A stretch of DNA of 64,000 nucleotides from the NCBI GenBank assembly GCA_964036045.1, contig OZ038384.1:19878500-19942499 (forward strand). Direction: 5' to 3'. Shown here piece after piece: positions 1 to 64,000 of this stretch; the stretch's first letter is position 1; each line of letters begins with the position of its first letter. The notes beneath the pieces are model-generated. The model was not told the origin of the DNA, searched no databases, and was given only the letters and a program-made list of their open reading frames with translations. This DNA comes from Eutreptiella sp. 'Long Island Sound 2002' (lineage: Eukaryota; Euglenozoa; Euglenophyceae; Eutreptiales; Eutreptiaceae). The position numbers and the translations under genes were made by a program.

Positions 1-429
1 GCCATCCCACAGGGTCAGGAATTTCCAGCCCTGTTTATACTCGTGGCGTGCAATACCTGCAACCATGTAGTAGCCATCGACTGCTTCAGCAGTCATCTCC
101 TCGAGTTCGTCTGCCTCCTCAGGGGTGGCAGCGTTCTCCAGGTCGATACGCTCGACCTCACAGTCAGGCAAGCGCCACTCATCCCACGATAGTTCATCAG
201 GGGAGTGGTGGTGTCTGAGTTGCTTAGGAGCACACAGCACCTCCCCACCTAGACGGGGGCTGCACCTCACATGGATCCTGGATTCATCTATCCTGATAAT
301 ACGATAGGGCCGAAAGTAGGGGTCCTGCAAACAGTTGCGGGGCCATGTGGGCAATCGTGGGTGGTGTACAAGCACCAGGTCTCCTACCTTGGAACTGGCA
401 GGACGTCTCGTGCGGTTACGCCGGGTTAG
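1..429 (-). pseudogene. Element A integrase C-terminus and chromodomain-like tail (partial)
   Basis: The frame that stops at 430-432 is open again directly after the stop and stays open to the window edge. The first part carries the integrase C-terminal barrel pattern (KVGDLVLV, then FRPYRIIRID and a Val-Leu-Cys-Ala-Pro-Lys stretch). After an acidic spacer comes YYMVAGIARHEY followed by GWKFLTLWDG at the left edge, which fits the chromodomain pattern of an aromatic strand, then an Arg/His turn, then the Trp-x-Gly strand. Chromodomains of this class steer integration to marked chromatin. The end is outside the window. This part was translated by hand from the minus strand. Confidence 0.72.
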
Positions 430-798
430 TTAACGTTCTCGGACGCGTTCCAGGTTAGCTCTGGCCCTGTTAGCCAGGTCCTGCCGGTGCTCCAGCCAGT
501 CCCCAACTTGGCTCTTATAGTCCTCGGGGAAAGGGGTTTTGAAAAACCACGCAGGATGTCCCCCATGGAACAGTTCGTGGGGGGTATAGCCGGTTGAAGA
601 ACTCTCTTGAGAGTTCATGGTCAGAACGGCCCAGGGCAATAGGCGTACCCAATTATTGGTGCGCTCCTGTTTCATCAGAATCCTCAGATTCTGCTCCACC
701 ACACGATTCTGTCTCTCACAAAGAGGGTTAGACGTGTGCCCGTAAGGTACACCTGTGGTTACCTGGACGTTCAGGGCGTCCAGCACACGCTTGCACAA
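430..798 (-). pseudogene. Element A integrase core, second half
   Basis: This 122-residue segment has the integrase glutamate region: CERQNRVVEQNLR, then WVRLLPWAVLTMNS and GYTPHELFHG, the usual landmarks after the third catalytic residue of DD35E integrases. It is in the same frame as the RT-integrase piece upstream: between TGA at 868-870 and this segment the frame reads through a His-Ser-Asp-Glu-Asp stretch that holds the second catalytic Asp. It ends at TAA 430-432 and the integrase continues beyond it. It is a broken piece of one polyprotein, not an independent gene. Confidence 0.82.
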
Positions 799-867
799 AC
801 CGGTATCACTCCGGATGCGTACATCTTCATCGGAGTGGATCTCCTTAGGCGCCCCATAGGGCTCAAA

Positions 868-3138
868 TCACTCCTCCACCAGGATCTTCACAGTCTGCTC
901 TCCTGTGATCTTCTTGTTGCAGGGGAAAGCACGTGTTAAGCGGGTTAGACCACACATGACCACAAAACAACTATCATAGCCACCAAACTTAGGCAGACCG
1001 TGGATGAAAACCGCGTACAACAGGGAGTTAGCACAGTAGGGTATGGGGAGACTGGAGACCAGTCCTCTGTCATGTGAGTCGCTCTGTTTGCTGGCGTGAC
1101 AGTCACAGGAGTCCACTATGCACTGCATACGGGCACGTAGATCAGACTGGGTTAGTCGGCAGTAGAAACGCTCACTGAGGAAAGCAGCAGACCGGTTGCA
1201 CCCTGTGTGCCCGGAGCTGTGGTGTGACCACTGCAGACAGCCGTTCAGTCGTGCCTCAGGCACAACTATGCGGTCCTCATAGTATAGGTACTGGTTATCT
1301 TTATACCAGCGGTCGCCATCTATTAGGCGTGCCTCTAGGCCATCACTGAGGGTACTGAGTACACATTGGTACTCAGCCTGGTAGTCTCTCAGGCTCCAGC
1401 CCTCCAGTACACCTGCTGTACGCATGGATAGGTCCAGCTGGACATCCATACGTTGGAACGCCTCTTTGGCCAACACTTCAGAGCTCTCGCCTAGGAGGGC
1501 GTCGAAGTTATTACGCGAGATGTAGTCAACCATCTCGTTCTCTATACCTGGTATATGATGGACGGTCAACCTGAACTGACTCAGGTATGTCCACCATTGT
1601 TTTAGTTTCGCTTTTTCAGGAGGCGGGCCCTTCTGAAATGTCTTCACGGGCTCTTGGTCACAGTTCCATACAACAGGGTTAGTACGTAGAAGACGGGATA
1701 GGGAAGAGAGCACGAGCATCCCAACCAGGAGTTCCTGGTCGTAGGTACTGTAGTTGGATCGTGCTTGATTCCACTTCCAGTTCCAGTGCCCCAGAGGCAC
1801 CAGACGCCATTCATTGGTGGGATAGTCATGCTTCAGGGTTCCATCGCGGTTCAGACCTGAAGTGTGAAACTGGCAGTACGACAACTCATTGGGGCTAAGC
1901 TCCTGCCACTGGTATAGGGTACCACCCCCCCCTACGTCACACGCATCCGTGACGAGTATTATCTCGCCCTTAGGGCGGGGCCCCCCCAGGCAGTTGGTGG
2001 AAGATATTTTCCTCTTCAACTCCTGGAAACAGGCCTCCTCCTTGTCGGTCCACCGCCAAGGGTTGGTCTTCTTTATAAGGTCAGTCAGGGGGGCTGATGA
2101 ATACGTAAAATTGTGGATATGGCATCCGTAAAAATTGCAGGCGCCAATAAAACTCCGCACTTCGTGTAGACCCTTCTTAGGGTCGTCACGTATCTGCATG
2201 TCCTGTAGGGGCTGCATCTTAGACGCGGCTGGTTTCCACCAGCCATACCCCACGTCAAACCCTAGGTACTCCATCTCCTCTCGCATAAACTCACACTTCT
2301 CGAGTTTGATGCGAAGATGGTTTTCCTTACAGACGGTGAAAAACTCTTGCAGGAGGAGAATATGATCCTCTTGGGTATTGGTACCCAGGCTCACGTCGTC
2401 GATGTGGGCTCCCATCTCAGCCCCGCGGGAAACCAGTTCCTGCACAAGGGGTCTGCGTCTCAGGATATATAGGATTTTGTTCATCAGCTCCTGAAAGAGA
2501 GCAGGGGCATTCGCGACACCAAAGGGCATGACCTTCCAGCGGAAGACACGGCCCTTAGGGGTTACAAAGGCGAGCAGTTCCTGGGCTGCTCCGGTTAGGT
2601 CTACTTGCCAGAAGCCACTGCGCTTATCCATCTTGGTCTTGAAACGACACTTAGCGATTCTCTCCAGGGTGTTCTCCATGTTGGGGATACTCCCTGAGTG
2701 ATTCTGGGTCTTTTTATTGACCTCCCCATAGTCAACGACCAAGGGCATAGCAGTGGACCCAGGTTTAGCAACCAGAAAACAAGGGCTACAATGGCGGGGG
2801 TAGTCCCCGTGCTTATACTCCTCGACGAGGCCAGCATCTATACACTCTCGGATCTGGCGTTCGATCTCGTCGATTTGGTCCTGTGGGGCGGGGTATGGAC
2901 GCCGCCTCACTACCGACCCTTCAAACTCTGGTTTGAGTTTGAGGTCCATCTTGACCAGTTTCTTACAAGACAGGGGTGGGGGCAACGCTCCAAAAACCTC
3001 CTGATACTTGTGGATGAGCTTAGTGAGACGGGGGTCGAGATTCATGCTCTCCACCTTCTTGGAAAAATCCCCCTCAGCGCAGAGGTTACTCTTCCGTTTA
3101 TCCTGCTTTTTTATACGCCCCACCGTTTCGGGGGGCAA
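868..3138 (-). pseudogene. Element A reverse transcriptase - RNase H - integrase N-terminus
   Basis: The 756-residue frame starts in the RT palm/fingers and carries PLVVDYGEVN, the VMPFGVANAPALFQ motif and the catalytic HIDDVSL (His-Ile-Asp-Asp at 2395-2406), so both RT aspartates remain although the usual Tyr is His. RNase H follows: LVTDAC (first Asp), STYDQELLVGM (Glu), WNCDQEPVKTF (Asp) and GIENEMVDYISR. Next is the integrase zinc finger (HHSSGHTGC to CIVDSCDC). The core reads AVFIHGLPKFGGYD where the family usually has Asp-Phe-Ile, so the first catalytic Asp appears to be Val. The frame ends at TGA 868-870 and integrase sequence resumes in the same frame. RT and RNase H are certain; loss of function is inferred. 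Confidence 0.94.
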
Positions 3139-3392
3139 CTCATCCTCCCAGTCCTGGCGTTCCTGGGCATAGTGGAGGAGTATACCAGAGGGGTCTCAGG
3201 ATCGGGGAGAGTCATCTCTTCATCATCCTCCTCTGACCAAATAGAGGTTCTCCACGTCCTCTTGAGGAGGTCCAGGCGGTTCCGTCGCTCGATACCCTCA
3301 GCCTTAGCCCACAGGACCTGCTGTAGTTCTTGCACGTCATGCCAAGAGACGGGCATGTTATTGGGTGAGGGTTTAGCGCCAGGTTACTGACC
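3111..3392 (-). pseudogene. Element A pol linker between protease and RT
   Basis: After the stop at 3393-3395 the same frame meets another TAA, then opens from about 3356 to 3111 (about 81 residues from a Met, acidic in the middle: EEDDEEMTLPDPETP). It has no catalytic motif and lies where Ty3/gypsy polyproteins have a spacer before RT. RT resumes in another frame at 3138, so there is a frameshift in the overlap. It is interpreted as linker only from its position. Confidence 0.45.
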
Positions 3393-4586
3393 TTAGGAAC
3401 CATCCGTGGCCCTCATAGAGAACACAGCGTGATCATTAGACCCACCAGGGGCGAACTCGCCGAGATCCACCTCTTCCATGAGCAACTGCGCTAGGAAAGC
3501 GCTATGCTTCAGTGTCACAACCTCCGGATCGACCGGGGGTATTAGACTGGCGATATCGCTCAGGCGGTCGTCAGCATCAGCGAGCGGAGTAGAGACTGCT
3601 GGTGTCTCCGGCTCATCGGGGCACTCAGCACTCGTAGTGGTAACCGAAGAGTACTCAGATCTCTTCTTGAGATCATGGAGGGTAAGGCCCTTGTCTTCGG
3701 CCATCAACTCCTTGAGTACAACCTGATCAAGGTCACTCACGGGCACGGGGCTTAGAGCAGCATCTACGATGGATAGGAAACTGCACCATTCAGGGGCGGG
3801 CATGGTCTCCTGAGAGTCCTCGGGGACGTAGATGGGACCGTTGGGCAGTTCAGTCCTTCCCACGGTCATACGGTCCAAGAGGCGCCTCAAATAGGCGTGT
3901 TCACGTGTGGTACCCCAGTCGGGGGTGCACAGGACCACTCTCGCTCCTTCGAGGGCAATTTTGGTAATCACCTTGGCGAGCTGGGAGAAAGGCAGGTTTG
4001 CGTAGCACAACCCCATTGATTTCCGGTAAAAGCAGTACGCATGGTTTAGGTTCGGGGAGCAGTAGAGCTGCATCAGATGCTGCTCTTTACTCGCGAACAG
4101 TTCTACCTGAACCTCATTCAGGTCCAGCTGCAGGGCGACCAGTCCATTTTCCAACAGTGGCCGCACCAACTGATAGTTCTCAGTTCTGTAAGACCGGTTC
4201 ACGTAACGTAGACCGGATTTTTTTAGACCTGACAGCTCCAGAGGGACAGAGTATAGGCCACTGCCAAAATCGCAGTGAAGGGCGTAGGGACGTTGCAAGG
4301 ACAGCAACTTCACTTGGGGGTGGAAGCGCAGAAAATCCGTGCCAATGACAATGTCAAACACTTTGCAGTGCTGCGTCACCTCCTCATCGCCTAGACATTC
4401 AGTCACATCAACCCCCCCCAGGGAATGGATGGTCCAACCATCCCCTACCCTTATGGCCACTGTTTTGGTGTTCCGGATCTTGGCTTGTTTTAGCAATCTG
4501 CGGGCCACAATTGAGAGCGTGGCGCCCGTGTCCAAGACCGCTTTGTAAACCTGATCACCTATTTTGACGGTGATCAAGAAAACCAA
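3393..4586 (-). pseudogene. Element A aspartic protease plus methyltransferase-like domain
   Basis: Residues 1-110 form a retropepsin-type protease: AVLDTGATLSIVARRLL has the catalytic Asp-Thr-Gly, followed by a flap-like Gly stretch and IVIGTDFLRFHP. From about residue 145 (about 4150-3765) comes a second domain: VQVELFASKEQ, then CYANLPFSQLAKVITKI, ARVVLCTPDWG, and at its end APEWCSFLSIVD. The same order of landmarks (D/E-x-F-A, N-x-P-F, P-x-W, Trp-x-x-Phe-Leu) occurs in elements C, E and D at the same place. It resembles the Dam-like methyltransferase module of DIRS retrotransposons. Here NPPF has become NLPF, so activity is doubtful. The acidic C-terminus leads to the linker. Confidence 0.84.
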
Positions 4587-4858
4587 ATCTTCTTCCTCGG
4601 AGCCGCCCCCCTATTCCCCTTCAGGGAATTTCACTTCAAAGCCTGCCGCCTGCAGGCACTTAGAGTGCCAGTTGAGGCGGCGCTTCTTGGCGTTCTCGTG
4701 TCCCTTGTCAGTGCCACCGGCGCTGGGGGTAGAGGGTACGGTTCGGGGTGGGGAGTGCGGGGGTGCGGAGTTTCCTTGCCCTCCTCCAGGGTTACCTCCA
4801 CCGGGAGTTCCCCCAGGGGTACTGCCTCCCCCCCCTTACAGGCGTTCTTACGCCGTTC

Positions 4859-5260
4859 TTACTCGGCCTTCTTTAGCTTCTCGGACTCGCGGGGTTTTAT
4901 GTGGCACTCATCTTCGTAGTGCCTCATCTTCCCGCAGTAGCCACACTTGATAGTGCAGCGGAAGTGGTCTTGGTGTTTGACCTCCTGACCATCCTTGGTC
5001 TTATGCGTCCGCCGCAACTGGAGCATACAAGAGCTGCGTCCATCGCAGTCAGGGGCGTGACATGGTCCCCCCTTGTCGTCCGTACGCTGGCGATAAAAAA
5101 GATTCGGGGCTCCCTTGCCTTTGGCGGGTGGGGTCTCCTTCATATGCTTCAGTTGCCCTCCCTTACCCTTCCCAGGGTTAGAGGTGGGGTTGTGGGGACC
5201 TCCCTCCCTGAGGCCTTTCAGCAGGGGCCTTCCTCCGCAGATGTTTGCGCAGGTATTCAT
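4859..5260 (-). pseudogene. Element A Gag nucleocapsid with CCHC zinc knuckle
   Basis: This basic segment (133 residues) contains CGYCGKMRHYEDEC at 4945-4904, a canonical C-x2-C-x4-H-x4-C retroviral zinc knuckle that binds element RNA during packaging. The flanks are rich in Lys/Arg (KGKGGQLKHMKE upstream, ESEKLKKAE downstream). It lies between the capsid-like piece (5616-5317) and the protease, as expected for the C-terminal part of Gag. Frame breaks on both sides mean it cannot be joined to either neighbour without correction. The ordinary knuckle here contrasts with the C-x2-C-x11-H-x4-H finger in elements C and E. Confidence 0.78.
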
Positions 5261-5316
5261 CCATGTCAGAGTCGTTTTCCCTCTCCATGGCGAGTTAGAT
5301 CAGAAGATCGACCAAC

Positions 5317-5616
5317 TCATCGTAGGAAAGAGTCCGGGATTTCCTCTCGGGCAGCTGTGGGGAACTCAGGAAGTGGGGGTAGTTCCTCTATCTCCGTACA
5401 GACACTCGGGTCCGTTTCGTAGACTGGGTACATTTGTTCCAGTATTTTAAGGAAGTCTCCCCAACTGGAGCTGTTCCTGATGGCAGTTTTCACCTGCCGC
5501 TGAAGGAACTTTTTCTTGCACGACTTCTTGATGAGCGTGCACTTGGTCCGGACATCAGCATGTTGCTGTCCGGTGAGGAGTAGAAACTCCAAAAACTGTT
5601 CGGCCCATTCGGACAA
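5317..5616 (-). pseudogene. Element A Gag capsid-like segment
   Basis: The segment holds about 99 residues with a helical capsid-like pattern: WAEQFLEFLLLTGQ, then KKKFLQRQVKTAIRNS, SWGDFLKILEQMYP and a short acidic tail. This Trp/Phe/Leu spacing with a basic helix is typical of Ty3/gypsy Gag capsid C-terminal halves. It follows the N-terminal Gag segment in a different frame (shift near 5640) and precedes the zinc-knuckle segment. The assignment rests on position and amphipathic pattern, not a catalytic motif. Confidence 0.6.
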
Positions 5617-6443
5617 GTTTTTAGGATCGAAATCTGAAGGTTCGCTGTGGCGATGCCCTTCGTTCCCCGACCTGGTACACCAGTGTCACCTTTTCCACCT
5701 GAGGGGGTTGAGGGGTAGACAGTGGCAAGTGGCGCCAGTGCAGCCAGCCCATAGCCCTCCATCTCAGCCTCAGTAGAATCCCCAATAGTGCATACAGGAA
5801 CAGTCCTCACACGAGGATGGAAAGGGCTTGGACAAGTGTCGAAGGGGGTGCTGCGGAGCCCTCTGCAGCTTTTCACGCCCCGGGTCAGGAGTTCAACACG
5901 CGGGGACATGGTCAAGGGGGGCTTCGTCAGTTCAGACAGCCCCAGTTTAGCCTTGATTGCTGCAGATAGTGCACTCAAATCAGGATCTTCATCCCCAGCC
6001 CCCAGAACCCGGGAAAGGAGTTCCATGGTCTCATCCAGACCGAGTTTAGGGGCAGCCATACGTGAAGGTAAACCTCTTTCCACGCGCACGGGCTCGGGGC
6101 AGACCCCACGAGGCGAAGGTGCTCTTGGCCTCGAAGGTAACGACGGGGTAGGCTCTCTAGATATCCAGTCCTCCTCCCATTCCGAGGAGTCATTCGACGT
6201 CGTGGCGGATATTTCCCCATAAGGTGCTTCGAACCCCTCACCCCACGTGGTGCTAAACATGGGATACGCCTTCATCGGTTCTTTCTCCTGCTCCTTCCTT
6301 CCCGCTTTTCTCCAGGCTTTCACTTTGGCGGTGGTGACCTTCTCCATCGCGGCCTGGGCTTCCTTAGCGGCTAAAGAATCAGCATCAGGGGCGTCCCAAG
6401 AAAGAGGTAAGGAAGATACGACAGACAGGAGGGCAGCCGACAT
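5490..6443 (-). pseudogene. Element A Gag N-terminal region
   Basis: The frame gives 317 residues, of which roughly the first 265 look like Gag. There is an Ala/Lys-rich helix (AKEAQAAMEKVTTAKVKAWR), an acidic/Ser stretch, a Pro-rich run, and a helical block (LDETMELLSRVLGAG, LSALSAAIKAKLGLSEL). The last part overlaps the capsid-like segment in another frame and is probably out of frame. No enzyme motif is present. It sits about 300 bp downstream of the primer-binding site at 6742-6753, as expected for gag. The frame through that site is open for more than 50 codons, so the true start may lie further upstream, in the LTR. Confidence 0.62.
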
Positions 6444-6741
6444 CTGATCCCTCCCTTCGAGGCTATGAGGCGTTCCTGGGTTAACACAGGCGCCTCAGGG
6501 GCTTCTCTCATATATTTTTCTTCCGCCCCTCTTGCTTGGTGCTCTCCGCGCCAGCCAGTAGTGTCCACAACAACTGTATCATCTCTTCCGCTCAGGGACA
6601 TAGCCCTGGGAGGTCCTACCACAGGCCCCGCCGTTGACTAGGACCTGTTTGGCAGGGTCTTGGCGCTCAATGTAACTGAAGGACGTGACATTGCTCAATA
6701 CGCTGTGGTTTCCTTGTGCTTTAGCTTGGCGAGGGTGTTGC

Positions 6742-6753
6742 GCTCTGCTACCA
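6742..6753 (-). promoter_or_regulatory. Primer-binding site of element A
   Basis: The minus strand reads TGGTAGCAGAGC, matching 11 of the 12 bases (TGGTAGCAGAG) seen in the primer sites of C, D and E, and the complement of an initiator-tRNA-Met 3' end of the CUCUGCUACCA type. It marks the boundary between the 5' LTR (to the right, from 6754) and the internal region. The preceding bases are CTTTC, not the usual CA. Confidence 0.72.
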
Positions 6754-7497
6754 GAAAGAGTTTCTGATGTCCCTTGCTTGTTGTTGATATTGAAAACCTT
6801 GATTGCTTTTCAAAAGATGTTTCCCCAAAACTGCCAAAAGGTAAAGTCCACGAACAAGGAACACCACAAACAGGATCAAAGTCAGAATTGTGATAGTATT
6901 TTTCCAAATCAAACCATTGCAAGCAAAGAGGGGCTGCATATAGACAAATGAGGAATCAAATATGCAACTCCAATGGTTTTATAAACAAAACAAATAATTT
7001 TATGTGAAAACTGGCATGACTCAGGCCTCCAAGATAGCACCAAGCACTTCATCTGCACTCTTTGGGATGAAATGGAGCTGGTTGAGAATCTGGGCCATAC
7101 GAGTTAGAACAGACACAGGAAATGACTCGGCCAAGCAACTAAGTTCAGAAACAGTTACAATCTGGAACCACAATAAGTAGTAGAAACTTTTGAGTATAGG
7201 GGTCCTGAGGTGGGAGACCACTAGGCTTAACGTACAAGGCCCGAGGCATGAAGTGCCTACTTTATTTAGGTATAACCTCCATAAGGGATGATACCTCCGC
7301 TCCTTTGAGTGGTAGGGGTGAACTTCAGGGGGGAGCTAGGGTTTTAACCCTAGTTGCTGAGAAAGTGTACTTAAAGCTTCATAAGAGAAACAAAAATGTT
7401 TAAGTGTTAGTCTCAGCACTTCCTTAGCCAAAAAGGGGGGCTGTAGCCTGGATCAAGTAACCCAAGAAAGACATGGTAGTGACTTTTTCTTACTGTA
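6754..7497. other. Probable remains of element A 5' LTR; no gene seen
   Basis: No coding region can be supported here. By position this should be the 5' LTR of element A, since the primer-binding site ends at 6753, but the second LTR lies outside the window and cannot be compared. A short inverted repeat (ctagggtt-tt-aaccctag) sits at 7336-7353. At about 7498 the sequence changes to the LTR of element E. Confidence 0.4.
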
Positions 7498-7735
7498 TGC
7501 ATTCATCGAACATACTGACTCATTGCGAAATCATTCGAAATGATTTGGATAATTCCAATTATGAAATCACGAAAGACAAATGCGACTCGACGCGCGCTCA
7601 CAGGCAACATCTGGCGGCGAACGGAAAACATGAAGACAAGCGGTAGATTTACTGCACTAATGTACATCTGAGAATCATTGAAATGCTGATCACATCGATC
7701 TATAAATTCAGTGCTGTCGCACTGATGCCATTGCA
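7498..7735 (-). repeat. Element E 3' LTR, truncated
   Basis: This matches about 230 bp of the 444-bp LTR at 55313-55756 (the part at about 55525-55756), including the stretch around gcgactcgacgcgcgctcac. The inner end is sharp: on the minus strand the LTR begins TGCAATGGCATCAG, right after a polypurine tract. The outer part corresponding to 55313-55524 is missing; similarity stops near 7498. The copy is therefore an LTR that lost its R/U5 end, or belongs to a subfamily with a different end. Confidence 0.8.
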
Positions 7736-7745
7736 CTCCCCCTCT
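7736..7745 (-). promoter_or_regulatory. Polypurine tract of element E
   Basis: The minus strand reads AGAGGGGGAG immediately before the first base of the 3' LTR at 7735. Purine tracts in this place prime plus-strand DNA synthesis in LTR retrotransposons. It confirms the minus-strand orientation and the LTR boundary. Confidence 0.75.
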
Positions 7746-9022
7746 GAAAACATACGTCAGTATGTAAGGCTGGGTCAAGTGAAGTGAAAGAAAGGGCAAA
7801 AGTGGCCAAAAGCTGACTAATCTATGTCAAAATGTGAGAAATACAGCTGAATTGAGCAACCTTGTGCTGAGATCTGTGCTTTGCGATGGCCATTGACTTG
7901 ATTGAAACACATAGGTATCTTAGGGCATACACAAACAGCGTCATTCAAGCTCCAAACCTCGAAAATTGAAAGTCTGAGTGAAGAATGTACATGCATGCAT
8001 GATCAAGATCGATGATTCATGATGAAACCAGGTTCTGACATCCTACTGTCAGAAAACAGAAAACGAGCGTCGCCATGTCGTCGAGCGTCTAAAAAATAGG
8101 GTATCCCTCCATGGAGTCCAAGATATATGAAACTGCTCGGTGTCATCTGCAGTCATGAGAACGAATGCCAGATTATGGAACAAAATGTGATTGCATTGAG
8201 ACCACAATCAGTGAATTACACACGGATTGAAGACGGCAAAGTGTGCAACAAGCCAATATAGGTCCAATTCAATGTCGATAGGTATTTTGTGTTGTGCTGA
8301 CCGGAAATCCAGTTCTCATTCGTAGCCAATCGAGGTCAAATCCTCATCATGATGATGATCCCAATGATGGAAATCCAATCATGTAAAAGTAATGATAGCC
8401 AAGAAAACCCAGTGGGTATGACCACACTGCAAGTATCGTCTCCAGGGCTTCATGTTGAATCCAGGACGAGTCACCAGGGGTAACTGACTCATTGTAGTCC
8501 CAGAATGTATAAGCATCCAATGCTTGGTACCAGGAATTCGCCAAATTGAAGCTACTTCTGAGGGGGATTCCAACATAATCCACAAATGAGCAGCGAGTCG
8601 ACACAAGTAAGAACACCATCATCGTCACTTGCTCCTTATAAGCTCTTTGACAGTGGCCGATTGGAAAACAAACCAACAGTCTCAATGTAAGAGCTGATTG
8701 AAATAAGATTATCAGCAGATCCGTCAAACACATGAACTGAATCAGACCTGGTCATGTGCCAGAATCTCTGAAATGAGCACGAACTCGAACGAGTCCTTCC
8801 CAAGGCGAGTGGAGGGGTCCAGCCAGCAGCGAAACACGACGGTGTCGTCGTGGTTGAAGGTAAAGGCCTCTCGGATTGTCCGATGAGAATCATCTACAAT
8901 GAGGCACATGATTCACATGATGACCATGATGAAAATGATGGACATGATGACCAAGATGACCTCAGAATGTCCCATCATCTGTTCGTCGAACCACATAGAC
9001 ACTGCGCCAGGACTGTCTCGTC
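7746..9022 (-). other. Element E 3' untranslated region
   Basis: This stretch between the chromodomain stop and the polypurine tract shows no supported gene. The part from 8647 onward is duplicated at 46844. Around 8900-8965 there is a short imperfect CATGATGA-type repeat, which gives a His/Asp-rich but unconvincing frame on the plus strand; it is present in both copies. The rest (7746-8646) is single copy in the window and carries nothing recognisable. Confidence 0.6.
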
Positions 9023-9559
9023 TCAAAGCCAAGGGTATATGTAGGCCGTAAACTTCTTGGAAATTTTCCGCAATTTGAATTCTGAGCAGATCTTGTCTGG
9101 AATGGGTTGTGCCACAATTGGAGCTTCTTCTGGTGCTTGCAAGTCTTCCTTGGTGACACAGTCTTTGATCAGCGAGAGCTCACGGTCAATCTCAGGGTGA
9201 TTCTTCAGGAACTTGATGAAAGTGTCCGTGTACCCATGGATGAAGCTTGAAGCTGGCTCCCGTTTGTCTTCTTCTGGACCGAATCCTTTCCATCTGCACA
9301 GAAAGTACCACTTGTTTGGAGCATTCTTCTTATAATCAAGGATCCCCTCCAACTCAAAACTGCTTGTGACCATCTTCCTGTCGCTCAGGTACTTCGAAGT
9401 GCAATAGGGGGGCTTGTAGTTGCCCTTGGGGCAGGGTACTTCGGCCTTCAAACGGTTACGATGTGCTTCTTGATGGCTGCCTGGCTCATTTTCAATGTTG
9501 AATGTAGTCTCACTTAGTTGACTCTTGACTTGAAATGGGCCTTCCGACAAAGGTAACAA
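9023..9559 (-). pseudogene. Element E (left) integrase C-terminus and chromodomain
   Basis: The frame holds the integrase C-terminal strand pattern (LPLSEGPFQVKSQLSETTFNIE) and a chromodomain, FELEGILDYKKNAPNKWYFLCRWKGFGPEEDKREP, whose key features are the Glu-Leu-Glu-Gly-Ile strand, the Trp-Tyr-Phe-Leu-Cys strand and the Arg-Trp-Lys-Gly turn. A helical tail follows (FIKFLKNHPEIDRE). It ends at 9023. A 5-bp insertion near 9562 separates it from the upstream integrase frame. The chromodomain itself is intact in this copy. Confidence 0.86.
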
Positions 9560-10298
9560 TTTGTCATGCTGTGGTCCTTCAGGGTGTCGTCCGACTTAAA
9601 AAGCCAAATTTGCTGGCCTTTCTCGGAGGGCTTTCCTTGCATTCTTGCCTGATTTTTGAATTTCAACCAATCTGCTTGACTCTCCACTTTGGCTTGGATC
9701 CACTTGGAATCTAACTCCTTGATCTTGTCAAACCATTGTGATGCGTCGTAGCACTGCCTCCGATGGTACATCACTGGTCCAGGACCCATCTTCTCACGAC
9801 CGAAAACAAGCTCATTCGGGCTTAATCCAGTGTAATTGTTGGTCCGATGGTATCTCCTCAAGACACAGTAAATTGTCTCCAACCATCTGTAGTCCTTTTC
9901 AGTTGCCAGGAAATTTCTCAGAATATTGATAAGAGTTCTTCCAGCTTGTTCAGCAGAAAAGGGCTCGATGGTCATAGACTCGGGCACGGAGGTGATGAAC
10001 TCCCAATGGGGCACACATGTTCTCCCACCAGGTCGAAATGAACTCCTTCCCACTGTCCGTCGGAATTTCACTGGGGACATCTCAGTTACTCATCCACTGA
10101 CTTGCAGTCCACTTGGCAGCCATTTTAGAGGTAAGATGCTTGGTGTTGCAAGGGATGACCTGGATGTAGCCCCTGTGGCAGTCTTGAATTAACAAAACCC
10201 CATTGATTGGCTTCCTCGTGTAGAGACATTCCACTTAGATTTGTCCCAACTCGAAGACATCTGCCGTCACCTTGTCTAACTATCTATCAGGAATTGGT
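9514..10298 (-). pseudogene. Element E (left) integrase core fragment
   Basis: From about 10298 to 9960 the integrase core can be followed in one frame with the same TAG and TAA stops as in the right copy (THADVF-like first Asp region, CHRGYIQVIPC, PTDSGKEF second Asp region). An extra T near 9961 moves the frame. The open frame at 10080-9514 then gives SAEQAGRTLINILRNF with the third catalytic residue (Glu in AEQAGR), GLSPNELVFGRE and a basic tail. The fragment is cut off at 10298 by the junction with block F. Confidence 0.8.
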
Positions 10299-12240
10299 CC
10301 TGCACCACAGCGGGGCACACCACACCCCCTTTCTACAGCTTCCCAAATGGCCTCAATTCCGCCTCTTCCACCAGTACCTCACGCAGACGGCACGAGCAGC
10401 GGGACACACTCTGCCGGGAAGCAAAGACATGCAAGCAGCCTACCGAGAGTTCAAAAAGCAGCACCCCCGACCCATCCCAGTGACACCGCCCTACGCACCC
10501 ACCGGCTCGAAACACCAACCCGTCCCCCCGGTGACGGGCCAAGTCCCACCACTAACCCTACTACTGGCCCCGAATGAAGCCAAACCCACGCAGACCACCG
10601 TCATCCACCACGCAGCAAAATGGCGCATACCGAAACACCACATGACCGCCCGAGACCTACCACGGGTCCCCCATGACTCCCAGAGCATGCCACGCACATG
10701 TTGGGCCTGTGACCCCGAGGCACCAACCACACCATGGCCCGTACTACACCTCATAGCACGCCACCACACCCACCCCACAACCCACCTACCACCACAGGCT
10801 TACGCATGGGTAGCCCCATGGTTCCACCGCACCGACACTAACCCCACGGTAGCGTGGAACCCCGACCACGCGCCCAAATGGCTCTTCACCACTACACCCA
10901 CATGGCCCCGCCCCGACCCGTTAGGGGTCGCCATCCGTTACAGCATGTACGAGCCAGGAAGAACAGGCAAGCACGAGCACCCCTACTATCCGCTCCACCA
11001 CTCCTGCCACACACCGGAGCACCGAACACAAACCCTCACATGCCACGACCTAAACCCAGACACAGCCTACATCCTCCACTACATCTACTCCTACCTCACA
11101 CAAGGACAGCCGGAGCAGGGACTCATAGCCCTGTCCTCCCAAGCGAAACACATCCTCTCCAAAGAAATAGGGGTGTACGCCACCCCCATCCTGCAGCCCA
11201 CAACCCCAGTAGCCCACCTCGCCACGGGCCTCGCCATATACGCCTACCTGCCCATGAACCCATGCCGCCTCCGACAACCATCACCGGCGGACCGGCTCTT
11301 CTTCACCGACGCCTCAGGCAAATCCGCCCTCACGCCCATCGCCGGGGGCGCCACCCTGCAGCTAACCCACACCGGGAGACACTACCACATGGACCACCAC
11401 ACGGGCCACACCACCTATGGGGCCTCCTCCCACGGGGAGCTAGGGGCCATGGCCGGCGCCATCGCCGAGATCGCGGCCCACCTACCCGCGCAACTCCCGC
11501 ACATAGTCCGGGTCTGGTTCGTGGTAGACGCCACTGTCGACACACACCTGCTCCTCTGCATAGCAAGGTACCCACTTCACAAAGCCACCGCGACGAGCCT
11601 CGGCAGCCAGGCACTGCTGCTCTGGAAAGCCCTTCGCAGCCTTCCCCCCTACGTCCAACTCCACATCGTGAAACAAGAGTCCCACGCACACCAATACGAA
11701 AATGGTAAGGTCGACAACCAGGCAGTACACCAGCGCACAACGCACCTACCAGCCCTCCAGATCCCTGACCTCGGCCGAAACCACACACACCTCCAACACA
11801 TACCCCCCGTACCCGAGCCCCATCAGACCCCGGACTGGGTACCAGAGGACGCCCCCTATTCCTCCCACGACAGAGCATACCACTACCCCAACCCCATCCA
11901 ACATCTCGCCCGCGTGCTCGGCGACGCAGACAGCCGGGCGCACATCCCGGAGCTCCAGGAAAGACTGCAAATCCCCCTCTACCACTCAGCGCTGCGCCCA
12001 GCAAACGTCCCAGCCCACCTCCGAAAAAGACGCATCCAGCTCCTCAGAGAGCAACTACCATTCCTCACCAGGGTCCCCAGATGGCTCGCCCGCAAACACA
12101 TCCACGTCCCTGAAGAACACACCCGTTGCCCGTGCGACCACACCACCCCGGAGGACTGGGAACACTTCAAGAAATGCCCCCTCCATACAGGCAGGGACAC
12201 GCTAGTGGGCTGGTCCCCGGCGTGGGATGCAGCTTTCTAG
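10299..12240 (+). CDS. RNase H domain protein with C-terminal Cys/His motif (5'-truncated, LINE-like)
   Basis: About 647 codons are open from the junction at 10299 to TAG at 12238-12240. The open frame extends back into element E antisense sequence (10207), so the true N-terminus is lost. A type I RNase H is clear: LFFTDASGK (first Asp, about 11309), SHGELGAMAGAIAEI (Glu), WFVVDATVDTHLL (Asp) and QYENGKVDNQAV (last Asp, about 11709). The C-terminus has RCPCDHTTPEDWEHFKKCPLH, a Cys/His arrangement like the tails after RNase H in several LINE clades. The 370 residues before RNase H are Pro/His-rich with no recognised RT motif. It is best read as the 3' part of a LINE-type polyprotein. Confidence 0.7.
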
Positions 12241-12321
12241 GGCGTGGCGCGGAACCCCCCCCATTTTGGGTGTTGTTAATATGGTTGGAACCCGGAATTT
12301 CACATGTTACATGGGTGCACT
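12241..12321 (+). other. Spacer between the RNase H ORF and the intron-bearing gene
   Basis: These 81 bases lie between the RNase H stop and the first proposed Met codon of the next gene. They hold a C9 run near 12256 and no recognisable terminator, poly(A) tail or TATA box. They could be the 3' UTR of the first unit or the promoter/5' UTR of the second; the sequence alone does not decide. Confidence 0.35.
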
Positions 12322-12396
12322 ATGATGCAACAATGTGCCTTCCATGTTTCGTTTGCTCGATATTGCCCGTTTTGCACTTTTTGCGATTTGATCTTT
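12322..12396 (+). CDS. Proposed exon 1 of the block-F gene
   Basis: A Met-Met start at 12322 opens 25 codons (Cys-rich: RYCPFCTFCDLIF at the end) that run into TTT|GTGTGC, a plausible splice donor at 12397. Removing 12397-12582 joins it in phase 0 to the long exon 2, which is open from its acceptor. The downstream intron has the same phase and the same GTGTG donor start. Without splicing the frame stops at TAG within about 15 bases. A short first exon is always weak evidence; RNA would be needed to confirm it. Confidence 0.45.
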
Positions 12397-12582
12397 GTGT
12401 GCTCTAACTAGTTATCGCGGGGTTAGAAGGGGGTTAGAGCACTAGTTATCGCGTGGGTTATCGCGCGATAACCTAGTTATCGCGGGGGTTATCGCGGGGG
12501 TTATCGCGCGATAACCTAGTTATCGCGTGGGTTATCGCGTGGGTTATCGCGCTTCATTTTATGTTTCTCCTTTTCGCTGTAG
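12397..12582 (+). other. Predicted intron 1 with TTATCGCG palindromic repeats
   Basis: It is bounded by GTGTGC (12397) and a pyrimidine-rich tract ending in TAG (12580-12582). The body (12410-12552) is a run of GTTATCGCG units in both orientations, including the perfect 18-base palindrome GGTTATCGCGCGATAACC. Intron 2 carries the same unit and palindrome, and both share a CTAACTAGTTATCGCGGGG stretch. Shared repeats in both introns of one gene suggest the introns arose from, or were expanded by, the same repeat. Confidence 0.6.
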
Positions 12583-14730
12583 CTCTCAAAGCCTTCGTAT
12601 TCTTTGATAATGGTCCTTGCTGCTGCCCACGCTTGGTGCGAGCACCATCAAAAGCTCCTTGGGGTCTGTCGCCTCGGCGGTCCTGAGGGGTTTACGATGG
12701 GTGATGCCAATGTGAGGCGCCCTGTGGCGACCCGCTTTGAACATGGTGTGGACTTTGGACTCCTTGTCCATAAGTCCCCCTTCATGGCGGACAAGCGAGA
12801 CCCCCTGGTTCTCAGCAACTACATCTTCGAGTTGCTAGAGGTAAATCCAGGGCTTGCTGGATTTTTGATCCAGCCTCATACCGAGGATGTGGACGCGGTG
12901 GTGGAGTCTGTCACCGCTCATGCCGAGAAGGGTGCGGGGACGAAGACGACCCTCTATGTGGGTCAGGAGGAGGAGGAGGAGGAAGTGGAGGAGGAGGAGG
13001 AGGATGCGGGGGGGGTGGGGGCTGGGGGGAGGAAGGAGAAGCCCCACAACCCCCTCATGACTAGTGTCCAGAAGGTAAGGATCCGACCGGGTAAGGGGAA
13101 GGGAAAGTCGGATGGTTGGTTCCCCCAACTCCCCACCCACAACACCCGCCGGGTGTGCACTGACGACCCCGAAAACAAGCTCCCCATGCACTCCCTTTGC
13201 CCCACAAGGGAGTGGGAGCGTGAGTGGTATGGGGTCACCACTCCAAACATTGTTTCGGGGCAGGGGGTGATTCTTTTTCCATCCGGGGCAACACCCCCCC
13301 TTATTGGGGAGGCGGAGGAGGTGGTTGCCGCCGAGCCCTTGGGGGCCTTTAATAGGGACCCCAATGACCTTGTGCTCACGGTGGGGGGAAAGCTGGTGGT
13401 CAACCACCTCCTGGAGCACGATTTTTTGAGTGACATTCAGCTGCAAAGTCTTTTGGATTATTTGGATAGGGTGCCTCTCTCAGAGAAGGCACCCATTTTC
13501 AATGAGAACCCCCCCATTGTCGGCAGGCCCCAAGATTCTGGGACCCGCCGCACATTGTATGGCAACTATTGGGGTGCCAACCACCACAAGCACAACCCCC
13601 ACAAGCTCCATGATCTGCCATTCCTCAAAAGGGTGGCAGATCGTGTGCTTGAGACCTCAAAGAAGACTGTGGTGGGGGGGGTCGGATGGAGCTGCACCAT
13701 CCTTGACATGGCCGAAATTTCGAGCTATGACCACACCCTTCAGCACCTCCATTGCGACGCCCCCCCCTACACCATTCCTGAAGGCACATTGATTGTCAAT
13801 TGCCTTATTATGCTAACCCATAATCATGAGGAGGAGGATGGGTCACATTTTCTTTTTGTGCCCTCCAGCAGTTCGGGGTTCCCTGACCCTTGGGTGGAGA
13901 GGGCTGTGCCATTCAAGAGGGGCACTGCCTTTTTTTTTAATGCCCTTGATGTCGACAGGGGGTCGGGGATTCCCAAGGCCTCCCCCATGGGGGTAAGGGA
14001 CCCCCGCCTCATGGCATTTTTTGTCATTGAGCTTACCCAGGGGGGGAATCTTCGATTCTCCAACCTGCACGTGACGCAGTCCATTAAAAGGCCCCAGCTG
14101 GGGGCACCTGGTGGCCGGGTGGGCAGGACAGTTCAGTGTGATGGGGCGGTTGGGTGTAGGGGGAAGGTGGTAGCCAATTGCTACGGATACAATCGGCTGA
14201 TTTTGTGCACCGCCCACAAAGATGGCCTTTGTGTGCCATGCCAGGAGGGGGAGGAGGTGGTGGGGGGGGAGGAGGAGGAGTTGGTGGTGGACCCCAATGG
14301 GGTCAGCATTGAGCAATCTGCTCAGTGCTTGCTCTTGGTGGGAACAACCACAGGGCATTTTTTGTTGTCGGGGTGGGGGATAGGGAGGGAGGTGATTGCA
14401 CCCCTCACTAATGAGGAGGCGGGGGCGGTCACAGGCCACCCCGATCACTGCCCCTTGGCCAAGGTGTGCCATGGGGAGGCACTGCCCTGGCCCACCTTGC
14501 AAGGGCATGTTGGGATTAAGGTGCCGGCGGGCACCATTTTGGTGGTGAGGAGGGGGTTGTATGGGGGAGTGGCAAGGGTGGCCCCTGAGGTGGAGGGGGT
14601 GGCCCAGGTGGTGGAGTGGCGGCAGGTTGGGGAGTATGCGGCCGTCAGGGACTTCGTGTGGCTGCGGAGGCTGGGCCTGGTGCTGGACGACGCCAAGAAG
14701 GAGGGCCAAGGCATGTGTCCATGTCACCAG
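12583..14730 (+). CDS. Exon 2: dioxygenase-like (cupin fold?) protein with acidic tract and Cys cluster
   Basis: The frame is open for 716 codons from acceptor TAG (12582) to donor CAG|GTGTGA (14731); unspliced it would stop at 14736. A Glu-rich tract lies at 12964-13010. Near 13740-14040 the order LQHLHCDAPPY (His-x-Asp), a hydrophobic strand pair, GSHFLFVP, GTAFFFNALDVDRGSG and a later Arg (DPRLMAFFVIEL) matches the double-stranded beta-helix of 2-oxoglutarate/Fe(II) dioxygenases. Asp stands where the second His ligand is expected. About 20 residues further is C-x5-C-x7-C-x8-C-x2-H-x4-C-x2-C, a probable zinc site. The family is not recognised with certainty; the substrate is unknown. Confidence 0.6.
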
Positions 14731-14927
14731 GTGTGAAAACTTCCCACAACACCCTGCTCTAACCCCTGCTCTAACCCGTTATTGCGCTAGGTTATCGCGT
14801 TCTAACTAGTTATCGCGGGGTTATCGCGGGGGGTTATCGCGGGGGTTATCGCGCGATAACCTAGTTATCGCAGGGGTTATCGGGCAGGTTATCGCGTGTT
14901 TTTTTTTGTTTCTTTTGCTTTTTTCAG
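14731..14927 (+). other. Predicted intron 2 with TTATCGCG palindromic repeats
   Basis: It is bounded by CAG|GTGTGA and by a long T-rich tract ending TTTTTTCAG|GCT, a textbook spliceosomal acceptor. Its length is 197 bp, phase 0 on both sides. Bases 14775-14897 consist of GTTATCGCG-type units, including the palindrome GGTTATCGCGCGATAACC also found in intron 1. Splicing links the exon 2 frame to the open frame at 14928 without a stop. Confidence 0.7.
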
Positions 14928-16102
14928 GCTATCATCTTGCAGCTGCCCCGTATCTTCGTCAAGGACGACGCCCAGGCAGACGAGGTAGCAGGCGGAGCAG
15001 CAGAAGCAGCAGGGGCAAGGCCCGCCAAGCTGGTGGCGGCCCGGTTTGAGCTGGAGGGGGGAAAGGGGCTGCCGGAGGGGGCGTCGTGGCGGTGGGGGGA
15101 GCCTGGGGATGAGGCCTGCAGGATGGGGGGGACGGGATGGTACCGGCAGGTCACTATCACCGAGAAGGAGGGGGGGTTGGAGAGGAAGACCAACCTCACC
15201 CTCCCCTCCTATGTGTGGGTTGGGGGGGAAAGGGCCAAGTGGCCGAATGCCGCAGAGGGGGAAACGGTTGCGGCTTTTTTGTGTTTGTTTGGGATGAGCG
15301 ACCCCCCCCAAAGGAAATCTTATTTCCTTTTGAGGGTGTGTTTTTTGTGGGAGGGGGAGTATACGGGGAGCGAAGTGTGGCAGGAGCTGCACAGGGGGGG
15401 GGACATCCACCAGGTTGGTGGGTATGACCCCCCCCTTCTGTGGTGGACGCCACTGCCGATAGGGTTCGGCAGTATGCACCCATCGGGGGAAGGCCGGGAA
15501 AAGGCCAGACGAAGCGGGGACCAGACGTGGTGGTGGTTGAGCCCGATGCCCCCCTCCCCCCTAGGGGTAAGGGCCAAACACCCGCGCCCCCAAGCCCTCC
15601 CCCAAGCCATCGAAGGTGGCAAAGGTGGCGGCGGCCCAGCCCCCCCATGAGGCCCTGGACGTGGAGGCCTTGGGGGCCAGTGTGGCCACCCACGTGACGG
15701 ACGCTTGCCAGGTTTTGGTGGAGCAGGCGGGCCGCCACGGGGGTCGAGGCCGCACTGGCCAAGGGTCGGTTGGCCGACCACAAGTCGGCCTTGGCGAAGG
15801 CCGAAAAGGCCCAGGGCAACACCCAGCGTGCCCTGGACCAGGCCCTCAACCTGGCTGCCAAGAGGGGGGAGGAGGTGGAGGCGATGAGGGAGGCCCTGAG
15901 GGAGGCCCAGGAGGGGAGGCGGAAGGCGGAGGTGCAGGCGGCCCAGCTTAGGGTGGAGGTGGAGGGGCAGCGGAGGAGGGGGGATGACCTCTCGCAGCGC
16001 TTGGGGGTGGCTGAGGCGCGGGTGCGCAGCCTCACCTCCACCCTCTGTGCCTCCTTCGGGGTGCAGAGTCAGGGTAGCGGGAGTAGGAGTGGGAGCCAAT
16101 GA
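14928..16102 (+). CDS. Exon 3: basic domain and C-terminal coiled coil (frame-disrupted)
   Basis: From 14928 one frame is open (AIILQLPRIFVKDDAQADEV..., then WYRQVTITEKEG and SYVWVGGERAKWPNAAEGE) to about 15435, where a C7 run shifts the sensible frame. A Pro/Lys-rich stretch follows, and further shifts near C-runs at about 15550-15600 and near 15740 lead into the last frame, 15770-16102. That last frame is a strong coiled coil (KSALAKAEKAQGNTQRALDQ, EEVEAMREALREAQEGRR) ending GSGSRSGSQ and TGA. Shifts at C/G homopolymers could be sequencing errors or real decay. No domain is recognised in the first part. Confidence 0.5.
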
Positions 16103-16142
16103 CTAGTGGATTTGCTCAAGGGGTTGCCCAAGGGCATTTTTC

Positions 16143-16523
16143 TTGGGGAGGAGCGATATGGGGCCCAAGTGGACATGTGCCACTTCGGCCTCGGAAACCC
16201 TACGACAACACGAAGGATGGCCAACCCACAGCCACGCAAACCAGGCCACCGAACACCTCTTCCGGGATCCCCTGGTCAAAGAAGCCACCATGAGAGGGGC
16301 GGTGACACAGGCCCTGCACCGACACCTCACCAAACACACGGAAAGCCCCATGGAGGCAGGAGCGCACCTCCACCTAGAGGCAGTCCGCAGAGCAGCGGCC
16401 CAAATGGTACACCGCAAACACCTCCTGTTAACACACGCGGAGCAACTCACCGACCCCACCGCCAGGGAACACATGCAGCGCCTCATCCGTTACCATGCCA
16501 TGCATGACCCAGACGTCCATTAA
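16143..16523 (+). CDS. Unrecognised His/Ala-rich helical ORF
   Basis: This is a 126-codon frame starting 40 bases after the coiled-coil stop. It is mostly helical (LRQHEGWPTHSHANQATEHL, KEATMRGAVTQALHRHLTKH, LEAVRRAAAQMVHRKHLLL) and ends HDPDVH and TAA. I do not recognise it. GC content is so high that several frames are open, but this one has the most protein-like composition. It may be the N-terminal part of the protease-bearing ORF that follows. Confidence 0.35.
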   Translation: MGRSDMGPKWTCATSASETLRQHEGWPTHSHANQATEHLFRDPLVKEATMRGAVTQALHRHLTKHTESPMEAGAHLHLEAVRRAAAQMVHRKHLLLTHAEQLTDPTAREHMQRLIRYHAMHDPDVH

Positions 16524-16800
16524 CCCACTCGCCCCATACCCCCCATCTCCATCCGCAGGCCTCCAAGACACCACCACAGCGCCCCGAGGCCCATCTCTCA
16601 CCCAAGATGCCACCCGGCACCGCCCAGCCCGGCCAAGCCCAACCAGGGCCAACCATACGTCGACGTAGACGCGCAAGACCCCGGCAACCCATCGAGTCCA
16701 CCCCCCCCAGGACCCGGAGCACCCCCCCCTCACACCAGCCACCATCCGCGACCCCGACCTCCTCCGAGCAACCCTCCAAGGCAGGGCCCCGACCACCCCC
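16524..16800 (+). other. Pro-rich spacer before the Ulp1-like region
   Basis: This is a Pro/Arg-rich coding-like stretch with no domain and no clear choice of frame. It joins the His/Ala-rich ORF to the protease-like region. Confidence 0.3.
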
Positions 16801-17680
16801 TTGGGCTGGTACCGCCTACAAGAGGACTGGACCAAGCTCACCGTCAAAGCCCTCCAAGACCTGACCACCCCAGGCAACGGCCTCCACGAGACCATCGTAG
16901 ACCTCGTACTCTGGCGAGCCCGGAAACACACGCAGGGCCAGCACGTCTGGATCCCCCCCATCGAGTGGGGCCAGGCCCTGGCACCCGACACCGACATCAA
17001 CATCACGCGTGGAGGGAACGTACGCCTACGACGGGCCCCAGCGGAGAAGGACCACCCCGCGGACCCGAACCGCCCGGAGCAGTGGGAACAGGCCACCGCA
17101 CCAACCCGCAACACCGCCCTCCGCGCCGCCGGCCTTCGCACCCCAGACGACGACCCCCCCCCCCACCTACAGAAATTGACCGACCCCCGCCGGAGGTCTG
17201 GGTTACAGTCCTTGAGCGCGGGAACTACTACGTGATAGCTGCTACAGCTACGTCCCCCATCCTGCAATGGCTCGTCAAAGGGACAGACACCATGCTCGCC
17301 CCAGGGACCGCCCCACCAGGAGCATAGGGGACCCCACCACCCAGCACAGGGTCCTCCGGGGCGTCCTCCAGCCAGGGGACAAGCCCCCAGCCCGCGCCCT
17401 GGCCCAAATCACCTCAGGGAAGGCGGGCTACCACCTAGGATTGGCCATGCTCTGCCTGACCCACTGGATCCAGCGCCGCTGGCCACCCACGGGGACCGTG
17501 CCCTGGATTTGGGCCATCCCCACCGCCCACACACAAGTCGAGGCGGGCCCGGACACGCGGCCAAACCCCCTCCCTAGACCGCAGCAATCCCTCACCTGCG
17601 GGTACCACGCCATCCACATGGTCCTCAGCCGCGTGGGTCTTAGCCCAAAGCTAGCATGCATACCCCCTTCCCACAGCTGA
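16801..17680 (+). pseudogene. Ulp1/C48-like cysteine protease region, frameshifted
   Basis: Three successive frames give parts of a SUMO-protease-like (C48) fold. Frame one (16801-about 17190) has LQDLTTPGNGLHETIVDLVLWRAR and HVWIPPIEWGQAL, the substrate-groove region. Frame two (about 17190-17327) has WVTVLERGNYYVIAATATSP, where the family has the catalytic His, here Asn. Frame three (17330-17680) has WIWAIPTAHTQ and QQSLTCGYHAIHMVLSRVG, the Gln and catalytic Cys region. The order of landmarks is convincing although two frameshifts and the His-to-Asn change make it inactive. Cysteine protease domains are known in some algal LINE-type elements; that link is an inference. Confidence 0.55.
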
Positions 17681-18343
17681 CCAAGAGGTCCACCAGATAC
17701 GCAAGCTCGTCTGCGAAATCCTTCCTGCGGCAGCAGAAGACGGCAAGCTTCTCCTCCAAACCGCCCGGCCTACAACTGGCCACGCAAGCGCGCCGCGGCG
17801 AGCGGACACATACACCGACACAACACACCCCACCGCAAAATCCCCGCCCAAGCCCCTCCCCTCTCGCTGCTCACCCGGAGACCCACACACGCCCACCATC
17901 GCGCGCACCCCCGGGCCCCGCGACACGGGCCTCCCCCACCCGCCCGAGCACCAGCACACGTCCGCCACACACCCACCCGCCGGACACTCCTCACCAACCC
18001 CCACACTCGACAACCCGCACACATCCGCCGAGAGGAGCCCCGCGCCCCGCGGCACGCCCAACCCACCAAGTGGCCCGCCCACGCCCCCCGCACACACCCC
18101 AGAAGACCCAGGCCCACCCCCCCCGGCCCCTGAATGCGGCCCACGCGAACTGTTCCCCCCCGCGGACGCCAACCCACACAACCTCACACATTGCAGGACC
18201 CCGGCCGGGCCAAGCCATAAGGAGAAGGCCACAGCCCCGCGCCTCCCTCCCCCGCCGCTGCCGACCAGATCGGCCCGCCGGGCCGCCAGGTCACGACCGG
18301 GCCCCCCCACCCGCCCGCCGGCCCCAACCTACATTCCGAGGAC
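17681..18343 (+). other. Low-complexity Pro/His/Thr-rich stretch
   Basis: The stretch is very C-rich and all three plus frames are nearly open, with Pro, His, Thr, Arg dominant (for example RPPHTHPPDTPHQPPHST). No domain is seen. It is likely the beginning of, or spacer before, the Pro-rich protein that reads from 18344; the true start cannot be fixed. Confidence 0.4.
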
Positions 18344-19282
18344 ATGCCCTCCATCCTCCCCGCCGTGGCCGCAGCAGAAGCCGCCGCCCACAAGCCCGCC
18401 CGCATCACAGCCCAACCCGCGTCCACCACCTCCTCCTCATCCTCAGCCTCATCCACCTCCTACACCTCATCCTCCGACCCTCCCCTCCCCGCCGCCCTCA
18501 TCCTCCAGGCCACGGCAAAAGCCAAAGGCGCGGCCGCACGCACCGACCCCCCGACCCCCATACAGGCGACTCAGGCACCCCGGCAACGCACCGGGAAGAC
18601 CCCCGACCCGACATCGGCGCCCTCACACCTCTGGACAGAGGTCCTCCTCAACCTAGAACCGGACCCCAACCCCAAACCCGACCTCAAACCCAAGCTGGCG
18701 CCCAGGCGAGCACACACAACAACACAAACGCAACGACACAAACCCAACCGACACCGCCCTAGCCAGGACCCCCCACCCACCACAACCCACGCCCCCCTCC
18801 CACCGGCAGCCACCACCACCGCAGAGGCGGCCACCCAACACGACCCCGTCCAAACCCTCGTCCACATCCCCGGCACCAAGCGCCCCATCATCCATCCCCC
18901 ACAAACCACCACCACCGCCGGCCAAACCGACCCAGGGACGTGGGACCCCTCGACCACCGTCACCGTCAAGCCCGGCCCCCGACACGCCCCCCCTGCCCAC
19001 CACATAGTGCAGCCCCAGGGGCTGCGCACGGTGCCCAACCCCCCACCCCCACAAGGGGGACCGGAAAACCCACAAGGGGTCCAAGGCCCATACCCACAAC
19101 ACAAACCCCACCACTACCAACGCCACCACCACCAGCGGCCCCACCACGACCACCACCAACACCACCCCCACCACTACCACTGCCCACCACCCTACCCCAC
19201 CGGGCCACAACCCCCCGTGCACGAACAGCACCAGCGAATGGGATGGCAGCCACCGAGCGTTCCACCCGCATACCCCACCTAC
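18344..19282 (+). CDS. Pro-rich/SR-rich ORF, first part (interrupted by element D)
   Basis: This is a 313-codon frame rich in Pro, His, Thr and Ser (SSSSSASSTSYTSSSDPP near the start, HHHQRPHHDHHQHHPHHYH near the end). It reaches 19282, the left edge of the D insertion, with ...PPAYPTY. Joining 19282 to 43185, that is removing D and one copy of CTAC, continues the same frame for another 435 codons without a stop. The composition suggests a disordered nucleic-acid-binding or Gag/ORF1-like protein. No enzyme motif is present. Confidence 0.5.
19279..19282 (+). repeat. Target-site duplication of element D (left, CTAC)
   Basis: CTAC directly before the LTR start at 19283 is repeated at 43181-43184 directly after the other LTR. 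Four bases is short, but the restored reading frame of the flanking ORF supports it. Confidence 0.7.
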
Positions 19283-21121
19283 TAAAGAAGGTCCCTACCA
19301 GGACCGGCCCCTGCTGTTCCCCTTCCACCATAACCCGTCACTCCCAGGGTCTTGCTCCTCACCATGGTCTGCATTTTCCCACAAAAAAATAGAAAAAAAC
19401 TCCTTCACACACAGACCCTTGCAATACCCAGCACAATCCAAATCCAAATCCAAACTGCGGCCTTCCGTTCTGCACACCGGTTGTCTCACGGTGGCGGGCA
19501 TGTACAAGAATTGCACCAAAGAGGAAAGCCCTGAAATTGGCATATGCACACAAATAAAGCAAAGTTGGGGAAAGATGGAAACGTACACAATCACAGCCAT
19601 AGACCCCTCATTCCCTGGACTCAAGACCTTCCCTTGACTCGCCAACATGATGCCCTGAACCCAGTGAAAGAGCATGGCTAAATGCCATGTGTCAAAACTC
19701 ACTACATAAACCGCAAAAATGTGTTCACTCCCAAGCCTCTAAATCCTGGCCCAATATGCAAGGTGGCGTGTCATGGCCTAGAGTGGCACTCAGGACCATG
19801 CCCTACCCTGACATAACCTTGGTTGGACTTGGAGTTGATTGGGCTTGGGGAACTGCCCCATGAAGATGACCTCACAACATGGCAAAATCAGGCAAATCAC
19901 ACCATTATGCCCAAAATCAATTATATACTCAAAAATGCATACGGCAAATATTCAAATGCTCCATGCATGTGCCAAACCGGAAAGTAGCATACAAGGGTGA
20001 TATAGACCAAAAATCGATGCCCAAGAATATCCCATCATTGGCTCCGAAATCCCTCAGGTTATGTACATGACATGCTTCACAAGTCAACTCATGAATTTGA
20101 GACCTAATTTTGTGAGGCCTCGTGTGCCACGCCAAAGTGACCAGGTGATCTGGCATATGGTGAGGTACAACACCAAAGCATATGCCAACATATAAGCAAC
20201 ATACCATAGTTCACAGATCTCTAGGCACTTTACTGTTAGCCGACCAGTTGAGCACATAGAATACAAAGGTGAGCATAAAAAGAGGTCAAAAACATGCAAA
20301 CAATGCCAAACTCAAGAAAATTACAATGGTATATAACTTTGCTCACCCATGGTATCAACATATGATTCAAAACACAATTGCTTTGGACCATTTGCAAACA
20401 ATCCCTCCACTTGGATCCCCACATGGACGCATGGGGACACCTTCGAACCTCCTCACAACATGCACCATGAAAATCGGAAAATTGATAGAGGCGCTTGTGG
20501 GTCGCTCCGTAAGCCCTCCCACATGCACTATATGAGCGGTAGACTTAGTCTAGCGCCATGGAGCTCACCATTGGGACATGGGCGAAGCCCTTGCCACGTA
20601 TGACTCCATATATCTTCCTACAAACGGAGATATATAACATGGGCGTGAGCATATCGAAGCACATACCATGCATATAACACATACCCTCAAAAAGTGGCTC
20701 CCACCATGGTATGCCATGCCCCTCCATGGACATAACTTCACGTTAAAAATACGTGGGAACCCAAGGAAAGTATCTATGCAACCACCAACACTCATGCGGT
20801 ACACTCGAAGGTCGCAATAAAATATTCGGTTGCACGGTCCAAGAGTTATACATCACTTTCTACCCTCTTGACCATTATCCCTTGCTACACCGGGCACGTG
20901 TACACACCAAAGGCGTTTGATGCTTTCCGAATTAAGTTGAGACCAAGGCAGTATCAACCCATTTCTCGAAATTGGTATTCCTCGCCGTGAGCTGGAGATA
21001 TGATTCTTCAAAGTGGCCTCACGAATCACTTTTCTTTCGACTATATCTCCAAGCAAAATGAAGGGCAGAACAAGAGGAAGGTTGATTCGTGATCAGGGAA
21101 AACTGTCAGACCACTCGGGAT
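19283..21121 (-). repeat. Element D 3' LTR, part 1
   Basis: This is collinear with 40846-42680 of the right LTR (TAAAGAAGGTCCC start). It is broken at 21121 by element C, whose GGGAT target duplication doubles 21117-21121. No genuine gene lies in it; short open frames occur in both LTR copies only by chance. Confidence 0.92.
21117..21121 (+). repeat. Target-site duplication of element C (left, GGGAT)
   Basis: GGGAT precedes the TG of the 5' LTR and is repeated at 31961-31965 after the CA of the 3' LTR. The undisturbed site is present once in the right D LTR, as the GAGAT variant near 42680. Confidence 0.93.
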
Positions 21122-21655
21122 TGTAAGTGCGGCTAACCCCCATCTGCTCAGATTTTAGCAGATCTGCCCCAGATTGACTACATTTTTGGTCATTTTATTT
21201 GCTTCGGCGGAATCGCCGCCTCGCAGCTCAGTCTCAGGATCAGACCTATATATTTCTGATATGCCGGATCTGATTCCGCGGTCCATTCTCCGTAAATCCG
21301 CCGCGTTCCGATCATTTGCCTGGAATCGCCATTTGCCGCTGACGCGCGCTCGCAGGCCACTTCGGCCAAATATTTTTCACAATCGGATTTATATAAATCT
21401 TTTCAGACAGGTTTGGACACTCAGATGTACTTAGAAGGATCCGCATCAATTTTCTTCATAGACTGGGATTTTCTGCCGGATAACAATCAGCATGAATCTT
21501 GCTTCCGTTGTTGCTGCTCTCGCCTCCGTTGGTGTCCGTGGATCCGGTTCTACCCCCAACAGCAGCGTTCAGGTCGACTCCTCGCGTGCCTGCCCCACTG
21601 GTCTTGCCGGCCCCGAGCCCTCCGGCACCTTCCACAACCCAGGGCAGCACTTCCA
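21122..21655 (+). repeat. Element C 5' LTR
   Basis: It starts TGTAAGTGCGGC and ends GCAGCACTTCCA, 534 bp, matching 31427-31960. The last 164 bases encode the N-terminus of Gag (ATG at 21492). Confidence 0.96.
21388..21398 (+). promoter_or_regulatory. Candidate TATA box in element C LTR
   Basis: TTTATATAAAT lies 94 bp upstream of the gag ATG (21492), within the LTR; the 3' LTR has GATATAAAT at the same place. A second AT-rich candidate, TATATAT, is at 21247-21253. Position suits an LTR promoter giving a transcript that starts just before the gag ATG. Confidence 0.4.
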
Positions 21656-24350
21656 TGGTAGCAGAGGCTACCTGAATGTTGTTCCTTTGGTGTCCCAACC
21701 ACAGCTCGCTCCCCAGTACGGCCCCGTAGACCCCGCCGCTTCTGGAGAAGTAACGATTACACTGCCTTGGTGCTGCGCAAACGAGGCCTTGAGAGGAATG
21801 CCTTGCGCGAGTCCAAGCTGCCCAAGAAGGGCACAAATCAGCAGCTGTGGGGACCCAGATTACCACAATCCCAGTCGAAATTGGCCATCGAGCAGCTGGA
21901 ATCAGCCGGCCTACGACGATGGCAACGCTCCGGTAGACCTTACGGAGCTGGCAGGTACCAACATTCCTTACCAATGTCCAACATTTGAGACCACGGACGC
22001 CGATCTGAACGACATTGAGATGGGTGGTCCAGGTGAGGTACCTAGCTATAATCGACCAGCCTCTTGGGCACAATGGGACGACCATTTGTCTCCAGAAGTG
22101 ACCCGTAACCTTCAGGCCCTTGAAGCCCTTTGTCTCTTAGCCACGTCTAAGCTGATCGGACAAGAAAGAATCGCCTCTGATTTTTTAATGGAATATTTTT
22201 TCCTCCTTCAGGACGAAATTAATACCAGGATGTGGTGGCGTTCTCAAGAAGATGACTCTTTCGCCATTTTTTTGCAGATTTGGGAGGCAAGCCCCTTCCC
22301 GAAGGAGAAGACCAAGGCACCTGTTGCCGGGCCCTCCGCCCCTCATCCCCCTGTTTCCATCCGCGACGATCTAGCCGCCGCGGTTGAGGAAGGAATTTTA
22401 GAGGCGGCCAGGCAGGCAAGCCTGGAAATTAGGGCTGAAAGAGCTTCCCAAGTGGACTCCTGGCTGCGGACCACCGAGATCAGCGGTCCGACAGCCTGCT
22501 CAGGCCCTTCAGGACACAGTATGTACTGTCCTGCTGACTGCTCCTGCAGATTCCAGCGAGATGCTGAGCTCCAAACGCTCAAAGATCAAATGCACCTCAT
22601 CATTGAAACGCTGGGAATAAAAAATCTTTTCAAGACGCACATGCGGTCTGAGAGCGCATCATCGGTGGAACAAGCAACAGAACCGTCGGAGGAGGCGACA
22701 GAAATTTTTTCAATTGCTCCTTCGGTGGACTCCAAGACCACCGATGCAAGGATCAGCAGGACCAAGTTAAAGGAAAGGGTTAAAATCTCTCGTTCTGAGA
22801 GTAGGACGGCGAAGGCTAGGACTGAGGCTCAGAATGCCAAGCGAACTGCCTCCCGTACTGCCCCTCCTGCTGCTGATTCCAATGCCTTAGCCCAGCTGTT
22901 GCTCGCCCAGACCCTCGCCGGAGCTGGTGTGGCGAATGATGCCGCCAAGGTGTCTGCCATTACGGCCGGTGTTGGGCTGGATTCGCTTCTTAATCCTACT
23001 TCATTGCGACTTCGTCAGGTTGCCAAGCAACCGAAGTATAATGGGAACCCCCGACGTTGGCCTCAGTTCCAACGGGAATTTAAATTGTGGGTTAAGACTC
23101 AGAAACTCCAAGATGATCAGTTCCTGATGGCCCTCTTGGACTGCCTTGAGGGAGCGCCGGCCAACACTTGGCTCAGGACCTGGAGTGATCGTGAGGATTC
23201 AAGTTCCCCCCTTACCTTTGATGAGGTGTGGGAACAGTTGGAGGTACGTGGATCCCGGCTGCCAGAGGACCATTACCACCAAATGTTGAAGAATTTTCCT
23301 TCATTCTCACGATTAATCTTGCACGAAGTGCAAGACAAGAGACAGCGCTTCTGGAACTTAGTGGAAGAAGCTGAACATTCAGGCGAAAAATTTTCTAGTG
23401 CCGAGCTGAAAAATCTGATTTTTGACAAGATCCCCTCAGAAACTGCCGCCACCCTTCGGAACAAACAGTCCGAAGAAAAAGTCAAGACCTGGTGGGCGGA
23501 GGTGGAAGGCTTCGATGCCTCTGCCAACAGGTTCTCCGTCAGGGAATCACTTCAAAAGTGTTCCCCCACGTCGTTTTCCAAAGTGAAATTCACTGAAAAC
23601 ACGTGGAAAATCAAGTTTAATGAACACGAGGATCGGGACTTGTTTGTCCAAGTCCTCAACAGGGGAGTAAGCTTCCATGGCCATCGCCTGAAGGCCAAAA
23701 ACTGGGTGTTTTCGTTCACCCCGAAGGAACTCTGGGAAGAGGTTGAGCGGCTCGCTGACGCCGCCAACCAGAATTTCCATGAGGGTCTTGGGGGAAACAA
23801 GAATACCCAGCAAAACACCCAAAATGGGGCCCAAAAGGGCAACAAAAAGGTGAATGACACCCGGAATGTTCAGGATCACTGTAGCATCTGCCTCCTTTTA
23901 GGTTCTACGAACCGAGCTAAGACGCATTCTACGGGTAATCACCGATGGTTTCCTTACGATCACAAGGTGATTGGTGAAAATATCAGTAATCCGCAGAATT
24001 CAGACAGGAATGACAGACAGGTGCATGGTGGGAAGGCTGGAAAAGGGTATCCGACCCCCTCCGGTGGAAACAAAAATACTGGAGGCCCTGGCGGGTCCCA
24101 AGGCACAGGAAATCGGACTCCATCCGGCTCCGGTGGGCAGCCGAACGGCCAGAAAAATCCCAATAGCAACGCCGGAGGCGGAAATCGAAATCCAGGCCAA
24201 ACCCCTCAATCCGGTACAAACAAGGGAAATGCTCCAGGATCCCAGGGTAAAGGTAAGGGAAATCCTTCTGGGACCCCTTTCTCTGGTAAGGGCAGAGGGC
24301 GTGGCGACGGTGGAGGTCCATCCTCCGGCGGCCGTGGCCGTGGACGTTGA
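21492..24350 (+). CDS. gag: Element C Gag, starting inside the LTR
   Basis: A 952-residue frame starts at ATG 21492 in the 5' LTR and runs through the primer-binding site. The N-terminal 330 residues include a Cys-rich patch (GHSMYCPADCSCRFQ, near 22530). The middle has capsid-like helices (WPQFQREFKLWVKTQKLQDD, LLDCLEGAPANTWLRTWS, RFWNLVEEAEHSGE). Residues 797-817 form CSICLLLGSTNRAKTHSTGNH, that is C-x2-C-x11-H-x4-H, an unusual zinc finger also present in element E. The last 110 residues are Gly-rich with a terminal RGRGR-type tail. The frame ends in CGT-TGA (24348-24350) and pol follows in the same frame. Gag is intact here and may be translatable. Confidence 0.9.
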   Translation: MNLASVVAALASVGVRGSGSTPNSSVQVDSSRACPTGLAGPEPSGTFHNPGQHFHGSRGYLNVVPLVSQPQLAPQYGPVDPAASGEVTITLPWCCANEALRGMPCASPSCPRRAQISSCGDPDYHNPSRNWPSSSWNQPAYDDGNAPVDLTELAGTNIPYQCPTFETTDADLNDIEMGGPGEVPSYNRPASWAQWDDHLSPEVTRNLQALEALCLLATSKLIGQERIASDFLMEYFFLLQDEINTRMWWRSQEDDSFAIFLQIWEASPFPKEKTKAPVAGPSAPHPPVSIRDDLAAAVEEGILEAARQASLEIRAERASQVDSWLRTTEISGPTACSGPSGHSMYCPADCSCRFQRDAELQTLKDQMHLIIETLGIKNLFKTHMRSESASSVEQATEPSEEATEIFSIAPSVDSKTTDARISRTKLKERVKISRSESRTAKARTEAQNAKRTASRTAPPAADSNALAQLLLAQTLAGAGVANDAAKVSAITAGVGLDSLLNPTSLRLRQVAKQPKYNGNPRRWPQFQREFKLWVKTQKLQDDQFLMALLDCLEGAPANTWLRTWSDREDSSSPLTFDEVWEQLEVRGSRLPEDHYHQMLKNFPSFSRLILHEVQDKRQRFWNLVEEAEHSGEKFSSAELKNLIFDKIPSETAATLRNKQSEEKVKTWWAEVEGFDASANRFSVRESLQKCSPTSFSKVKFTENTWKIKFNEHEDRDLFVQVLNRGVSFHGHRLKAKNWVFSFTPKELWEEVERLADAANQNFHEGLGGNKNTQQNTQNGAQKGNKKVNDTRNVQDHCSICLLLGSTNRAKTHSTGNHRWFPYDHKVIGENISNPQNSDRNDRQVHGGKAGKGYPTPSGGNKNTGGPGGSQGTGNRTPSGSGGQPNGQKNPNSNAGGGNRNPGQTPQSGTNKGNAPGSQGKGKGNPSGTPFSGKGRGRGDGGGPSSGGRGRGR
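21656..21667 (+). promoter_or_regulatory. Primer-binding site of element C
   Basis: TGGTAGCAGAGG begins at the first base after the LTR. It is the complement of an initiator-tRNA-Met 3' end (CCUCUGCUACCA). It is inside the gag frame and encodes the residues His-Gly-Ser-Arg-Gly together with the last LTR bases. Confidence 0.88.
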
Positions 24351-27300
24351 AAGGGCAACCATCGTGTGGATCAGGTCTCAGGTGCAGATCAGGTGTCCGA
24401 TGCAGATCGAGATTACGTTGAAAATGCCCTGAATCCAGCAGATGATCCGCTCCAAGATGAGTGGGTCGACGAATCAGGGTGTGTTCACAATGTTAACGCA
24501 GTCACTGGAGGTCAGAACGCCCAGGGGAGCCACGAAAATCGCCCCTCCCCAGGCGATTTCAGGCATGATCCCCAGATTCCTTCTCGACCACTACTTGATG
24601 TAGGGTCCCTTGTCTCCTCTCCCCTGGATCCGGCAGCGGATCCTTCTGTTGTAGTGGACGAGGTTGGTGTACAGTCCAAGCACAGGGCCCGTCAGTTTGT
24701 CACAAAGCTGTGGGTCTCTGATCGCAAGGGAAATTTCCACCTCGCCACTTGTTTGTGTGACAATGGATCAGAGGTAAATCTCCAATCCAATTCCTTTTTG
24801 CCTGACGACTGCGTGTTTGAGTCGCCTCATCCTGTTACCCTCGAGGGAGTTTCTGGACATTCTCTCGCAGGTGGGCAACGCGGTTGTTATATATCAACTC
24901 ATTTGGTCGCTCAAGACCTTTGGGAAGAAGGCAATGTGGAGGAAGTTATCCTTAAGGATGACTACTTCTATCGTGCCGACATAAAGTATGACCTTTACTT
25001 GGGCCATCCTTGGCTTAGCAAGAACAGGGTGGCGCCCGTAGGTCATCGGCATTTTTTTTTGCTGGAGTCAGGTCCCTTGGAGCGTCCTGAATTTCGTTTT
25101 TTGCACGCAGGGTTTAAAAGTGCAGAAGAATTTTTGAAGCGAAAGGTTACACCAAAATTTGGCGAAGATGTCACCATTGCGGAGGTGAATGGGAGTGCGG
25201 ATTACTCCCGAGAGTTAGAATGTCTTCGTAGGGACTCCCAGCCACGACGCCCTTCGCGCTGGCACTCTTCATCCTACAGAGTTGTCGACAAATGGCGCGA
25301 TACAATTTGTGAATATTTTTATGAACACCATTCCTTTTGGCCACAGTATGATGCCTTTGCTAACCGCGAGAACAAGCGCTTTGACAAGCACTTTCGCGAC
25401 GCTTGGACCCATAAATGGGACAAGAAGTTATGGATTAATCCTCCGTTTCACTTAATCCAGCAGGTCATCCACAAAATCAAGCAAGATAAAACCCAGGCGA
25501 TTTTAGTTGTGCCCTTGTGGGACGACAAGCCTTGGTTTCAGGAATTACAAGACATTTGTGTAGATTACATCGAACTTCCCAGGAAGAATAAGCTGTATGC
25601 CAGGGACGACACAGGTCCCCTGCCACAGCGGTCCTGGAGTTCGCTTGCATTCCTGGTGGATGGAAAGCTTTCTGACTCTAATTCTGCTGATTCTGGTACT
25701 GATTCCTGTGTTGGGTCTGAATCTGAGGTTGAGCGTGGTACTGATGATGAATCTATTTTTTCTGATTTTTGTCCGTCAGATACCCAAGGTGATCCAACGT
25801 CAAATGGATCCGCCTCGTCTCCCTCTTCCCCAATACGATCAACATCCAAAAGGATCTTCAGTGCACGGGCGAAGAAAAATTTTAAATCGCGCCGCATATT
25901 CAGAGTTTTTTATGAAAAACCCCGTGTGGAAGCTTTCATAGATCCTTTCGAGGAGCTGGATCACGAAGGGAATCTCTGGAATGTCGACACTCGACCCACC
26001 TATCTTCAAGAGGCAGTTGATACGGACCTTTTTAGGGACATCCGTAAGAAGATTCTTCCTGCCAAGGCCGAAGAAGTCGCCAAAGTTTTTTCGACAGTAA
26101 TTCCTGGTGATCAGGTGGACACTGAGTTGTGTTCCAAGACAAGAGAAAAGATTTTTGAGGAACGGAAGGACACAACCCTTTCGGGGAAGTTGATCAAAGA
26201 CCCCCCTGTCCGTGGGCAGTTCGGTGAAGCCTTCATCGAGCTTCGTGAAGGCTACAAGGCAAAGAAACAGCGTCCTTATGAGAACCATGGACACAAACAT
26301 GAGATACTCAGAAAAATAATCGAGAGAAATCTCAGGGAATTGGGTTGGCTTGAGGGTTGTACGACCAGCGAATGGTGCTGTGCACCCTTCACAGTCCCGA
26401 AGCCGCCGCCTGCAGACCAGAACACTATTGATGGTTGGCGAATGGTTGTTGATTTTCGCAACCTCAACGCCGAAACCAAGGCGGATTCGCACCCCCTGCC
26501 CCTCATTGAGGAGGAAATCGCCAGGAGGGCAAGGGGTCGTTTGTTTTCTGTGCTGGATCTCCGTCACGGCTTTCACCAAATGCCGTTGAGGAAGGACAGC
26601 CGACCTCTCACCTGTATGTGCACGCCATGTGGCCCAGTCCAATGGACGGTCATGCCCATGGGCCTGAAGAACGCCCCTTCGTTTTTTCAAAGAATGATGG
26701 AGGATGTGCTTTTTACAGCTCATCCTGAGCTTCGTGCCTTCGTGAGCGTGTACATAGATTACATAATCATCGCGACAGAGGGGGAGGGACTGACCGAAGC
26801 CGAGCTGGTGGCCCTACATGAAAAGCAGCTGAACCAGGTTTTGGACATTCTTGATGCCAATCAGCTGATTTGTGGGCCAAAGAAGGGAAAATTATTTTTA
26901 AAATCAATCGAATTTTGTGGTTCTCTCCTTGAGAATGGCACCCGACGACCCAGTCCAGGGAAGCTCGTCGCTATTCAGAAGTCGAAGCGCCCTGAGACGA
27001 TCACGGAATTGAGAGGATTCCTGGGTTGTTGCAATTTTTACCACACTTTTGTGCCGAATTATGCCAAATTTGCTGCCCCCCTCACTGAATTATTGAAGGT
27101 AGGGAGAGATGCAGGCAAGGCAGGTTCAAAGGTTGGTGTCAAGTGGACTGACGAGTGCCAGGAGGCCTTCCATCACTTGAAGGCGGCCCTCTGCGAAGTC
27201 GCCACGTTGCATGTGCCGCAATTTGACCGACCCTTCTACATAAGAACCGACGCTTCTAGGTACGCGATCGGAGCTGTCCTTGAACAGGTTGATGAAGCCA

Positions 27301-27617
27301 CAGGTGATCATTACCCTCTTGCATTTTGGTCTCGGAAGCTAGCCCCACGCCAAATGCAATGGTCGCCGCGTGAGCAAGAAACCTACGCCATAATCTGTGC
27401 TTTGAAAAAGTACCAATCGTGGGTTGGCACCAATCGAGTCGAGGTCCTGACGGATCATCGATCTCTGGAGTATTGGGCCACCGAACACATTGATACTGTC
27501 GCGAGCCCAGCTGGTCGACGGGCCAGATGGTACGGAGCAGGACCGCCATGTCATAATCGAGTGGGATCAAGAAGAAAAAAAGCTCATTCGACGTGCATGC
27601 ATGCAATGCGCTGTTAA
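24351..27617 (+). CDS. pol: Element C Pol: protease, methyltransferase-like domain, RT, RNase H (truncated)
   Basis: The frame is open right after the gag TGA, with no ATG at the start. Protease: TCLCDNGSEVNLQSNSF (Asp-Asn-Gly instead of Asp-Thr-Gly) and YDLYLGHPWL. At 25290-25660 the methyltransferase-like domain: YDAFANRENKRF, LWINPPFHLIQQVI, AILVVPLWDDKPWF, ending RSWSSLAFLVDG. RT: RMVVDFRNLN, VLDLRHGFHQMP, VMPMGLKNAPSFFQ and YIDYIII at 26751-26762, where the second catalytic Asp is Tyr. RNase H: YIRTDAS, REQETYAIICAL, VLTDHRSL. The frame leaves the protein near 27535, at a deletion of about 45 codons by comparison with element E. Confidence 0.93.
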   Translation, partial: KGNHRVDQVSGADQVSDADRDYVENALNPADDPLQDEWVDESGCVHNVNAVTGGQNAQGSHENRPSPGDFRHDPQIPSRPLLDVGSLVSSPLDPAADPSVVVDEVGVQSKHRARQFVTKLWVSDRKGNFHLATCLCDNGSEVNLQSNSFLPDDCVFESPHPVTLEGVSGHSLAGGQRGCYISTHLVAQDLWEEGNVEEVILKDDYFYRADIKYDLYLGHPWLSKNRVAPVGHRHFFLLESGPLERPEFRFLHAGFKSAEEFLKRKVTPKFGEDVTIAEVNGSADYSRELECLRRDSQPRRPSRWHSSSYRVVDKWRDTICEYFYEHHSFWPQYDAFANRENKRFDKHFRDAWTHKWDKKLWINPPFHLIQQVIHKIKQDKTQAILVVPLWDDKPWFQELQDICVDYIELPRKNKLYARDDTGPLPQRSWSSLAFLVDGKLSDSNSADSGTDSCVGSESEVERGTDDESIFSDFCPSDTQGDPTSNGSASSPSSPIRSTSKRIFSARAKKNFKSRRIFRVFYEKPRVEAFIDPFEELDHEGNLWNVDTRPTYLQEAVDTDLFRDIRKKILPAKAEEVAKVFSTVIPGDQVDTELCSKTREKIFEERKDTTLSGKLIKDPPVRGQFGEAFIELREGYKAKKQRPYENHGHKHEILRKIIERNLRELGWLEGCTTSEWCCAPFTVPKPPPADQNTIDGWRMVVDFRNLNAETKADSHPLPLIEEEIARRARGRLFSVLDLRHGFHQMPLRKDSRPLTCMCTPCGPVQWTVMPMGLKNAPSFFQRMMEDVLFTAHPELRAFVSVYIDYIIIATEGEGLTEAELVALHEKQLNQVLDILDANQLICGPKKGKLFLKSIEFCGSLLENGTRRPSPGKLVAIQKSKRPETITELRGFLGCCNFYHTFVPNYAKFAAPLTELLKVGRDAGKAGSKVGVKWTDECQEAFHHLKAALCEVATLHVPQFDRPFYIRTDASRYAIGAVLEQVDEATGDHYPLAFWSRKLAPRQMQWSPREQETYAIICALKKYQSWVGTNRVEVLTDHRSLEYWATEHIDTVASPAGRRARWYGAGPPCHNRVGSRRKKAHSTCMHAMRC

Positions 27618-28077
27618 ACAGCACGCATTACCGTGTCACGATATCACGGCCTTTTCAGATCCGGCGCATGCTCATGAGATCTGCACCAAATCACTGAAAG
27701 TCGTGGAGAAAGTCACCGATCCCTCCTCAGGGAGTGTGAAACGGTTTGACTACACCCGACGTGTAAGTGGATTTCGGTTGATTCAGGGCATTAAGCGTCG
27801 AGATCCGGCCAAAACTCCACCCCTGCCGAAAGATTCCCTTATCATCCGTGACTGGACGTCCGATTATCTGCATGATGCCATGTTTAAAGAGGTCTTTGAG
27901 AATCTCAAATCCAAAGATGCTCACAAGGATGGCATTTTTTCTGAATATTCGTTGGATGGGGGGAAGCTGTGGATGGAGGGTAAATTGTGCGTACCAGACG
28001 CCCTGGCCCCCCGAGTGTTAAACTGGTGCACAAATGGGAGTCCCCCCACGCACATGGCCGTAGATTATGGTCGATGA
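27535..28077 (+). pseudogene. Element C Pol: tether between RNase H and integrase
   Basis: In the +1 frame the protein resumes as EQDRHVIIEWDQEEKKLIRRACMQC, which aligns with element E (GTSKDKDKVMEFDKEEQ to CLRC), then KLWMEGKLCVPDALAPRVLNW. The region between the RNase H Trp and this point, present in E, is missing. At about 28025 the frame returns to that of the first pol piece. No catalytic site lies here. Confidence 0.72.
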
Positions 28078-29201
28078 TTAAACATAGATTGTTCGGCTCA
28101 CGGCTATATACTCATTGCATGAAAGTAGCCGCCGGATGTGCCCAATGTGCTGTCTCGACGCCCCCCAGCGCGAAGAAGCACGGCCATCTCAGGCCACATC
28201 CTATTCCGGAGCGCCCCTTTAACAGAGTCACCAGTGATTTTTTCTATCTTGGTGAACTCGACGACGAAGAGTGCCATTGGACCAACAAAAAAGTCAATGG
28301 TGTGCTCCTTATTCAGTGCCGTCATTCCGGCTATATTCAGGTGTTGCCTTGTAACATCGAGTCGATGACTGGCAAGGCTGCTGCCAAATGGTGCGCGCAG
28401 ACCTGGATGGGAGGTTGGGACGTCCCATCCGAGGTGGTTACGGACTCAGGCAAAGAGTACACCTCCGAATGGTGGAGAGAATTATGTGCTCGCCTTGGAA
28501 TCCACCACCTCAGATGTGAAATCCACTCACATCGAGCGTTGCCTGGCGAAAGAGCCGGCCGCTCACTTATAAATATGCTTCGTAAGGAGCTCGCGAGTGA
28601 AAAGGATTTCCATTGGCTTGAGGTTCTCTTCGCATTGCTTCGCCGTTACCACAACACGCCTTTGTATCATGGCCTTTCTCCAAATGAAATTGTCTTTGGA
28701 CGAAAGAAGTGTCGGTGGAACATGCCGTTGAATAATCCTCGCCCTTGTAAAGATGCTTCGTTGTTTTTGGACGACGTCCAACGAGCAGATAAAACTGTCT
28801 CGAAATTAATTGATAAGCATCAAGCTGACTGGCTTTGGGTCCAGAATCAAGGCCGAAAAAACCCCCACAATTTTGAAGTCGATGATCGAGTTTGGCTTCG
28901 AAAATCCGAAACCACCCTGGACGGAGATGATAAGCTTCTTCCCTTGTGGGAGGGGCCATTCGCTGTTACAGCGCGTCTAGGTGAGAACAGGTGGAGGATT
29001 CGTGTGGATGTCAGCAGGGAAATTGACGTTTCGGGCGATCGCCTCAAGAGAGAGATCCCCTCCCCCAAGGATCGGGTTAAACCCCTTTTTTGGACTTTGA
29101 AATTTTTGTCTGATCGGGTCATCGAAGGGGGGAAGTACGAACTCAAGAGGATTGTAGAAGCAAGACGTGACGGAAAGGGCGAATGGGAATTTCTATGTTA
29201 G
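28020..29201 (+). pseudogene. Element C integrase and start of chromodomain
   Basis: The zinc finger survives in part (CMKVAAGCAQC). The catalytic core has all three residues: TSDFFYLGEL (Asp), VVTDSGKEYTSEWW (Asp), LPGERAGRSLINM (Glu). GLSPNEIVFGR and LPLWEGPFAVTARLGENRWRI follow, then the chromodomain start YELKRIVEARRDGKGEWEFLC, which is cut by TAG at 29199-29201. In element E the same place reads Cys-Arg-Trp, so a sense codon has become a stop. The open frame on either side of this stop is continuous. Confidence 0.9.
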
Positions 29202-29579
29202 TGGAGGGGCTTTGATTCCAGTCACAACAACTGGGAACCAGCCCATTCTTTTGTCCATGGGTACACCAAGGGGTTCATCGACTTCCTCAAGAAGCACCCC
29301 GAAATTGGCGTACTCCTGACAGACTGTCTGTCGGAACCAGACAGACAGGTGGAGAGCGACAGAAAAAGACCTGTGGTGAATCGAGATCCAGCCTTTTACG
29401 GCCCTCAGCAGCCACATTCCAGGGCTGATCCGTCGATCCCCCCTCCTGCGGTCAGGCCAGCCCAGGAACCAAATGAGGACCACGCTTCGAGTTCGGCCGC
29501 TGATTTGCAGCGCCCAAGCCGTACGAGGGCCCCACGAGACAGGTTGGTGGTCACATGTATTCGTGCTTGGCCGAATTGA
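29202..29579 (+). pseudogene. Element C chromodomain remainder and Pol C-terminus
   Basis: Directly after TAG, in the same frame, the sequence reads WRGFDSSHNNWEPAHSFVHG, the second half of a chromodomain (Trp-x-Gly-Phe and Trp-Glu-Pro), then FIDFLKKHPEI, matching element E (FIKFLKNHPEI). A Pro/Arg-rich tail follows to TGA at 29577-29579. This shows the stop at 29199 is a single nonsense change. Confidence 0.8.
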
Positions 29580-31416
29580 GGGAGATCCGTCGTGACTTGA
29601 GTCGCCGACGCCATAATCTGGGTAACAGTCGTCTAGTCCAGGGCGTCATGGCACTCGTCACTAGGGCTCAAGGGTGTAGGTTCGAAACCCCTGCATGTCC
29701 AACTCCTACAAAAGCTCCAGCCTCGCCCCGTCGACCACTTATTCCAATGTGAGTGTTCTGACGACTTCGTAAAACCACATTCTGCTCAATCCACTGTTCA
29801 TTTTTCCTGATTACATCATGATGTGGAGAACTGCGAATGTTTGATAATTTGACGTCAATCAACTTTTCTTTGGTCTCCGTTCGGCAGACAAGGCGTATAT
29901 ACGCTGCCGAAAGCCACGGAGTGTGCTGCCGTGTCCAGAAAAAACCAAACTCAGGCTTAATTCAGGCAGATTCGGGGTAATCTTGTCTCTGTTGGTCTGT
30001 GCATTTTTGGAATTTGGCTACTCGTGCAGATGGAAGCAAATGTACATAGTAAAAACACCGGCCGGTGACATTCACCCCTACAGGCACCCCCTGTAGTACT
30101 GGCTGCACCAGATGCGACGCCAGGAACTCAGATCTTACCTTCATTTGCCGTGATGCTGAAGCTAAAGTCCAGATTCAGATCCAGATTCCTTGAATTTACC
30201 TTGAATTCCTCAGGTTTGTCCATCATTCTGCCACTGTTGCACGAAGCCCAGACGTCAATTGTTCAGACAACCTTCAGAGAGGAGCTCTAGGGACTTCTAA
30301 CAGCAACCTCTGAAGTCCGTAAGCTTCGTTGTATTTTTGGCACACGCCAATGTGAGCTCAATCCGACCTGAAACTGTCGAAAATGGTGAATCCAAGTGTC
30401 TTGTGGGACTCAATCCAAAGATGGGCCTTTTCCAAGTCGATTGACACCACCGCCACTGTAAAAAAAGGACTATTCGGTGTCACTCAGTTATATACTGTCA
30501 GTAAAGCGCCTTCAGCGAACCTTCGGCGCGTTACATGCCAAGGATCCAGGGCCATCATGTCTCATCATGATGCATCATCACATGATCCACATTTTCATAG
30601 AATCTGTTAGATGCTCGCGAACCAACGTGCCAGAAAGCACAATTGAGCTGAATAAACGACAATATATATTAACTTTAGTCTAAACGAAGGTATTAGTAGT
30701 TTCAGTTCTAGACATTCCGCTTCATTTCACCTTCATCTTAGGGAATTTGCTGATTTTAGGACAATTTAGGTTGATTTCCTTGTCATCTCCTCTCATTCCT
30801 CGAGGAACTGTTTACGGCTTTACCTAACTTCGTTGACGCTGATGTTTTGCTACTCACTTAGGACCTGTAGACTACATTTGTAATTGTTTTCCCTCTCTGT
30901 GATGGTTTCATCTCCTTCATCCCTGCCCAAATTGACTCTCAATCTTGCTGAATCTAGTGATCATCCACCAGATGTGCCAAATCTGAAGCACATGCTGCAC
31001 TTTTCAGAACGAGAAAAGCGGGAGTAACACGATGTAGAGTTCGGCGAGGACACCGTAGCGTGCCCGCGACAGCGAAACTGTGCCAGAGCGCTGAGATGTC
31101 ACTCCATTTCTTGATTCCCCCACTCAATCCACCAATAATCTACCTCATTCTCAACCAGGGCATGGTTTGGTATCGATTCTCGATACCTTTGCATGCTTTT
31201 TAGCCTCTAACCTAATGTTTTACTGCACGGAGGACTGTTTGTCACTCCTCATTCTGTCTCATTTCAGGTTCATCCATCCTGATTCAGTGCCAATTCAGCC
31301 CAAATCAGGTCAGATCAAGCAGATTTCGCCCCATCGAGGCTACATTTCTATTTTTTTCTGGGACTTACCCGCACTACGTTCTTCGTTGACGTAGCGACAC
31401 ACCCCAGTGTATTTTT
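29580..31416 (+). other. Element C 3' untranslated region
   Basis: These 1.84 kb between the Pol stop and the polypurine tract have no supported gene. A GGTTCGAAACC box near 29680 resembles a tRNA B-box but the surrounding stems do not fold as a tRNA. Nothing else is recognisable. Confidence 0.6.
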
Positions 31417-31426
31417 GGAGGGGGAG
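31417..31426 (+). promoter_or_regulatory. Polypurine tract of element C
   Basis: GGAGGGGGAG, preceded by a T-run, lies immediately before the TG of the 3' LTR at 31427. It is nearly the same as the tract of element E (AGAGGGGGAG). Confidence 0.88.
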
Positions 31427-31960
31427 TGTAAGTGCGGCTAACCCCCATCTGCTCAGATTTTAGCAGATCTGCCCCAGATTGACTACATTTTTGGTCATTT
31501 TATTTGCTTCGGCGGAATCGCCGCCTCGCAGCTCAGTCTCAGCATCAGACCTATATATTTCAGATATGCCGGATCTGATTCCGCGGTCCATTCTCCGTAA
31601 ATCTGCCGCGTTCTGATCATTTGCCTGGAATTGCCATTTGCCGCTGACGCGCGCTCGCGGGCCAGATCGGCCAAATATTTTTCACAATCGGATTGATATA
31701 AATCTTTTCAGACAGTTTTGGACACTCAGATGTACTTAGAATAATCTGCATCAATTTTCTTCATAGACAGGGATTTTCTGCCGGATAACAATCAGCATGG
31801 ATCTTGCTTCCGTTGTTGCTGCTCTCGCCTCCGTTGGTGTCCGTGGATCCGGTTCTACCCCCAACAGCAGCGTTCAGGTCGACTCCTCGCGTGCCTGCCC
31901 CACTGGTCTTGCCGGCCCCGAGCCCTCCGGCACCTTCCACGACCCAGGGCAGCACTTTCA
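31427..31960 (+). repeat. Element C 3' LTR
   Basis: It is 534 bp, TGTAAGTGCGGC to GCAGCACTTTCA, with about 17 substitutions from the 5' LTR. It carries its own copy of the gag-start ATG (31797), which runs into flanking D sequence and stops quickly. Confidence 0.96.
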
Positions 31961-31965
31961 GGGAT
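31961..31965 (+). repeat. Target-site duplication of element C (right, GGGAT)
   Basis: This matches 21117-21121. After it the D LTR resumes (TCATCATATCAAGTG), as in the uninterrupted copy at about 42681. Confidence 0.93.
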
Positions 31966-32439
31966 TCATCATATCAAGTGCGGCGATGTCGAAGTCGAGA
32001 ATCCGATTCTGAAAGTCTGAAAAAATCGGATTAATTTTGCGAGTGTATAACCCGAAAATTGCGGAAGCATCGAACCCTTTACTGATGAAATCTGACCCTC
32101 CATCGGGGTTGCTGCCAAAATATCTGTAAATAACAGTTAACCAATCGGTTACCGCAAAATCGCGAGCCAACTGACAGTCGCCGATACAATGACAATCAGA
32201 ACGGAAGGCGGGAAACCTACGGAAACATTATGATAAAGAAACCCTGTTGATTCCTGATATTCTGATATATAAATCTCCGCTGGCCGCTCATAGCCGGAAT
32301 GGCCAAACCTATCACACTATCACATCGGGTTAGGTCAGGTGGATGGGAGAGTATGATATCAGCCAATGGCGGCTTGCCGGCACATAGATACACACCCCAA
32401 CTGACCCAAAGATGGCCACGGGGGTCCGAACCGGCTTCA
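31966..32439 (-). repeat. Element D 3' LTR, part 2
   Basis: It continues the D LTR after the C insertion and matches 42681-43180. It ends CCGGCTTCA, that is TGAAGCCGG on the element strand, next to the polypurine tract. Confidence 0.92.
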
Positions 32440-32450
32440 CCCCCCTTCTC
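32440..32450 (-). promoter_or_regulatory. Polypurine tract of element D
   Basis: The minus strand reads GAGAAGGGGGG immediately before the LTR TG at 32439. It supports minus orientation and the boundary of the 3' LTR. Confidence 0.82.
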
Positions 32451-32833
32451 AGAGCGTTGTATCCGCTCGGAAGTCATTGAAGAGAGGACGGGAGGACCCC
32501 AATGGGCTCCACACCCCCCCCCCCATGTCCCAAGGACACATGGAGGCCCCAAACACCTCGTAGGCGTCCCCCATGCCCCAAGGGAGGGGTGAGGACACTC
32601 ATAATCGGTGCCCTACGCCATATCCGGTCTCCTCTTGATCTACAACATGGACCAAGGGGATCAAAGATAGAGAAACGTCGTCGGTCGACCTAAATAAGTA
32701 TACCACAATGAAATATATATGTGGAGATCGAGTGAAGGGGGTATATGGCAAATCAAGGCCCAAAAATCCCCGAATGAACGCCCTCACCTGTCTCCCAAGC
32801 ACAGAAACAAACAAAAATGCCAGGGGGGATCCA
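32451..32833 (-). other. Element D 3' untranslated region
   Basis: 383 bases between the Pol stop and the polypurine tract, with a C12 run near 32513 and an AT-rich patch near 32700. No gene is supported. Confidence 0.6.
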
Positions 32834-34360
32834 TTACGGTGCTACTGCAGCCACCAAATGAACCAACACGTCCTTGACATCCAAAGAAATGCTCTTTTTC
32901 TTCAGATAATCCCACGAATCCCTGGATGCGGCGAATCCCTTCCAACGGACTTTATAAAGCCTCCCCCCAGGCGTCCCCGGGTCCGGCGTGTCCGCCAGGA
33001 TTCTCTCGGCGGTGAACTCGTCGTCCTCACCCTCGTCGTCCGAGTCCACATCGCCGGCCGTAAACTCGAAGGTGATAGGACGTCCGCTGGGGTCTGGTGC
33101 TCGGGGACAAAGCTTGGTATGGTCGCGGTCCAGGATCTTGTTATCCCCAACAAGAACCGCATACACATCCTGCCCGACCTTCCGCACGATTACCCCCCGC
33201 ACATACCCAGACACCTGCCGATGCCTGGACAGGACATCCTTGTGGTGCCGCTCCACCCATACGGTGTCTTGGAGAGCATATTTCTGGACTTTTCCCCGCT
33301 TGAAGTAGTTGGCCCTCTTCTCATGCTCGTCCTGAAGTGCCTTGCACACCTTGGCTGCCGTGTCGTCCGCCTCAGCCATCATAGCGTTCGCATCTCGGGC
33401 CACTTTGCCATGGTTCAACCACGGGAGAGTGCGTGACACTCGATCCCGTAGGAACAGGATACGATGGGGCGACAGTCCAGTGGGTCCCGGAAGGTCGTGA
33501 TACGCCTGGAGCACTCTCCACAGCGAGTTATACCAGCTCCGGCCCGGTTCGTCAATGTGCAGCTGGCGGAACTTCTCGAACATCTGCCGCCCGGCCACCT
33601 CAGCCCAGCCATTCGACCGGCTGTGGTACGCCACGGTCTTGGCTTGCCGAATCCCCATGTGCTTGCACATCGTCTTGAACCACGTCCCCACAAATTGACT
33701 GCCCCGATCGTTGCAGATGACAGCTGGGACATCGAAAATCGTCAGCCAATGCCTGATCATGGCATTAGCGGCGGTCTTGGCCTCCAGCCCCACTCCATGT
33801 TTGTCCTTCTTGTCCTTCTTCTTGGACTTCTTGCCCGGGACCGCCACGATATACCCGCTGTGCCTGTCCACCGCCAGGATGACACAGTCGTAGGTCTCTC
33901 CGTCCACGGTGACCTCAGGCATGGCGAACAAATCCATGGCCACGGACCGCATAGGGGCTTCCGGTATAGCCGTGTACACCGGGTTGCCAGCCGTGGAGTG
34001 GTTGGGGCTCTTCGTGGCCCGACACACGGCGCAGTCGCTGCAGTACTTGTCCAGGAGGGCGTAGTACCCCGGTGGGAACTTGAAGCGCCACTCCAGGTCC
34101 TGCTGCATCTTGTCCCGACCAGGATGCATGAGCTGGGCGTTATGCCCTTGGTCAATGAGCTCCTCCATTCGGTTCTCAGGGACCAATAGCTTGTCCTTGA
34201 GGAATGGCTTATCCCCATCCTCGGTCAAGCCCTCAGGCCATTCGTCGTCCGACGGGGCGCTCATGGCATTCCAGTACTTGCTCCAGTGGTCGGATGCCGC
34301 ATAGTCATCCGACCAGTCCTCTGTGAGCACCGACCTGACTAGCTCTACAGGGGCCACCAT
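32834..34360 (-). CDS. Element D integrase and chromodomain
   Basis: 508 residues, open from the codon after TGA at 34361-34363. Integrase zinc finger: HNAQLMHPGRDKM (His pair) and CSDCAVC. Core: SVAMDLFAMPEV (Asp), VICNDRGSQFVG (Asp), SNGWAEVAGRQMFEKFR (Glu); all three catalytic residues remain. Then GLSPHRILFLRD and the C-terminal barrel (YALQDTVWVERHH). The chromodomain near the end reads EFTAERILADTP, LYKVRWKGFAASRDSWDYL, with the aromatic cage positions kept. This is the best preserved integrase of the window. Catalysis looks possible, but translation would require passing the upstream TGA. Confidence 0.93.
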   Translation of the reverse strand: MVAPVELVRSVLTEDWSDDYAASDHWSKYWNAMSAPSDDEWPEGLTEDGDKPFLKDKLLVPENRMEELIDQGHNAQLMHPGRDKMQQDLEWRFKFPPGYYALLDKYCSDCAVCRATKSPNHSTAGNPVYTAIPEAPMRSVAMDLFAMPEVTVDGETYDCVILAVDRHSGYIVAVPGKKSKKKDKKDKHGVGLEAKTAANAMIRHWLTIFDVPAVICNDRGSQFVGTWFKTMCKHMGIRQAKTVAYHSRSNGWAEVAGRQMFEKFRQLHIDEPGRSWYNSLWRVLQAYHDLPGPTGLSPHRILFLRDRVSRTLPWLNHGKVARDANAMMAEADDTAAKVCKALQDEHEKRANYFKRGKVQKYALQDTVWVERHHKDVLSRHRQVSGYVRGVIVRKVGQDVYAVLVGDNKILDRDHTKLCPRAPDPSGRPITFEFTAGDVDSDDEGEDDEFTAERILADTPDPGTPGGRLYKVRWKGFAASRDSWDYLKKKSISLDVKDVLVHLVAAVAP

Positions 34361-35839
34361 TCATTGCTCGAGGGTTTCCTCTCGAATAGCTTGGACTCGG
34401 GCGCCCCGGAACTTGGCCAGGTCCGTACGGTTAGCCATCACCACAAAACATTTGACCCCCTCCTGCTCCATGGCCTTCTCCATCTCGATGATGCGTTTGT
34501 CCTCCTCAGTCTCCTCGGCGTCCCCATGGCTGGATATGTCCATCCAGGCCTTGCCCGCGGGGTAGGCCCATCGACTGAGGCAATCCGCCACAGTGTTGTC
34601 CTTCCCTGGGACGTACACGACGCTGAGGTCGAACTTGGCGAACGTCTCATGCCATTGAGTCCTCCTTGCCGCCGGTCCCGAGGGGGTGTCGACGTGCTCC
34701 TTGTGCCAGCTCTGCAAGGACTGATGGTCTGTACAAACCACCAACGGTTGCAACCCGATGTGGCCAGACCACTTCCTGAGCGCACAAACAATGGCATACG
34801 TCTCCTTCTCCCTCGCGGTCCAGGTTCGGCGTTGGCCCTCGGCCAGGATCCGGCTCCAAAACGCCACGGGTACGTGTGACCCGTCGTCCCGGATCTGGTC
34901 GAGGACTGCCCCTACAGCATAGTCCGAGGCGTCCGTCCGTAGCACGAATCCCTTGTCCGGGTCAACCAGGAATAGCCCCAGCTGCCCCAGAAGTCGCGCC
35001 TTCAGGCGGCTGAACGCATCTTCGGCCTCAGGGGTCCAGGCAAGCTTCTTCTTGCTCCCCTTCCGGCCATCGAACTTCCCCACCTGCAGCATCTTGTGCA
35101 GCGGCCCCGAGATTTCAGCATACATCCGGACATAGCTCGAATAGTAATTGCAGAACCCCATGAAGGACCGGAGTTCGCTGATGGTCTGGGGCTTCTCCCA
35201 GTGGTGCAGGGACGCCAGCTTCCGGGGCATGGGACGGCGTTGCCCGTGACCAACCACGTGACCCGCGAACTCCACTTCCTTCACGAAGAGTGAGGCTTTG
35301 CTGGGTTTGCACACCATGTTGTGCTTGTCCAGCTCGCTGAGCACTCGGCGCAGATCCTTCTCATGCGCTTCGATGAGCTCGTCCTCAGTCATGTTCTCCG
35401 TGCCGGACTTGATGATGATGTCATCCACAAAGGGATCGGCACAGTCCCGGACAGGACCGAGTAGGTCCTCCATCATGCGCTGGAAAGCGGCGTTGCCATT
35501 CTTGGCACCCATAGGCACCACTTTCCACTGCATGGGCCCCAGCGGCGTCGACATCGCTGTGCAGGGTCTGGAGTCCGGATGTAGCGGCATCTTGTGATCG
35601 CCGTGTTTCAGGTCTAATACCATAAAGATCCGCTTTTTTTGTTGCTTTTGGAGGATGGTGTCGATCAGAGGAAGCGAGTACGAGTCGTGCTCAGTTTGCT
35701 CGTTCAAACCTCTGTAATCCACCACCAACCTCCACTCGCCCTTCTCCTTCTTGGGCACGATAAAGGCTGGGCTGGCCCACTCACTGTCGGAGGGTTCCAT
35801 CCAGCCCCGCTCAATAAACTCGGCCAACAACTTCTTCAT
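34361..35839 (-). CDS. Element D reverse transcriptase and RNase H
   Basis: 492 residues from the first Met; the frame is open further, back to TAG near 36021, and includes the RT N-terminal fingers (KIYRHREYQL). RT motifs: WRLVVDYRGLNEQ, FMVLDLKHGDHKMP, VVPMGAKNGNAAFQ and FVDDIII at 35420-35431, both Asp present. RNase H: VLRTDASDYAVGAVL, AREKETYAIVCAL (Glu), VCTDHQSLQSW and VYVPGKDNTVADCLSRW. The connection to integrase is interrupted by TGA at 34361-34363 (GAG CAA TGA ATG), after which the same frame continues. Confidence 0.95.
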   Translation of the reverse strand: MKKLLAEFIERGWMEPSDSEWASPAFIVPKKEKGEWRLVVDYRGLNEQTEHDSYSLPLIDTILQKQQKKRIFMVLDLKHGDHKMPLHPDSRPCTAMSTPLGPMQWKVVPMGAKNGNAAFQRMMEDLLGPVRDCADPFVDDIIIKSGTENMTEDELIEAHEKDLRRVLSELDKHNMVCKPSKASLFVKEVEFAGHVVGHGQRRPMPRKLASLHHWEKPQTISELRSFMGFCNYYSSYVRMYAEISGPLHKMLQVGKFDGRKGSKKKLAWTPEAEDAFSRLKARLLGQLGLFLVDPDKGFVLRTDASDYAVGAVLDQIRDDGSHVPVAFWSRILAEGQRRTWTAREKETYAIVCALRKWSGHIGLQPLVVCTDHQSLQSWHKEHVDTPSGPAARRTQWHETFAKFDLSVVYVPGKDNTVADCLSRWAYPAGKAWMDISSHGDAEETEEDKRIIEMEKAMEQEGVKCFVVMANRTDLAKFRGARVQAIREETLEQ

Positions 35840-36022
35840 GGCCTCGGCCCGATCGCCCTGAAGTTGGTACTCCCGATGACGATAGATCTTGGGGTTCGGC
35901 TTCAGCTTGATCCTCGCTGTGCCAAACCTCCCACGATCTGGAGGGTTCTTGTTGGCGACGCCACTGAAAAGCCGCGGATAGGCATTGATCAGCCTCTCCT
36001 TCAGCTCGGCGACCTTCGGGTT

Positions 36023-36841
36023 CTACTGGGCCTCTTCAGCCGCTTGCTTCGGTATCGATACAACCGACTGCACTGCGGTATAGGCCTCTTCTGGGTCCGA
36101 GTCCGACTTCTCCTCGTCCGATATGCCGTCTTCATCGTCGTGGGGTGCACTTCCCACCGATAATCTTCGGAAATTTGCGGCGTCGGCCTGGTTCTTGTCG
36201 CTATCGGCCCCCATTCTTGGAAAATCCAACGTCGGCAGGTCTGACCCACCCGGACCATCGTATTGGTCCGCGATGTGATCCATGACCCTCGCCACGAACT
36301 CATCCTTCTCGTACTTGCCGGTGACGGACATCTTGTCATCCCACCAATGCGGAGACGTGACCATGTTGCGCCTCTTCTTGGCTGCCACACGGTCGTGCAT
36401 CCCCATCCGCATGTAGTTGCTGACGTCGTTGATCTCGGCGTGGGACAGGATGCCAATGCCATCCACTGGCTGATCCGTCCCCTCCTTGGGCTCAAACATG
36501 ACCCGCATGGGCACCGCCTCCACCCTACGGACGAATGCTTCATCACCAGTGGGCTGGGCGTGCGCCCCATCCACCAGGAAAGCCTTGGTACCCCACGCTT
36601 GACCCGGGGAGGGCATTGATACACCCTTGGCGTCAATGAACAGCTCCTCCTCTGGCCCGAATGACATCTCGTTCAGGGTGATGGAGTCCAGCGTCGACTT
36701 GAGACCTTCCAGCGGACATGGGGTGGATCCTATGCCGGTTATTACCAGGATCCCCTTCGCCGTATCCGCGACGATCTTCTCCACCGTACGTCTGGTATTG
36801 TCCAGGGAGCCATGCCAATACATGGGCCCCCACTCCTTCAA
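36023..36841 (-). pseudogene. Element D methyltransferase-like domain, C-terminal half, and linker
   Basis: In frame after TGA near 36844. Early part: KEWGPMYWHGSLDNTRRTVEK, KGILVITGIGSTPCPLEGL, EELFIDAKG, then QAWGTKAFLVDGAH. These match by order the NPPF helix, the Pro-x-Trp strand and the terminal Phe-Leu-Val-Asp-Gly of the domain in elements C and E, but the NPPF core is replaced by HGSL, so catalysis is unlikely. An acidic linker with EEKSDSDPEEAY leads to TAG (about 36023), beyond which the RT frame continues. Confidence 0.68.
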
Positions 36842-36844
36842 ACC

Positions 36845-37240
36845 TCAATGCCTGTGCCAGGCTGAGTCTCCTCGATGCCAATGCCTCCTACACTTCCGCA
36901 AAAGTGGGGCATCCCGGGAAGCGAAGACGTCTGTCTCGGGCGCTTCGGCTCCCAGCGTCTGGATCATCCTGTCATACACCTGCGGCGCCATTCCATACTC
37001 CGTGAGCTGAACTCCGCGGTCTCCTCTGGACTTGGCACCCACAGCTTGTACCGCTCGGACGATCCGATCCTCTTCCTCAGCTTTCCATTGGGATGTTCTG
37101 CATGCATAGTCCGTGGACAGCCATGTAAGGCATTCATCATCCTCCCGGACCAGCGTCGCACGATGGGGAAGGGCTCCAATGGCGTTTCCCACCATGAAGT
37201 CAGACCCCATGATCATATCCCAATCCGTAATGTCGGCCAC
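36845..37240 (-). pseudogene. Element D protease end and methyltransferase-like domain, N-terminal half
   Basis: This frame opens with DWDMIMGSDFMVGN, the second protease landmark (Ile-Met-Gly-Ser-Asp), and ends with PETDVFASRDAPLLRKCRRHW, the D-x-F-A start of the methyltransferase-like domain. A run of six A near 37253-37258 marks the frameshift from the main protease frame. It stops at TGA about 36844 and the domain goes on in the same frame. Confidence 0.66.
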
Positions 37241-37775
37241 ATAGAAGTTCCCGAAAAAACGTGCTTCTCTTCGCCGAATCAGGGCGTTTCAAGCGCTCAT
37301 GTTCCCAGACTTCCATACTCATAGTGGCCTCATGGGTGCCACCACCCATAATCTCTCCATTGGCCACCTTCAGGCGTACCGGTCTAGGGCTGGGCTGCAG
37401 GGATTCCTCCTTGAACAACCCTCTCCGGACCAGGCTCACCTGGGCACCCGTATCCACTAAAACATCCACCACCAACTCCTCTTGTCCGCACCGTACAAGC
37501 ACACTCAAGTGCAACTGCCGCTCGTCACAGTGCGGTGTATGGACGACTCTCACGGCATGCAACTCTAGCACGTCCGGGTGCATCAGGACTTCGAGGGTAT
37601 GGTCACGGATGGTGTAGATCTTGGGCCGGTCCTGCCCGTCCACGGGGCTCTCCGTGGTCGCTCCTTCCTTCTTGCCACGTCCCTTGCCCACATAAACTTC
37701 CCTTGGCAGGGCGCTCCAGGGGTTGGGAGTGGCAAAACCCAGTGGTTTTGGCTCTTCTGGAGCCTTCTTCGGCAC
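37200..37775 (-). pseudogene. Element D aspartic protease
   Basis: The 191-residue frame contains ELVVDVLVDTGAQVSLVRRGLF with the catalytic Asp-Thr-Gly-Ala, preceded by a strand (RQLHLSVLVRCG) and followed by a flap-like Gly run (GEIMGGGTHEATMS). This is a standard retropepsin. The last about 20 residues are out of frame beyond the A6 run near 37255. Protease cleaves Gag-Pol in the particle. Confidence 0.82.
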
Positions 37776-38190
37776 CCGATGTGCGTTCGCTTTCTCTGGG
37801 ATTCCACTGATTTTCGGAGGATAGACCTCCGAGGTCCCACTCCCGTGGGGGCTCCTCTAGACATGGCCTGCGCAGCTCCCTCCTGCTGCGATCCGCTCAG
37901 ACTTTGTCCACCACGTTGCTGGGCTTTGAGTTCCTCCAACGTCCTCAACATGTCCTCAGCAACCTCCTCGATCGACCTCACGCGTCGGTCTGGACCGGGT
38001 CCTGCACCATAGCCTTTTCCTCCGCCTTTCCCTTGGCCCTTTCCTTGGCCTTTACCACCGTCTCCGCCCTTTGCCTTCCAATCGGCAATTCGTCGCTCCT
38101 TGGGCTTCCTGTCGGGATGGGCGGCGAAGTAGGTCTTCTTGTCCTCCTCATATACCTTGCAATGCCGGTGGTCATGTGCATGGTTGTTCC
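37583..38190 (-). pseudogene. Element D Gag C-terminal basic tail
   Basis: This frame reads NNHAHDHRHCKVYEEDKK, then GGDGGKGQGKGQGKGGGKG, a Gly/Lys-rich nucleic-acid-binding tail, and EEVAEDMLRTLEELKAQQ, a helical stretch. It continues, in a shifted frame, the CWVC motif of the previous segment. Together they look like a Cys-x2-Cys plus His-rich finger that has lost its frame. Confidence 0.5.
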
Positions 38191-38718
38191 CTTGCCGCAG
38201 CAGACCCAGCAACCGGTGTGCTGCGATCTGTACTCGCGGAACGAGAGCGGCGGGGTACCGATCCTCCCCGGTTCTTTGCGGTTCTTGGTCCTGGGGTCCA
38301 GGCGGTTCCACCTGGACCTGTCCTGCCCATTCTCCTTCATATTGTGCGCTACGAACGCGAAGAAGTGGGCTTCTTCATGATCCTCCTGGGTCGTCGCGGT
38401 CCAGAGATCTTGGCCGCTTCCACTCCCTTCCTCCGCGGTGCCGACCGTGTCCCCCTGGACCTCTGGGTGTTGGCGATCTTCCCGATGACCTCGATGTCCA
38501 TGGCCTTGTCGATCCTGCACGTGGGCCTCAATCTGGGCGTTGAGCTTCAGCTCCACCGTGATGTACTTCACGATCTCATCCAGGCTCATGCGGGCGAAGA
38601 TGACCTGCATCCTCAGCGGCTCTCCGCGCCTCCACTCCACGTTGTTGAGGCGCATCAGCCTTTGCCCCATGGTGTCGCCAAATACCTCCACGTAGACGGC
38701 GTTCTTCAACCCCAGCAT
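37978..38718 (-). pseudogene. Element D Gag middle segment with CxxC
   Basis: The segment starts MLGLKNAVYVEVFGDTMGQRLM and carries a helical stretch (SLDEIVKYITVELKLNAQIE). Downstream it reads HNMKENGQDRSRWNRLDP, then SQHTGCWVCCGKG near 38200, the first half of a zinc finger. After this the better frame is that of 37583-38190. It is a nucleocapsid-like part by position. Confidence 0.5.
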
Positions 38719-38900
38719 TCGCTGGGCTCGCCGAGGTTTCGCCGGAAGAACTCCATTATTCCGGCGTGGGTGTCCTCTGACGCCATGATCCGTACGGCCA
38801 CGCGCTTCTTTGCTCTCTTCTTCTCCTCGTCCTCCACTCTTCTCTTCTAGTTCCCGGGGAGGACGTCCTTCAGCAAGTGTCGGATCTCTCTGGCCTCATT

Positions 38901-40937
38901 TCAGTCCTCCACCAGCTTGAGGCTTCTTCGGTACTTGCGGATGTACCGATTCCATTCTCGGACCCTCAGTTCCCCGCGCTCCAGCGGCAGCGGAATGGAC
39001 CACAAATCCTCCAACTTCCGGTTGGGGGTGTCCACTCTCTCTTCGTCCTCCAGCCACTGGAGGCAGGCCTGCTCCGTCTGGATCACTCCCTCGCGGATCT
39101 GATCCCTGAGCTCCTCCTTCAGGTCCTGCGCCAGCCTCTGTGGGAATGTCCGACATACCCACTTGTCCCTTCGCGCTCCCCTCATCTCGCCGACGACCTC
39201 CTCGGCGAAGTCCTCCCAATCCAGGATGAAGTCGTCCAAGTTGGAGGGGTTGCCATCGTCGTAGGGGATTTTGATTCCCCTGAGGTCGTCAATCCTGATG
39301 GCATCTCCGACGTCCGCAGCCACCACTCCACCGAGACGGATACCACCTGTGGCCGGGGGGTGTGAGTACACTCCCCGTACATCCCTCTCCTCCATGGAGT
39401 GCGGTCCAGTTGGGCCTGAACCCATGGGGTTTGGAATGCGGGAAGGACTTGCTCCACCGGCTGTCCATATCCCCGTGTTGGGGTCCTTCACCCACAAGTT
39501 TCCACCTGGATGGCCTCGACCATGTCCGTCGGCGCTTCCCATGGTTCGCCCCTGCATGGTCTGGCTCTGGATCTCCTCTTCCGCATAAACTGCATGGGCA
39601 GTCGTAGTGGTCGGTAGATCCTGGGCGGCATGGGACATCTGTACCATCAGGCTCCCGGGGTCCGTGGTTGCGTGCAATTCCCGCATGGACCCAGACGGTG
39701 CCGTTTCTTCCCCGAGCATTGTGGATTCTCTGGACATGGGAACAAAAGGCAGCGGACCCGGGTCAACACGCGGAGGCGCGTAAGGTCCCTCCGCAGGGCC
39801 GCCCATGGGTTTCTCCATGGCGCTCCTGAGGGTCTTAACCCGCTCCACCAGCTCTGCCGCGGCCGGCTTTGCCGGGAGCTCCGGACCCGAGGCGAGGGGT
39901 TGTAACTCCTCTAGCCTTTTCAGGCGTCCCGACATGTCCTCCACCAGGTGGAGGAGGCTGTCCACCACTCGCTGCTGCTTCTGCAGGGCCAGCTCCAGAT
40001 TCTCCCGGTACCGGTCCTGTTCCACTCGCAGCTCCGCCATGTCTCTCTCTGCTGCTGACTGGTCATCCAGGATCCCCGCAACGTCCTCCTCTAGACCGTC
40101 CTCCGCGTTGTCCAGGCGGTCGAGGTGCTGCACGATGGCGTCCATCCCCATCTTTGGGTATTTGCCGATGAGGAAAGATACGTGCTCGCAGTGGCACTCA
40201 GCGTGCTTTCCACCAGAACCGGCGCTTCCCACGGTTCCCGGCGCCTCGGACTCCTCCGCCATGGGTGTGTCGCCCATGCTATCCCGCGTTGGCTCCGTGT
40301 GCCGGGCCACAGGCGCCGTTCTGGCTCTGGCGGGCCTCTCCAACGCCTCGGCGTCATGCTCCAGGCTGGGTTCTGGGGTCGTGTTCGCCCTTGTGGGCGG
40401 TCTGGCCGTCTCCTCCGACTCCGAAGGTTGCTCATAAGCTGTCCGATAGCCCTCGGAGTGCCCCTCGGAATCTGCAGCTGACCACAACCTGACCGGGCTG
40501 GGATCCGTCTCCATCGCCCTGGCCTCCGCCGCGGGTTTTGGGGAACCGCGCTTCCGGTAACGCCGAGCCCTGCCGTTGCTACCAGTCTCCTCCAACTCCT
40601 CCGCAGCGGAGCGGAGATTGCAAGCCTTGCGGCATTGCCTTTCGCACATGGAGGCCAGGTCCTCCATGTCCAGCCCATGTCCTGCAAGGGCTCTCCGTTC
40701 TGAGCATCTTCGCTCTTCTCGGGCTTCCCAGTCGGGCATCGACTCCACGGACTCGATGATCTGCACCCGGGGCGTCCTTGGGCAGGGCTCCTGAGGGCCC
40801 AAGTCCCCGGTGCGGCGGTAGGGGGCAGGTACTCCTCTGCTACCATAAAGAAGGTCCCTACCAGGACCGGCCCCTGCTGTTCCCCTTCCACCATAACCTG
40901 TCACTCCCAGGGTCTTGCTCCTCACCAGGGTCTGCAT
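38901..40937 (-). CDS. gag: Element D Gag, starting inside the LTR
   Basis: 678 residues from ATG 40937, which is 92 bases inside the 5' LTR. The frame crosses the primer-binding site as LLYGSRGVP. A long coiled coil lies in the middle (about residues 280-345: VEQDRYRENLELALQKQQRV, LLHLVEDMSGRLKRLEEL), consistent with assembly. The C-terminal part has capsid-like helices (LDDFILDWEDFAEEVVGEMR, AQDLKEELRDQIREG, WNRYIRKYRRSLKLVED). It stops at 38901; further Gag-like sequence lies downstream in other frames. Confidence 0.8.
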   Translation of the reverse strand: MQTLVRSKTLGVTGYGGRGTAGAGPGRDLLYGSRGVPAPYRRTGDLGPQEPCPRTPRVQIIESVESMPDWEAREERRCSERRALAGHGLDMEDLASMCERQCRKACNLRSAAEELEETGSNGRARRYRKRGSPKPAAEARAMETDPSPVRLWSAADSEGHSEGYRTAYEQPSESEETARPPTRANTTPEPSLEHDAEALERPARARTAPVARHTEPTRDSMGDTPMAEESEAPGTVGSAGSGGKHAECHCEHVSFLIGKYPKMGMDAIVQHLDRLDNAEDGLEEDVAGILDDQSAAERDMAELRVEQDRYRENLELALQKQQRVVDSLLHLVEDMSGRLKRLEELQPLASGPELPAKPAAAELVERVKTLRSAMEKPMGGPAEGPYAPPRVDPGPLPFVPMSRESTMLGEETAPSGSMRELHATTDPGSLMVQMSHAAQDLPTTTTAHAVYAEEEIQSQTMQGRTMGSADGHGRGHPGGNLWVKDPNTGIWTAGGASPSRIPNPMGSGPTGPHSMEERDVRGVYSHPPATGGIRLGGVVAADVGDAIRIDDLRGIKIPYDDGNPSNLDDFILDWEDFAEEVVGEMRGARRDKWVCRTFPQRLAQDLKEELRDQIREGVIQTEQACLQWLEDEERVDTPNRKLEDLWSIPLPLERGELRVREWNRYIRKYRRSLKLVED
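40834..40845 (-). promoter_or_regulatory. Primer-binding site of element D
   Basis: The minus strand reads TGGTAGCAGAGG directly after the LTR end (CTTCTTTA). It is the same 12 bases as in C and E and encodes Gly-Ser-Arg-Gly in the gag frame. Confidence 0.88.
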
Positions 40938-43180
40938 TTTCCAACAAAAAAATAGAAAAAAACTCCTTCACACACAGATCCTTGCAATACCCAGCACAAT
41001 CCAAATCCAAATCCAAACTGCGGGCTTCCGTTCAGCACACCGGTTGTCTCACGGTGGCGGGCATGTACAAGAATTGCACCAAAGAGGAAAGCCCTGAAAT
41101 TGGCATATGCAGACAAATAAAGCAAAGTTGGGGAAAGATGGAAACGTACACAATCACAGCCATAGGCCCCTCATTCCCTGGACTCAAGACCTTCCCTTGA
41201 CTCGCCAACATGATGCCCTGAACCCAGTCAAAGAGCATGGCTAAATGCCATGTGTCAATAGTCACTACATAAACCCCAAAAATGTGTTCACTCCCAAGCC
41301 TCTAAATCCTAGCCCAATAGGCAAGGTGGCGTGTCATGGCCCAGAGTGGCACTCAGGACCATGCCCTACCCTGACATAACCTTGGTTGGACTTGGAGTCG
41401 ATTGGGCTTGGGGAACTGCCCCATGAATATGACCTCACAACATGGCAAAATCAGGCAAATCACACCATTTTGCCCAAAATCAATTATATACTCAAAAATG
41501 CAAACGGCAAATATTCCAATGCTCCATGCATGTGTCAAACCGGAAAGTAGCATACCAGGGTGATATAGACCAAAGGTCCATGCGCAAGAATATCCCATCA
41601 TTGGCCCCGAAATCCCTCAGGTTTTGTACATGACATGCTTCACAAGTCAACTCATGAATTTGAGACCTGAATTTGTGAGGCCTCGTGTGCCACGCCAAAG
41701 TGACCACGTGATCCGGCATATGGTGAGGTACAACACCGAAGCATATGCCGACATATAAGCAACATACCATAGTTCACAGATCTCTAGGCACTTTACTGTT
41801 AGCCGACCAGTTGAGCACATAAAATACAAAAGTGAGCATAAAATGAGGTCAAAAACGTGCAAACAATGCCAAATTCAAGATAATTACAATAGTATATACC
41901 TTCGCTCACCCATGGTATCAACATATGATTCAAAACACAATTGCTTGGGACTATTTGCAAAAGATCCCCCCACTTGGATCCCCTCATGAACGCATGGGGA
42001 CACCTTCGAACCTCCTCCCAACATGCAACATGAAAATGGGAAAATTGATAGAGGCGCTTGTGGGTCGCTCCGTAAGCCCTCCCACATGCACTATATGAGC
42101 GATAGACTTAGTCTACGCTATGGAGCTCACCATTGGGACATCGGCGAAGCCCTTGTCACGTATGACTCCATATATCTTCCTACAAACGGAGATATATAAC
42201 ATGGACGTGAGCATATCGAAGCACATACCATGCATATAACACATACCCTCAAAAAGTGGCTCCCACCATGGTATGCCATGCCCCTCCATGGACAAAACTT
42301 CACGTTAAAAATACGCGGGAACCCAAGGAAAGTATCTATGCAACCCCAACACTCATGCGGTACACTCGACAGTCGCAATAAAATATTCGGTTGCACGGTC
42401 CAAGAGTTATATATCACTTTCTACCCTCTTGACCATTATCCCTTGCTACACCGGGCATGTGTACACATCAAAGGCGTTCCATGCTTTCCAAAAGTAAGTT
42501 GAGACCAAGGCAGTTTCAACCCATTTCTCGAAATTGGTATTCCTCGCCGTGAGCCGGAGATATGATTCTTCAAAGTGGCCTCACGAATCACTTTTGTTTC
42601 GACTATGTCTCCAAGCAAAATGAAGGGCACAACAAAAGTAAGGTTGATTCGTGATTGGGGAAAACTGTCGGACCACTCGAGATTCATCATATCAAGTGCG
42701 GCGATGTCGAAGTCAAAAATCCGATTCTGAAAGTCTGAAAAAATCGGATTAATTTTGCGAGTGTATAACCTGAAAATTGCGGAAGCAACGAACCCTTTAC
42801 TGATGAAATCTGACCCTTCATCGGGGTTTCCGCCAAAATATCTGTAAATAACAGTTAACCAATCGGTTACCGCAAAATCGCGAGCCAACTGACAGTCGCC
42901 GATACAATGACAATCAGAACGGAAGGCGGAAAACCTACGGAAAAATTATGATAAAAAAACCCTGTTGATTCCTGATATTCTGATATATAAATCTCCGCTG
43001 GCGGCGCCTCGGTATTGAATATGGCCGCTCATAGCCGGAATGGCCAAACATATCACACTATCACATCGGGTTATGTCAGGTGGATGGGAGAGTATGATAT
43101 CAGCCAATGGCGGCTTGCCGGCACATAGATACACACCCCAAGTGACCCAAAGATGGCCACGGGGGTCGGAACCGGCTTCA
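40846..43180 (-). repeat. Element D 5' LTR
   Basis: 2335 bp, collinear with 19283-21121 plus 31966-32439. On the element strand it starts TGAAGCCGG and ends CCTTCTTTA. LTRs of this length are long for Ty3/gypsy. The last 92 bases encode the start of Gag. Confidence 0.92.
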
Positions 43181-43184
43181 CTAC
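43181..43184 (+). repeat. Target-site duplication of element D (right, CTAC)
   Basis: This repeats 19279-19282 immediately outside the LTR end. Confidence 0.7.
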
Positions 43185-44491
43185 CACCAGGGGCAACCTC
43201 CCCGTACCCCCCCCCCCCGTACCAGGAACCGTATCCCCCCGGCCACCACGTCCACGACAAAGGGCCCCCCCGGGCCCAACCCCGCCAAGGACAGTCACTC
43301 GACCCATACCACCAGCCGCTGCCGCCACCACACCCCTACGTGGCGGATCCATGGACGACGGGGGACCCCCCCCCCCCCAGTACCAGGCGGCACCACGCGA
43401 AGCCCCCCAGGACCCGCCGACGCCTCCTGACTGGCCCGACTCGAGCGATGAGGCCCGGTTCCGTAAACGGCGGCGCTCCCGCTCCCCCCCCCGCACGGCA
43501 CACTCGCCCCCGGCGCCCACACTCCCCACAGCGCCACCGCGCCCCAACCACCCACTCGCGCCGCTCCCGCTCCCCCAGGTGCCACCACGACCCCCCGGGA
43601 CCCCGCTCCCGCCGCTCCCACTCCCCCGGTCGCCACCACGAGCGCCACCGCCGCCCCATGTCCACCTCCCCCTCCCCCCTCCGGCCATGCAAGACCCCCA
43701 CCCCCAGCCCCCGCCACCACCGCTCCCCCTCCCCCCGGCGCCGCCAGGCACGCCACCGCCGCCCCACGTCCACCTCCCCCTCCCCCCACAGGCCCCGGCT
43801 GGCTCCCTGTTCCCCCCGCTGCCCATACCCTTCCATCACCCCCAGCCCCCGCCACCACCACTCCTACTCCCCCGGACGCCACCAAGCGCGCCACCGCCGC
43901 CGCATGTCCGCCTTGCCCTCCCATTCCCCCCTCTGCCCGTACCCGTCCTCCACCCCCAGCCCCCGCCACCGCCGCTCCCGCTCCCCCAGGCACCGCCACC
44001 CCCACCACCACCACAGGTCCACGTCCTCCCCCCGCCGCTCTAGGACCCCGGGCACGGACCCCTCCCCCCCCCAGGCCCCGGCCCACCTCGCCTGGTGGTC
44101 AGCCCCCGCTTTGCAGCAGCTCCGCCGCAGGGTGAAGTTGGCCGGGGGAGCGGGAAGGCAAGATGGGGTGCACATGGTGCATACCTTCGAGGAGATGCGC
44201 ACCCGCACCCCCGCCGACCCCAACGAGGCCGCCCCGGAGGCCATCATGCCGCAAGCGGCATGGGAGGCCCTCCTCCGCGATGCGGTCCAGGGCCTCCGCC
44301 CCCCCTACACCCCCCAAGCCCTCCGCAAATGGCTCCAGGCCACCCACCCCCAGGCCTGGGCCATCGGCGCCCCCTCCCCACCCCGCCCCTCCCGCCACCA
44401 CCACACCAGGAAGGGGAAGGACAAGGGCAAGGGGAGGGCAAGGGACACCAAGGAGCACTCAGGCAAGAGGGCACTGAGGGGCCCCAAGTGA
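43185..44491 (+). CDS. Pro-rich/SR-rich ORF, second part, with conserved C-terminal domain
   Basis: This continues the frame of 18344-19282 after the D insertion: first Pro-rich, then many SR/SP dipeptides (SRRSRSPRCHHD, PSPRHHRSPSPRRR, RRSRSPRHRHPHHHH). From 44090 there is an ordered stretch: WWSAPALQQLRRRVKLAGGA, VHMVHTFEEMRTRTPADPN, WEALLRDAVQGLRPPYTPQA, LRKWLQATHPQAW, then a Lys/Gly-rich tail and TGA at 44489-44491. A related copy lies at 59548-60140, so this domain is shared by a family. It is probably an RNA-binding ORF1-like protein. Open frame upstream of 43185 belongs to the D LTR and is not part of it. Confidence 0.55.
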
Positions 44492-46843
44492 GGGCAGGCA
44501 CCCATAGGGACAGGGCGCCGGAAGAGACACCACACTGGGGCAGGAAACCACCCAAGAACCAGAAAGGGGCAGGAGCGGGGACCAAGGCGCGGAGGAAAAG
44601 GGCACCACGGCAAACGCCACGACCCACACCCAGGAAGGGCATACCACGACGGGGGGACCAGCGCCGCCCCACCCCCACCGAACGCCGCACGACTCCCGGG
44701 GGCGCACCCCCCAACCCGCACCGCCGAAGCAAGCATCGGGCGCCGTACGGATCACACCAGCGCACACCCACCAGCCACCGGAAACCACACGGGGAATGGA
44801 GGGCACACCTACACGGGGAGAACGGGCCACACCCAGAGAGGAAGCCGCAGTGAACGCCGCCGCACGGCGCACCACCACGGCCTCACCGCCAGGCGACGAC
44901 CCCGGCCGCCACAAGGGCCACCTCACAGGCACCGGAAGAGAACGAAGGCACAGCCACAATGACCAGGGCTAGGGACCGGAACCCCCAGGGAGGGCAACCC
45001 CACGGACGCCTACCCGATCCACCAGCCCGAGCGGCACGCCCAGGCCCCCACAGCACGGACCCAGCAAGACACCCACACCTACCCGCACCCCCCAGCCACC
45101 AGCCAGCCACACTCCGGCCCACACTCCGCACCACGACACAGGCCAGGCTGACCTCCACTGACCCACCACGGCACAACGCGAGACCACGGCACACCGCACC
45201 ACAGCGCGCCACAGTGCAACGCGCCACAGCACGACGCGACTCGACGCGGCACAGAGCGGCACAGCACGGCACGATTGACTCTAACCTGAAGGACTAACCA
45301 AAGCAAGCCACCGCACACGCCGGAAGGCGCCGCACCAGCACACCACACACCGGCATCGCAGGCCACACACGGTGCCACCGAGCACCCGGCAACAACGGTG
45401 GCGGACCACCCAGAAGGTTAAAACCGGCACCGCAGAGGGGAAAGGACACGAACAACCCCAGCCCCCTAACCAAGAGCCACACACAGTCGCCTGGCGCAGC
45501 CGCCCAGCCGGCAGAGCCAGGACCTAACCCGGCAAGAAGGGGCGCCGAGCCCAACGTGTACATAGCCCACCCGACCCATTGGGCCGGAACACGGCCAAAC
45601 AGAACGCAACCACCAACAGCAGCCCGGAAGACCACACTGAATGCGGGCTAGTGCGTGCGCCAGCCCAGAGAAGGCAGAGGGAGTAACAAGCAGGGCCCGC
45701 CCCAAAAGAGAAAACAGAGGGGGGAGGGGGGGGCGCGAAAACAGCCCACAGCCACCAAACTGCCCGCCAACACCACCAGAGGCGGTCAAACCCCCCACCG
45801 AGAAGGCACCGAAGACAGGACCCCCAAAGAGGCACAGGGGGACCACCCAGCCAAAACCGGCAACACCAAGCCAGGAACAGCGGTCCACCGGGAAAAGGGA
45901 CACCGAAACATGCAGACACGCACCACGAAAAAAAAAAAGAGCCAGCAGCCAAGCCCGAAAGAAGAGGGATGGGGGGACAGGGACCACAAGGCCCGGGACA
46001 GGGACACCCAGCAACCGACAGCACAAAGCCAAAAAAAAAAAGCGCAAAAAACACACCCCGACAACCCAGCCAAGAAGGGCGGGGCACAGCCGAGACCCGG
46101 GCCCAGCACGCACGCCCACACGTACACCGAAACCGGAAACGGCGGGGGGCAAGCGGAGCGCGCACGAGACCACACACGTCCCATAAGCAGGCCGAAACCT
46201 AAGCCCAACCACGAACACCACAAACAGTCGGCAAAAGAGGGACAACACCACAAACCGTGCCCAAACACACCCACCAAAGACCCCAGCCAGGACTGGCGGG
46301 GTTAACAAAACCCACAGCCAACCGCAAACCGGACCCAAACACAAACGCCGCACAACAGTAGGAAACCCAGTGCCCACAGCCCGGGCACTGAGGCAGCCCG
46401 TGCCATGCAGGTGACCCGGCCAAATGAGATCCGGAGACCGGGGGTAAGGCTGCATCCTAAGGCCTGCACTGCTTTGGGACTCGAGGCGGAGCGTGCGACA
46501 ACCCAGCGCCTCGGAACCCTAGTACCAAGAACGTGCATACATGCCTTGGGAACGGGATACGCCAGGAAGTCCGGTGAACCTCTAGGGTTCCACCCAAAGA
46601 AGGGGACGTGCGCAAGCACGGGGGCACACCCTCCCGGCGAGACAAGCACGTCACGGCGGCAGCGATCAGCCCTCCCGGTGTTGCCCGGGGCCGCTTTGGT
46701 GGGGGCCAACAGTCAGGTCTAGCGGGATGTAAGCCGCCTCCCCTCTTCACGCGCGGAGCCTCTTCCTGTTCGTCACAGGGGCGACGCCAGGGGGAACCAA
46801 AGGGCGCCTCTCCACGACCGAGTGCACCTACCTACCTACCTCC
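44492..46843 (+). other. Block F, right part: no recognisable gene, ends in CTAC repeats
   Basis: The first 250 bases after the stop still resemble 60140-60290, so similarity between the two copies extends past the ORF. Open frames on both strands (for example the minus-strand frame at 46455-45466, rich in Phe/Leu/Val/Gly/Cys) follow from base composition and show no motif. No RT or endonuclease is present. It ends with three tandem CTAC at 46828-46839 next to element E, the kind of short tandem tail seen at 3' ends of non-LTR elements. Confidence 0.4.
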
Positions 46844-47219
46844 TTGACAGTGGCCGATTGGAAAACAAACCAACAGTCTCAACGTAAGAGCTGATTGAAA
46901 TAAGATTCTCAGCAGATCTGTCAAACACATCAACTGAATCAGACCGGGTCATGTGCCAGAATCTCTGAAATGAGCACGAACTCGAACGAGTCCTTCCCAA
47001 GGCGAGTGGAGGGGTCCAGGCGGCAGCGAAACACGACAGTGTCGTCGTGGTTGAAGGTAAAGGCCTCTCGGATTGTCCGATGAGAATCATCTACAATGAA
47101 GCACATGATTCACATGATGACCATGATGAGAATGATGGACATGATGACCAAGATGACCTCAGAATGTCCCATCATTTGTTCGTCGAACCACATAGACACT
47201 GCGCCAGGACTGTCTGGTC

Positions 47220-48053
47220 TCAAAGCCAAGGGTATATGTAGGCCGTAAACTTCTTGGGAATTTTCCGCAATTTGAATTCTGAGCAGATCTTGTCTGAAAT
47301 GGGTTGTGCCACAATTGGAGCTTCTTCTGGTGGTTGCAAGTCTTCCTTGGTGACACAGTCTTTGATCAGCGAGAGCTCACGGTCAATCTCAGGGTGATTC
47401 TTCAGGAACTTGATAAAAGTGTCCGTGTACCCATGGATGAAGCTTGAAGCTGGCTCCCGTTTGTCTTCTTCTGGACCGAATCCTTCCCATCTGCACAGAA
47501 AGTACCACTTGTTTGGAGCATTCTTCTTATAATCAAGGATCCCCTCCAACTCAAAACTGCTTGTGACCATCTTTCTGTTGCTCAGGTACTTCGAAGTGCA
47601 ATAGGGGGGCTTGTAGTTGCCCTTGGGGCAGGGTACTTCGGCCTTCAAACGGTTACGATGTGCTTCTTGATGGCTGCCTGGCTCAATTTCAATGTTGAAT
47701 GTAGTCTCACTTAGTTGACTCTTGACTTGGAATGGGCCTTCCCACAAGGGTAACAATTTGCTGTGGTCCTTCAGGCTGTCGTCCGACTTAAAAAGCCAAA
47801 TTCGCTGGCCTTTCTCGGAGGGCTTTCCTTGCGCTGTTGCCTGATTTTTGAATTTCAACCAATCTGCTTGACTCTCCACTTTGGCTTGGATCCACTTGGA
47901 ATCCAACTCCTTGATCTTGTCAAACCATTGTGATGCGTCGTAGCACTGCCTTGGATGGTACATCACTGGTCCAGGACCCATCTTCTCACGACCGAAAACA
48001 AGCTCATTCGGGCTTAATCCAGTGTAATTGTTGGTCCGATGGTATCTCCTCAA
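47220..48053 (-). pseudogene. Element E integrase C-terminus and chromodomain
   Basis: 277 residues from the first Met after TGA 48156: GLSPNELVFGREKMGPG, a linker helix, LPLWEGPFQVKSQLSETTF (C-terminal barrel) and the chromodomain FELEGILDYKK, KWYFLCRWEGFGPEE. The helical tail FIKFLKNHPEIDRELS and an acidic/basic end finish at 47220. It is in one frame throughout, unlike its duplicate at 9023-10298, and in frame with the core upstream. Confidence 0.9.
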
Positions 48054-48155
48054 GACACAGTAAATTGTCTCCCACCAATTGTAGTCCTTTCCAGTTGCCA
48101 GGAATTTTCTCAGAATATTGATAAGAGTTCTTCCAGCTTGTTCAGCAGAAAGGGC

Positions 48156-48425
48156 TCAATGGTCATAGACTCGGGCACGGAGGTGATGAACTCCCAATGG
48201 GGCACACATGTTCTCCCACCAGGTCCAAATGAACTCCTTCCCACTGTCCGTCGGAATTTCACTGGGGACATCCCAGTTACTCATCCACTGACTTGCAGTC
48301 CACTTGGCAGCCATTTTAGAGGTAAGATGCTTCGTGTTGCAAGGGATGACCTGGATGTAGCCACTGTGGCAGTCTTGAATTAACAAAACCCCATCGATTG
48401 GCTTCCTCGTGTAGAGACATTCCAC
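48156..48425 (-). pseudogene. Element E integrase catalytic core
   Basis: The segment reads GVLLIQDCHSGYIQVIPC and IPTDSGKEFIWTWWENMCA (second catalytic Asp). Just upstream, between TAG and TAA in the same frame, is TADVFELGQ with the first Asp. Just downstream of TGA (48156-48158; CGA in the left copy) is AEQAGRTLINI with the Glu. All three residues therefore remain in a frame split by three stops. Confidence 0.85.
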
Positions 48426-48470
48426 TTAGATTTGTCCCAACTCGAAGACATCCGCCGTCACCTTGTCTAA

Positions 48471-49280
48471 CTACCTATCAGGAATTGGTAATCCCTTCAG
48501 TAGTCCTTCTGCCTTTTGGATCTTGGGGATGTTCGCCTGACATTGCTTGCATCCTTTGGCAACTCGTTCACAGGCTCCCTTGAGGTCCCGAGTGTACACT
48601 CTGTGTCGAAGCTCCTGCTGCAGAACACGAGAATGTCCGTGGGATGTCTCATTTCGATGCCAATGTTTGACATATTTGTCGATTAGACAGTCAGGGATAC
48701 AAATCCGTCCTTGCCAAAATAACTTGTCACCTTGGAGCTTGAAATCAGCCATCTCCTCAGAGTCGTAAGGCTTGTTCCCTTTTAATTTGTGGTATACAGC
48801 TCCAAAGAACCTGTCATCCTTGTACATCTTCGTCGAATCCACATAGAGGAAGGAAGTTTCCTTGTCTTTTTCTTGTGGAGGGAGCTTCGATTTGGCCTTG
48901 GATCTCGTCAAAGGAAACACACTCAGGAGCGGCAGCGACGACTCAGAGTCAGAATGTACCCTGTCAGTCTGATATGCCTTCGTAATTTCCTTGCATCTGA
49001 CCAATTCCACCTTCATCGAATTTTTAATCGAACATCGGAGACAATGTTTCTTGATCAGTGCTTGTTCCTCCTTGTCGAACTCCATCACTTTGTCTTTGTC
49101 CTTCGATGTCCCATGAAAACTCACTTCAGAGTAAGCCTCCGAGGCTGGGTAGGCCCAGCGACTCAAGGCGTCCGCCACTGTATTGTAGCGACCCGGGATG
49201 TAAGTGACATGGAGATTGAATTTGCTGAGAAATTCATGCCAACGGCCTCTTCCCCCAGCCGGTCCACCAAGGGTATCCAC
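48471..49280 (-). pseudogene. Element E RNase H end, tether and integrase zinc finger
   Basis: Starts MDTLGGPAGGRGRWHEFLSK, then VTYIPGRYNTVADALSRWAY, the last RNase H landmark with its Asp. A tether of about 120 residues follows with FDKEEQALIKKHCLRC. The integrase finger is HWHRNETSHGHSRVLQQ to CERVAKGCKQC (His-His-Cys-Cys). It stops at TAG near 48466 within the sequence PDR-stop. This segment shows what element C has lost at its RNase H end. Confidence 0.88.
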
Positions 49281-49406
49281 ATGTTCTGTCCTCCAGCTTT
49301 CCAGTGACTTGTGGTCAGTCAGTACCTCAACACGATGACCCAGAATCCAACCCTCATAGCGCCGTAGGGGACCGAGAATTGCGTAGGCTTCTTGTTCCCT
49401 TGGACT

Positions 49407-50021
49407 TCAATTTTGCTGTCTTGTTGTAACCTTGTGAGACGGGAAAGCCAGGGGGTGATGGTGACCTTCATGGTCGACTTGTTTGATCGTAGCACCAATG
49501 GCGTAAGGACTGGCGTCTGTACGAATATAAAAAGGTCTTCCATCAAACGGCGGAGTCTTTAATGTAACCACATTTGCCAGTGCTTCCTTGAGACCAGTAA
49601 AAGCCTCTTCACATTCTGGCGTCCACTTGATCTTGACTTGAGATCCCCTCTCTCCTTCTACTTTGCCAACCTTGAGTAACTCTGTCAAGGGACCAGAATA
49701 CTTGGCGTAGAGAGGAAAGAACTCGTGGTAGTAATTGCAGCAGCCTAAAAAGGCACGAAGCTGCGTGATGGTTTTAGGCCTTTCCCAGAGCTGCAGGGCA
49801 GCCATTTTTCCGAGGGCCGGTCTTCTTGTCCCATCTTCCAAGATAGAGCCGCAGAATTCCACACTCTGGAGGAACATTTTGCCCTTCTTGGTTCCACACA
49901 TGAGCTTCTCTTGGCGAAGGACATCGAGAACTGTGCGGACTTGTTCTTCGCGCAACTTCAGGCACTCTGGGAGCCCCCACCCGGATAGCTGGGAGGCACA
50001 GTGCAAAAAAATTTCAGGCAC
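49407..50021 (-). pseudogene. Element E RT thumb, connection and RNase H start
   Basis: RT thumb: LREEQVRTVLDVLRQEKLMC and FLQSVEFCGSILEDGTRRPA; connection: RAFLGCCNYYHEFFPLYAKY. RNase H starts FYIRTDASPYAIGATIKQV (first Asp). The frame ends at 49407; the following RNase H part (REQEAYAILG, VEVLTDHKSLESW) is in another frame near 49400-49300. The first about 20 residues encode the 56-bp insertion at 49957-50012 and are not native. Confidence 0.85.
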
Positions 50022-50023
50022 TC
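49957..50023 (+). mobile_element. 45-bp insertion with A7 tail and 11-bp direct repeats in element E RT
   Basis: TTCAGGCACTC at 49957-49967 is repeated at 50013-50023. Between them lie 45 bases ending GTGCAAAAAAA(T). On the element strand the RT frame reads correctly up to GAGTGCCTGAA, is broken in the insert and resumes after the second copy. The pattern of target duplication and poly(A) tail is that of a LINE-mobilised short transcript or a very truncated SINE, inserted on the plus strand. Confidence 0.65.
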
Positions 50024-50653
50024 ATCAAAGTCTTTTCCCAACGGCGTGGCAATCAGAAGGTCGTCGATGTAGATGCTGCAGAATTCTTGTAAACCCAGAG
50101 CCTTGTGCTTCTGAAATAAAATAGTCTCCATCATCTTCTGGAACATCGACGGCGCATTCTTCAGACCCATCAGCATTACAGTCCCCTGGACATTGCCACA
50201 GGGCGTGCATGTTGCCGTCAAATGCCTGTCCATCTTTCCAAGGGGCATCTGATGAAAGCCATGGCGCAAATCCAGCACACTGAAGAGCTTGCCTTTCGCC
50301 CTCTTGGCGATCACCTCCTCGATTAAGGGCAGGGGATGCGCGTCAGGTACTGTGACGGCATTCAGGGCTCTGTAATTCACTACTAGGGGCCATGCATCTA
50401 TGCTGGATTGGTCAGCAGGTGGGAATTTTGGCACAGTAAATGGTGCTGAACACCACTCAGAACTCATGCAGCCCTCCAACCAACCGAACTCATGAAGATT
50501 GCGCCCAATAATCCTTCGCAGGGCAACTGCTTTGGTGCCGTGAAGATAGAATGGACGTTGCTCGCGAACCTTTGAGCCTTGGATTATCTCAATCTTGGCC
50601 TCCCCATTTTCACATCGAATTCGGGGGTTTTTCCACAACTTCCCACTCAGCAC
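49958..50653 (-). pseudogene. Element E reverse transcriptase fingers and palm
   Basis: The segment carries SSEWCSAPFTVPKFPPADQS, WPLVVNYRALNAVT, VLDLRHGFHQMPL, VMLMGLKNAPSMFQ and the catalytic YIDDLLI at 50060-50071, both Asp present. It is in the same frame as the linker upstream (TAG near 50663). It ends in sequence from the 45-bp insertion. Element C, otherwise closely similar here, has Tyr in place of the second Asp. Confidence 0.93.
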
Positions 50654-50662
50654 GTCATCCTT

Positions 50663-51217
50663 CTAATCTTCGAACACTGCGTCCCTTCTTGCAGATATCT
50701 TGTCTCCGTCGACCTGATTCCCACATTTAATCACCGACATTATGTCCACCACTTTGCGAATTGTTGGTCGTGGTCTCATTTGCTTGGCCACTTCATTCCA
50801 AACCTCTTCGTCGCATTGTTGGCAAATGAAGCTCACCTGAGCTCGCTCCTCAGTGGGGTCCCACCAATGAAGGGGGTCCACGAATGTCTTGAAGGGACGG
50901 TCGAACGAATTGAGCTGCATTCCTGTCAATTCAGGCGAGATTCTTGGAGATTTGTCCTCATGCTTGCCTGAAATGTTGACATTTTTGACTTGATTCTTGT
51001 CTGATGGGGACGAAATGGAATGGATGGAGGCGTTCTCTTGATTGACGCCGATTGTCCTTCCCTTCTTCCGCGACGATGTGTCGAGATTCCGCTCTCGATC
51101 GTCTCGATCCACCTCAATTCTGTCGATTCTTGAGGAATTTGATATGACCTCTTCTGTTCCCATCTCACTGTCATCTCGCCAATAATCTCCCAGATTCCCG
51201 TCAACTAAGCACGCCAA
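50663..51217 (-). pseudogene. Element E Pol linker between methyltransferase-like domain and RT
   Basis: It begins ACLVDGNLGDYW, the end of the methyltransferase-like domain (compare LAFLVDGKL in C), after TAG at 51233-51235 in the same frame. The rest is a charged linker (DRIEVDRDDRERNLD) leading to the RT N-terminal extension (FKTFVDPLHWWDP, VAKQMRPRPTIRKVV). No catalytic motif is seen. Confidence 0.7.
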
Positions 51218-51232
51218 CGTGCTCCACGAACG

Positions 51233-52237
51233 CTATGGCAAAGGTTTGCCATTGTCTTCGCAATACAGGTGCACTCCTTTGTGAGGTAATTCGACAATGT
51301 CGATCGAAATGTCCATAATGTCCTTGAACCAAGTTTGTTTTGGCCAATTGGGGACGATTGAAATAGCCTTTGCGTCGGATTGCTTCAGCTTCTGCACCAC
51401 ACGAGGAAAAACCTCGAAGGGCGGATTGATCCATAGAGGTTCAGACCAGTCATCACTCCAGGCATCGTTGTAGAACTTCGGAAATCTTTTATTCTTTTTG
51501 TTTGCAAAGGCATCAACTTGAGGACGAAAATTGTGGTTCTTTTCAAAATAATCCACCAGAATGTCCCGCCATTTTTCGACGACGCAATAGCAAACTGACT
51601 TCCACTTCTTCCAGTTCAATGATTCCACCTTTCCTTCGGCGAATTGCTCTTGATTCCTTGTCCATTCCTGCGCGTCTTGCTGAATTTGCAGCTTATTTCG
51701 CTCCTTGAAGTGTCGAACACTCTTGGTGTATGGGTGCAGATAATACAGTTCGGACGGGTTGCTGGCTGACGGATCTTGGAGGAAGCATGTCCTGTGTCCC
51801 GTGGGCGACACACGATGAGCGTGAAGCCAAGGTTGACCGAAGAATAAATCATACTTCATGGTAGCTTCATAGAACTTTCCAGAGAACCACTCCTCCGTCA
51901 CCGTCTCCACACTCCAAACAGAGTGTTTCACCAGTCTGACCGCCAAATCTGCCTCCCTGTCGCCACGGTCAAGGCGATGTCGGATCACTCCCTCCAGCTG
52001 GACAGGTGTCGAGGACGCCTTCGCCTCATCCTCCTGCAGAAAGCCTTTCCTCACCACATTGACCGCTGAAGCATTGTCAATCAGGCAGTTGGCAAGTTTA
52101 ACCTTACCATCTGCCGTCCCGACCTGGATCCAGCAGACAAACTGTCGCTGTTTGCCTCGACCGACAGCGCTGAGGACCGAGGCAGGGTAGAGGAGGCCAG
52201 AGGAACGCGCCAGATGATCCCAGCAACGTCCATCCAC
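51233..52237 (-). pseudogene. Element E aspartic protease plus methyltransferase-like domain
   Basis: Protease: LANCLIDNASAVNVVRKGFL (Asp-Asn-Ala where Asp-Thr-Gly is usual) and YDLFFGQPWLHAHR. Methyltransferase-like domain at about 51560-51235: KWRDILVDYFEKNHNFRPQV, DAFANKKNKRF, LWINPPFEVFPRVVQKL, AISIVPNWPKQTWF. NPPF is the kind of Asn-Pro-Pro-Tyr/Phe motif that binds the target adenine in N6-methyltransferases. It stops at 51233 and the last strand follows in frame. Conservation with element C across this domain is as strong as in RT, so it was under selection while the families were active. Confidence 0.84.
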
Positions 52238-52411
52238 CGCCCCAACTAACCTGATGGGCTTTGTGTCCTGCCACTCAAAACCAATGTTGGGGGTTAGGTC
52301 AAGTTGGCGTGCCTATTGCCATTCCTTTTCGACGTTCGGCTGCACGCCTTATACCTGTCCTTCGTCAACCCATTCTTGTCCTGTCCCAACGGCATTGACT
52401 CCTTTTCCACG

Positions 52412-53461
52412 TCAACGACCACAAAATGACTTTTTACCACCACCTTTCTTACCTCCTTGCCCTTTGTTGTTGGAGGTGTTGGAATTGGGGTTGAACTCGT
52501 TGGATCTGCCCTTGCCACGACCTCCAGTATCCTTGTTGCTGCCTAAGGTCTTGTTTGCTAGCGTCTCTGTGTACAGGGGGTTGCCATTCACCTTGGAATC
52601 TTCTTGATTCCCGGACTTACCTTGTCCTTTTGAACCCTCTTCACCAGATTTTCCACCAGATTTTCCACCAGCTTCGGTCCATCTTGAGCCACTAGGATCT
52701 CTCCCTTGCTGCGAGTAATCTTTTGGTGTCCAATCTCTGTTCTTTCCTTTGGGTTGCCCTTTACCCTTTCCCCGTCCTTGTTGGTCGGCCTCCCGTGCTC
52801 CATCCTGCTGGGGCCTTTTGGGGGGATTGCCCTTTCCGTCCATTTTGGGCTGAATTTTTGTGAGATCTGAGGGCGCCCATCTGTGGTCTGCAGTCGAGTG
52901 AGTCGCCGCCCGACGTTCTTTTCCAAGGGACACGCACATGGCGCATCCCTTCTCACCAACGGCACTGATCTTGCCTCCGAATCCTTGCACATCCTGGGAC
53001 TTCTGGCGTTCTAACTTTGCATACTTTTCAAGTTGGTCCCAGATCTGTTCGACCCCATATGAGAGGAGCCACGGCCGCAACTTCAAAACTGTTTCCTTAA
53101 ATTTCACTTTTCCACCCGCCATGTTACAGAAAACCTCCGACTGTTCAGAATCATGGAACTGGAATCTCCATCTGCCCTCACGAAGGGTGATGTCTTTCAA
53201 ACCAATAGCACTGATGGAGTTTAGCAACTCACGAACTGCCTTTTTTCCCATAGTCTCCGGCAATCCTCGGACTTCAACCCAGTTGCCCAGTACTTTTTTG
53301 TCCGCTTGGGAGTCCCTGATCTTCTGCTTGGTCTCCGCCGTCAGCTTGCTCAAGAGAATTTTCTTCATTTCGCCTTCAGAAAGGCCTTCTCCAGCGCTCT
53401 CCGCTTCCTGCACCAAAAACTCCCAATCCTGCCTTGCTATTTGGATCTCTTCCAGAAACAA
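52412..53461 (-). pseudogene. Element E Gag capsid/nucleocapsid with CCHH finger
   Basis: Capsid-like helices (RQDWEFLVQEAESAGEGLSE, KKILLSKLTAETKQKIRD), then a domain similar to element C (WRFQFHDSEQSEVFCNMAGG). The finger is CAMCVSLGKERRAATHSTADH, C-x2-C-x11-H-x4-H, the same spacing as in C. A Gly/Lys/Asn-rich tail ends KKSFCGR and TGA (CGT TGA), with the protease in the same frame after two later stops. Frame change from the upstream Gag piece occurs near 53440. Confidence 0.82.
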
Positions 53462-53862
53462 TTTCTTGATCGCCCTGAAGTTCTCGAGACGGTTCCTGTA
53501 AGGATCCTCAGGGAGTCGAGAGCCTGTCTTTTTGAGAGTTCGCCACAGGTCTTCATAGGGCAGGGTATCTCCTGATTCTGCCTTTCAACATAGAGATTAT
53601 ATGTACTTTCCCTGAGTTTGCCAGTCAAACAGTCCATCAAACCGAGAATCCAGAGTTTCTTGTCGAGTTTCTCCGTCTGCAACCAAACCATGAATTGTCT
53701 TTCGAAGGAAGCCCAATAAATTGGGTGCCCTGAGAACTTAGACTGCTTCATTACTGAACCTCTAAGTGTCATGTGGAACGGATTGAGCGGGTGGTTCATG
53801 TTCAAACCTGCGGATGTGCCAACAGGATTGACGAAAACTTGGTTGATGGCGGCGCCTCCCAT
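53437..53862 (-). pseudogene. Element E Gag, central segment
   Basis: Starts MGGAAINQVFVNPVGTSAGL and contains KFSGHPIYWASFERQFMVWL, the start of capsid (compare YNGNPRRWPQFQREFKLW in C) and GLMDCLTGKLREST. It is in frame with the preceding piece across TAA near 53872. The last part is out of frame beyond about 53520. Confidence 0.7.
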
Positions 53863-53871
53863 GGCCTGTGC

Positions 53872-54438
53872 TTAAGCAGTTGCGGCCGCCAATAACGCCT
53901 GATCCACGGTAGGCTGCACAAACGGTGTTGATTGCACTTGATGATACCTCATTTCCTTCAATTTCTTCTGTTTTTCCTTCATTTTGGCTTCTTTTTCCTT
54001 CTTTTCTTTGCCTTTCTTCTTTAAGGCTATTGATCTCTCCCTCACGGTGGTTCTTGCTTCTCCATCAATATCGCCAACGGTACCCACAGACAGTGCAGAC
54101 CTCTCTGACGAAGATTCTCCTCTTTCAGTACCCAAATTAAACCCAATAGGACTTGTAGCTCCAGTAAGAGGGATACCAGGATTTCCAGTAAAAGCTTGGA
54201 CTGAACCAGTAAAAGCTCGGGGTGCCGGAGTGTGTGGAACGCCGTAGGGCGTGGATGCAGGTGCAGCTGAGAAGGTAGGTGCTGGGTGGCTTCCCATTGT
54301 AGGCGCTTGTCCAGTGAGCCCAGTAGTGCTCCGATTTTGTACCAGATTGGTCAACATTTCCAGCTCCTGCTCCATCTCCTTCCACTTGCTGTCATCATCT
54401 CGCTTTTTTCCCTTGGCGGCCCTCTTCAGCTCCTTCAC
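53872..54438 (-). pseudogene. Element E Gag, coiled-coil and Thr/Ala/Pro segment
   Basis: A charged helix (KGKKRDDDSKWKEMEQELEM), then a Pro/Thr/Gly-rich spacer, then KKKGKEKKEKEAKMKEKQKK, a highly basic helix. It follows in frame after TAG at 54451-54453. Its role is unknown; element C has a shorter equivalent. Confidence 0.6.
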
Positions 54439-54450
54439 CCTGTCTTCGAA

Positions 54451-55374
54451 CTACGAAATCTGGCGCCGACAGGAGCAGTTCTTGGCGCACTCACCACATG
54501 ATGGGCATCTAGTGCCTTTTCCTTTACTTCTTACCTCATCAACCCACGTGTCAACACTGGAGTTAGAGTTGGGAAGTTTGGACAATTGCTCTCTGGAGAG
54601 GTGAGAATGTGTCGAATCACACCTCATTTTGTCGATCTCTTCGTCATTCAGACCCCAGGCGCTCGACGGGCCAGGGTGCTGATGCACATTCTGGCGTCCC
54701 TCCTCTGCAATGATGGCCAATTGAACCATGAGGGCAGCATGGTGGTTGAACTGGTCCAAAGGGTCCTCCCAGTCCTCCTGTTCCTGCAATGTGGCGTCAA
54801 TTCTCAGTCGGCCGCTCTCCCTGATGAACTGGCACAATGCCCTGAACCAGTCCCTCAGGCGGCCTCGGTAGCCCGCCCCCGCCAGTAGCCAATTCTGGCG
54901 GTTCAGGATCTCCTGATTCCAGGTTTTCTGGAAGTGGTTTTCCCAATTTTCACGAGAAATCTCACTAATTCCACTATTCAACGGCTCTTCTTCGCTGCTG
55001 CTGTCTTCAAGATCAGGCAAAGAGTGTGAGTTGGAACCAGATTCACTTGAGGAGGAAGATTCTCGACTGGGGTTAAGGTTAGGTGGGGCGTTCATACAAC
55101 AATCAGCACAAGTATGAACTCCAGGCCAATGTCTATGACCACAGTAAGGACACTCTGAAGGGTGATCTTCGGTCCGCTGCAGAGATTCCACGAATGTAAC
55201 CTCGTGGGGAACACGAAGTGACTCAGAACGAGTGATAGCCCCGCTAAAGCCGGATGATCTAAGGGGGTCCGTGGAGATTCGGGAAGCAGAGTCATGATTT
55301 CCTCTGCTACCATGTAACCGCTGTGTAGTGGCGGATCTTTCTTGTAACTGCGAAGCCTGTAGCCTTGATGCCAC
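54451..55374 (-). CDS. Element E Gag N-terminus, starting inside the LTR
   Basis: ATG 55374 is 62 bases inside the 5' LTR. The frame crosses the primer-binding site as RLHGSRGNH. Two Cys clusters: CPYCGHRHWPGVHTCADCC (near 55150) and CPSCGECAKNCSCR near the end, the second with a counterpart in C (CPADCSCRFQ). A Ser/acidic stretch lies between. It ends at TAG 54451, after which Gag goes on in the same frame. No function other than Gag is suggested. Confidence 0.72.
   Translation of the reverse strand: MASRLQASQLQERSATTQRLHGSRGNHDSASRISTDPLRSSGFSGAITRSESLRVPHEVTFVESLQRTEDHPSECPYCGHRHWPGVHTCADCCMNAPPNLNPSRESSSSSESGSNSHSLPDLEDSSSEEEPLNSGISEISRENWENHFQKTWNQEILNRQNWLLAGAGYRGRLRDWFRALCQFIRESGRLRIDATLQEQEDWEDPLDQFNHHAALMVQLAIIAEEGRQNVHQHPGPSSAWGLNDEEIDKMRCDSTHSHLSREQLSKLPNSNSSVDTWVDEVRSKGKGTRCPSCGECAKNCSCRRQIS
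55301..55312 (-). promoter_or_regulatory. Primer-binding site of element E
   Basis: TGGTAGCAGAGG on the minus strand follows the LTR end (GGTTACA). It is identical to those of C and D. Confidence 0.86.
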
Positions 55375-55756
55375 AGGGGTCGTAACGCCCGATATTGCCC
55401 CTGATATCTCCGAACGCGACTGACCATCTCCAGACCCATATCTAGCCTCTAGGAGCCTGATATATGAATAGTCAGAAAACCCGGTCTACAAAAATGGAGC
55501 AGACATAGAAACTCAATGTGCATTCATCGAACATAGTGACTCATTGCGAAATCGTTCGAAAGAATTTACCTAATTCCGATTGGGAAATCAAGAATAACAA
55601 ATGCGACTCGACGCGCGCTCACAGGCGACATCTGGCGGCGAACGGAAAACATGAAAACAAGCGGAAAATTTACTGCACTAATGTACATCTGAGAATCATT
55701 AAAATTCTGATCACATTGATGTAGGAATTGAGTGCTGTCGCACTGATGCCGTTACA
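55313..55756 (-). repeat. Element E 5' LTR
   Basis: 444 bp; on the element strand it begins TGTAACGGCATCAG and ends GGTTACA. The part 55525-55756 matches the truncated 3' LTR at 7498-7735. No target duplication can be recognised because the other LTR lacks its outer end. Confidence 0.8.
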
Positions 55757-58700
55757 GTGAACCTGCAGCAACAAAAGAGACAACTCTCTGGAGAAGTAGC
55801 CCACCCCCTATTCAGTAAAACAGTTCAGTAAGACCAACAGAGTAACGGGAGTTCAAGTCACTCTTATTTTATCATACTTCGCCAGCTCCTACTCTACGTT
55901 TGTTTCGCGTGTACTCCCCCAGGCGCTCCTCAGCGGCGGCGGCAGTAAGACTGAGACAATAGTGATCAGCGCCCCGTTTGTGTAGGGGACTTTAGCACCA
56001 CTTCACCCTGATCCGCTCACCTGAGAAACTGACTGCAGTTTTTCTGCGTTCATCTCTGGATTCTGCCTTCACTTGCGCTATGGCATGCGCATCCGTGTGC
56101 AGAAGTAGCCCTATCGGAGATTCAGGAGCATACCGTCCTCTTTGGCGTCCATGCGCGGGTCAGCGCAGCCGGCTCCAGTGTGTTGGCAGTGGCTGACTTC
56201 TCCTGCTAGGCCAACGCCTGAGGCAACGTTGGAACAGGATGTTCTTCCCTCAAAATCACACAACAGATTCAGGCCATCCAGCAGTCCGCTCAAGGGTCAG
56301 GCACACAATTGGACCAAAACAGCATCAGAGCACATGGAAAACGGAGGTCAGGAGGCAGCAATCTGGCGCGAAATTGAATCTCCTTCAATCGAGCAAACAA
56401 AATTCAGAAAACAGTAAAGCAGCAAGCGCTCCTCACAAAGAGAAAACGTGCCAACAAACTCAGCAAAACAAGCAGAGTCAGAAAACGCCAACACATAAAT
56501 GCTCCTGGGAGGAGGGCCCCCTCCTGATCTGGATAACCAGTAAGCAGGAGGAACGAAACTCAAACAGAACGGCCACAAACAGGCACACTGGGAAAACTCA
56601 GTCAGTCTCAGGAAACTGACAGCTGCTAAAACATCCGGAACGCGTCGGCGCTCTTGCTTTTTGGGGCTCACGCCGACCAGCGCAGGGGTATTCAATAACA
56701 TCGAAGAAATGGCTCAAAAGATACCTAGGGGTGGCCACTGCGGCCCCCCCAGGGGATCCGGTTCATAGACAACAAAAGCAGGGCGCGAGCTGGGAGCGCG
56801 CCTGCTGTTTAAAGAACAAAGGAAAATTTTTAACTCGGACAAATGTATCACAGACAATGCAAATCGTAGAGCCGAGAGCACCCAACAAGTCCTGCCCTCC
56901 CAGGCAGAGAAGGGGCAGGTGCCACAGGCGCTCTAAAACATCCCCCTGCAAGTGGCAGCCGAAGCTTACTTAAGACATCCTGTGTTTAGCGTGAGGGGGC
57001 AACGCGGGGGTCGAAACCACGCTGGCCCCAGGGATGCCCACACGCAGGAGGGCGGGTGCTGATAAAAAAAAAGGGTGCAGCCGTGGCAGGGCACAAGGAA
57101 AAATATTGCCAGACCCGTGTTTTCACTCATCTGTCCCACCTGTACTCTCACGACGACAACGACCACTCACTCACAAGCAAGCAAGAAGTGACATCGGGTT
57201 GACCTTAACTGAAACTGGTCCAATGGACAAAAGGACCAAACAGAGGGAAGCAAACAGTGGGGAGAAAGGATAGGGTTAATAGGACGCACTTGTTCAGCTT
57301 AAAGCCCCCAAGCGGAGCGCTCACGCAAACTCAGGGGTGGGGTTATTTCCACGCACCGAAAATGAGTGCGGGCATTTTATCTTTTCCTTCCCCCCCCCCT
57401 CTCGCTTGGTGATATTTCTCCTAGGGATCAAAAAAAGCCTTTGCTGGCTTATAAGTTTTTGTAGCCAGAAATGAGGGCAGGCCTCAAAGTATTTTGGGCC
57501 AGACGTTAGGCAAAATTGGCCGCTATGTCTCATTCTCACTCGTGTACACCACCGCTGCAGGCGCGCGCACACACACAAACACAAAGAAGCGGCTGGGGGT
57601 CCAAAAGTGGACACACTTGAAAGAAATTCATACATCTGGAGATTTGGACATCTGGACATCTGGACTTCTGGACATGGGGACCCTCACCAGAGCCTTATCC
57701 AGTCATTACGGCAAAACTTGCCGCTGTCACCACATCCACTGTCACATCCATACTCTTTGACATCTCGTCACAACGAGGGATGGAGCCCGCCTCTCCCGGT
57801 ATCAGGACTGTCTTCCTCAACCAATGGCGACGGAGAGGACAACGGCATACCCCCCTCACATTGCCCCATGTTGCCGCTGCGCTCATCTTATCGGAGGCGT
57901 TCACAGGGAAAGAACCCCCACAAGCAGGACATCGCGTGGCATCCATCCTTTACTCCAAACAGTGTATCATCCCCACCTTGCACTTCGAACCTTTGAGGTG
58001 AGGGCACTCTGGCATTTCTGGATGGCGCGCCAGCTAGCGCCGGTTGGGAAGCTAGGGTACAGCTCAGGTGTCACACTTGTGTGCGTACACGTGTGTCACG
58101 CTTGTGTGGGGCAGAAAAAGGGAAAATTTCATTTCTCCTCCACCACTACCCTCTTCCGGCCTTGGCCCGAAAACTTTGCCAAAATGGGCTTGGGGACCCA
58201 GGGGTTACCCTCAGGAGTGTCTGGGTGAAGCCACCGGTTCCCTGGGGTCATCCGCATAGTCGAGGGAGACGTCATGCTTTACCCTCAGGGACATCCGGGT
58301 GACACCAGCGATGCCCTGGGGTCATCCACATTGTCGAGGAAGTTGGCGGGTTGGTACTCGCAGCAGTGTCCCCATTTTTGACACCAGGCAGTCTGCCGGT
58401 CAGGTAGTCTGGGGTGCTGCGGTAAGAGAACGGACCAGACCACTTGCGACTGTCAGGACCAAACCAAAGCCAGGGTGGCGTTCTCAGGGACCTCAGCCCT
58501 GCCAGGAACAGCCTTCAGCCCGAAGGTGGCAAACATGGCCGCAGGCGATGGAGCGTACTGGGTTACATAAGCGTCGTGCAGACCATTCACTGCAAATGGG
58601 GGTCTGCAATATGTGCCGCCCAGCTCTCAACATGACCCTCTCCCAACTCAATCGCCTTCACATAATACCCAAAAATGGAGAGCATCGTAAGGGGTCTGTT

Positions 58701-59547
58701 ATTGAGCTCCATTTACCTTTCAGTCAGCAAACGTGTCGGGATCGTACAGGATACAGTGACATATTTTTGTTGTATCATACAAGATCAGGCCAAACTGGAC
58801 AAAGATCATACCGTCAGAGAGGAAGGGAGGTAGCATTGGGTGCTCTGGATGTGTACCCGGGGCAAACGGCTCAAAGGCTCTCAATGCCCCAACCCAAGCT
58901 ATTTCTGTCTACACTTGCTATTTTGGTATCGCTTCCATGCAAAGCGCTCAAAAGGGATCAATTGAAAAGCCAATCATACCTGCTAATCCTTATAGCGCCC
59001 AAGCAAAGCGCTCACCCACGTACAGCGTGTATATGGGTGGGGTAAACCCGCCCCCCAAAGCAAGCACAGGAGTAAGGGGCCTAGCAGCCTACTTATTCAA
59101 CCACCTGAGTACTGCATCCGAACTGCAGCAGTACAGTCAATCACTCTTAAACAAAAACAAGCCCAGTCAGACAACCCCATCTGGCGAAGCATCGCCCTCT
59201 GACTACTGGGGCACGGCAAAGAAAAATCGAATCTACTTACCTACGCCTACACGTGCCTTTTATCCATATCCTAAAACTCAAACGAAGAATGACTACCCAT
59301 ACACTTCTTTTAACTGACCATGGCATCCAACGTATCGTTCTCCCTTCCCCTTCCCTTTTTTTTCGTTGCAAGATTCGATTGCCTTGTCCCACACAACGTC
59401 CTTGGAGTTCATTTCAACCCGGCAGCAAATCCAATCAATCAAATCAGAGGAAAGCCACAGCAAACAACCAAAGCAGATTGGTATATAAGCAGCTCTCTTC
59501 CTTTTGTTTTCTGAAACATGGGTAGCAAGTGACCTCAACGTGACCAC
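55757..59547. other. 3.8 kb without a recognisable gene
   Basis: Open frames are short (none above about 250 codons) and lack motifs; the longest, 58299-59045 on the plus strand, has an irregular composition and is not supported. Local repeats: a CA-rich patch at about 57560-57585, a TCTGGACATC-type repeat at 57629-57676, and two copies of a 74-bp unit at about 58205-58350. The region may be old, unrecognisable element sequence. Confidence 0.5.
58205..58350. repeat. Two-copy 74-bp tandem repeat
   Basis: TACCCTCAGG occurs at 58206 and 58280; each is followed by a GGGTGA(A/C) stretch, then CCCTGGGGTCATCC and GTCGAGG. The copies are diverged. Confidence 0.5.
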
Positions 59548-60289
59548 CGCTCCCGCACCCCCGGGCGCCGCCACGCCCGCTACCGCCGTCCCATGTCCAC
59601 GTCTTCCTCCCCCCACGAGCCCCAAAAAGCTTGCGGTTCCCCCCGCTGCCTGTACACATCCTCCACCCCCAGCTCACGCCACTGCCGCTCCAGGACCTCG
59701 AGCTCGGAGCCCTCCCCCCCACTAGGCCCCTGCCCACCTCGCCTGGTGGTCTGACGCCGCCTTGCGGGAGCTCCACTGCTGGGTGAAGTGGGCCGGGGGA
59801 GCGGGAAGGCGAGAAGGGGTGCGCATGGTGCACACCTTCGAGGAGATCCGCACCCGCACCCCCGCCAATCCCAACGAGGCCGCCCCGGAGGCTGCCATGC
59901 CGCAGGCGGTGTTGGAAGCCCTCCTCCGGGACGCGGTCCAGGGCCTCCGCCCCCCCTACACCCTCCCAAACCCTCCGCCGGTGGCTTCAGACCACCGACC
60001 CCAAGGCAGGGGCCATGGGCGCCCCACAGGCCCCCCCCTCACCCCGCCACCACCACACCGGGACGGGAAAGGGCACAGGCAAGGGGAGGGCAAGGGAAGG
60101 GAAAGGACACCCCGGCAAGGGGGCGAGAAGGGTGCCAGGTAACAGGCAGGCGCCCACAGGGACAGGTCACCGGGAGCGACACAACACGGGAGCAGGAAGC
60201 CACCCAAGGGCCACGAAGGGGAAGGACCAGGGACCGTGGCGCACAGAGAGAGGACGCAACAGCGGGCACCAGGACGCACACACAGGAAG
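59548..60289 (+). pseudogene. Second, truncated copy of the block-F SR-rich ORF end
   Basis: Bases 59548-60140 resemble 43740-44490: the Pro-rich segment, then GGAGRREGVRMVHTFEEIRT and EALLRDAVQGLRPPYT, and similarity goes on past the stop position. The copy starts abruptly within the Pro-rich part (5' truncation) and has frame changes, for example after GLRPPYT. The 5'-truncated copy supports the idea that the F ORF belongs to a non-LTR type mobile element. Confidence 0.6.
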
Positions 60290-60318
60290 GTTTGAGGTTT
60301 GAGGTTTGAGGTTTGATT
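60290..60318 (+). repeat. GGTTTGA tandem repeat
   Basis: Four GGTTTGA units in tandem directly after the truncated F copy. It resembles a variant of the TTTAGGG-type telomere repeat but is more simply a terminal short repeat of the inserted element. Confidence 0.6.
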
Positions 60319-61030
60319 TTGCGGGTACTAGACGCCTTTCGGCCCCGGGGGGCCACCTGGTCGGGCCAGGTGATACTCTACCCACCGGGTCTTAGTTGAG
60401 GGCCCTCCAAGACGCACCTCCTGCCTGGTGGCGGAGTCCCCCGGGTTCACGGGGCTCGGAGCCCCGTCCCTCCCCGGCTTCCCCGTTTCGCCACTCCCCG
60501 GTCAGTGCATCAATTGGTAGCTGTGGCTGCAGGCGCTTACCCACCGTGTCGCCCCCCTAATGCGTGGTCGCCCGGGGCGCCGGCGCCGCCGGGGCCGTGC
60601 TACTGGCTTGTCGCCAGTGGGACCCCCTTGGGCTGGCGTGGAGGCTGCCTAGCCTAGGGGTTGGGGCGTGGCGCAGTGCGCCACTACTGCCTTGGCGGGT
60701 GCACTGCCCCGTCCGTGTGTGCGCGGCGCTCGCGGCCGGTTCGGGGGGCTCGGGCCGGTACCTGGTGTTGTGTCTCTCCCGTTTCCCCCATCCCGCTCCG
60801 CGTGTCCCGCGCTGCGTGTGGCGGGCCGTCCTGTCCGGGTGTCCCTTACCCTCGCTCGCTGGTACGCCATTCCGCGGGGTCTGTGCGTTCCACGAGCTCG
60901 GTCCGGTTGCCCTTCTGGTAGTCCCCGCGTGCCCTTTGCGTGTGTGTGCGCTCGTGCTCCCGCGGCGTCCGCTCCCCCCCCCCCAGTGAAATGTGTTTGG
61001 AATTGTATTGGAGCAACCTATTGGGTGTTG
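60319..61030. other. GC-rich region with no supported gene
   Basis: Several frames are open on both strands because of high GC; none has a domain. Short inverted repeats occur near 60350-60375 (CCTGG...CCAGG). A C10 run is near 60975. Confidence 0.4.
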
Positions 61031-61645
61031 CAGGGCCGTCAGCACAGAAAAAAACAGTTTTAGTCCAAAAATGGCCAAACATTGCCAATTTTTGGCCAAA
61101 AACAGTGTATTTCTGGAGAACAATCGGGTAGGAGGAACCCCCCTCTCCTATTTTGAGCGTGCAGAATAAAAGAAAAAAGGTTTCCTTTGGTCTTTTTGGG
61201 TACAAAACCTCTTTTCATGGTATTTTTGTGCCTATACTATAGGATACAGGTACGCTGGTGTGCAGCACTGTTCTGTAGCACCACCCCACAACAGACAAAA
61301 GTACTCCAAAATAGGCCGAGTTCCAGGGTTTTTGATGGTTTAGGAGAAAGCTCGGGTGGGAAGAACCCCCCCATCTGTATTTTGGGGCAAGAGAATCCCA
61401 ACAAAAGGGCAATTTCTGTCGAAAATCCTCTATAGGCAGGTACACTGGTGTGCAGCACTGTTCTGCAGGACCAGCCCAGAGCAGGCAAAAATACCCCAAA
61501 ATAGGCCAAATTTCAGGGTTTTTGATATTTTTGGACAAAAGCCGGGTAGGAGGAACCCCACCCCCCTATTTTGGGGCCGGAGAAACCAAAAAAGTAGGTC
61601 ATTCCCCGCGAAAATCTGCCTTTTGCTGACTTTTTGAATTTTGGG
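61030..61645. repeat. Three diverged tandem units of about 190-226 bp
   Basis: CGGGT(A/G)GGA(G/A)GAACC recurs at 61127, 61353 and 61543, each time followed by a pyrimidine run and TATTTTG-like sequence and preceded by a GTTTTTGAT/GGCCAAA stretch. CTGGTGTGCAGCACTGTTCTG recurs at 61255 and 61445 (190 bp apart). Confidence 0.65.
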
Positions 61646-61840
61646 AAAAAACAGCTGCTAAAATCATAGGTGCTGGGTGGTGTGGCGTGCGCACCTCGCG
61701 CGGTCCCGGCACTGGGCGCTGGTAGGGCCCTTCCACGTGGTCCGTGCCCCTCCGCGTGTCCTGCCCAGGTCCCTTGCTCCATCTGACGTGCTTGGGGGGG
61801 GGCGGTCCGGTCCCGGTTCCCCCCTACCTGGCTTGGGGCT
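61646..61840. other. Spacer before the GC-rich minisatellite
   Basis: The spacer is GC-rich, has no repeat clear enough to place in the neighbouring arrays and contains no gene. Confidence 0.35.
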
Positions 61841-62935
61841 GTTGTTACGAGGGGCGTCTGAGGTCAGGCGCTCCCCCTCCCCCGACTGCCCGCACACTGG
61901 GCGGGCTGTTGGGGTCCGCTACCCACGTGCTGTGGGCGCGGGTGTGTGCGTGTGGGGGCCCAACACTGTCCCCTTCGCCTGCATGCCCTGGGGCTGCGTG
62001 CCGCGGGGGTGGTCTGGGGGGGGGCCGTCCCCGGGGGGGGTGGCCTGCCACTGTTGTGAGGGGCGTCTGGCGTCAGGCGCTGTCCCTCCCCCGACCGCCC
62101 GTCTTCTGGGGCGGGCAGCCGGGGTACCGCGACCCGTGTGTTCCGGGTGCGGTCGGTGCGGGCGTAGGGACCACCCACCGGCCCCACAGCGTGCGCGCTT
62201 GCGGGCTGGCGTTGCTCGCTGTGGGGGTGGCGGAAGGGCGTCCCCGGGTGGGGTGCCTTCCACCGTTGTGAGGGGCGTCTGAGGTCAGGCGCTCCCCCTC
62301 CCCCGACTGCCCGCCCACTGGGCGGGCCGTTGGGGTCCGCCACCCACGTGCTGTGGGCGCGGATGTGTGGGTGTGGGGGCCCAACACTGTCCCTCTGGCC
62401 TGCATGCCCTGTGGGGGCTGCGTGCCGTCGGGGTGGTGGGGGGCCGTCCCCGGGGGGGTGGCCTGCCACCGTTGTGAGGGGCTTCCGGTGTCAGGCGCTG
62501 TCCCTCCCCCGGCCGCCCGGCCTCTGGGGCGGGCAGCTGGGGTTCCGCGACCCGTGTGTCCCGGGTGCGGTCGGTGCGGGTGTGGGGACCCAGCACCGGC
62601 CCCACGGCGCGCGCCCTTGCGGGCCGGCGTTGCGCGCCGTGGGGGTGGCGGAAGGGCGTCCCCGGGGGGGGGTGCCTTCCACCGTTGTGAGGGGCGTCTG
62701 GGGTCAGGCGCTCCCCCTCCCTCGGCTGCCCGCCCTTCTGGGCGGGCTGCCGGGGCCCACTACCCACTGGCTGTGGGTGCGGGGGGTTGCGGGCGTGGGG
62801 ACCTGTCACCAACCCCACAGCGCGCGCTCTTGCGAGCGGGCTTTGGGCGCTGTGGGGGCAGCACGAGCGCGCCTGGGGGGGGCGCCTCCTGCCTGGGTGT
62901 GGGGCTTCCGGGGTCGGGCGCTCTCCCACCCCCCA
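61841..62935. repeat. GC-rich tandem array, about 210-bp monomer with 420-bp dimer structure
   Basis: The GTCAGGCGCT (or GTCGGGCGCT) box occurs at 61863, 62072, 62284, 62490, 62703 and 62913, spacings 206-213. Units 1 and 3 resemble each other, as do units 2 and 4 (CTCCC against TGTCCC after the box, and matching flanks), so the higher-order unit is about 420 bp. Because 210 is a multiple of three, long frames stay open on both strands; they are not regarded as genes. Confidence 0.82.
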
Positions 62936-63242
62936 CCTAGGATTTTATGAGGTACCGGAATCCCGTAACCGAACCGTCCAAAAACTGCCGCGATCGCGAT
63001 TTACGGCCCGCCGCAACCCAATTTTGCCGAGGTTTTGGTGATTTGTGCCAAATCTGTGCGCATCTGCCCGGGATTTAGATAGCGCAATCGGTAACATACA
63101 ACGTTATCTAGTTGCTGTATTGAAACCACGTCGATTGGTCTACCGGCTTTCCAGATAAACCCAAAATACGACCATTTTTGCCCATTTTTGCGTCTTTTGG
63201 GCCATAAACGGTCATTTCGATGATGTCCTTGTGGTGTCACGA
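62936..63242. other. Unique-looking AT-richer spacer
   Basis: The sequence lies between two satellite arrays and shows no gene or repeat. Confidence 0.4.
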
Positions 63243-64000
63243 GATTTCAAATTGATCAAGTTTCTACCTAGTGCCCTGTGAGGCTGGGCAAGCAATGATT
63301 TGTGCCCGTGCCTGCCCTTTACCCAAGATAATAATCCGGAGGGTGCCAAAAAACGCCCAAAACAGCTATATTTGCACTTTTGAACACATAAATGTGTGCT
63401 TTCATGTGATTTCAAATTGATCACGTTTGTCGGCTGTGCTACGTGAGGCTTGGCAAGCAATGATTTGTGCCCGTGCATGCCCTTTACCCAAGATAATAAT
63501 CCGGAGGGTGCCAAAAAACGCCCAAAACAGCTATATTTGCACTTTTGAACACATAAATGTTGATGAAAGTGATACGGCCGTGCATTCGTGTGATTTCAAA
63601 TTGATCACCTTTGTCGGCTGTGCTACGTGAGGCTTGGCAAGCAACAATTTGTGACCGTGCATGCCCTTTACTCAGGGTTATGGCCCGGAGGGTGCCAAAA
63701 AAGGCCCCAAACAGCTATATTTGCACTTTTGAACACGTAAATGTTGATTAAAGTGATACGGTCGTGCTTTCGTGTGATTTCAAATTGATCACCTTTGTCC
63801 ACTGTGCTAGGTGAGGCTTGGCAAGCAATGATTTGTGCCCGTGCATGCCCCTTACCCAAGATAATAATCCGGAGGGTGCCAAAAAACGCCCAAAACAGCT
63901 ATATTTGCACTTTTGAACACATAAATGTTGATTAAAGTGATACGGTCGTGCTTTCGTGTGATTTCAAATTGATCACCTTTGTTGGCTGCGCTACGTGAGG
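63243..64000. repeat. 184-bp satellite, continues beyond the window
   Basis: GATTTCAAATTGATCA starts at 63243, 63408, 63592, 63776 and 63960: one 165-bp unit, then three of exactly 184. Units contain GGCAAGCAA, GCCCGTGCATGCCC, TAATCCGGAGGGTGCC and ACAGCTATATTTGCAC. Successive copies are very similar, which suggests recent homogenisation. The array runs off the right edge. Confidence 0.9.

Follow-up and report, generated by a model that had tools for sequence, protein, structure and literature searches.

A predicted Dam-like adenine methyltransferase domain between the protease and reverse transcriptase of Ty3/gypsy elements in Eutreptiella

Introduction

The methyltransferase domain of DIRS retrotransposons is placed after the reverse transcriptase (RT) and RNase H, and we know of no DIRS insertion with a target duplication. 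In the portions of the DIRS literature used here (PMC3783388), this part of Pol is a Dam-like adenine methyltransferase (PF05869), and the elements are described as having a tyrosine recombinase and as lacking an aspartic protease or DDE integrase. Sections of another report (PMC5890265) describe the capture of a DNA methyltransferase into Pol in KnitGypsy-Dnmt3, which has a gypsy-type Pol and a Ka/Ks below 0.2 in the methyltransferase domain, and in SymbioDIRS-Dnmt3. The Dnmt3-type enzymes are C5-cytosine methyltransferases, termed structurally unrelated to Dam in the same sections. In Ectocarpus, according to excerpts of a third report (PMC12477816), the DNA transposon Sola1 carries on its opposite strand a ParB-methyltransferase accessory gene, predicted to encode an N6A or N4C methyltransferase.

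We analyzed a 64,000-nucleotide stretch of the genome of Eutreptiella sp. 'Long Island Sound 2002' (the window). The Ty3/gypsy elements A, C, D and E in it were each confirmed, by sequence comparison, to contain one homologous domain of ~140 residues between the protease and RT. Like DIRS elements, they have a Dam-like adenine methyltransferase domain inside a retrotransposon Pol; unlike in DIRS, LTRs, a target duplication and an rve integrase are seen here, and the domain precedes RT. With KnitGypsy-Dnmt3 and SymbioDIRS-Dnmt3 they share a methyltransferase in Pol, but that of the latter two is a C5-cytosine enzyme, whereas the one here is Dam-like. Phage N-6-adenine methyltransferases (PF05869, TIGR01712, phrog_111) match the domain in sequence profile and predicted fold; however, they are not parts of a Pol, and the tail of the gypsy domain lies outside the matched region. 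Sola1 also bears a predicted methyltransferase, but as a separate gene with a ParB-like domain. The literature searched describes Dam domains for DIRS elements and, for one gypsy family, methyltransferases that act on cytosine; a Dam-like domain between the protease and RT of Ty3/gypsy elements was not found described in it.

Results

Element C is represented by the following features.

21122..21655, plus strand: 5' LTR (self-comparison)
21656..21667, plus strand: primer-binding site TGGTAGCAGAGG, directly 3' of the 5' LTR
24351..27617, plus strand: pol ORF with a protease-like region, the methyltransferase, RT (26397-26921) and RNase H (27144-27530) (Pfam)
25263..25679, plus strand: Dam-like methyltransferase domain, NPPF kept (P0002 residues 305-443; phrog_111, sub-cut-off PF05869, profile built without C, AF2 fold)
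27984..29201, plus strand: integrase ORF, apart from the pol ORF in the window copy (Pfam rve 3.3e-7; 30.9 bits, below the cut-off of 32.6)
31427..31960, plus strand: 3' LTR (self-comparison)

The two LTRs showed 96.5% identity over the aligned stretch and are flanked by a 5-bp target duplication, GGGAT (21117-21121 and 31961-31965). Minus-strand copies of the 12-mer TGGTAGCAGAGG were found in D at 40834 and in E at 55301. The LTRs, the duplication and the primer-binding site are Ty3/gypsy features. The order RT, RNase H, integrase was recognized by Pfam in C, D and P0011. Pfam also called a protease in A and D; that of C was read by eye (CDNGSEVN), with no Pfam call. Two proteins of the C family, P0009 and P0011, are listed with a chromodomain (Chromo 2.7e-6 in the latter). 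From their identity, we guess that the P proteins share the source species of the window. The dinoflagellate spliced leader had 0 exact matches, so a dinoflagellate source found no support. Membership of DIRS was ruled out by the rve integrase and the 5-bp duplication in C, and neither a tyrosine recombinase nor a C5-cytosine methyltransferase domain was matched in the ORFs scanned with Pfam.

The other three elements lie on the minus strand.

868..3195, minus strand: A, RT and RNase H ORF (RVT_1 1.7e-28)
3393..4610, minus strand: A, protease and methyltransferase ORF (Asp_protease_2 7e-6)
3741..4193, minus strand: A, Dam-like domain, NLPF in the window copy (P0006 residues 140-290; profile built without A)
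19283-21121 and 31966-32440, minus strand: D, 3' LTR, split by element C (self-comparison 95.5% and 92.6%; junctions)
32837..34360, minus strand: D, integrase with a weak C-terminal chromodomain (H2C2 3.3e-6; rve 8.9e-5 and Chromo 0.0047, both under cut-off)
34364..36022, minus strand: D, RT and RNase H (RVT_1 6.6e-25)
36560..37000, minus strand: D, degenerate Dam-like domain, HGSL for NPPF, one in-frame stop (profiles, shuffles, open D loci)
37203..37856, minus strand: D, protease piece (gag-asp_proteas 7.1e-6)
40846..43180, minus strand: D, 5' LTR (self-comparison)
47223..49406, minus strand: E, pieces carrying the end of RNase H, an integrase zinc finger and a weak chromodomain (Pfam; chromodomain 0.015)
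49961..50662, minus strand: E, RT piece (RVT_1 1.2e-18)
51236..51673, minus strand: E, Dam-like methyltransferase domain, NPPF kept (phrog_111; profile built without E)

The protease of E was recognized by eye, and no chromodomain was seen in A. In the window copy of E, the tail of the domain continues beyond an in-frame stop to ~51197.

A preliminary description had placed one series of landmarks in the protease–RT interval of all four elements, and reading A, C, D and E bore this out. The series runs DAFAN...WINPPF...VPLW...FLVDG in C; DAFAN...WINPPF...VPNW, an in-frame stop and ACLVDG in E; ELFAS...YANLPF...TPDW...LSIVD in A; and DVFAS...YWHGSL...AFLVDG, with one in-frame stop, in D. Both window copies of C and E keep WINPPF, as had been noted. 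The NLPF reported for A is correct for the window copy but does not hold as a family trait: among 121 A-family proteins, 73 have NPPF and 4 NLPF, while 33 were unmatched by the expression used. These counts rule out window A as the representative of an NPPF-less family; judged by the family's sequences, its NLPF is variation inside a mostly-NPPF family. The absence of NPPF from D was also upheld, with HGSL at that position in 20 of 20 D loci, the window copy included.

The domain is homologous in six families (A, C, E and the L-, M- and S-types) and in degenerate form in D. The D-x-F-A motif or a close variant is retained at its front, the non-D families keep NPPF or a tetrapeptide close to it, and the domain is better conserved between families than the spacer after it. 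The RT and domain trees agree, suggesting that the domain was probably inherited together with Pol.

Homology was examined by hmmsearch over 942 six-frame open segments of at least 40 aa, using profiles built without the tested family. C, E and A were recovered at 1.1e-41, 1.8e-34 and 9.8e-20, and a profile without both C and E still recovered them at 4.9e-24 and 7.1e-19, respectively. Window D, absent from every profile, scored 7.9e-7 to 1.1e-5 in five runs; segments ranking below it were at 0.17 or worse, and some of these were the other halves of E and D. When residues of the segments were shuffled, none of 100 runs reached the D score with either of two profiles; another 50 runs with one of the two peaked at 22.0 bits, compared with 21.0 for D, so that at least 1 of the 50 exceeded it. 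Eight of the 20 D loci were open as found, and their whole domains scored 41.5–43.6 bits (~1e-14 for a database size of 8 sequences).

We then compared the domain with curated models. Above the PF05869 cut-off of 28.1 bits were L039 (36.4), L043 (32.1), L044 (29.0) and P0018 (41.7), which place three gypsy families of the genome over it, that of E among them (L044 is an E-related copy). L045 (24.8), L048 (25.3, or 28.4 with neighbours) and P0011 (15.9) fell below, and no PF05869 match to P0013 was obtained in the Pfam scan; the PF05869 search also lists A-family places (L045-L047). The window copies were under the cut-off: C reached 16.0 bits (0.01), whereas at E≤1 nothing was matched in A, in E or in the C-half of D. 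They are therefore classed as divergent Dam-like relatives rather than PF05869 members. The phrog_111 model 'DNA methyltransferase' matched E at 2.1e-6 and C at 1.8e-3. TIGR01712, for phage N6A methyltransferases, gave at best 36.5 bits among 7 proteins scanned, none of which reached its equivalog cut-off of 97.05 bits, and left window C and E unmatched at E≤0.05. The PF05869 and TIGR01712 matches span approximately positions 10-109 of 165-169; the tail LP...Y..D...P...W...LVDG, common to the gypsy families, lies outside this part.

The AF2 model of the C domain (pLDDT 85, pTM 0.82) was predicted to adopt a class I methyltransferase (Rossmann) fold. Its best named Foldseek match was a phage N-6-adenine-methyltransferase (E 3.6e-7, TM 0.67), the top match overall being a nameless protein (1.6e-7), and weaker resemblance was seen to CAPAM/PCIF1, KsgA/Dim1, M.TaqI and T4 Dam. 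The structure prediction on A alone was of low confidence (pLDDT 52) and was not used. Neither P0004 nor A1 retrieved a relevant chain in sequence searches of the PDB; A1 gave weak matches to eIF3 subunit L, all with E of at least 0.09.

The earlier proposal of a Dam-like methyltransferase domain before RT in four gypsy families is thus supported by the Pfam Dam, TIGR01712 and phrog_111 models, which match the domain in several families, and by the predicted C fold; neither a non-Rossmann fold nor a hit on a standard Ty3/gypsy linker, the two findings set in advance against it, appeared. Chance similarity, or the usual Ty3/gypsy linker, is a highly improbable explanation. The motifs are short, and Pfam by itself yields 0.01 for C, with Dam unmatched in window A, in E and in the C-half of D, but the leave-family-out profiles, the matches to curated models, the fold match and the tree agreement all argue otherwise. 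Chance or linker had already been refuted for A, C and E, and with the shuffles and the passing of the profile by all 8 open D copies tested, it was rejected. Sequence and model mark the domain as a divergent N6-adenine methyltransferase of the Dam/phage type, a predicted enzyme.

The catalytic tetrapeptide of N6-adenine methyltransferases follows the rule (D/N/S)PP(Y/F/W). C, E and M have NPPF and S has NPPW, whereas NLPF of window A, NAPF of the L-type and HGSL of D lie outside the rule. Window D is not merely a decayed copy, as HGSL was found in all 20 loci, with the reservation that these were ranked with a query itself holding HGSL. Long frames persist among these loci despite the loss of NPPF, and since the frame is kept while NPPF is absent from every one of them, D is likely a pseudoenzyme. 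The loss of the tetrapeptide in a still-amplified family suggests that the D domain is probably structural or binding.

It is unlikely, in our estimation, that the domain is no longer enzymatic in any family and survives as a fold for nucleic acid binding or as a spacer between protease and RT. The persistent D frames with HGSL and the NAPF of the L-type would fit such a fold, as would the codon changes in the N-half of the D domain in 8 open copies (12 synonymous to 11 not), which resemble those of the protease stretch (57:47). However, C, E, M and most readable A-family proteins preserve NPPF, which would be dispensable in a mere spacer, and an in-register count of the D spacer (7:9 in 7 copies) was no different from the domain, giving no evidence of better preservation of the D domain than of its surroundings. 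Codon changes among C loci were 30 synonymous and 1 not, in 30 loci ranked by protein score and thus a biased sample.

Discussion

We lean slightly towards the view that an adenine methyltransferase domain, inherited in Pol of this Ty3/gypsy group, methylates the element's own cDNA. The domain would be synthesized with Pol, packaged in the particle, and use AdoMet to methylate adenines of the cDNA during or just after reverse transcription. Such methylation may guard the cDNA against nucleases or silencing by the host, or it may label new insertions, while the D domain would probably have a structural or binding role.

RNA would be a less probable target, whether as m6A on the genomic RNA or at the cap, and we consider it improbable. 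Among the VIA-align rows, the best were CAPAM/PCIF1, a methyltransferase of the cap adenosine, and enzymes that methylate adenine in RNA, and PCIF1-like viral proteins were among the BFVD matches. In addition, an orchid Ty3/gypsy group with an m6A RNA demethylase ORF is mentioned in the part of the report that bears on it (PMC9289625). The sequence profiles and best named Foldseek matches, however, are phage DNA adenine methyltransferases.

A fuller scenario, which we put forward tentatively and consider somewhat doubtful, is a long-lived Ty3/gypsy superlineage whose pre-RT adenine methyltransferase would mark cDNA with 6mA in the particle, either as a self-mark against host defence or as a means of chromatin steering at new insertions, with D a young, abundant sublineage whose pseudoenzyme is kept in frame.

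The domain suggests that the elements may place chemical marks on DNA or RNA copies of themselves. Inheritance of a Dam-like domain within Ty3/gypsy Pol would show that an LTR retrotransposon can have base modification as a lasting component. Why retrotransposons carry methyltransferases would become testable, as NPPF, NAPF and HGSL families share one genome, and the 6mA of family copies would be readable from long-read data.

Methyltransferase-like domain of the Ty3/gypsy elements

The preliminary description had proposed a Dam-like methyltransferase domain between protease and reverse transcriptase (RT) in four Ty3/gypsy elements, A, C, D and E. Its series of landmarks was present in all four at the places reported, the window copies of E and D being interrupted by stops. 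Profiles made from other families' domains were run on 942 open segments of the window. With its own family omitted, element C was matched at 1.1e-41, E at 1.8e-34 and A at 9.8e-20, and a profile omitting both C and E matched them at 4.9e-24 and 7.1e-19, respectively. The D segment was also matched (7.9e-7 to 1.1e-5 over five profile runs); the next-ranked segments (0.17 or above) were partly other halves of E and D. In substance, the proposal was correct.

For each of two profiles, none of 100 residue shuffles reached the element D score, whereas the best of a first set of 50 runs scored 22.0 bits against 21.0 for D. Eight of 20 D-family loci were open as found, with 41.5-43.6 bits across the full domain. 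Judged by sequence, element D also belongs to the domain family, because of these profile scores, shuffles and open loci.

Element C and its surroundings

At least four Ty3/gypsy elements, named A, C, D and E in the preliminary description, lie in the 64-kb window, which belongs to an assembly of 2.28 Gb. Element C, the clearest of the four, has 534-bp LTRs (96.5% identity across the aligned stretch in self-comparison), a GGGAT target duplication, an integrase ORF and a primer-binding site directly adjoining its 5' LTR. Its methyltransferase-like segment comprises residues 305-443 of the following ORF product.

24351-27617: element C pol ORF; RT and RNase H by Pfam, protease read by eye

Element C (21117-31965) is inserted within the 3' LTR of element D (19283-32440), and the D 5' LTR (40846-43180) displays the site unoccupied; the D LTRs are ~2.3 kb. 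The primer-binding 12-mer TGGTAGCAGAGG, presumably for initiator tRNA-Met, is common to C, D and E (21656, 40834 and 55301; 3 matches versus 0.01 expected).

Elsewhere, a fragment at 7498-10298 resembles the 3' region of element E, with 96.9% identity over 1656 bases, and includes a second piece of 238 bases matching 55519-55756 at 89%. The stretches 10207-19637 and 43019-46518 are rich in G+C (~0.56-0.68) and strongly skewed between strands, with open frames that overlap; the eight ORFs scanned there gave no Pfam match at E<=0.05. The stretches 44034-44638 and 59684-60290 form a repeat pair of 81% identity.

Families C and D have probably amplified recently. For C, 43 of 150 scored matches (from 26,727 candidates) fall in open frames of at least 1700 aa; for D, 41 of 150 (from 13,093 candidates) fall in frames of at least 1600 aa.

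Constraint and descent

Between a C-family and an E-family protein (P0011 and P0013), identity was 75/143 in the domain, 46/172 in the following spacer and 117/174 in RT. The dN/dS was 0.25 between window E and locus L044, and 0.16-0.31 in the L-type gypsy family (five pairs with dS > 0.1, all including L006); it was higher and uninformative in the remaining pairs, of little divergence. Neutral synonymous-to-nonsynonymous changes stand at ~1:3 by rule of thumb. In eight open D copies, the N-terminal half of the domain, outside the query, had 12:11 such changes, much like the protease stretch (57:47); the spacer, counted in register, had 7:9 (seven copies). Against the neutral ratio, the D frame looks kept, but by these counts there is no visible difference between its domain and its spacer.

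The RT and domain trees gave the same groups (A+S, M+L and E+C+C2, S and M being further gypsy families with the domain). One of five inner branches of the domain tree was starred, D was a long, unplaced branch, and the A and L-type profiles matched weakly when compared directly (47%). The simplest reading of the trees would be one acquisition predating the split of these lineages. The trees covered these families only, without reference Ty3/gypsy or DIRS elements, and so leave room for two separate acquisitions or an origin from DIRS.

Relation to known methyltransferases and possible function

A PF05869 methyltransferase has been placed in DIRS Pol (PMC3783388). Cytosine methyltransferases have been reported from gypsy, DIRS and LINE elements in a paper that mentions Dam-like ones as known for DIRS (PMC5890265). 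A review treats DAM from DIRS as well as DCM from both Ty3/Gypsy and DIRS (PMC6338049). Element class and enzyme class are both known. We recognised no description of a Dam-like domain between Ty3/gypsy protease and RT in the literature searched, mostly without subscription papers, and an earlier one is possible; the combination and the domain's place appear new.

We observed the domain, its place, its motif and its predicted fold; its activity would be AdoMet-dependent adenine methylation of element cDNA inside the particle. However, RNA enzymes among the structural neighbours, and the NAPF and HGSL variants of the catalytic NPPF, speak against this, and the domain may instead methylate RNA or have lost activity. 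The NAPF family (L001-L004, L006-L008 and P0018) yet has the best Pfam Dam scores. HGSL replaces NPPF in all 20 D copies read (loci L049-L068, ranked by a query itself holding HGSL and including the window copy at 36560-37000), and the D family keeps long open frames despite it. From its sequence, the D domain is likely a pseudoenzyme within an amplified retrotransposon, which suggests that at least one lineage retains the fold without NPPF.
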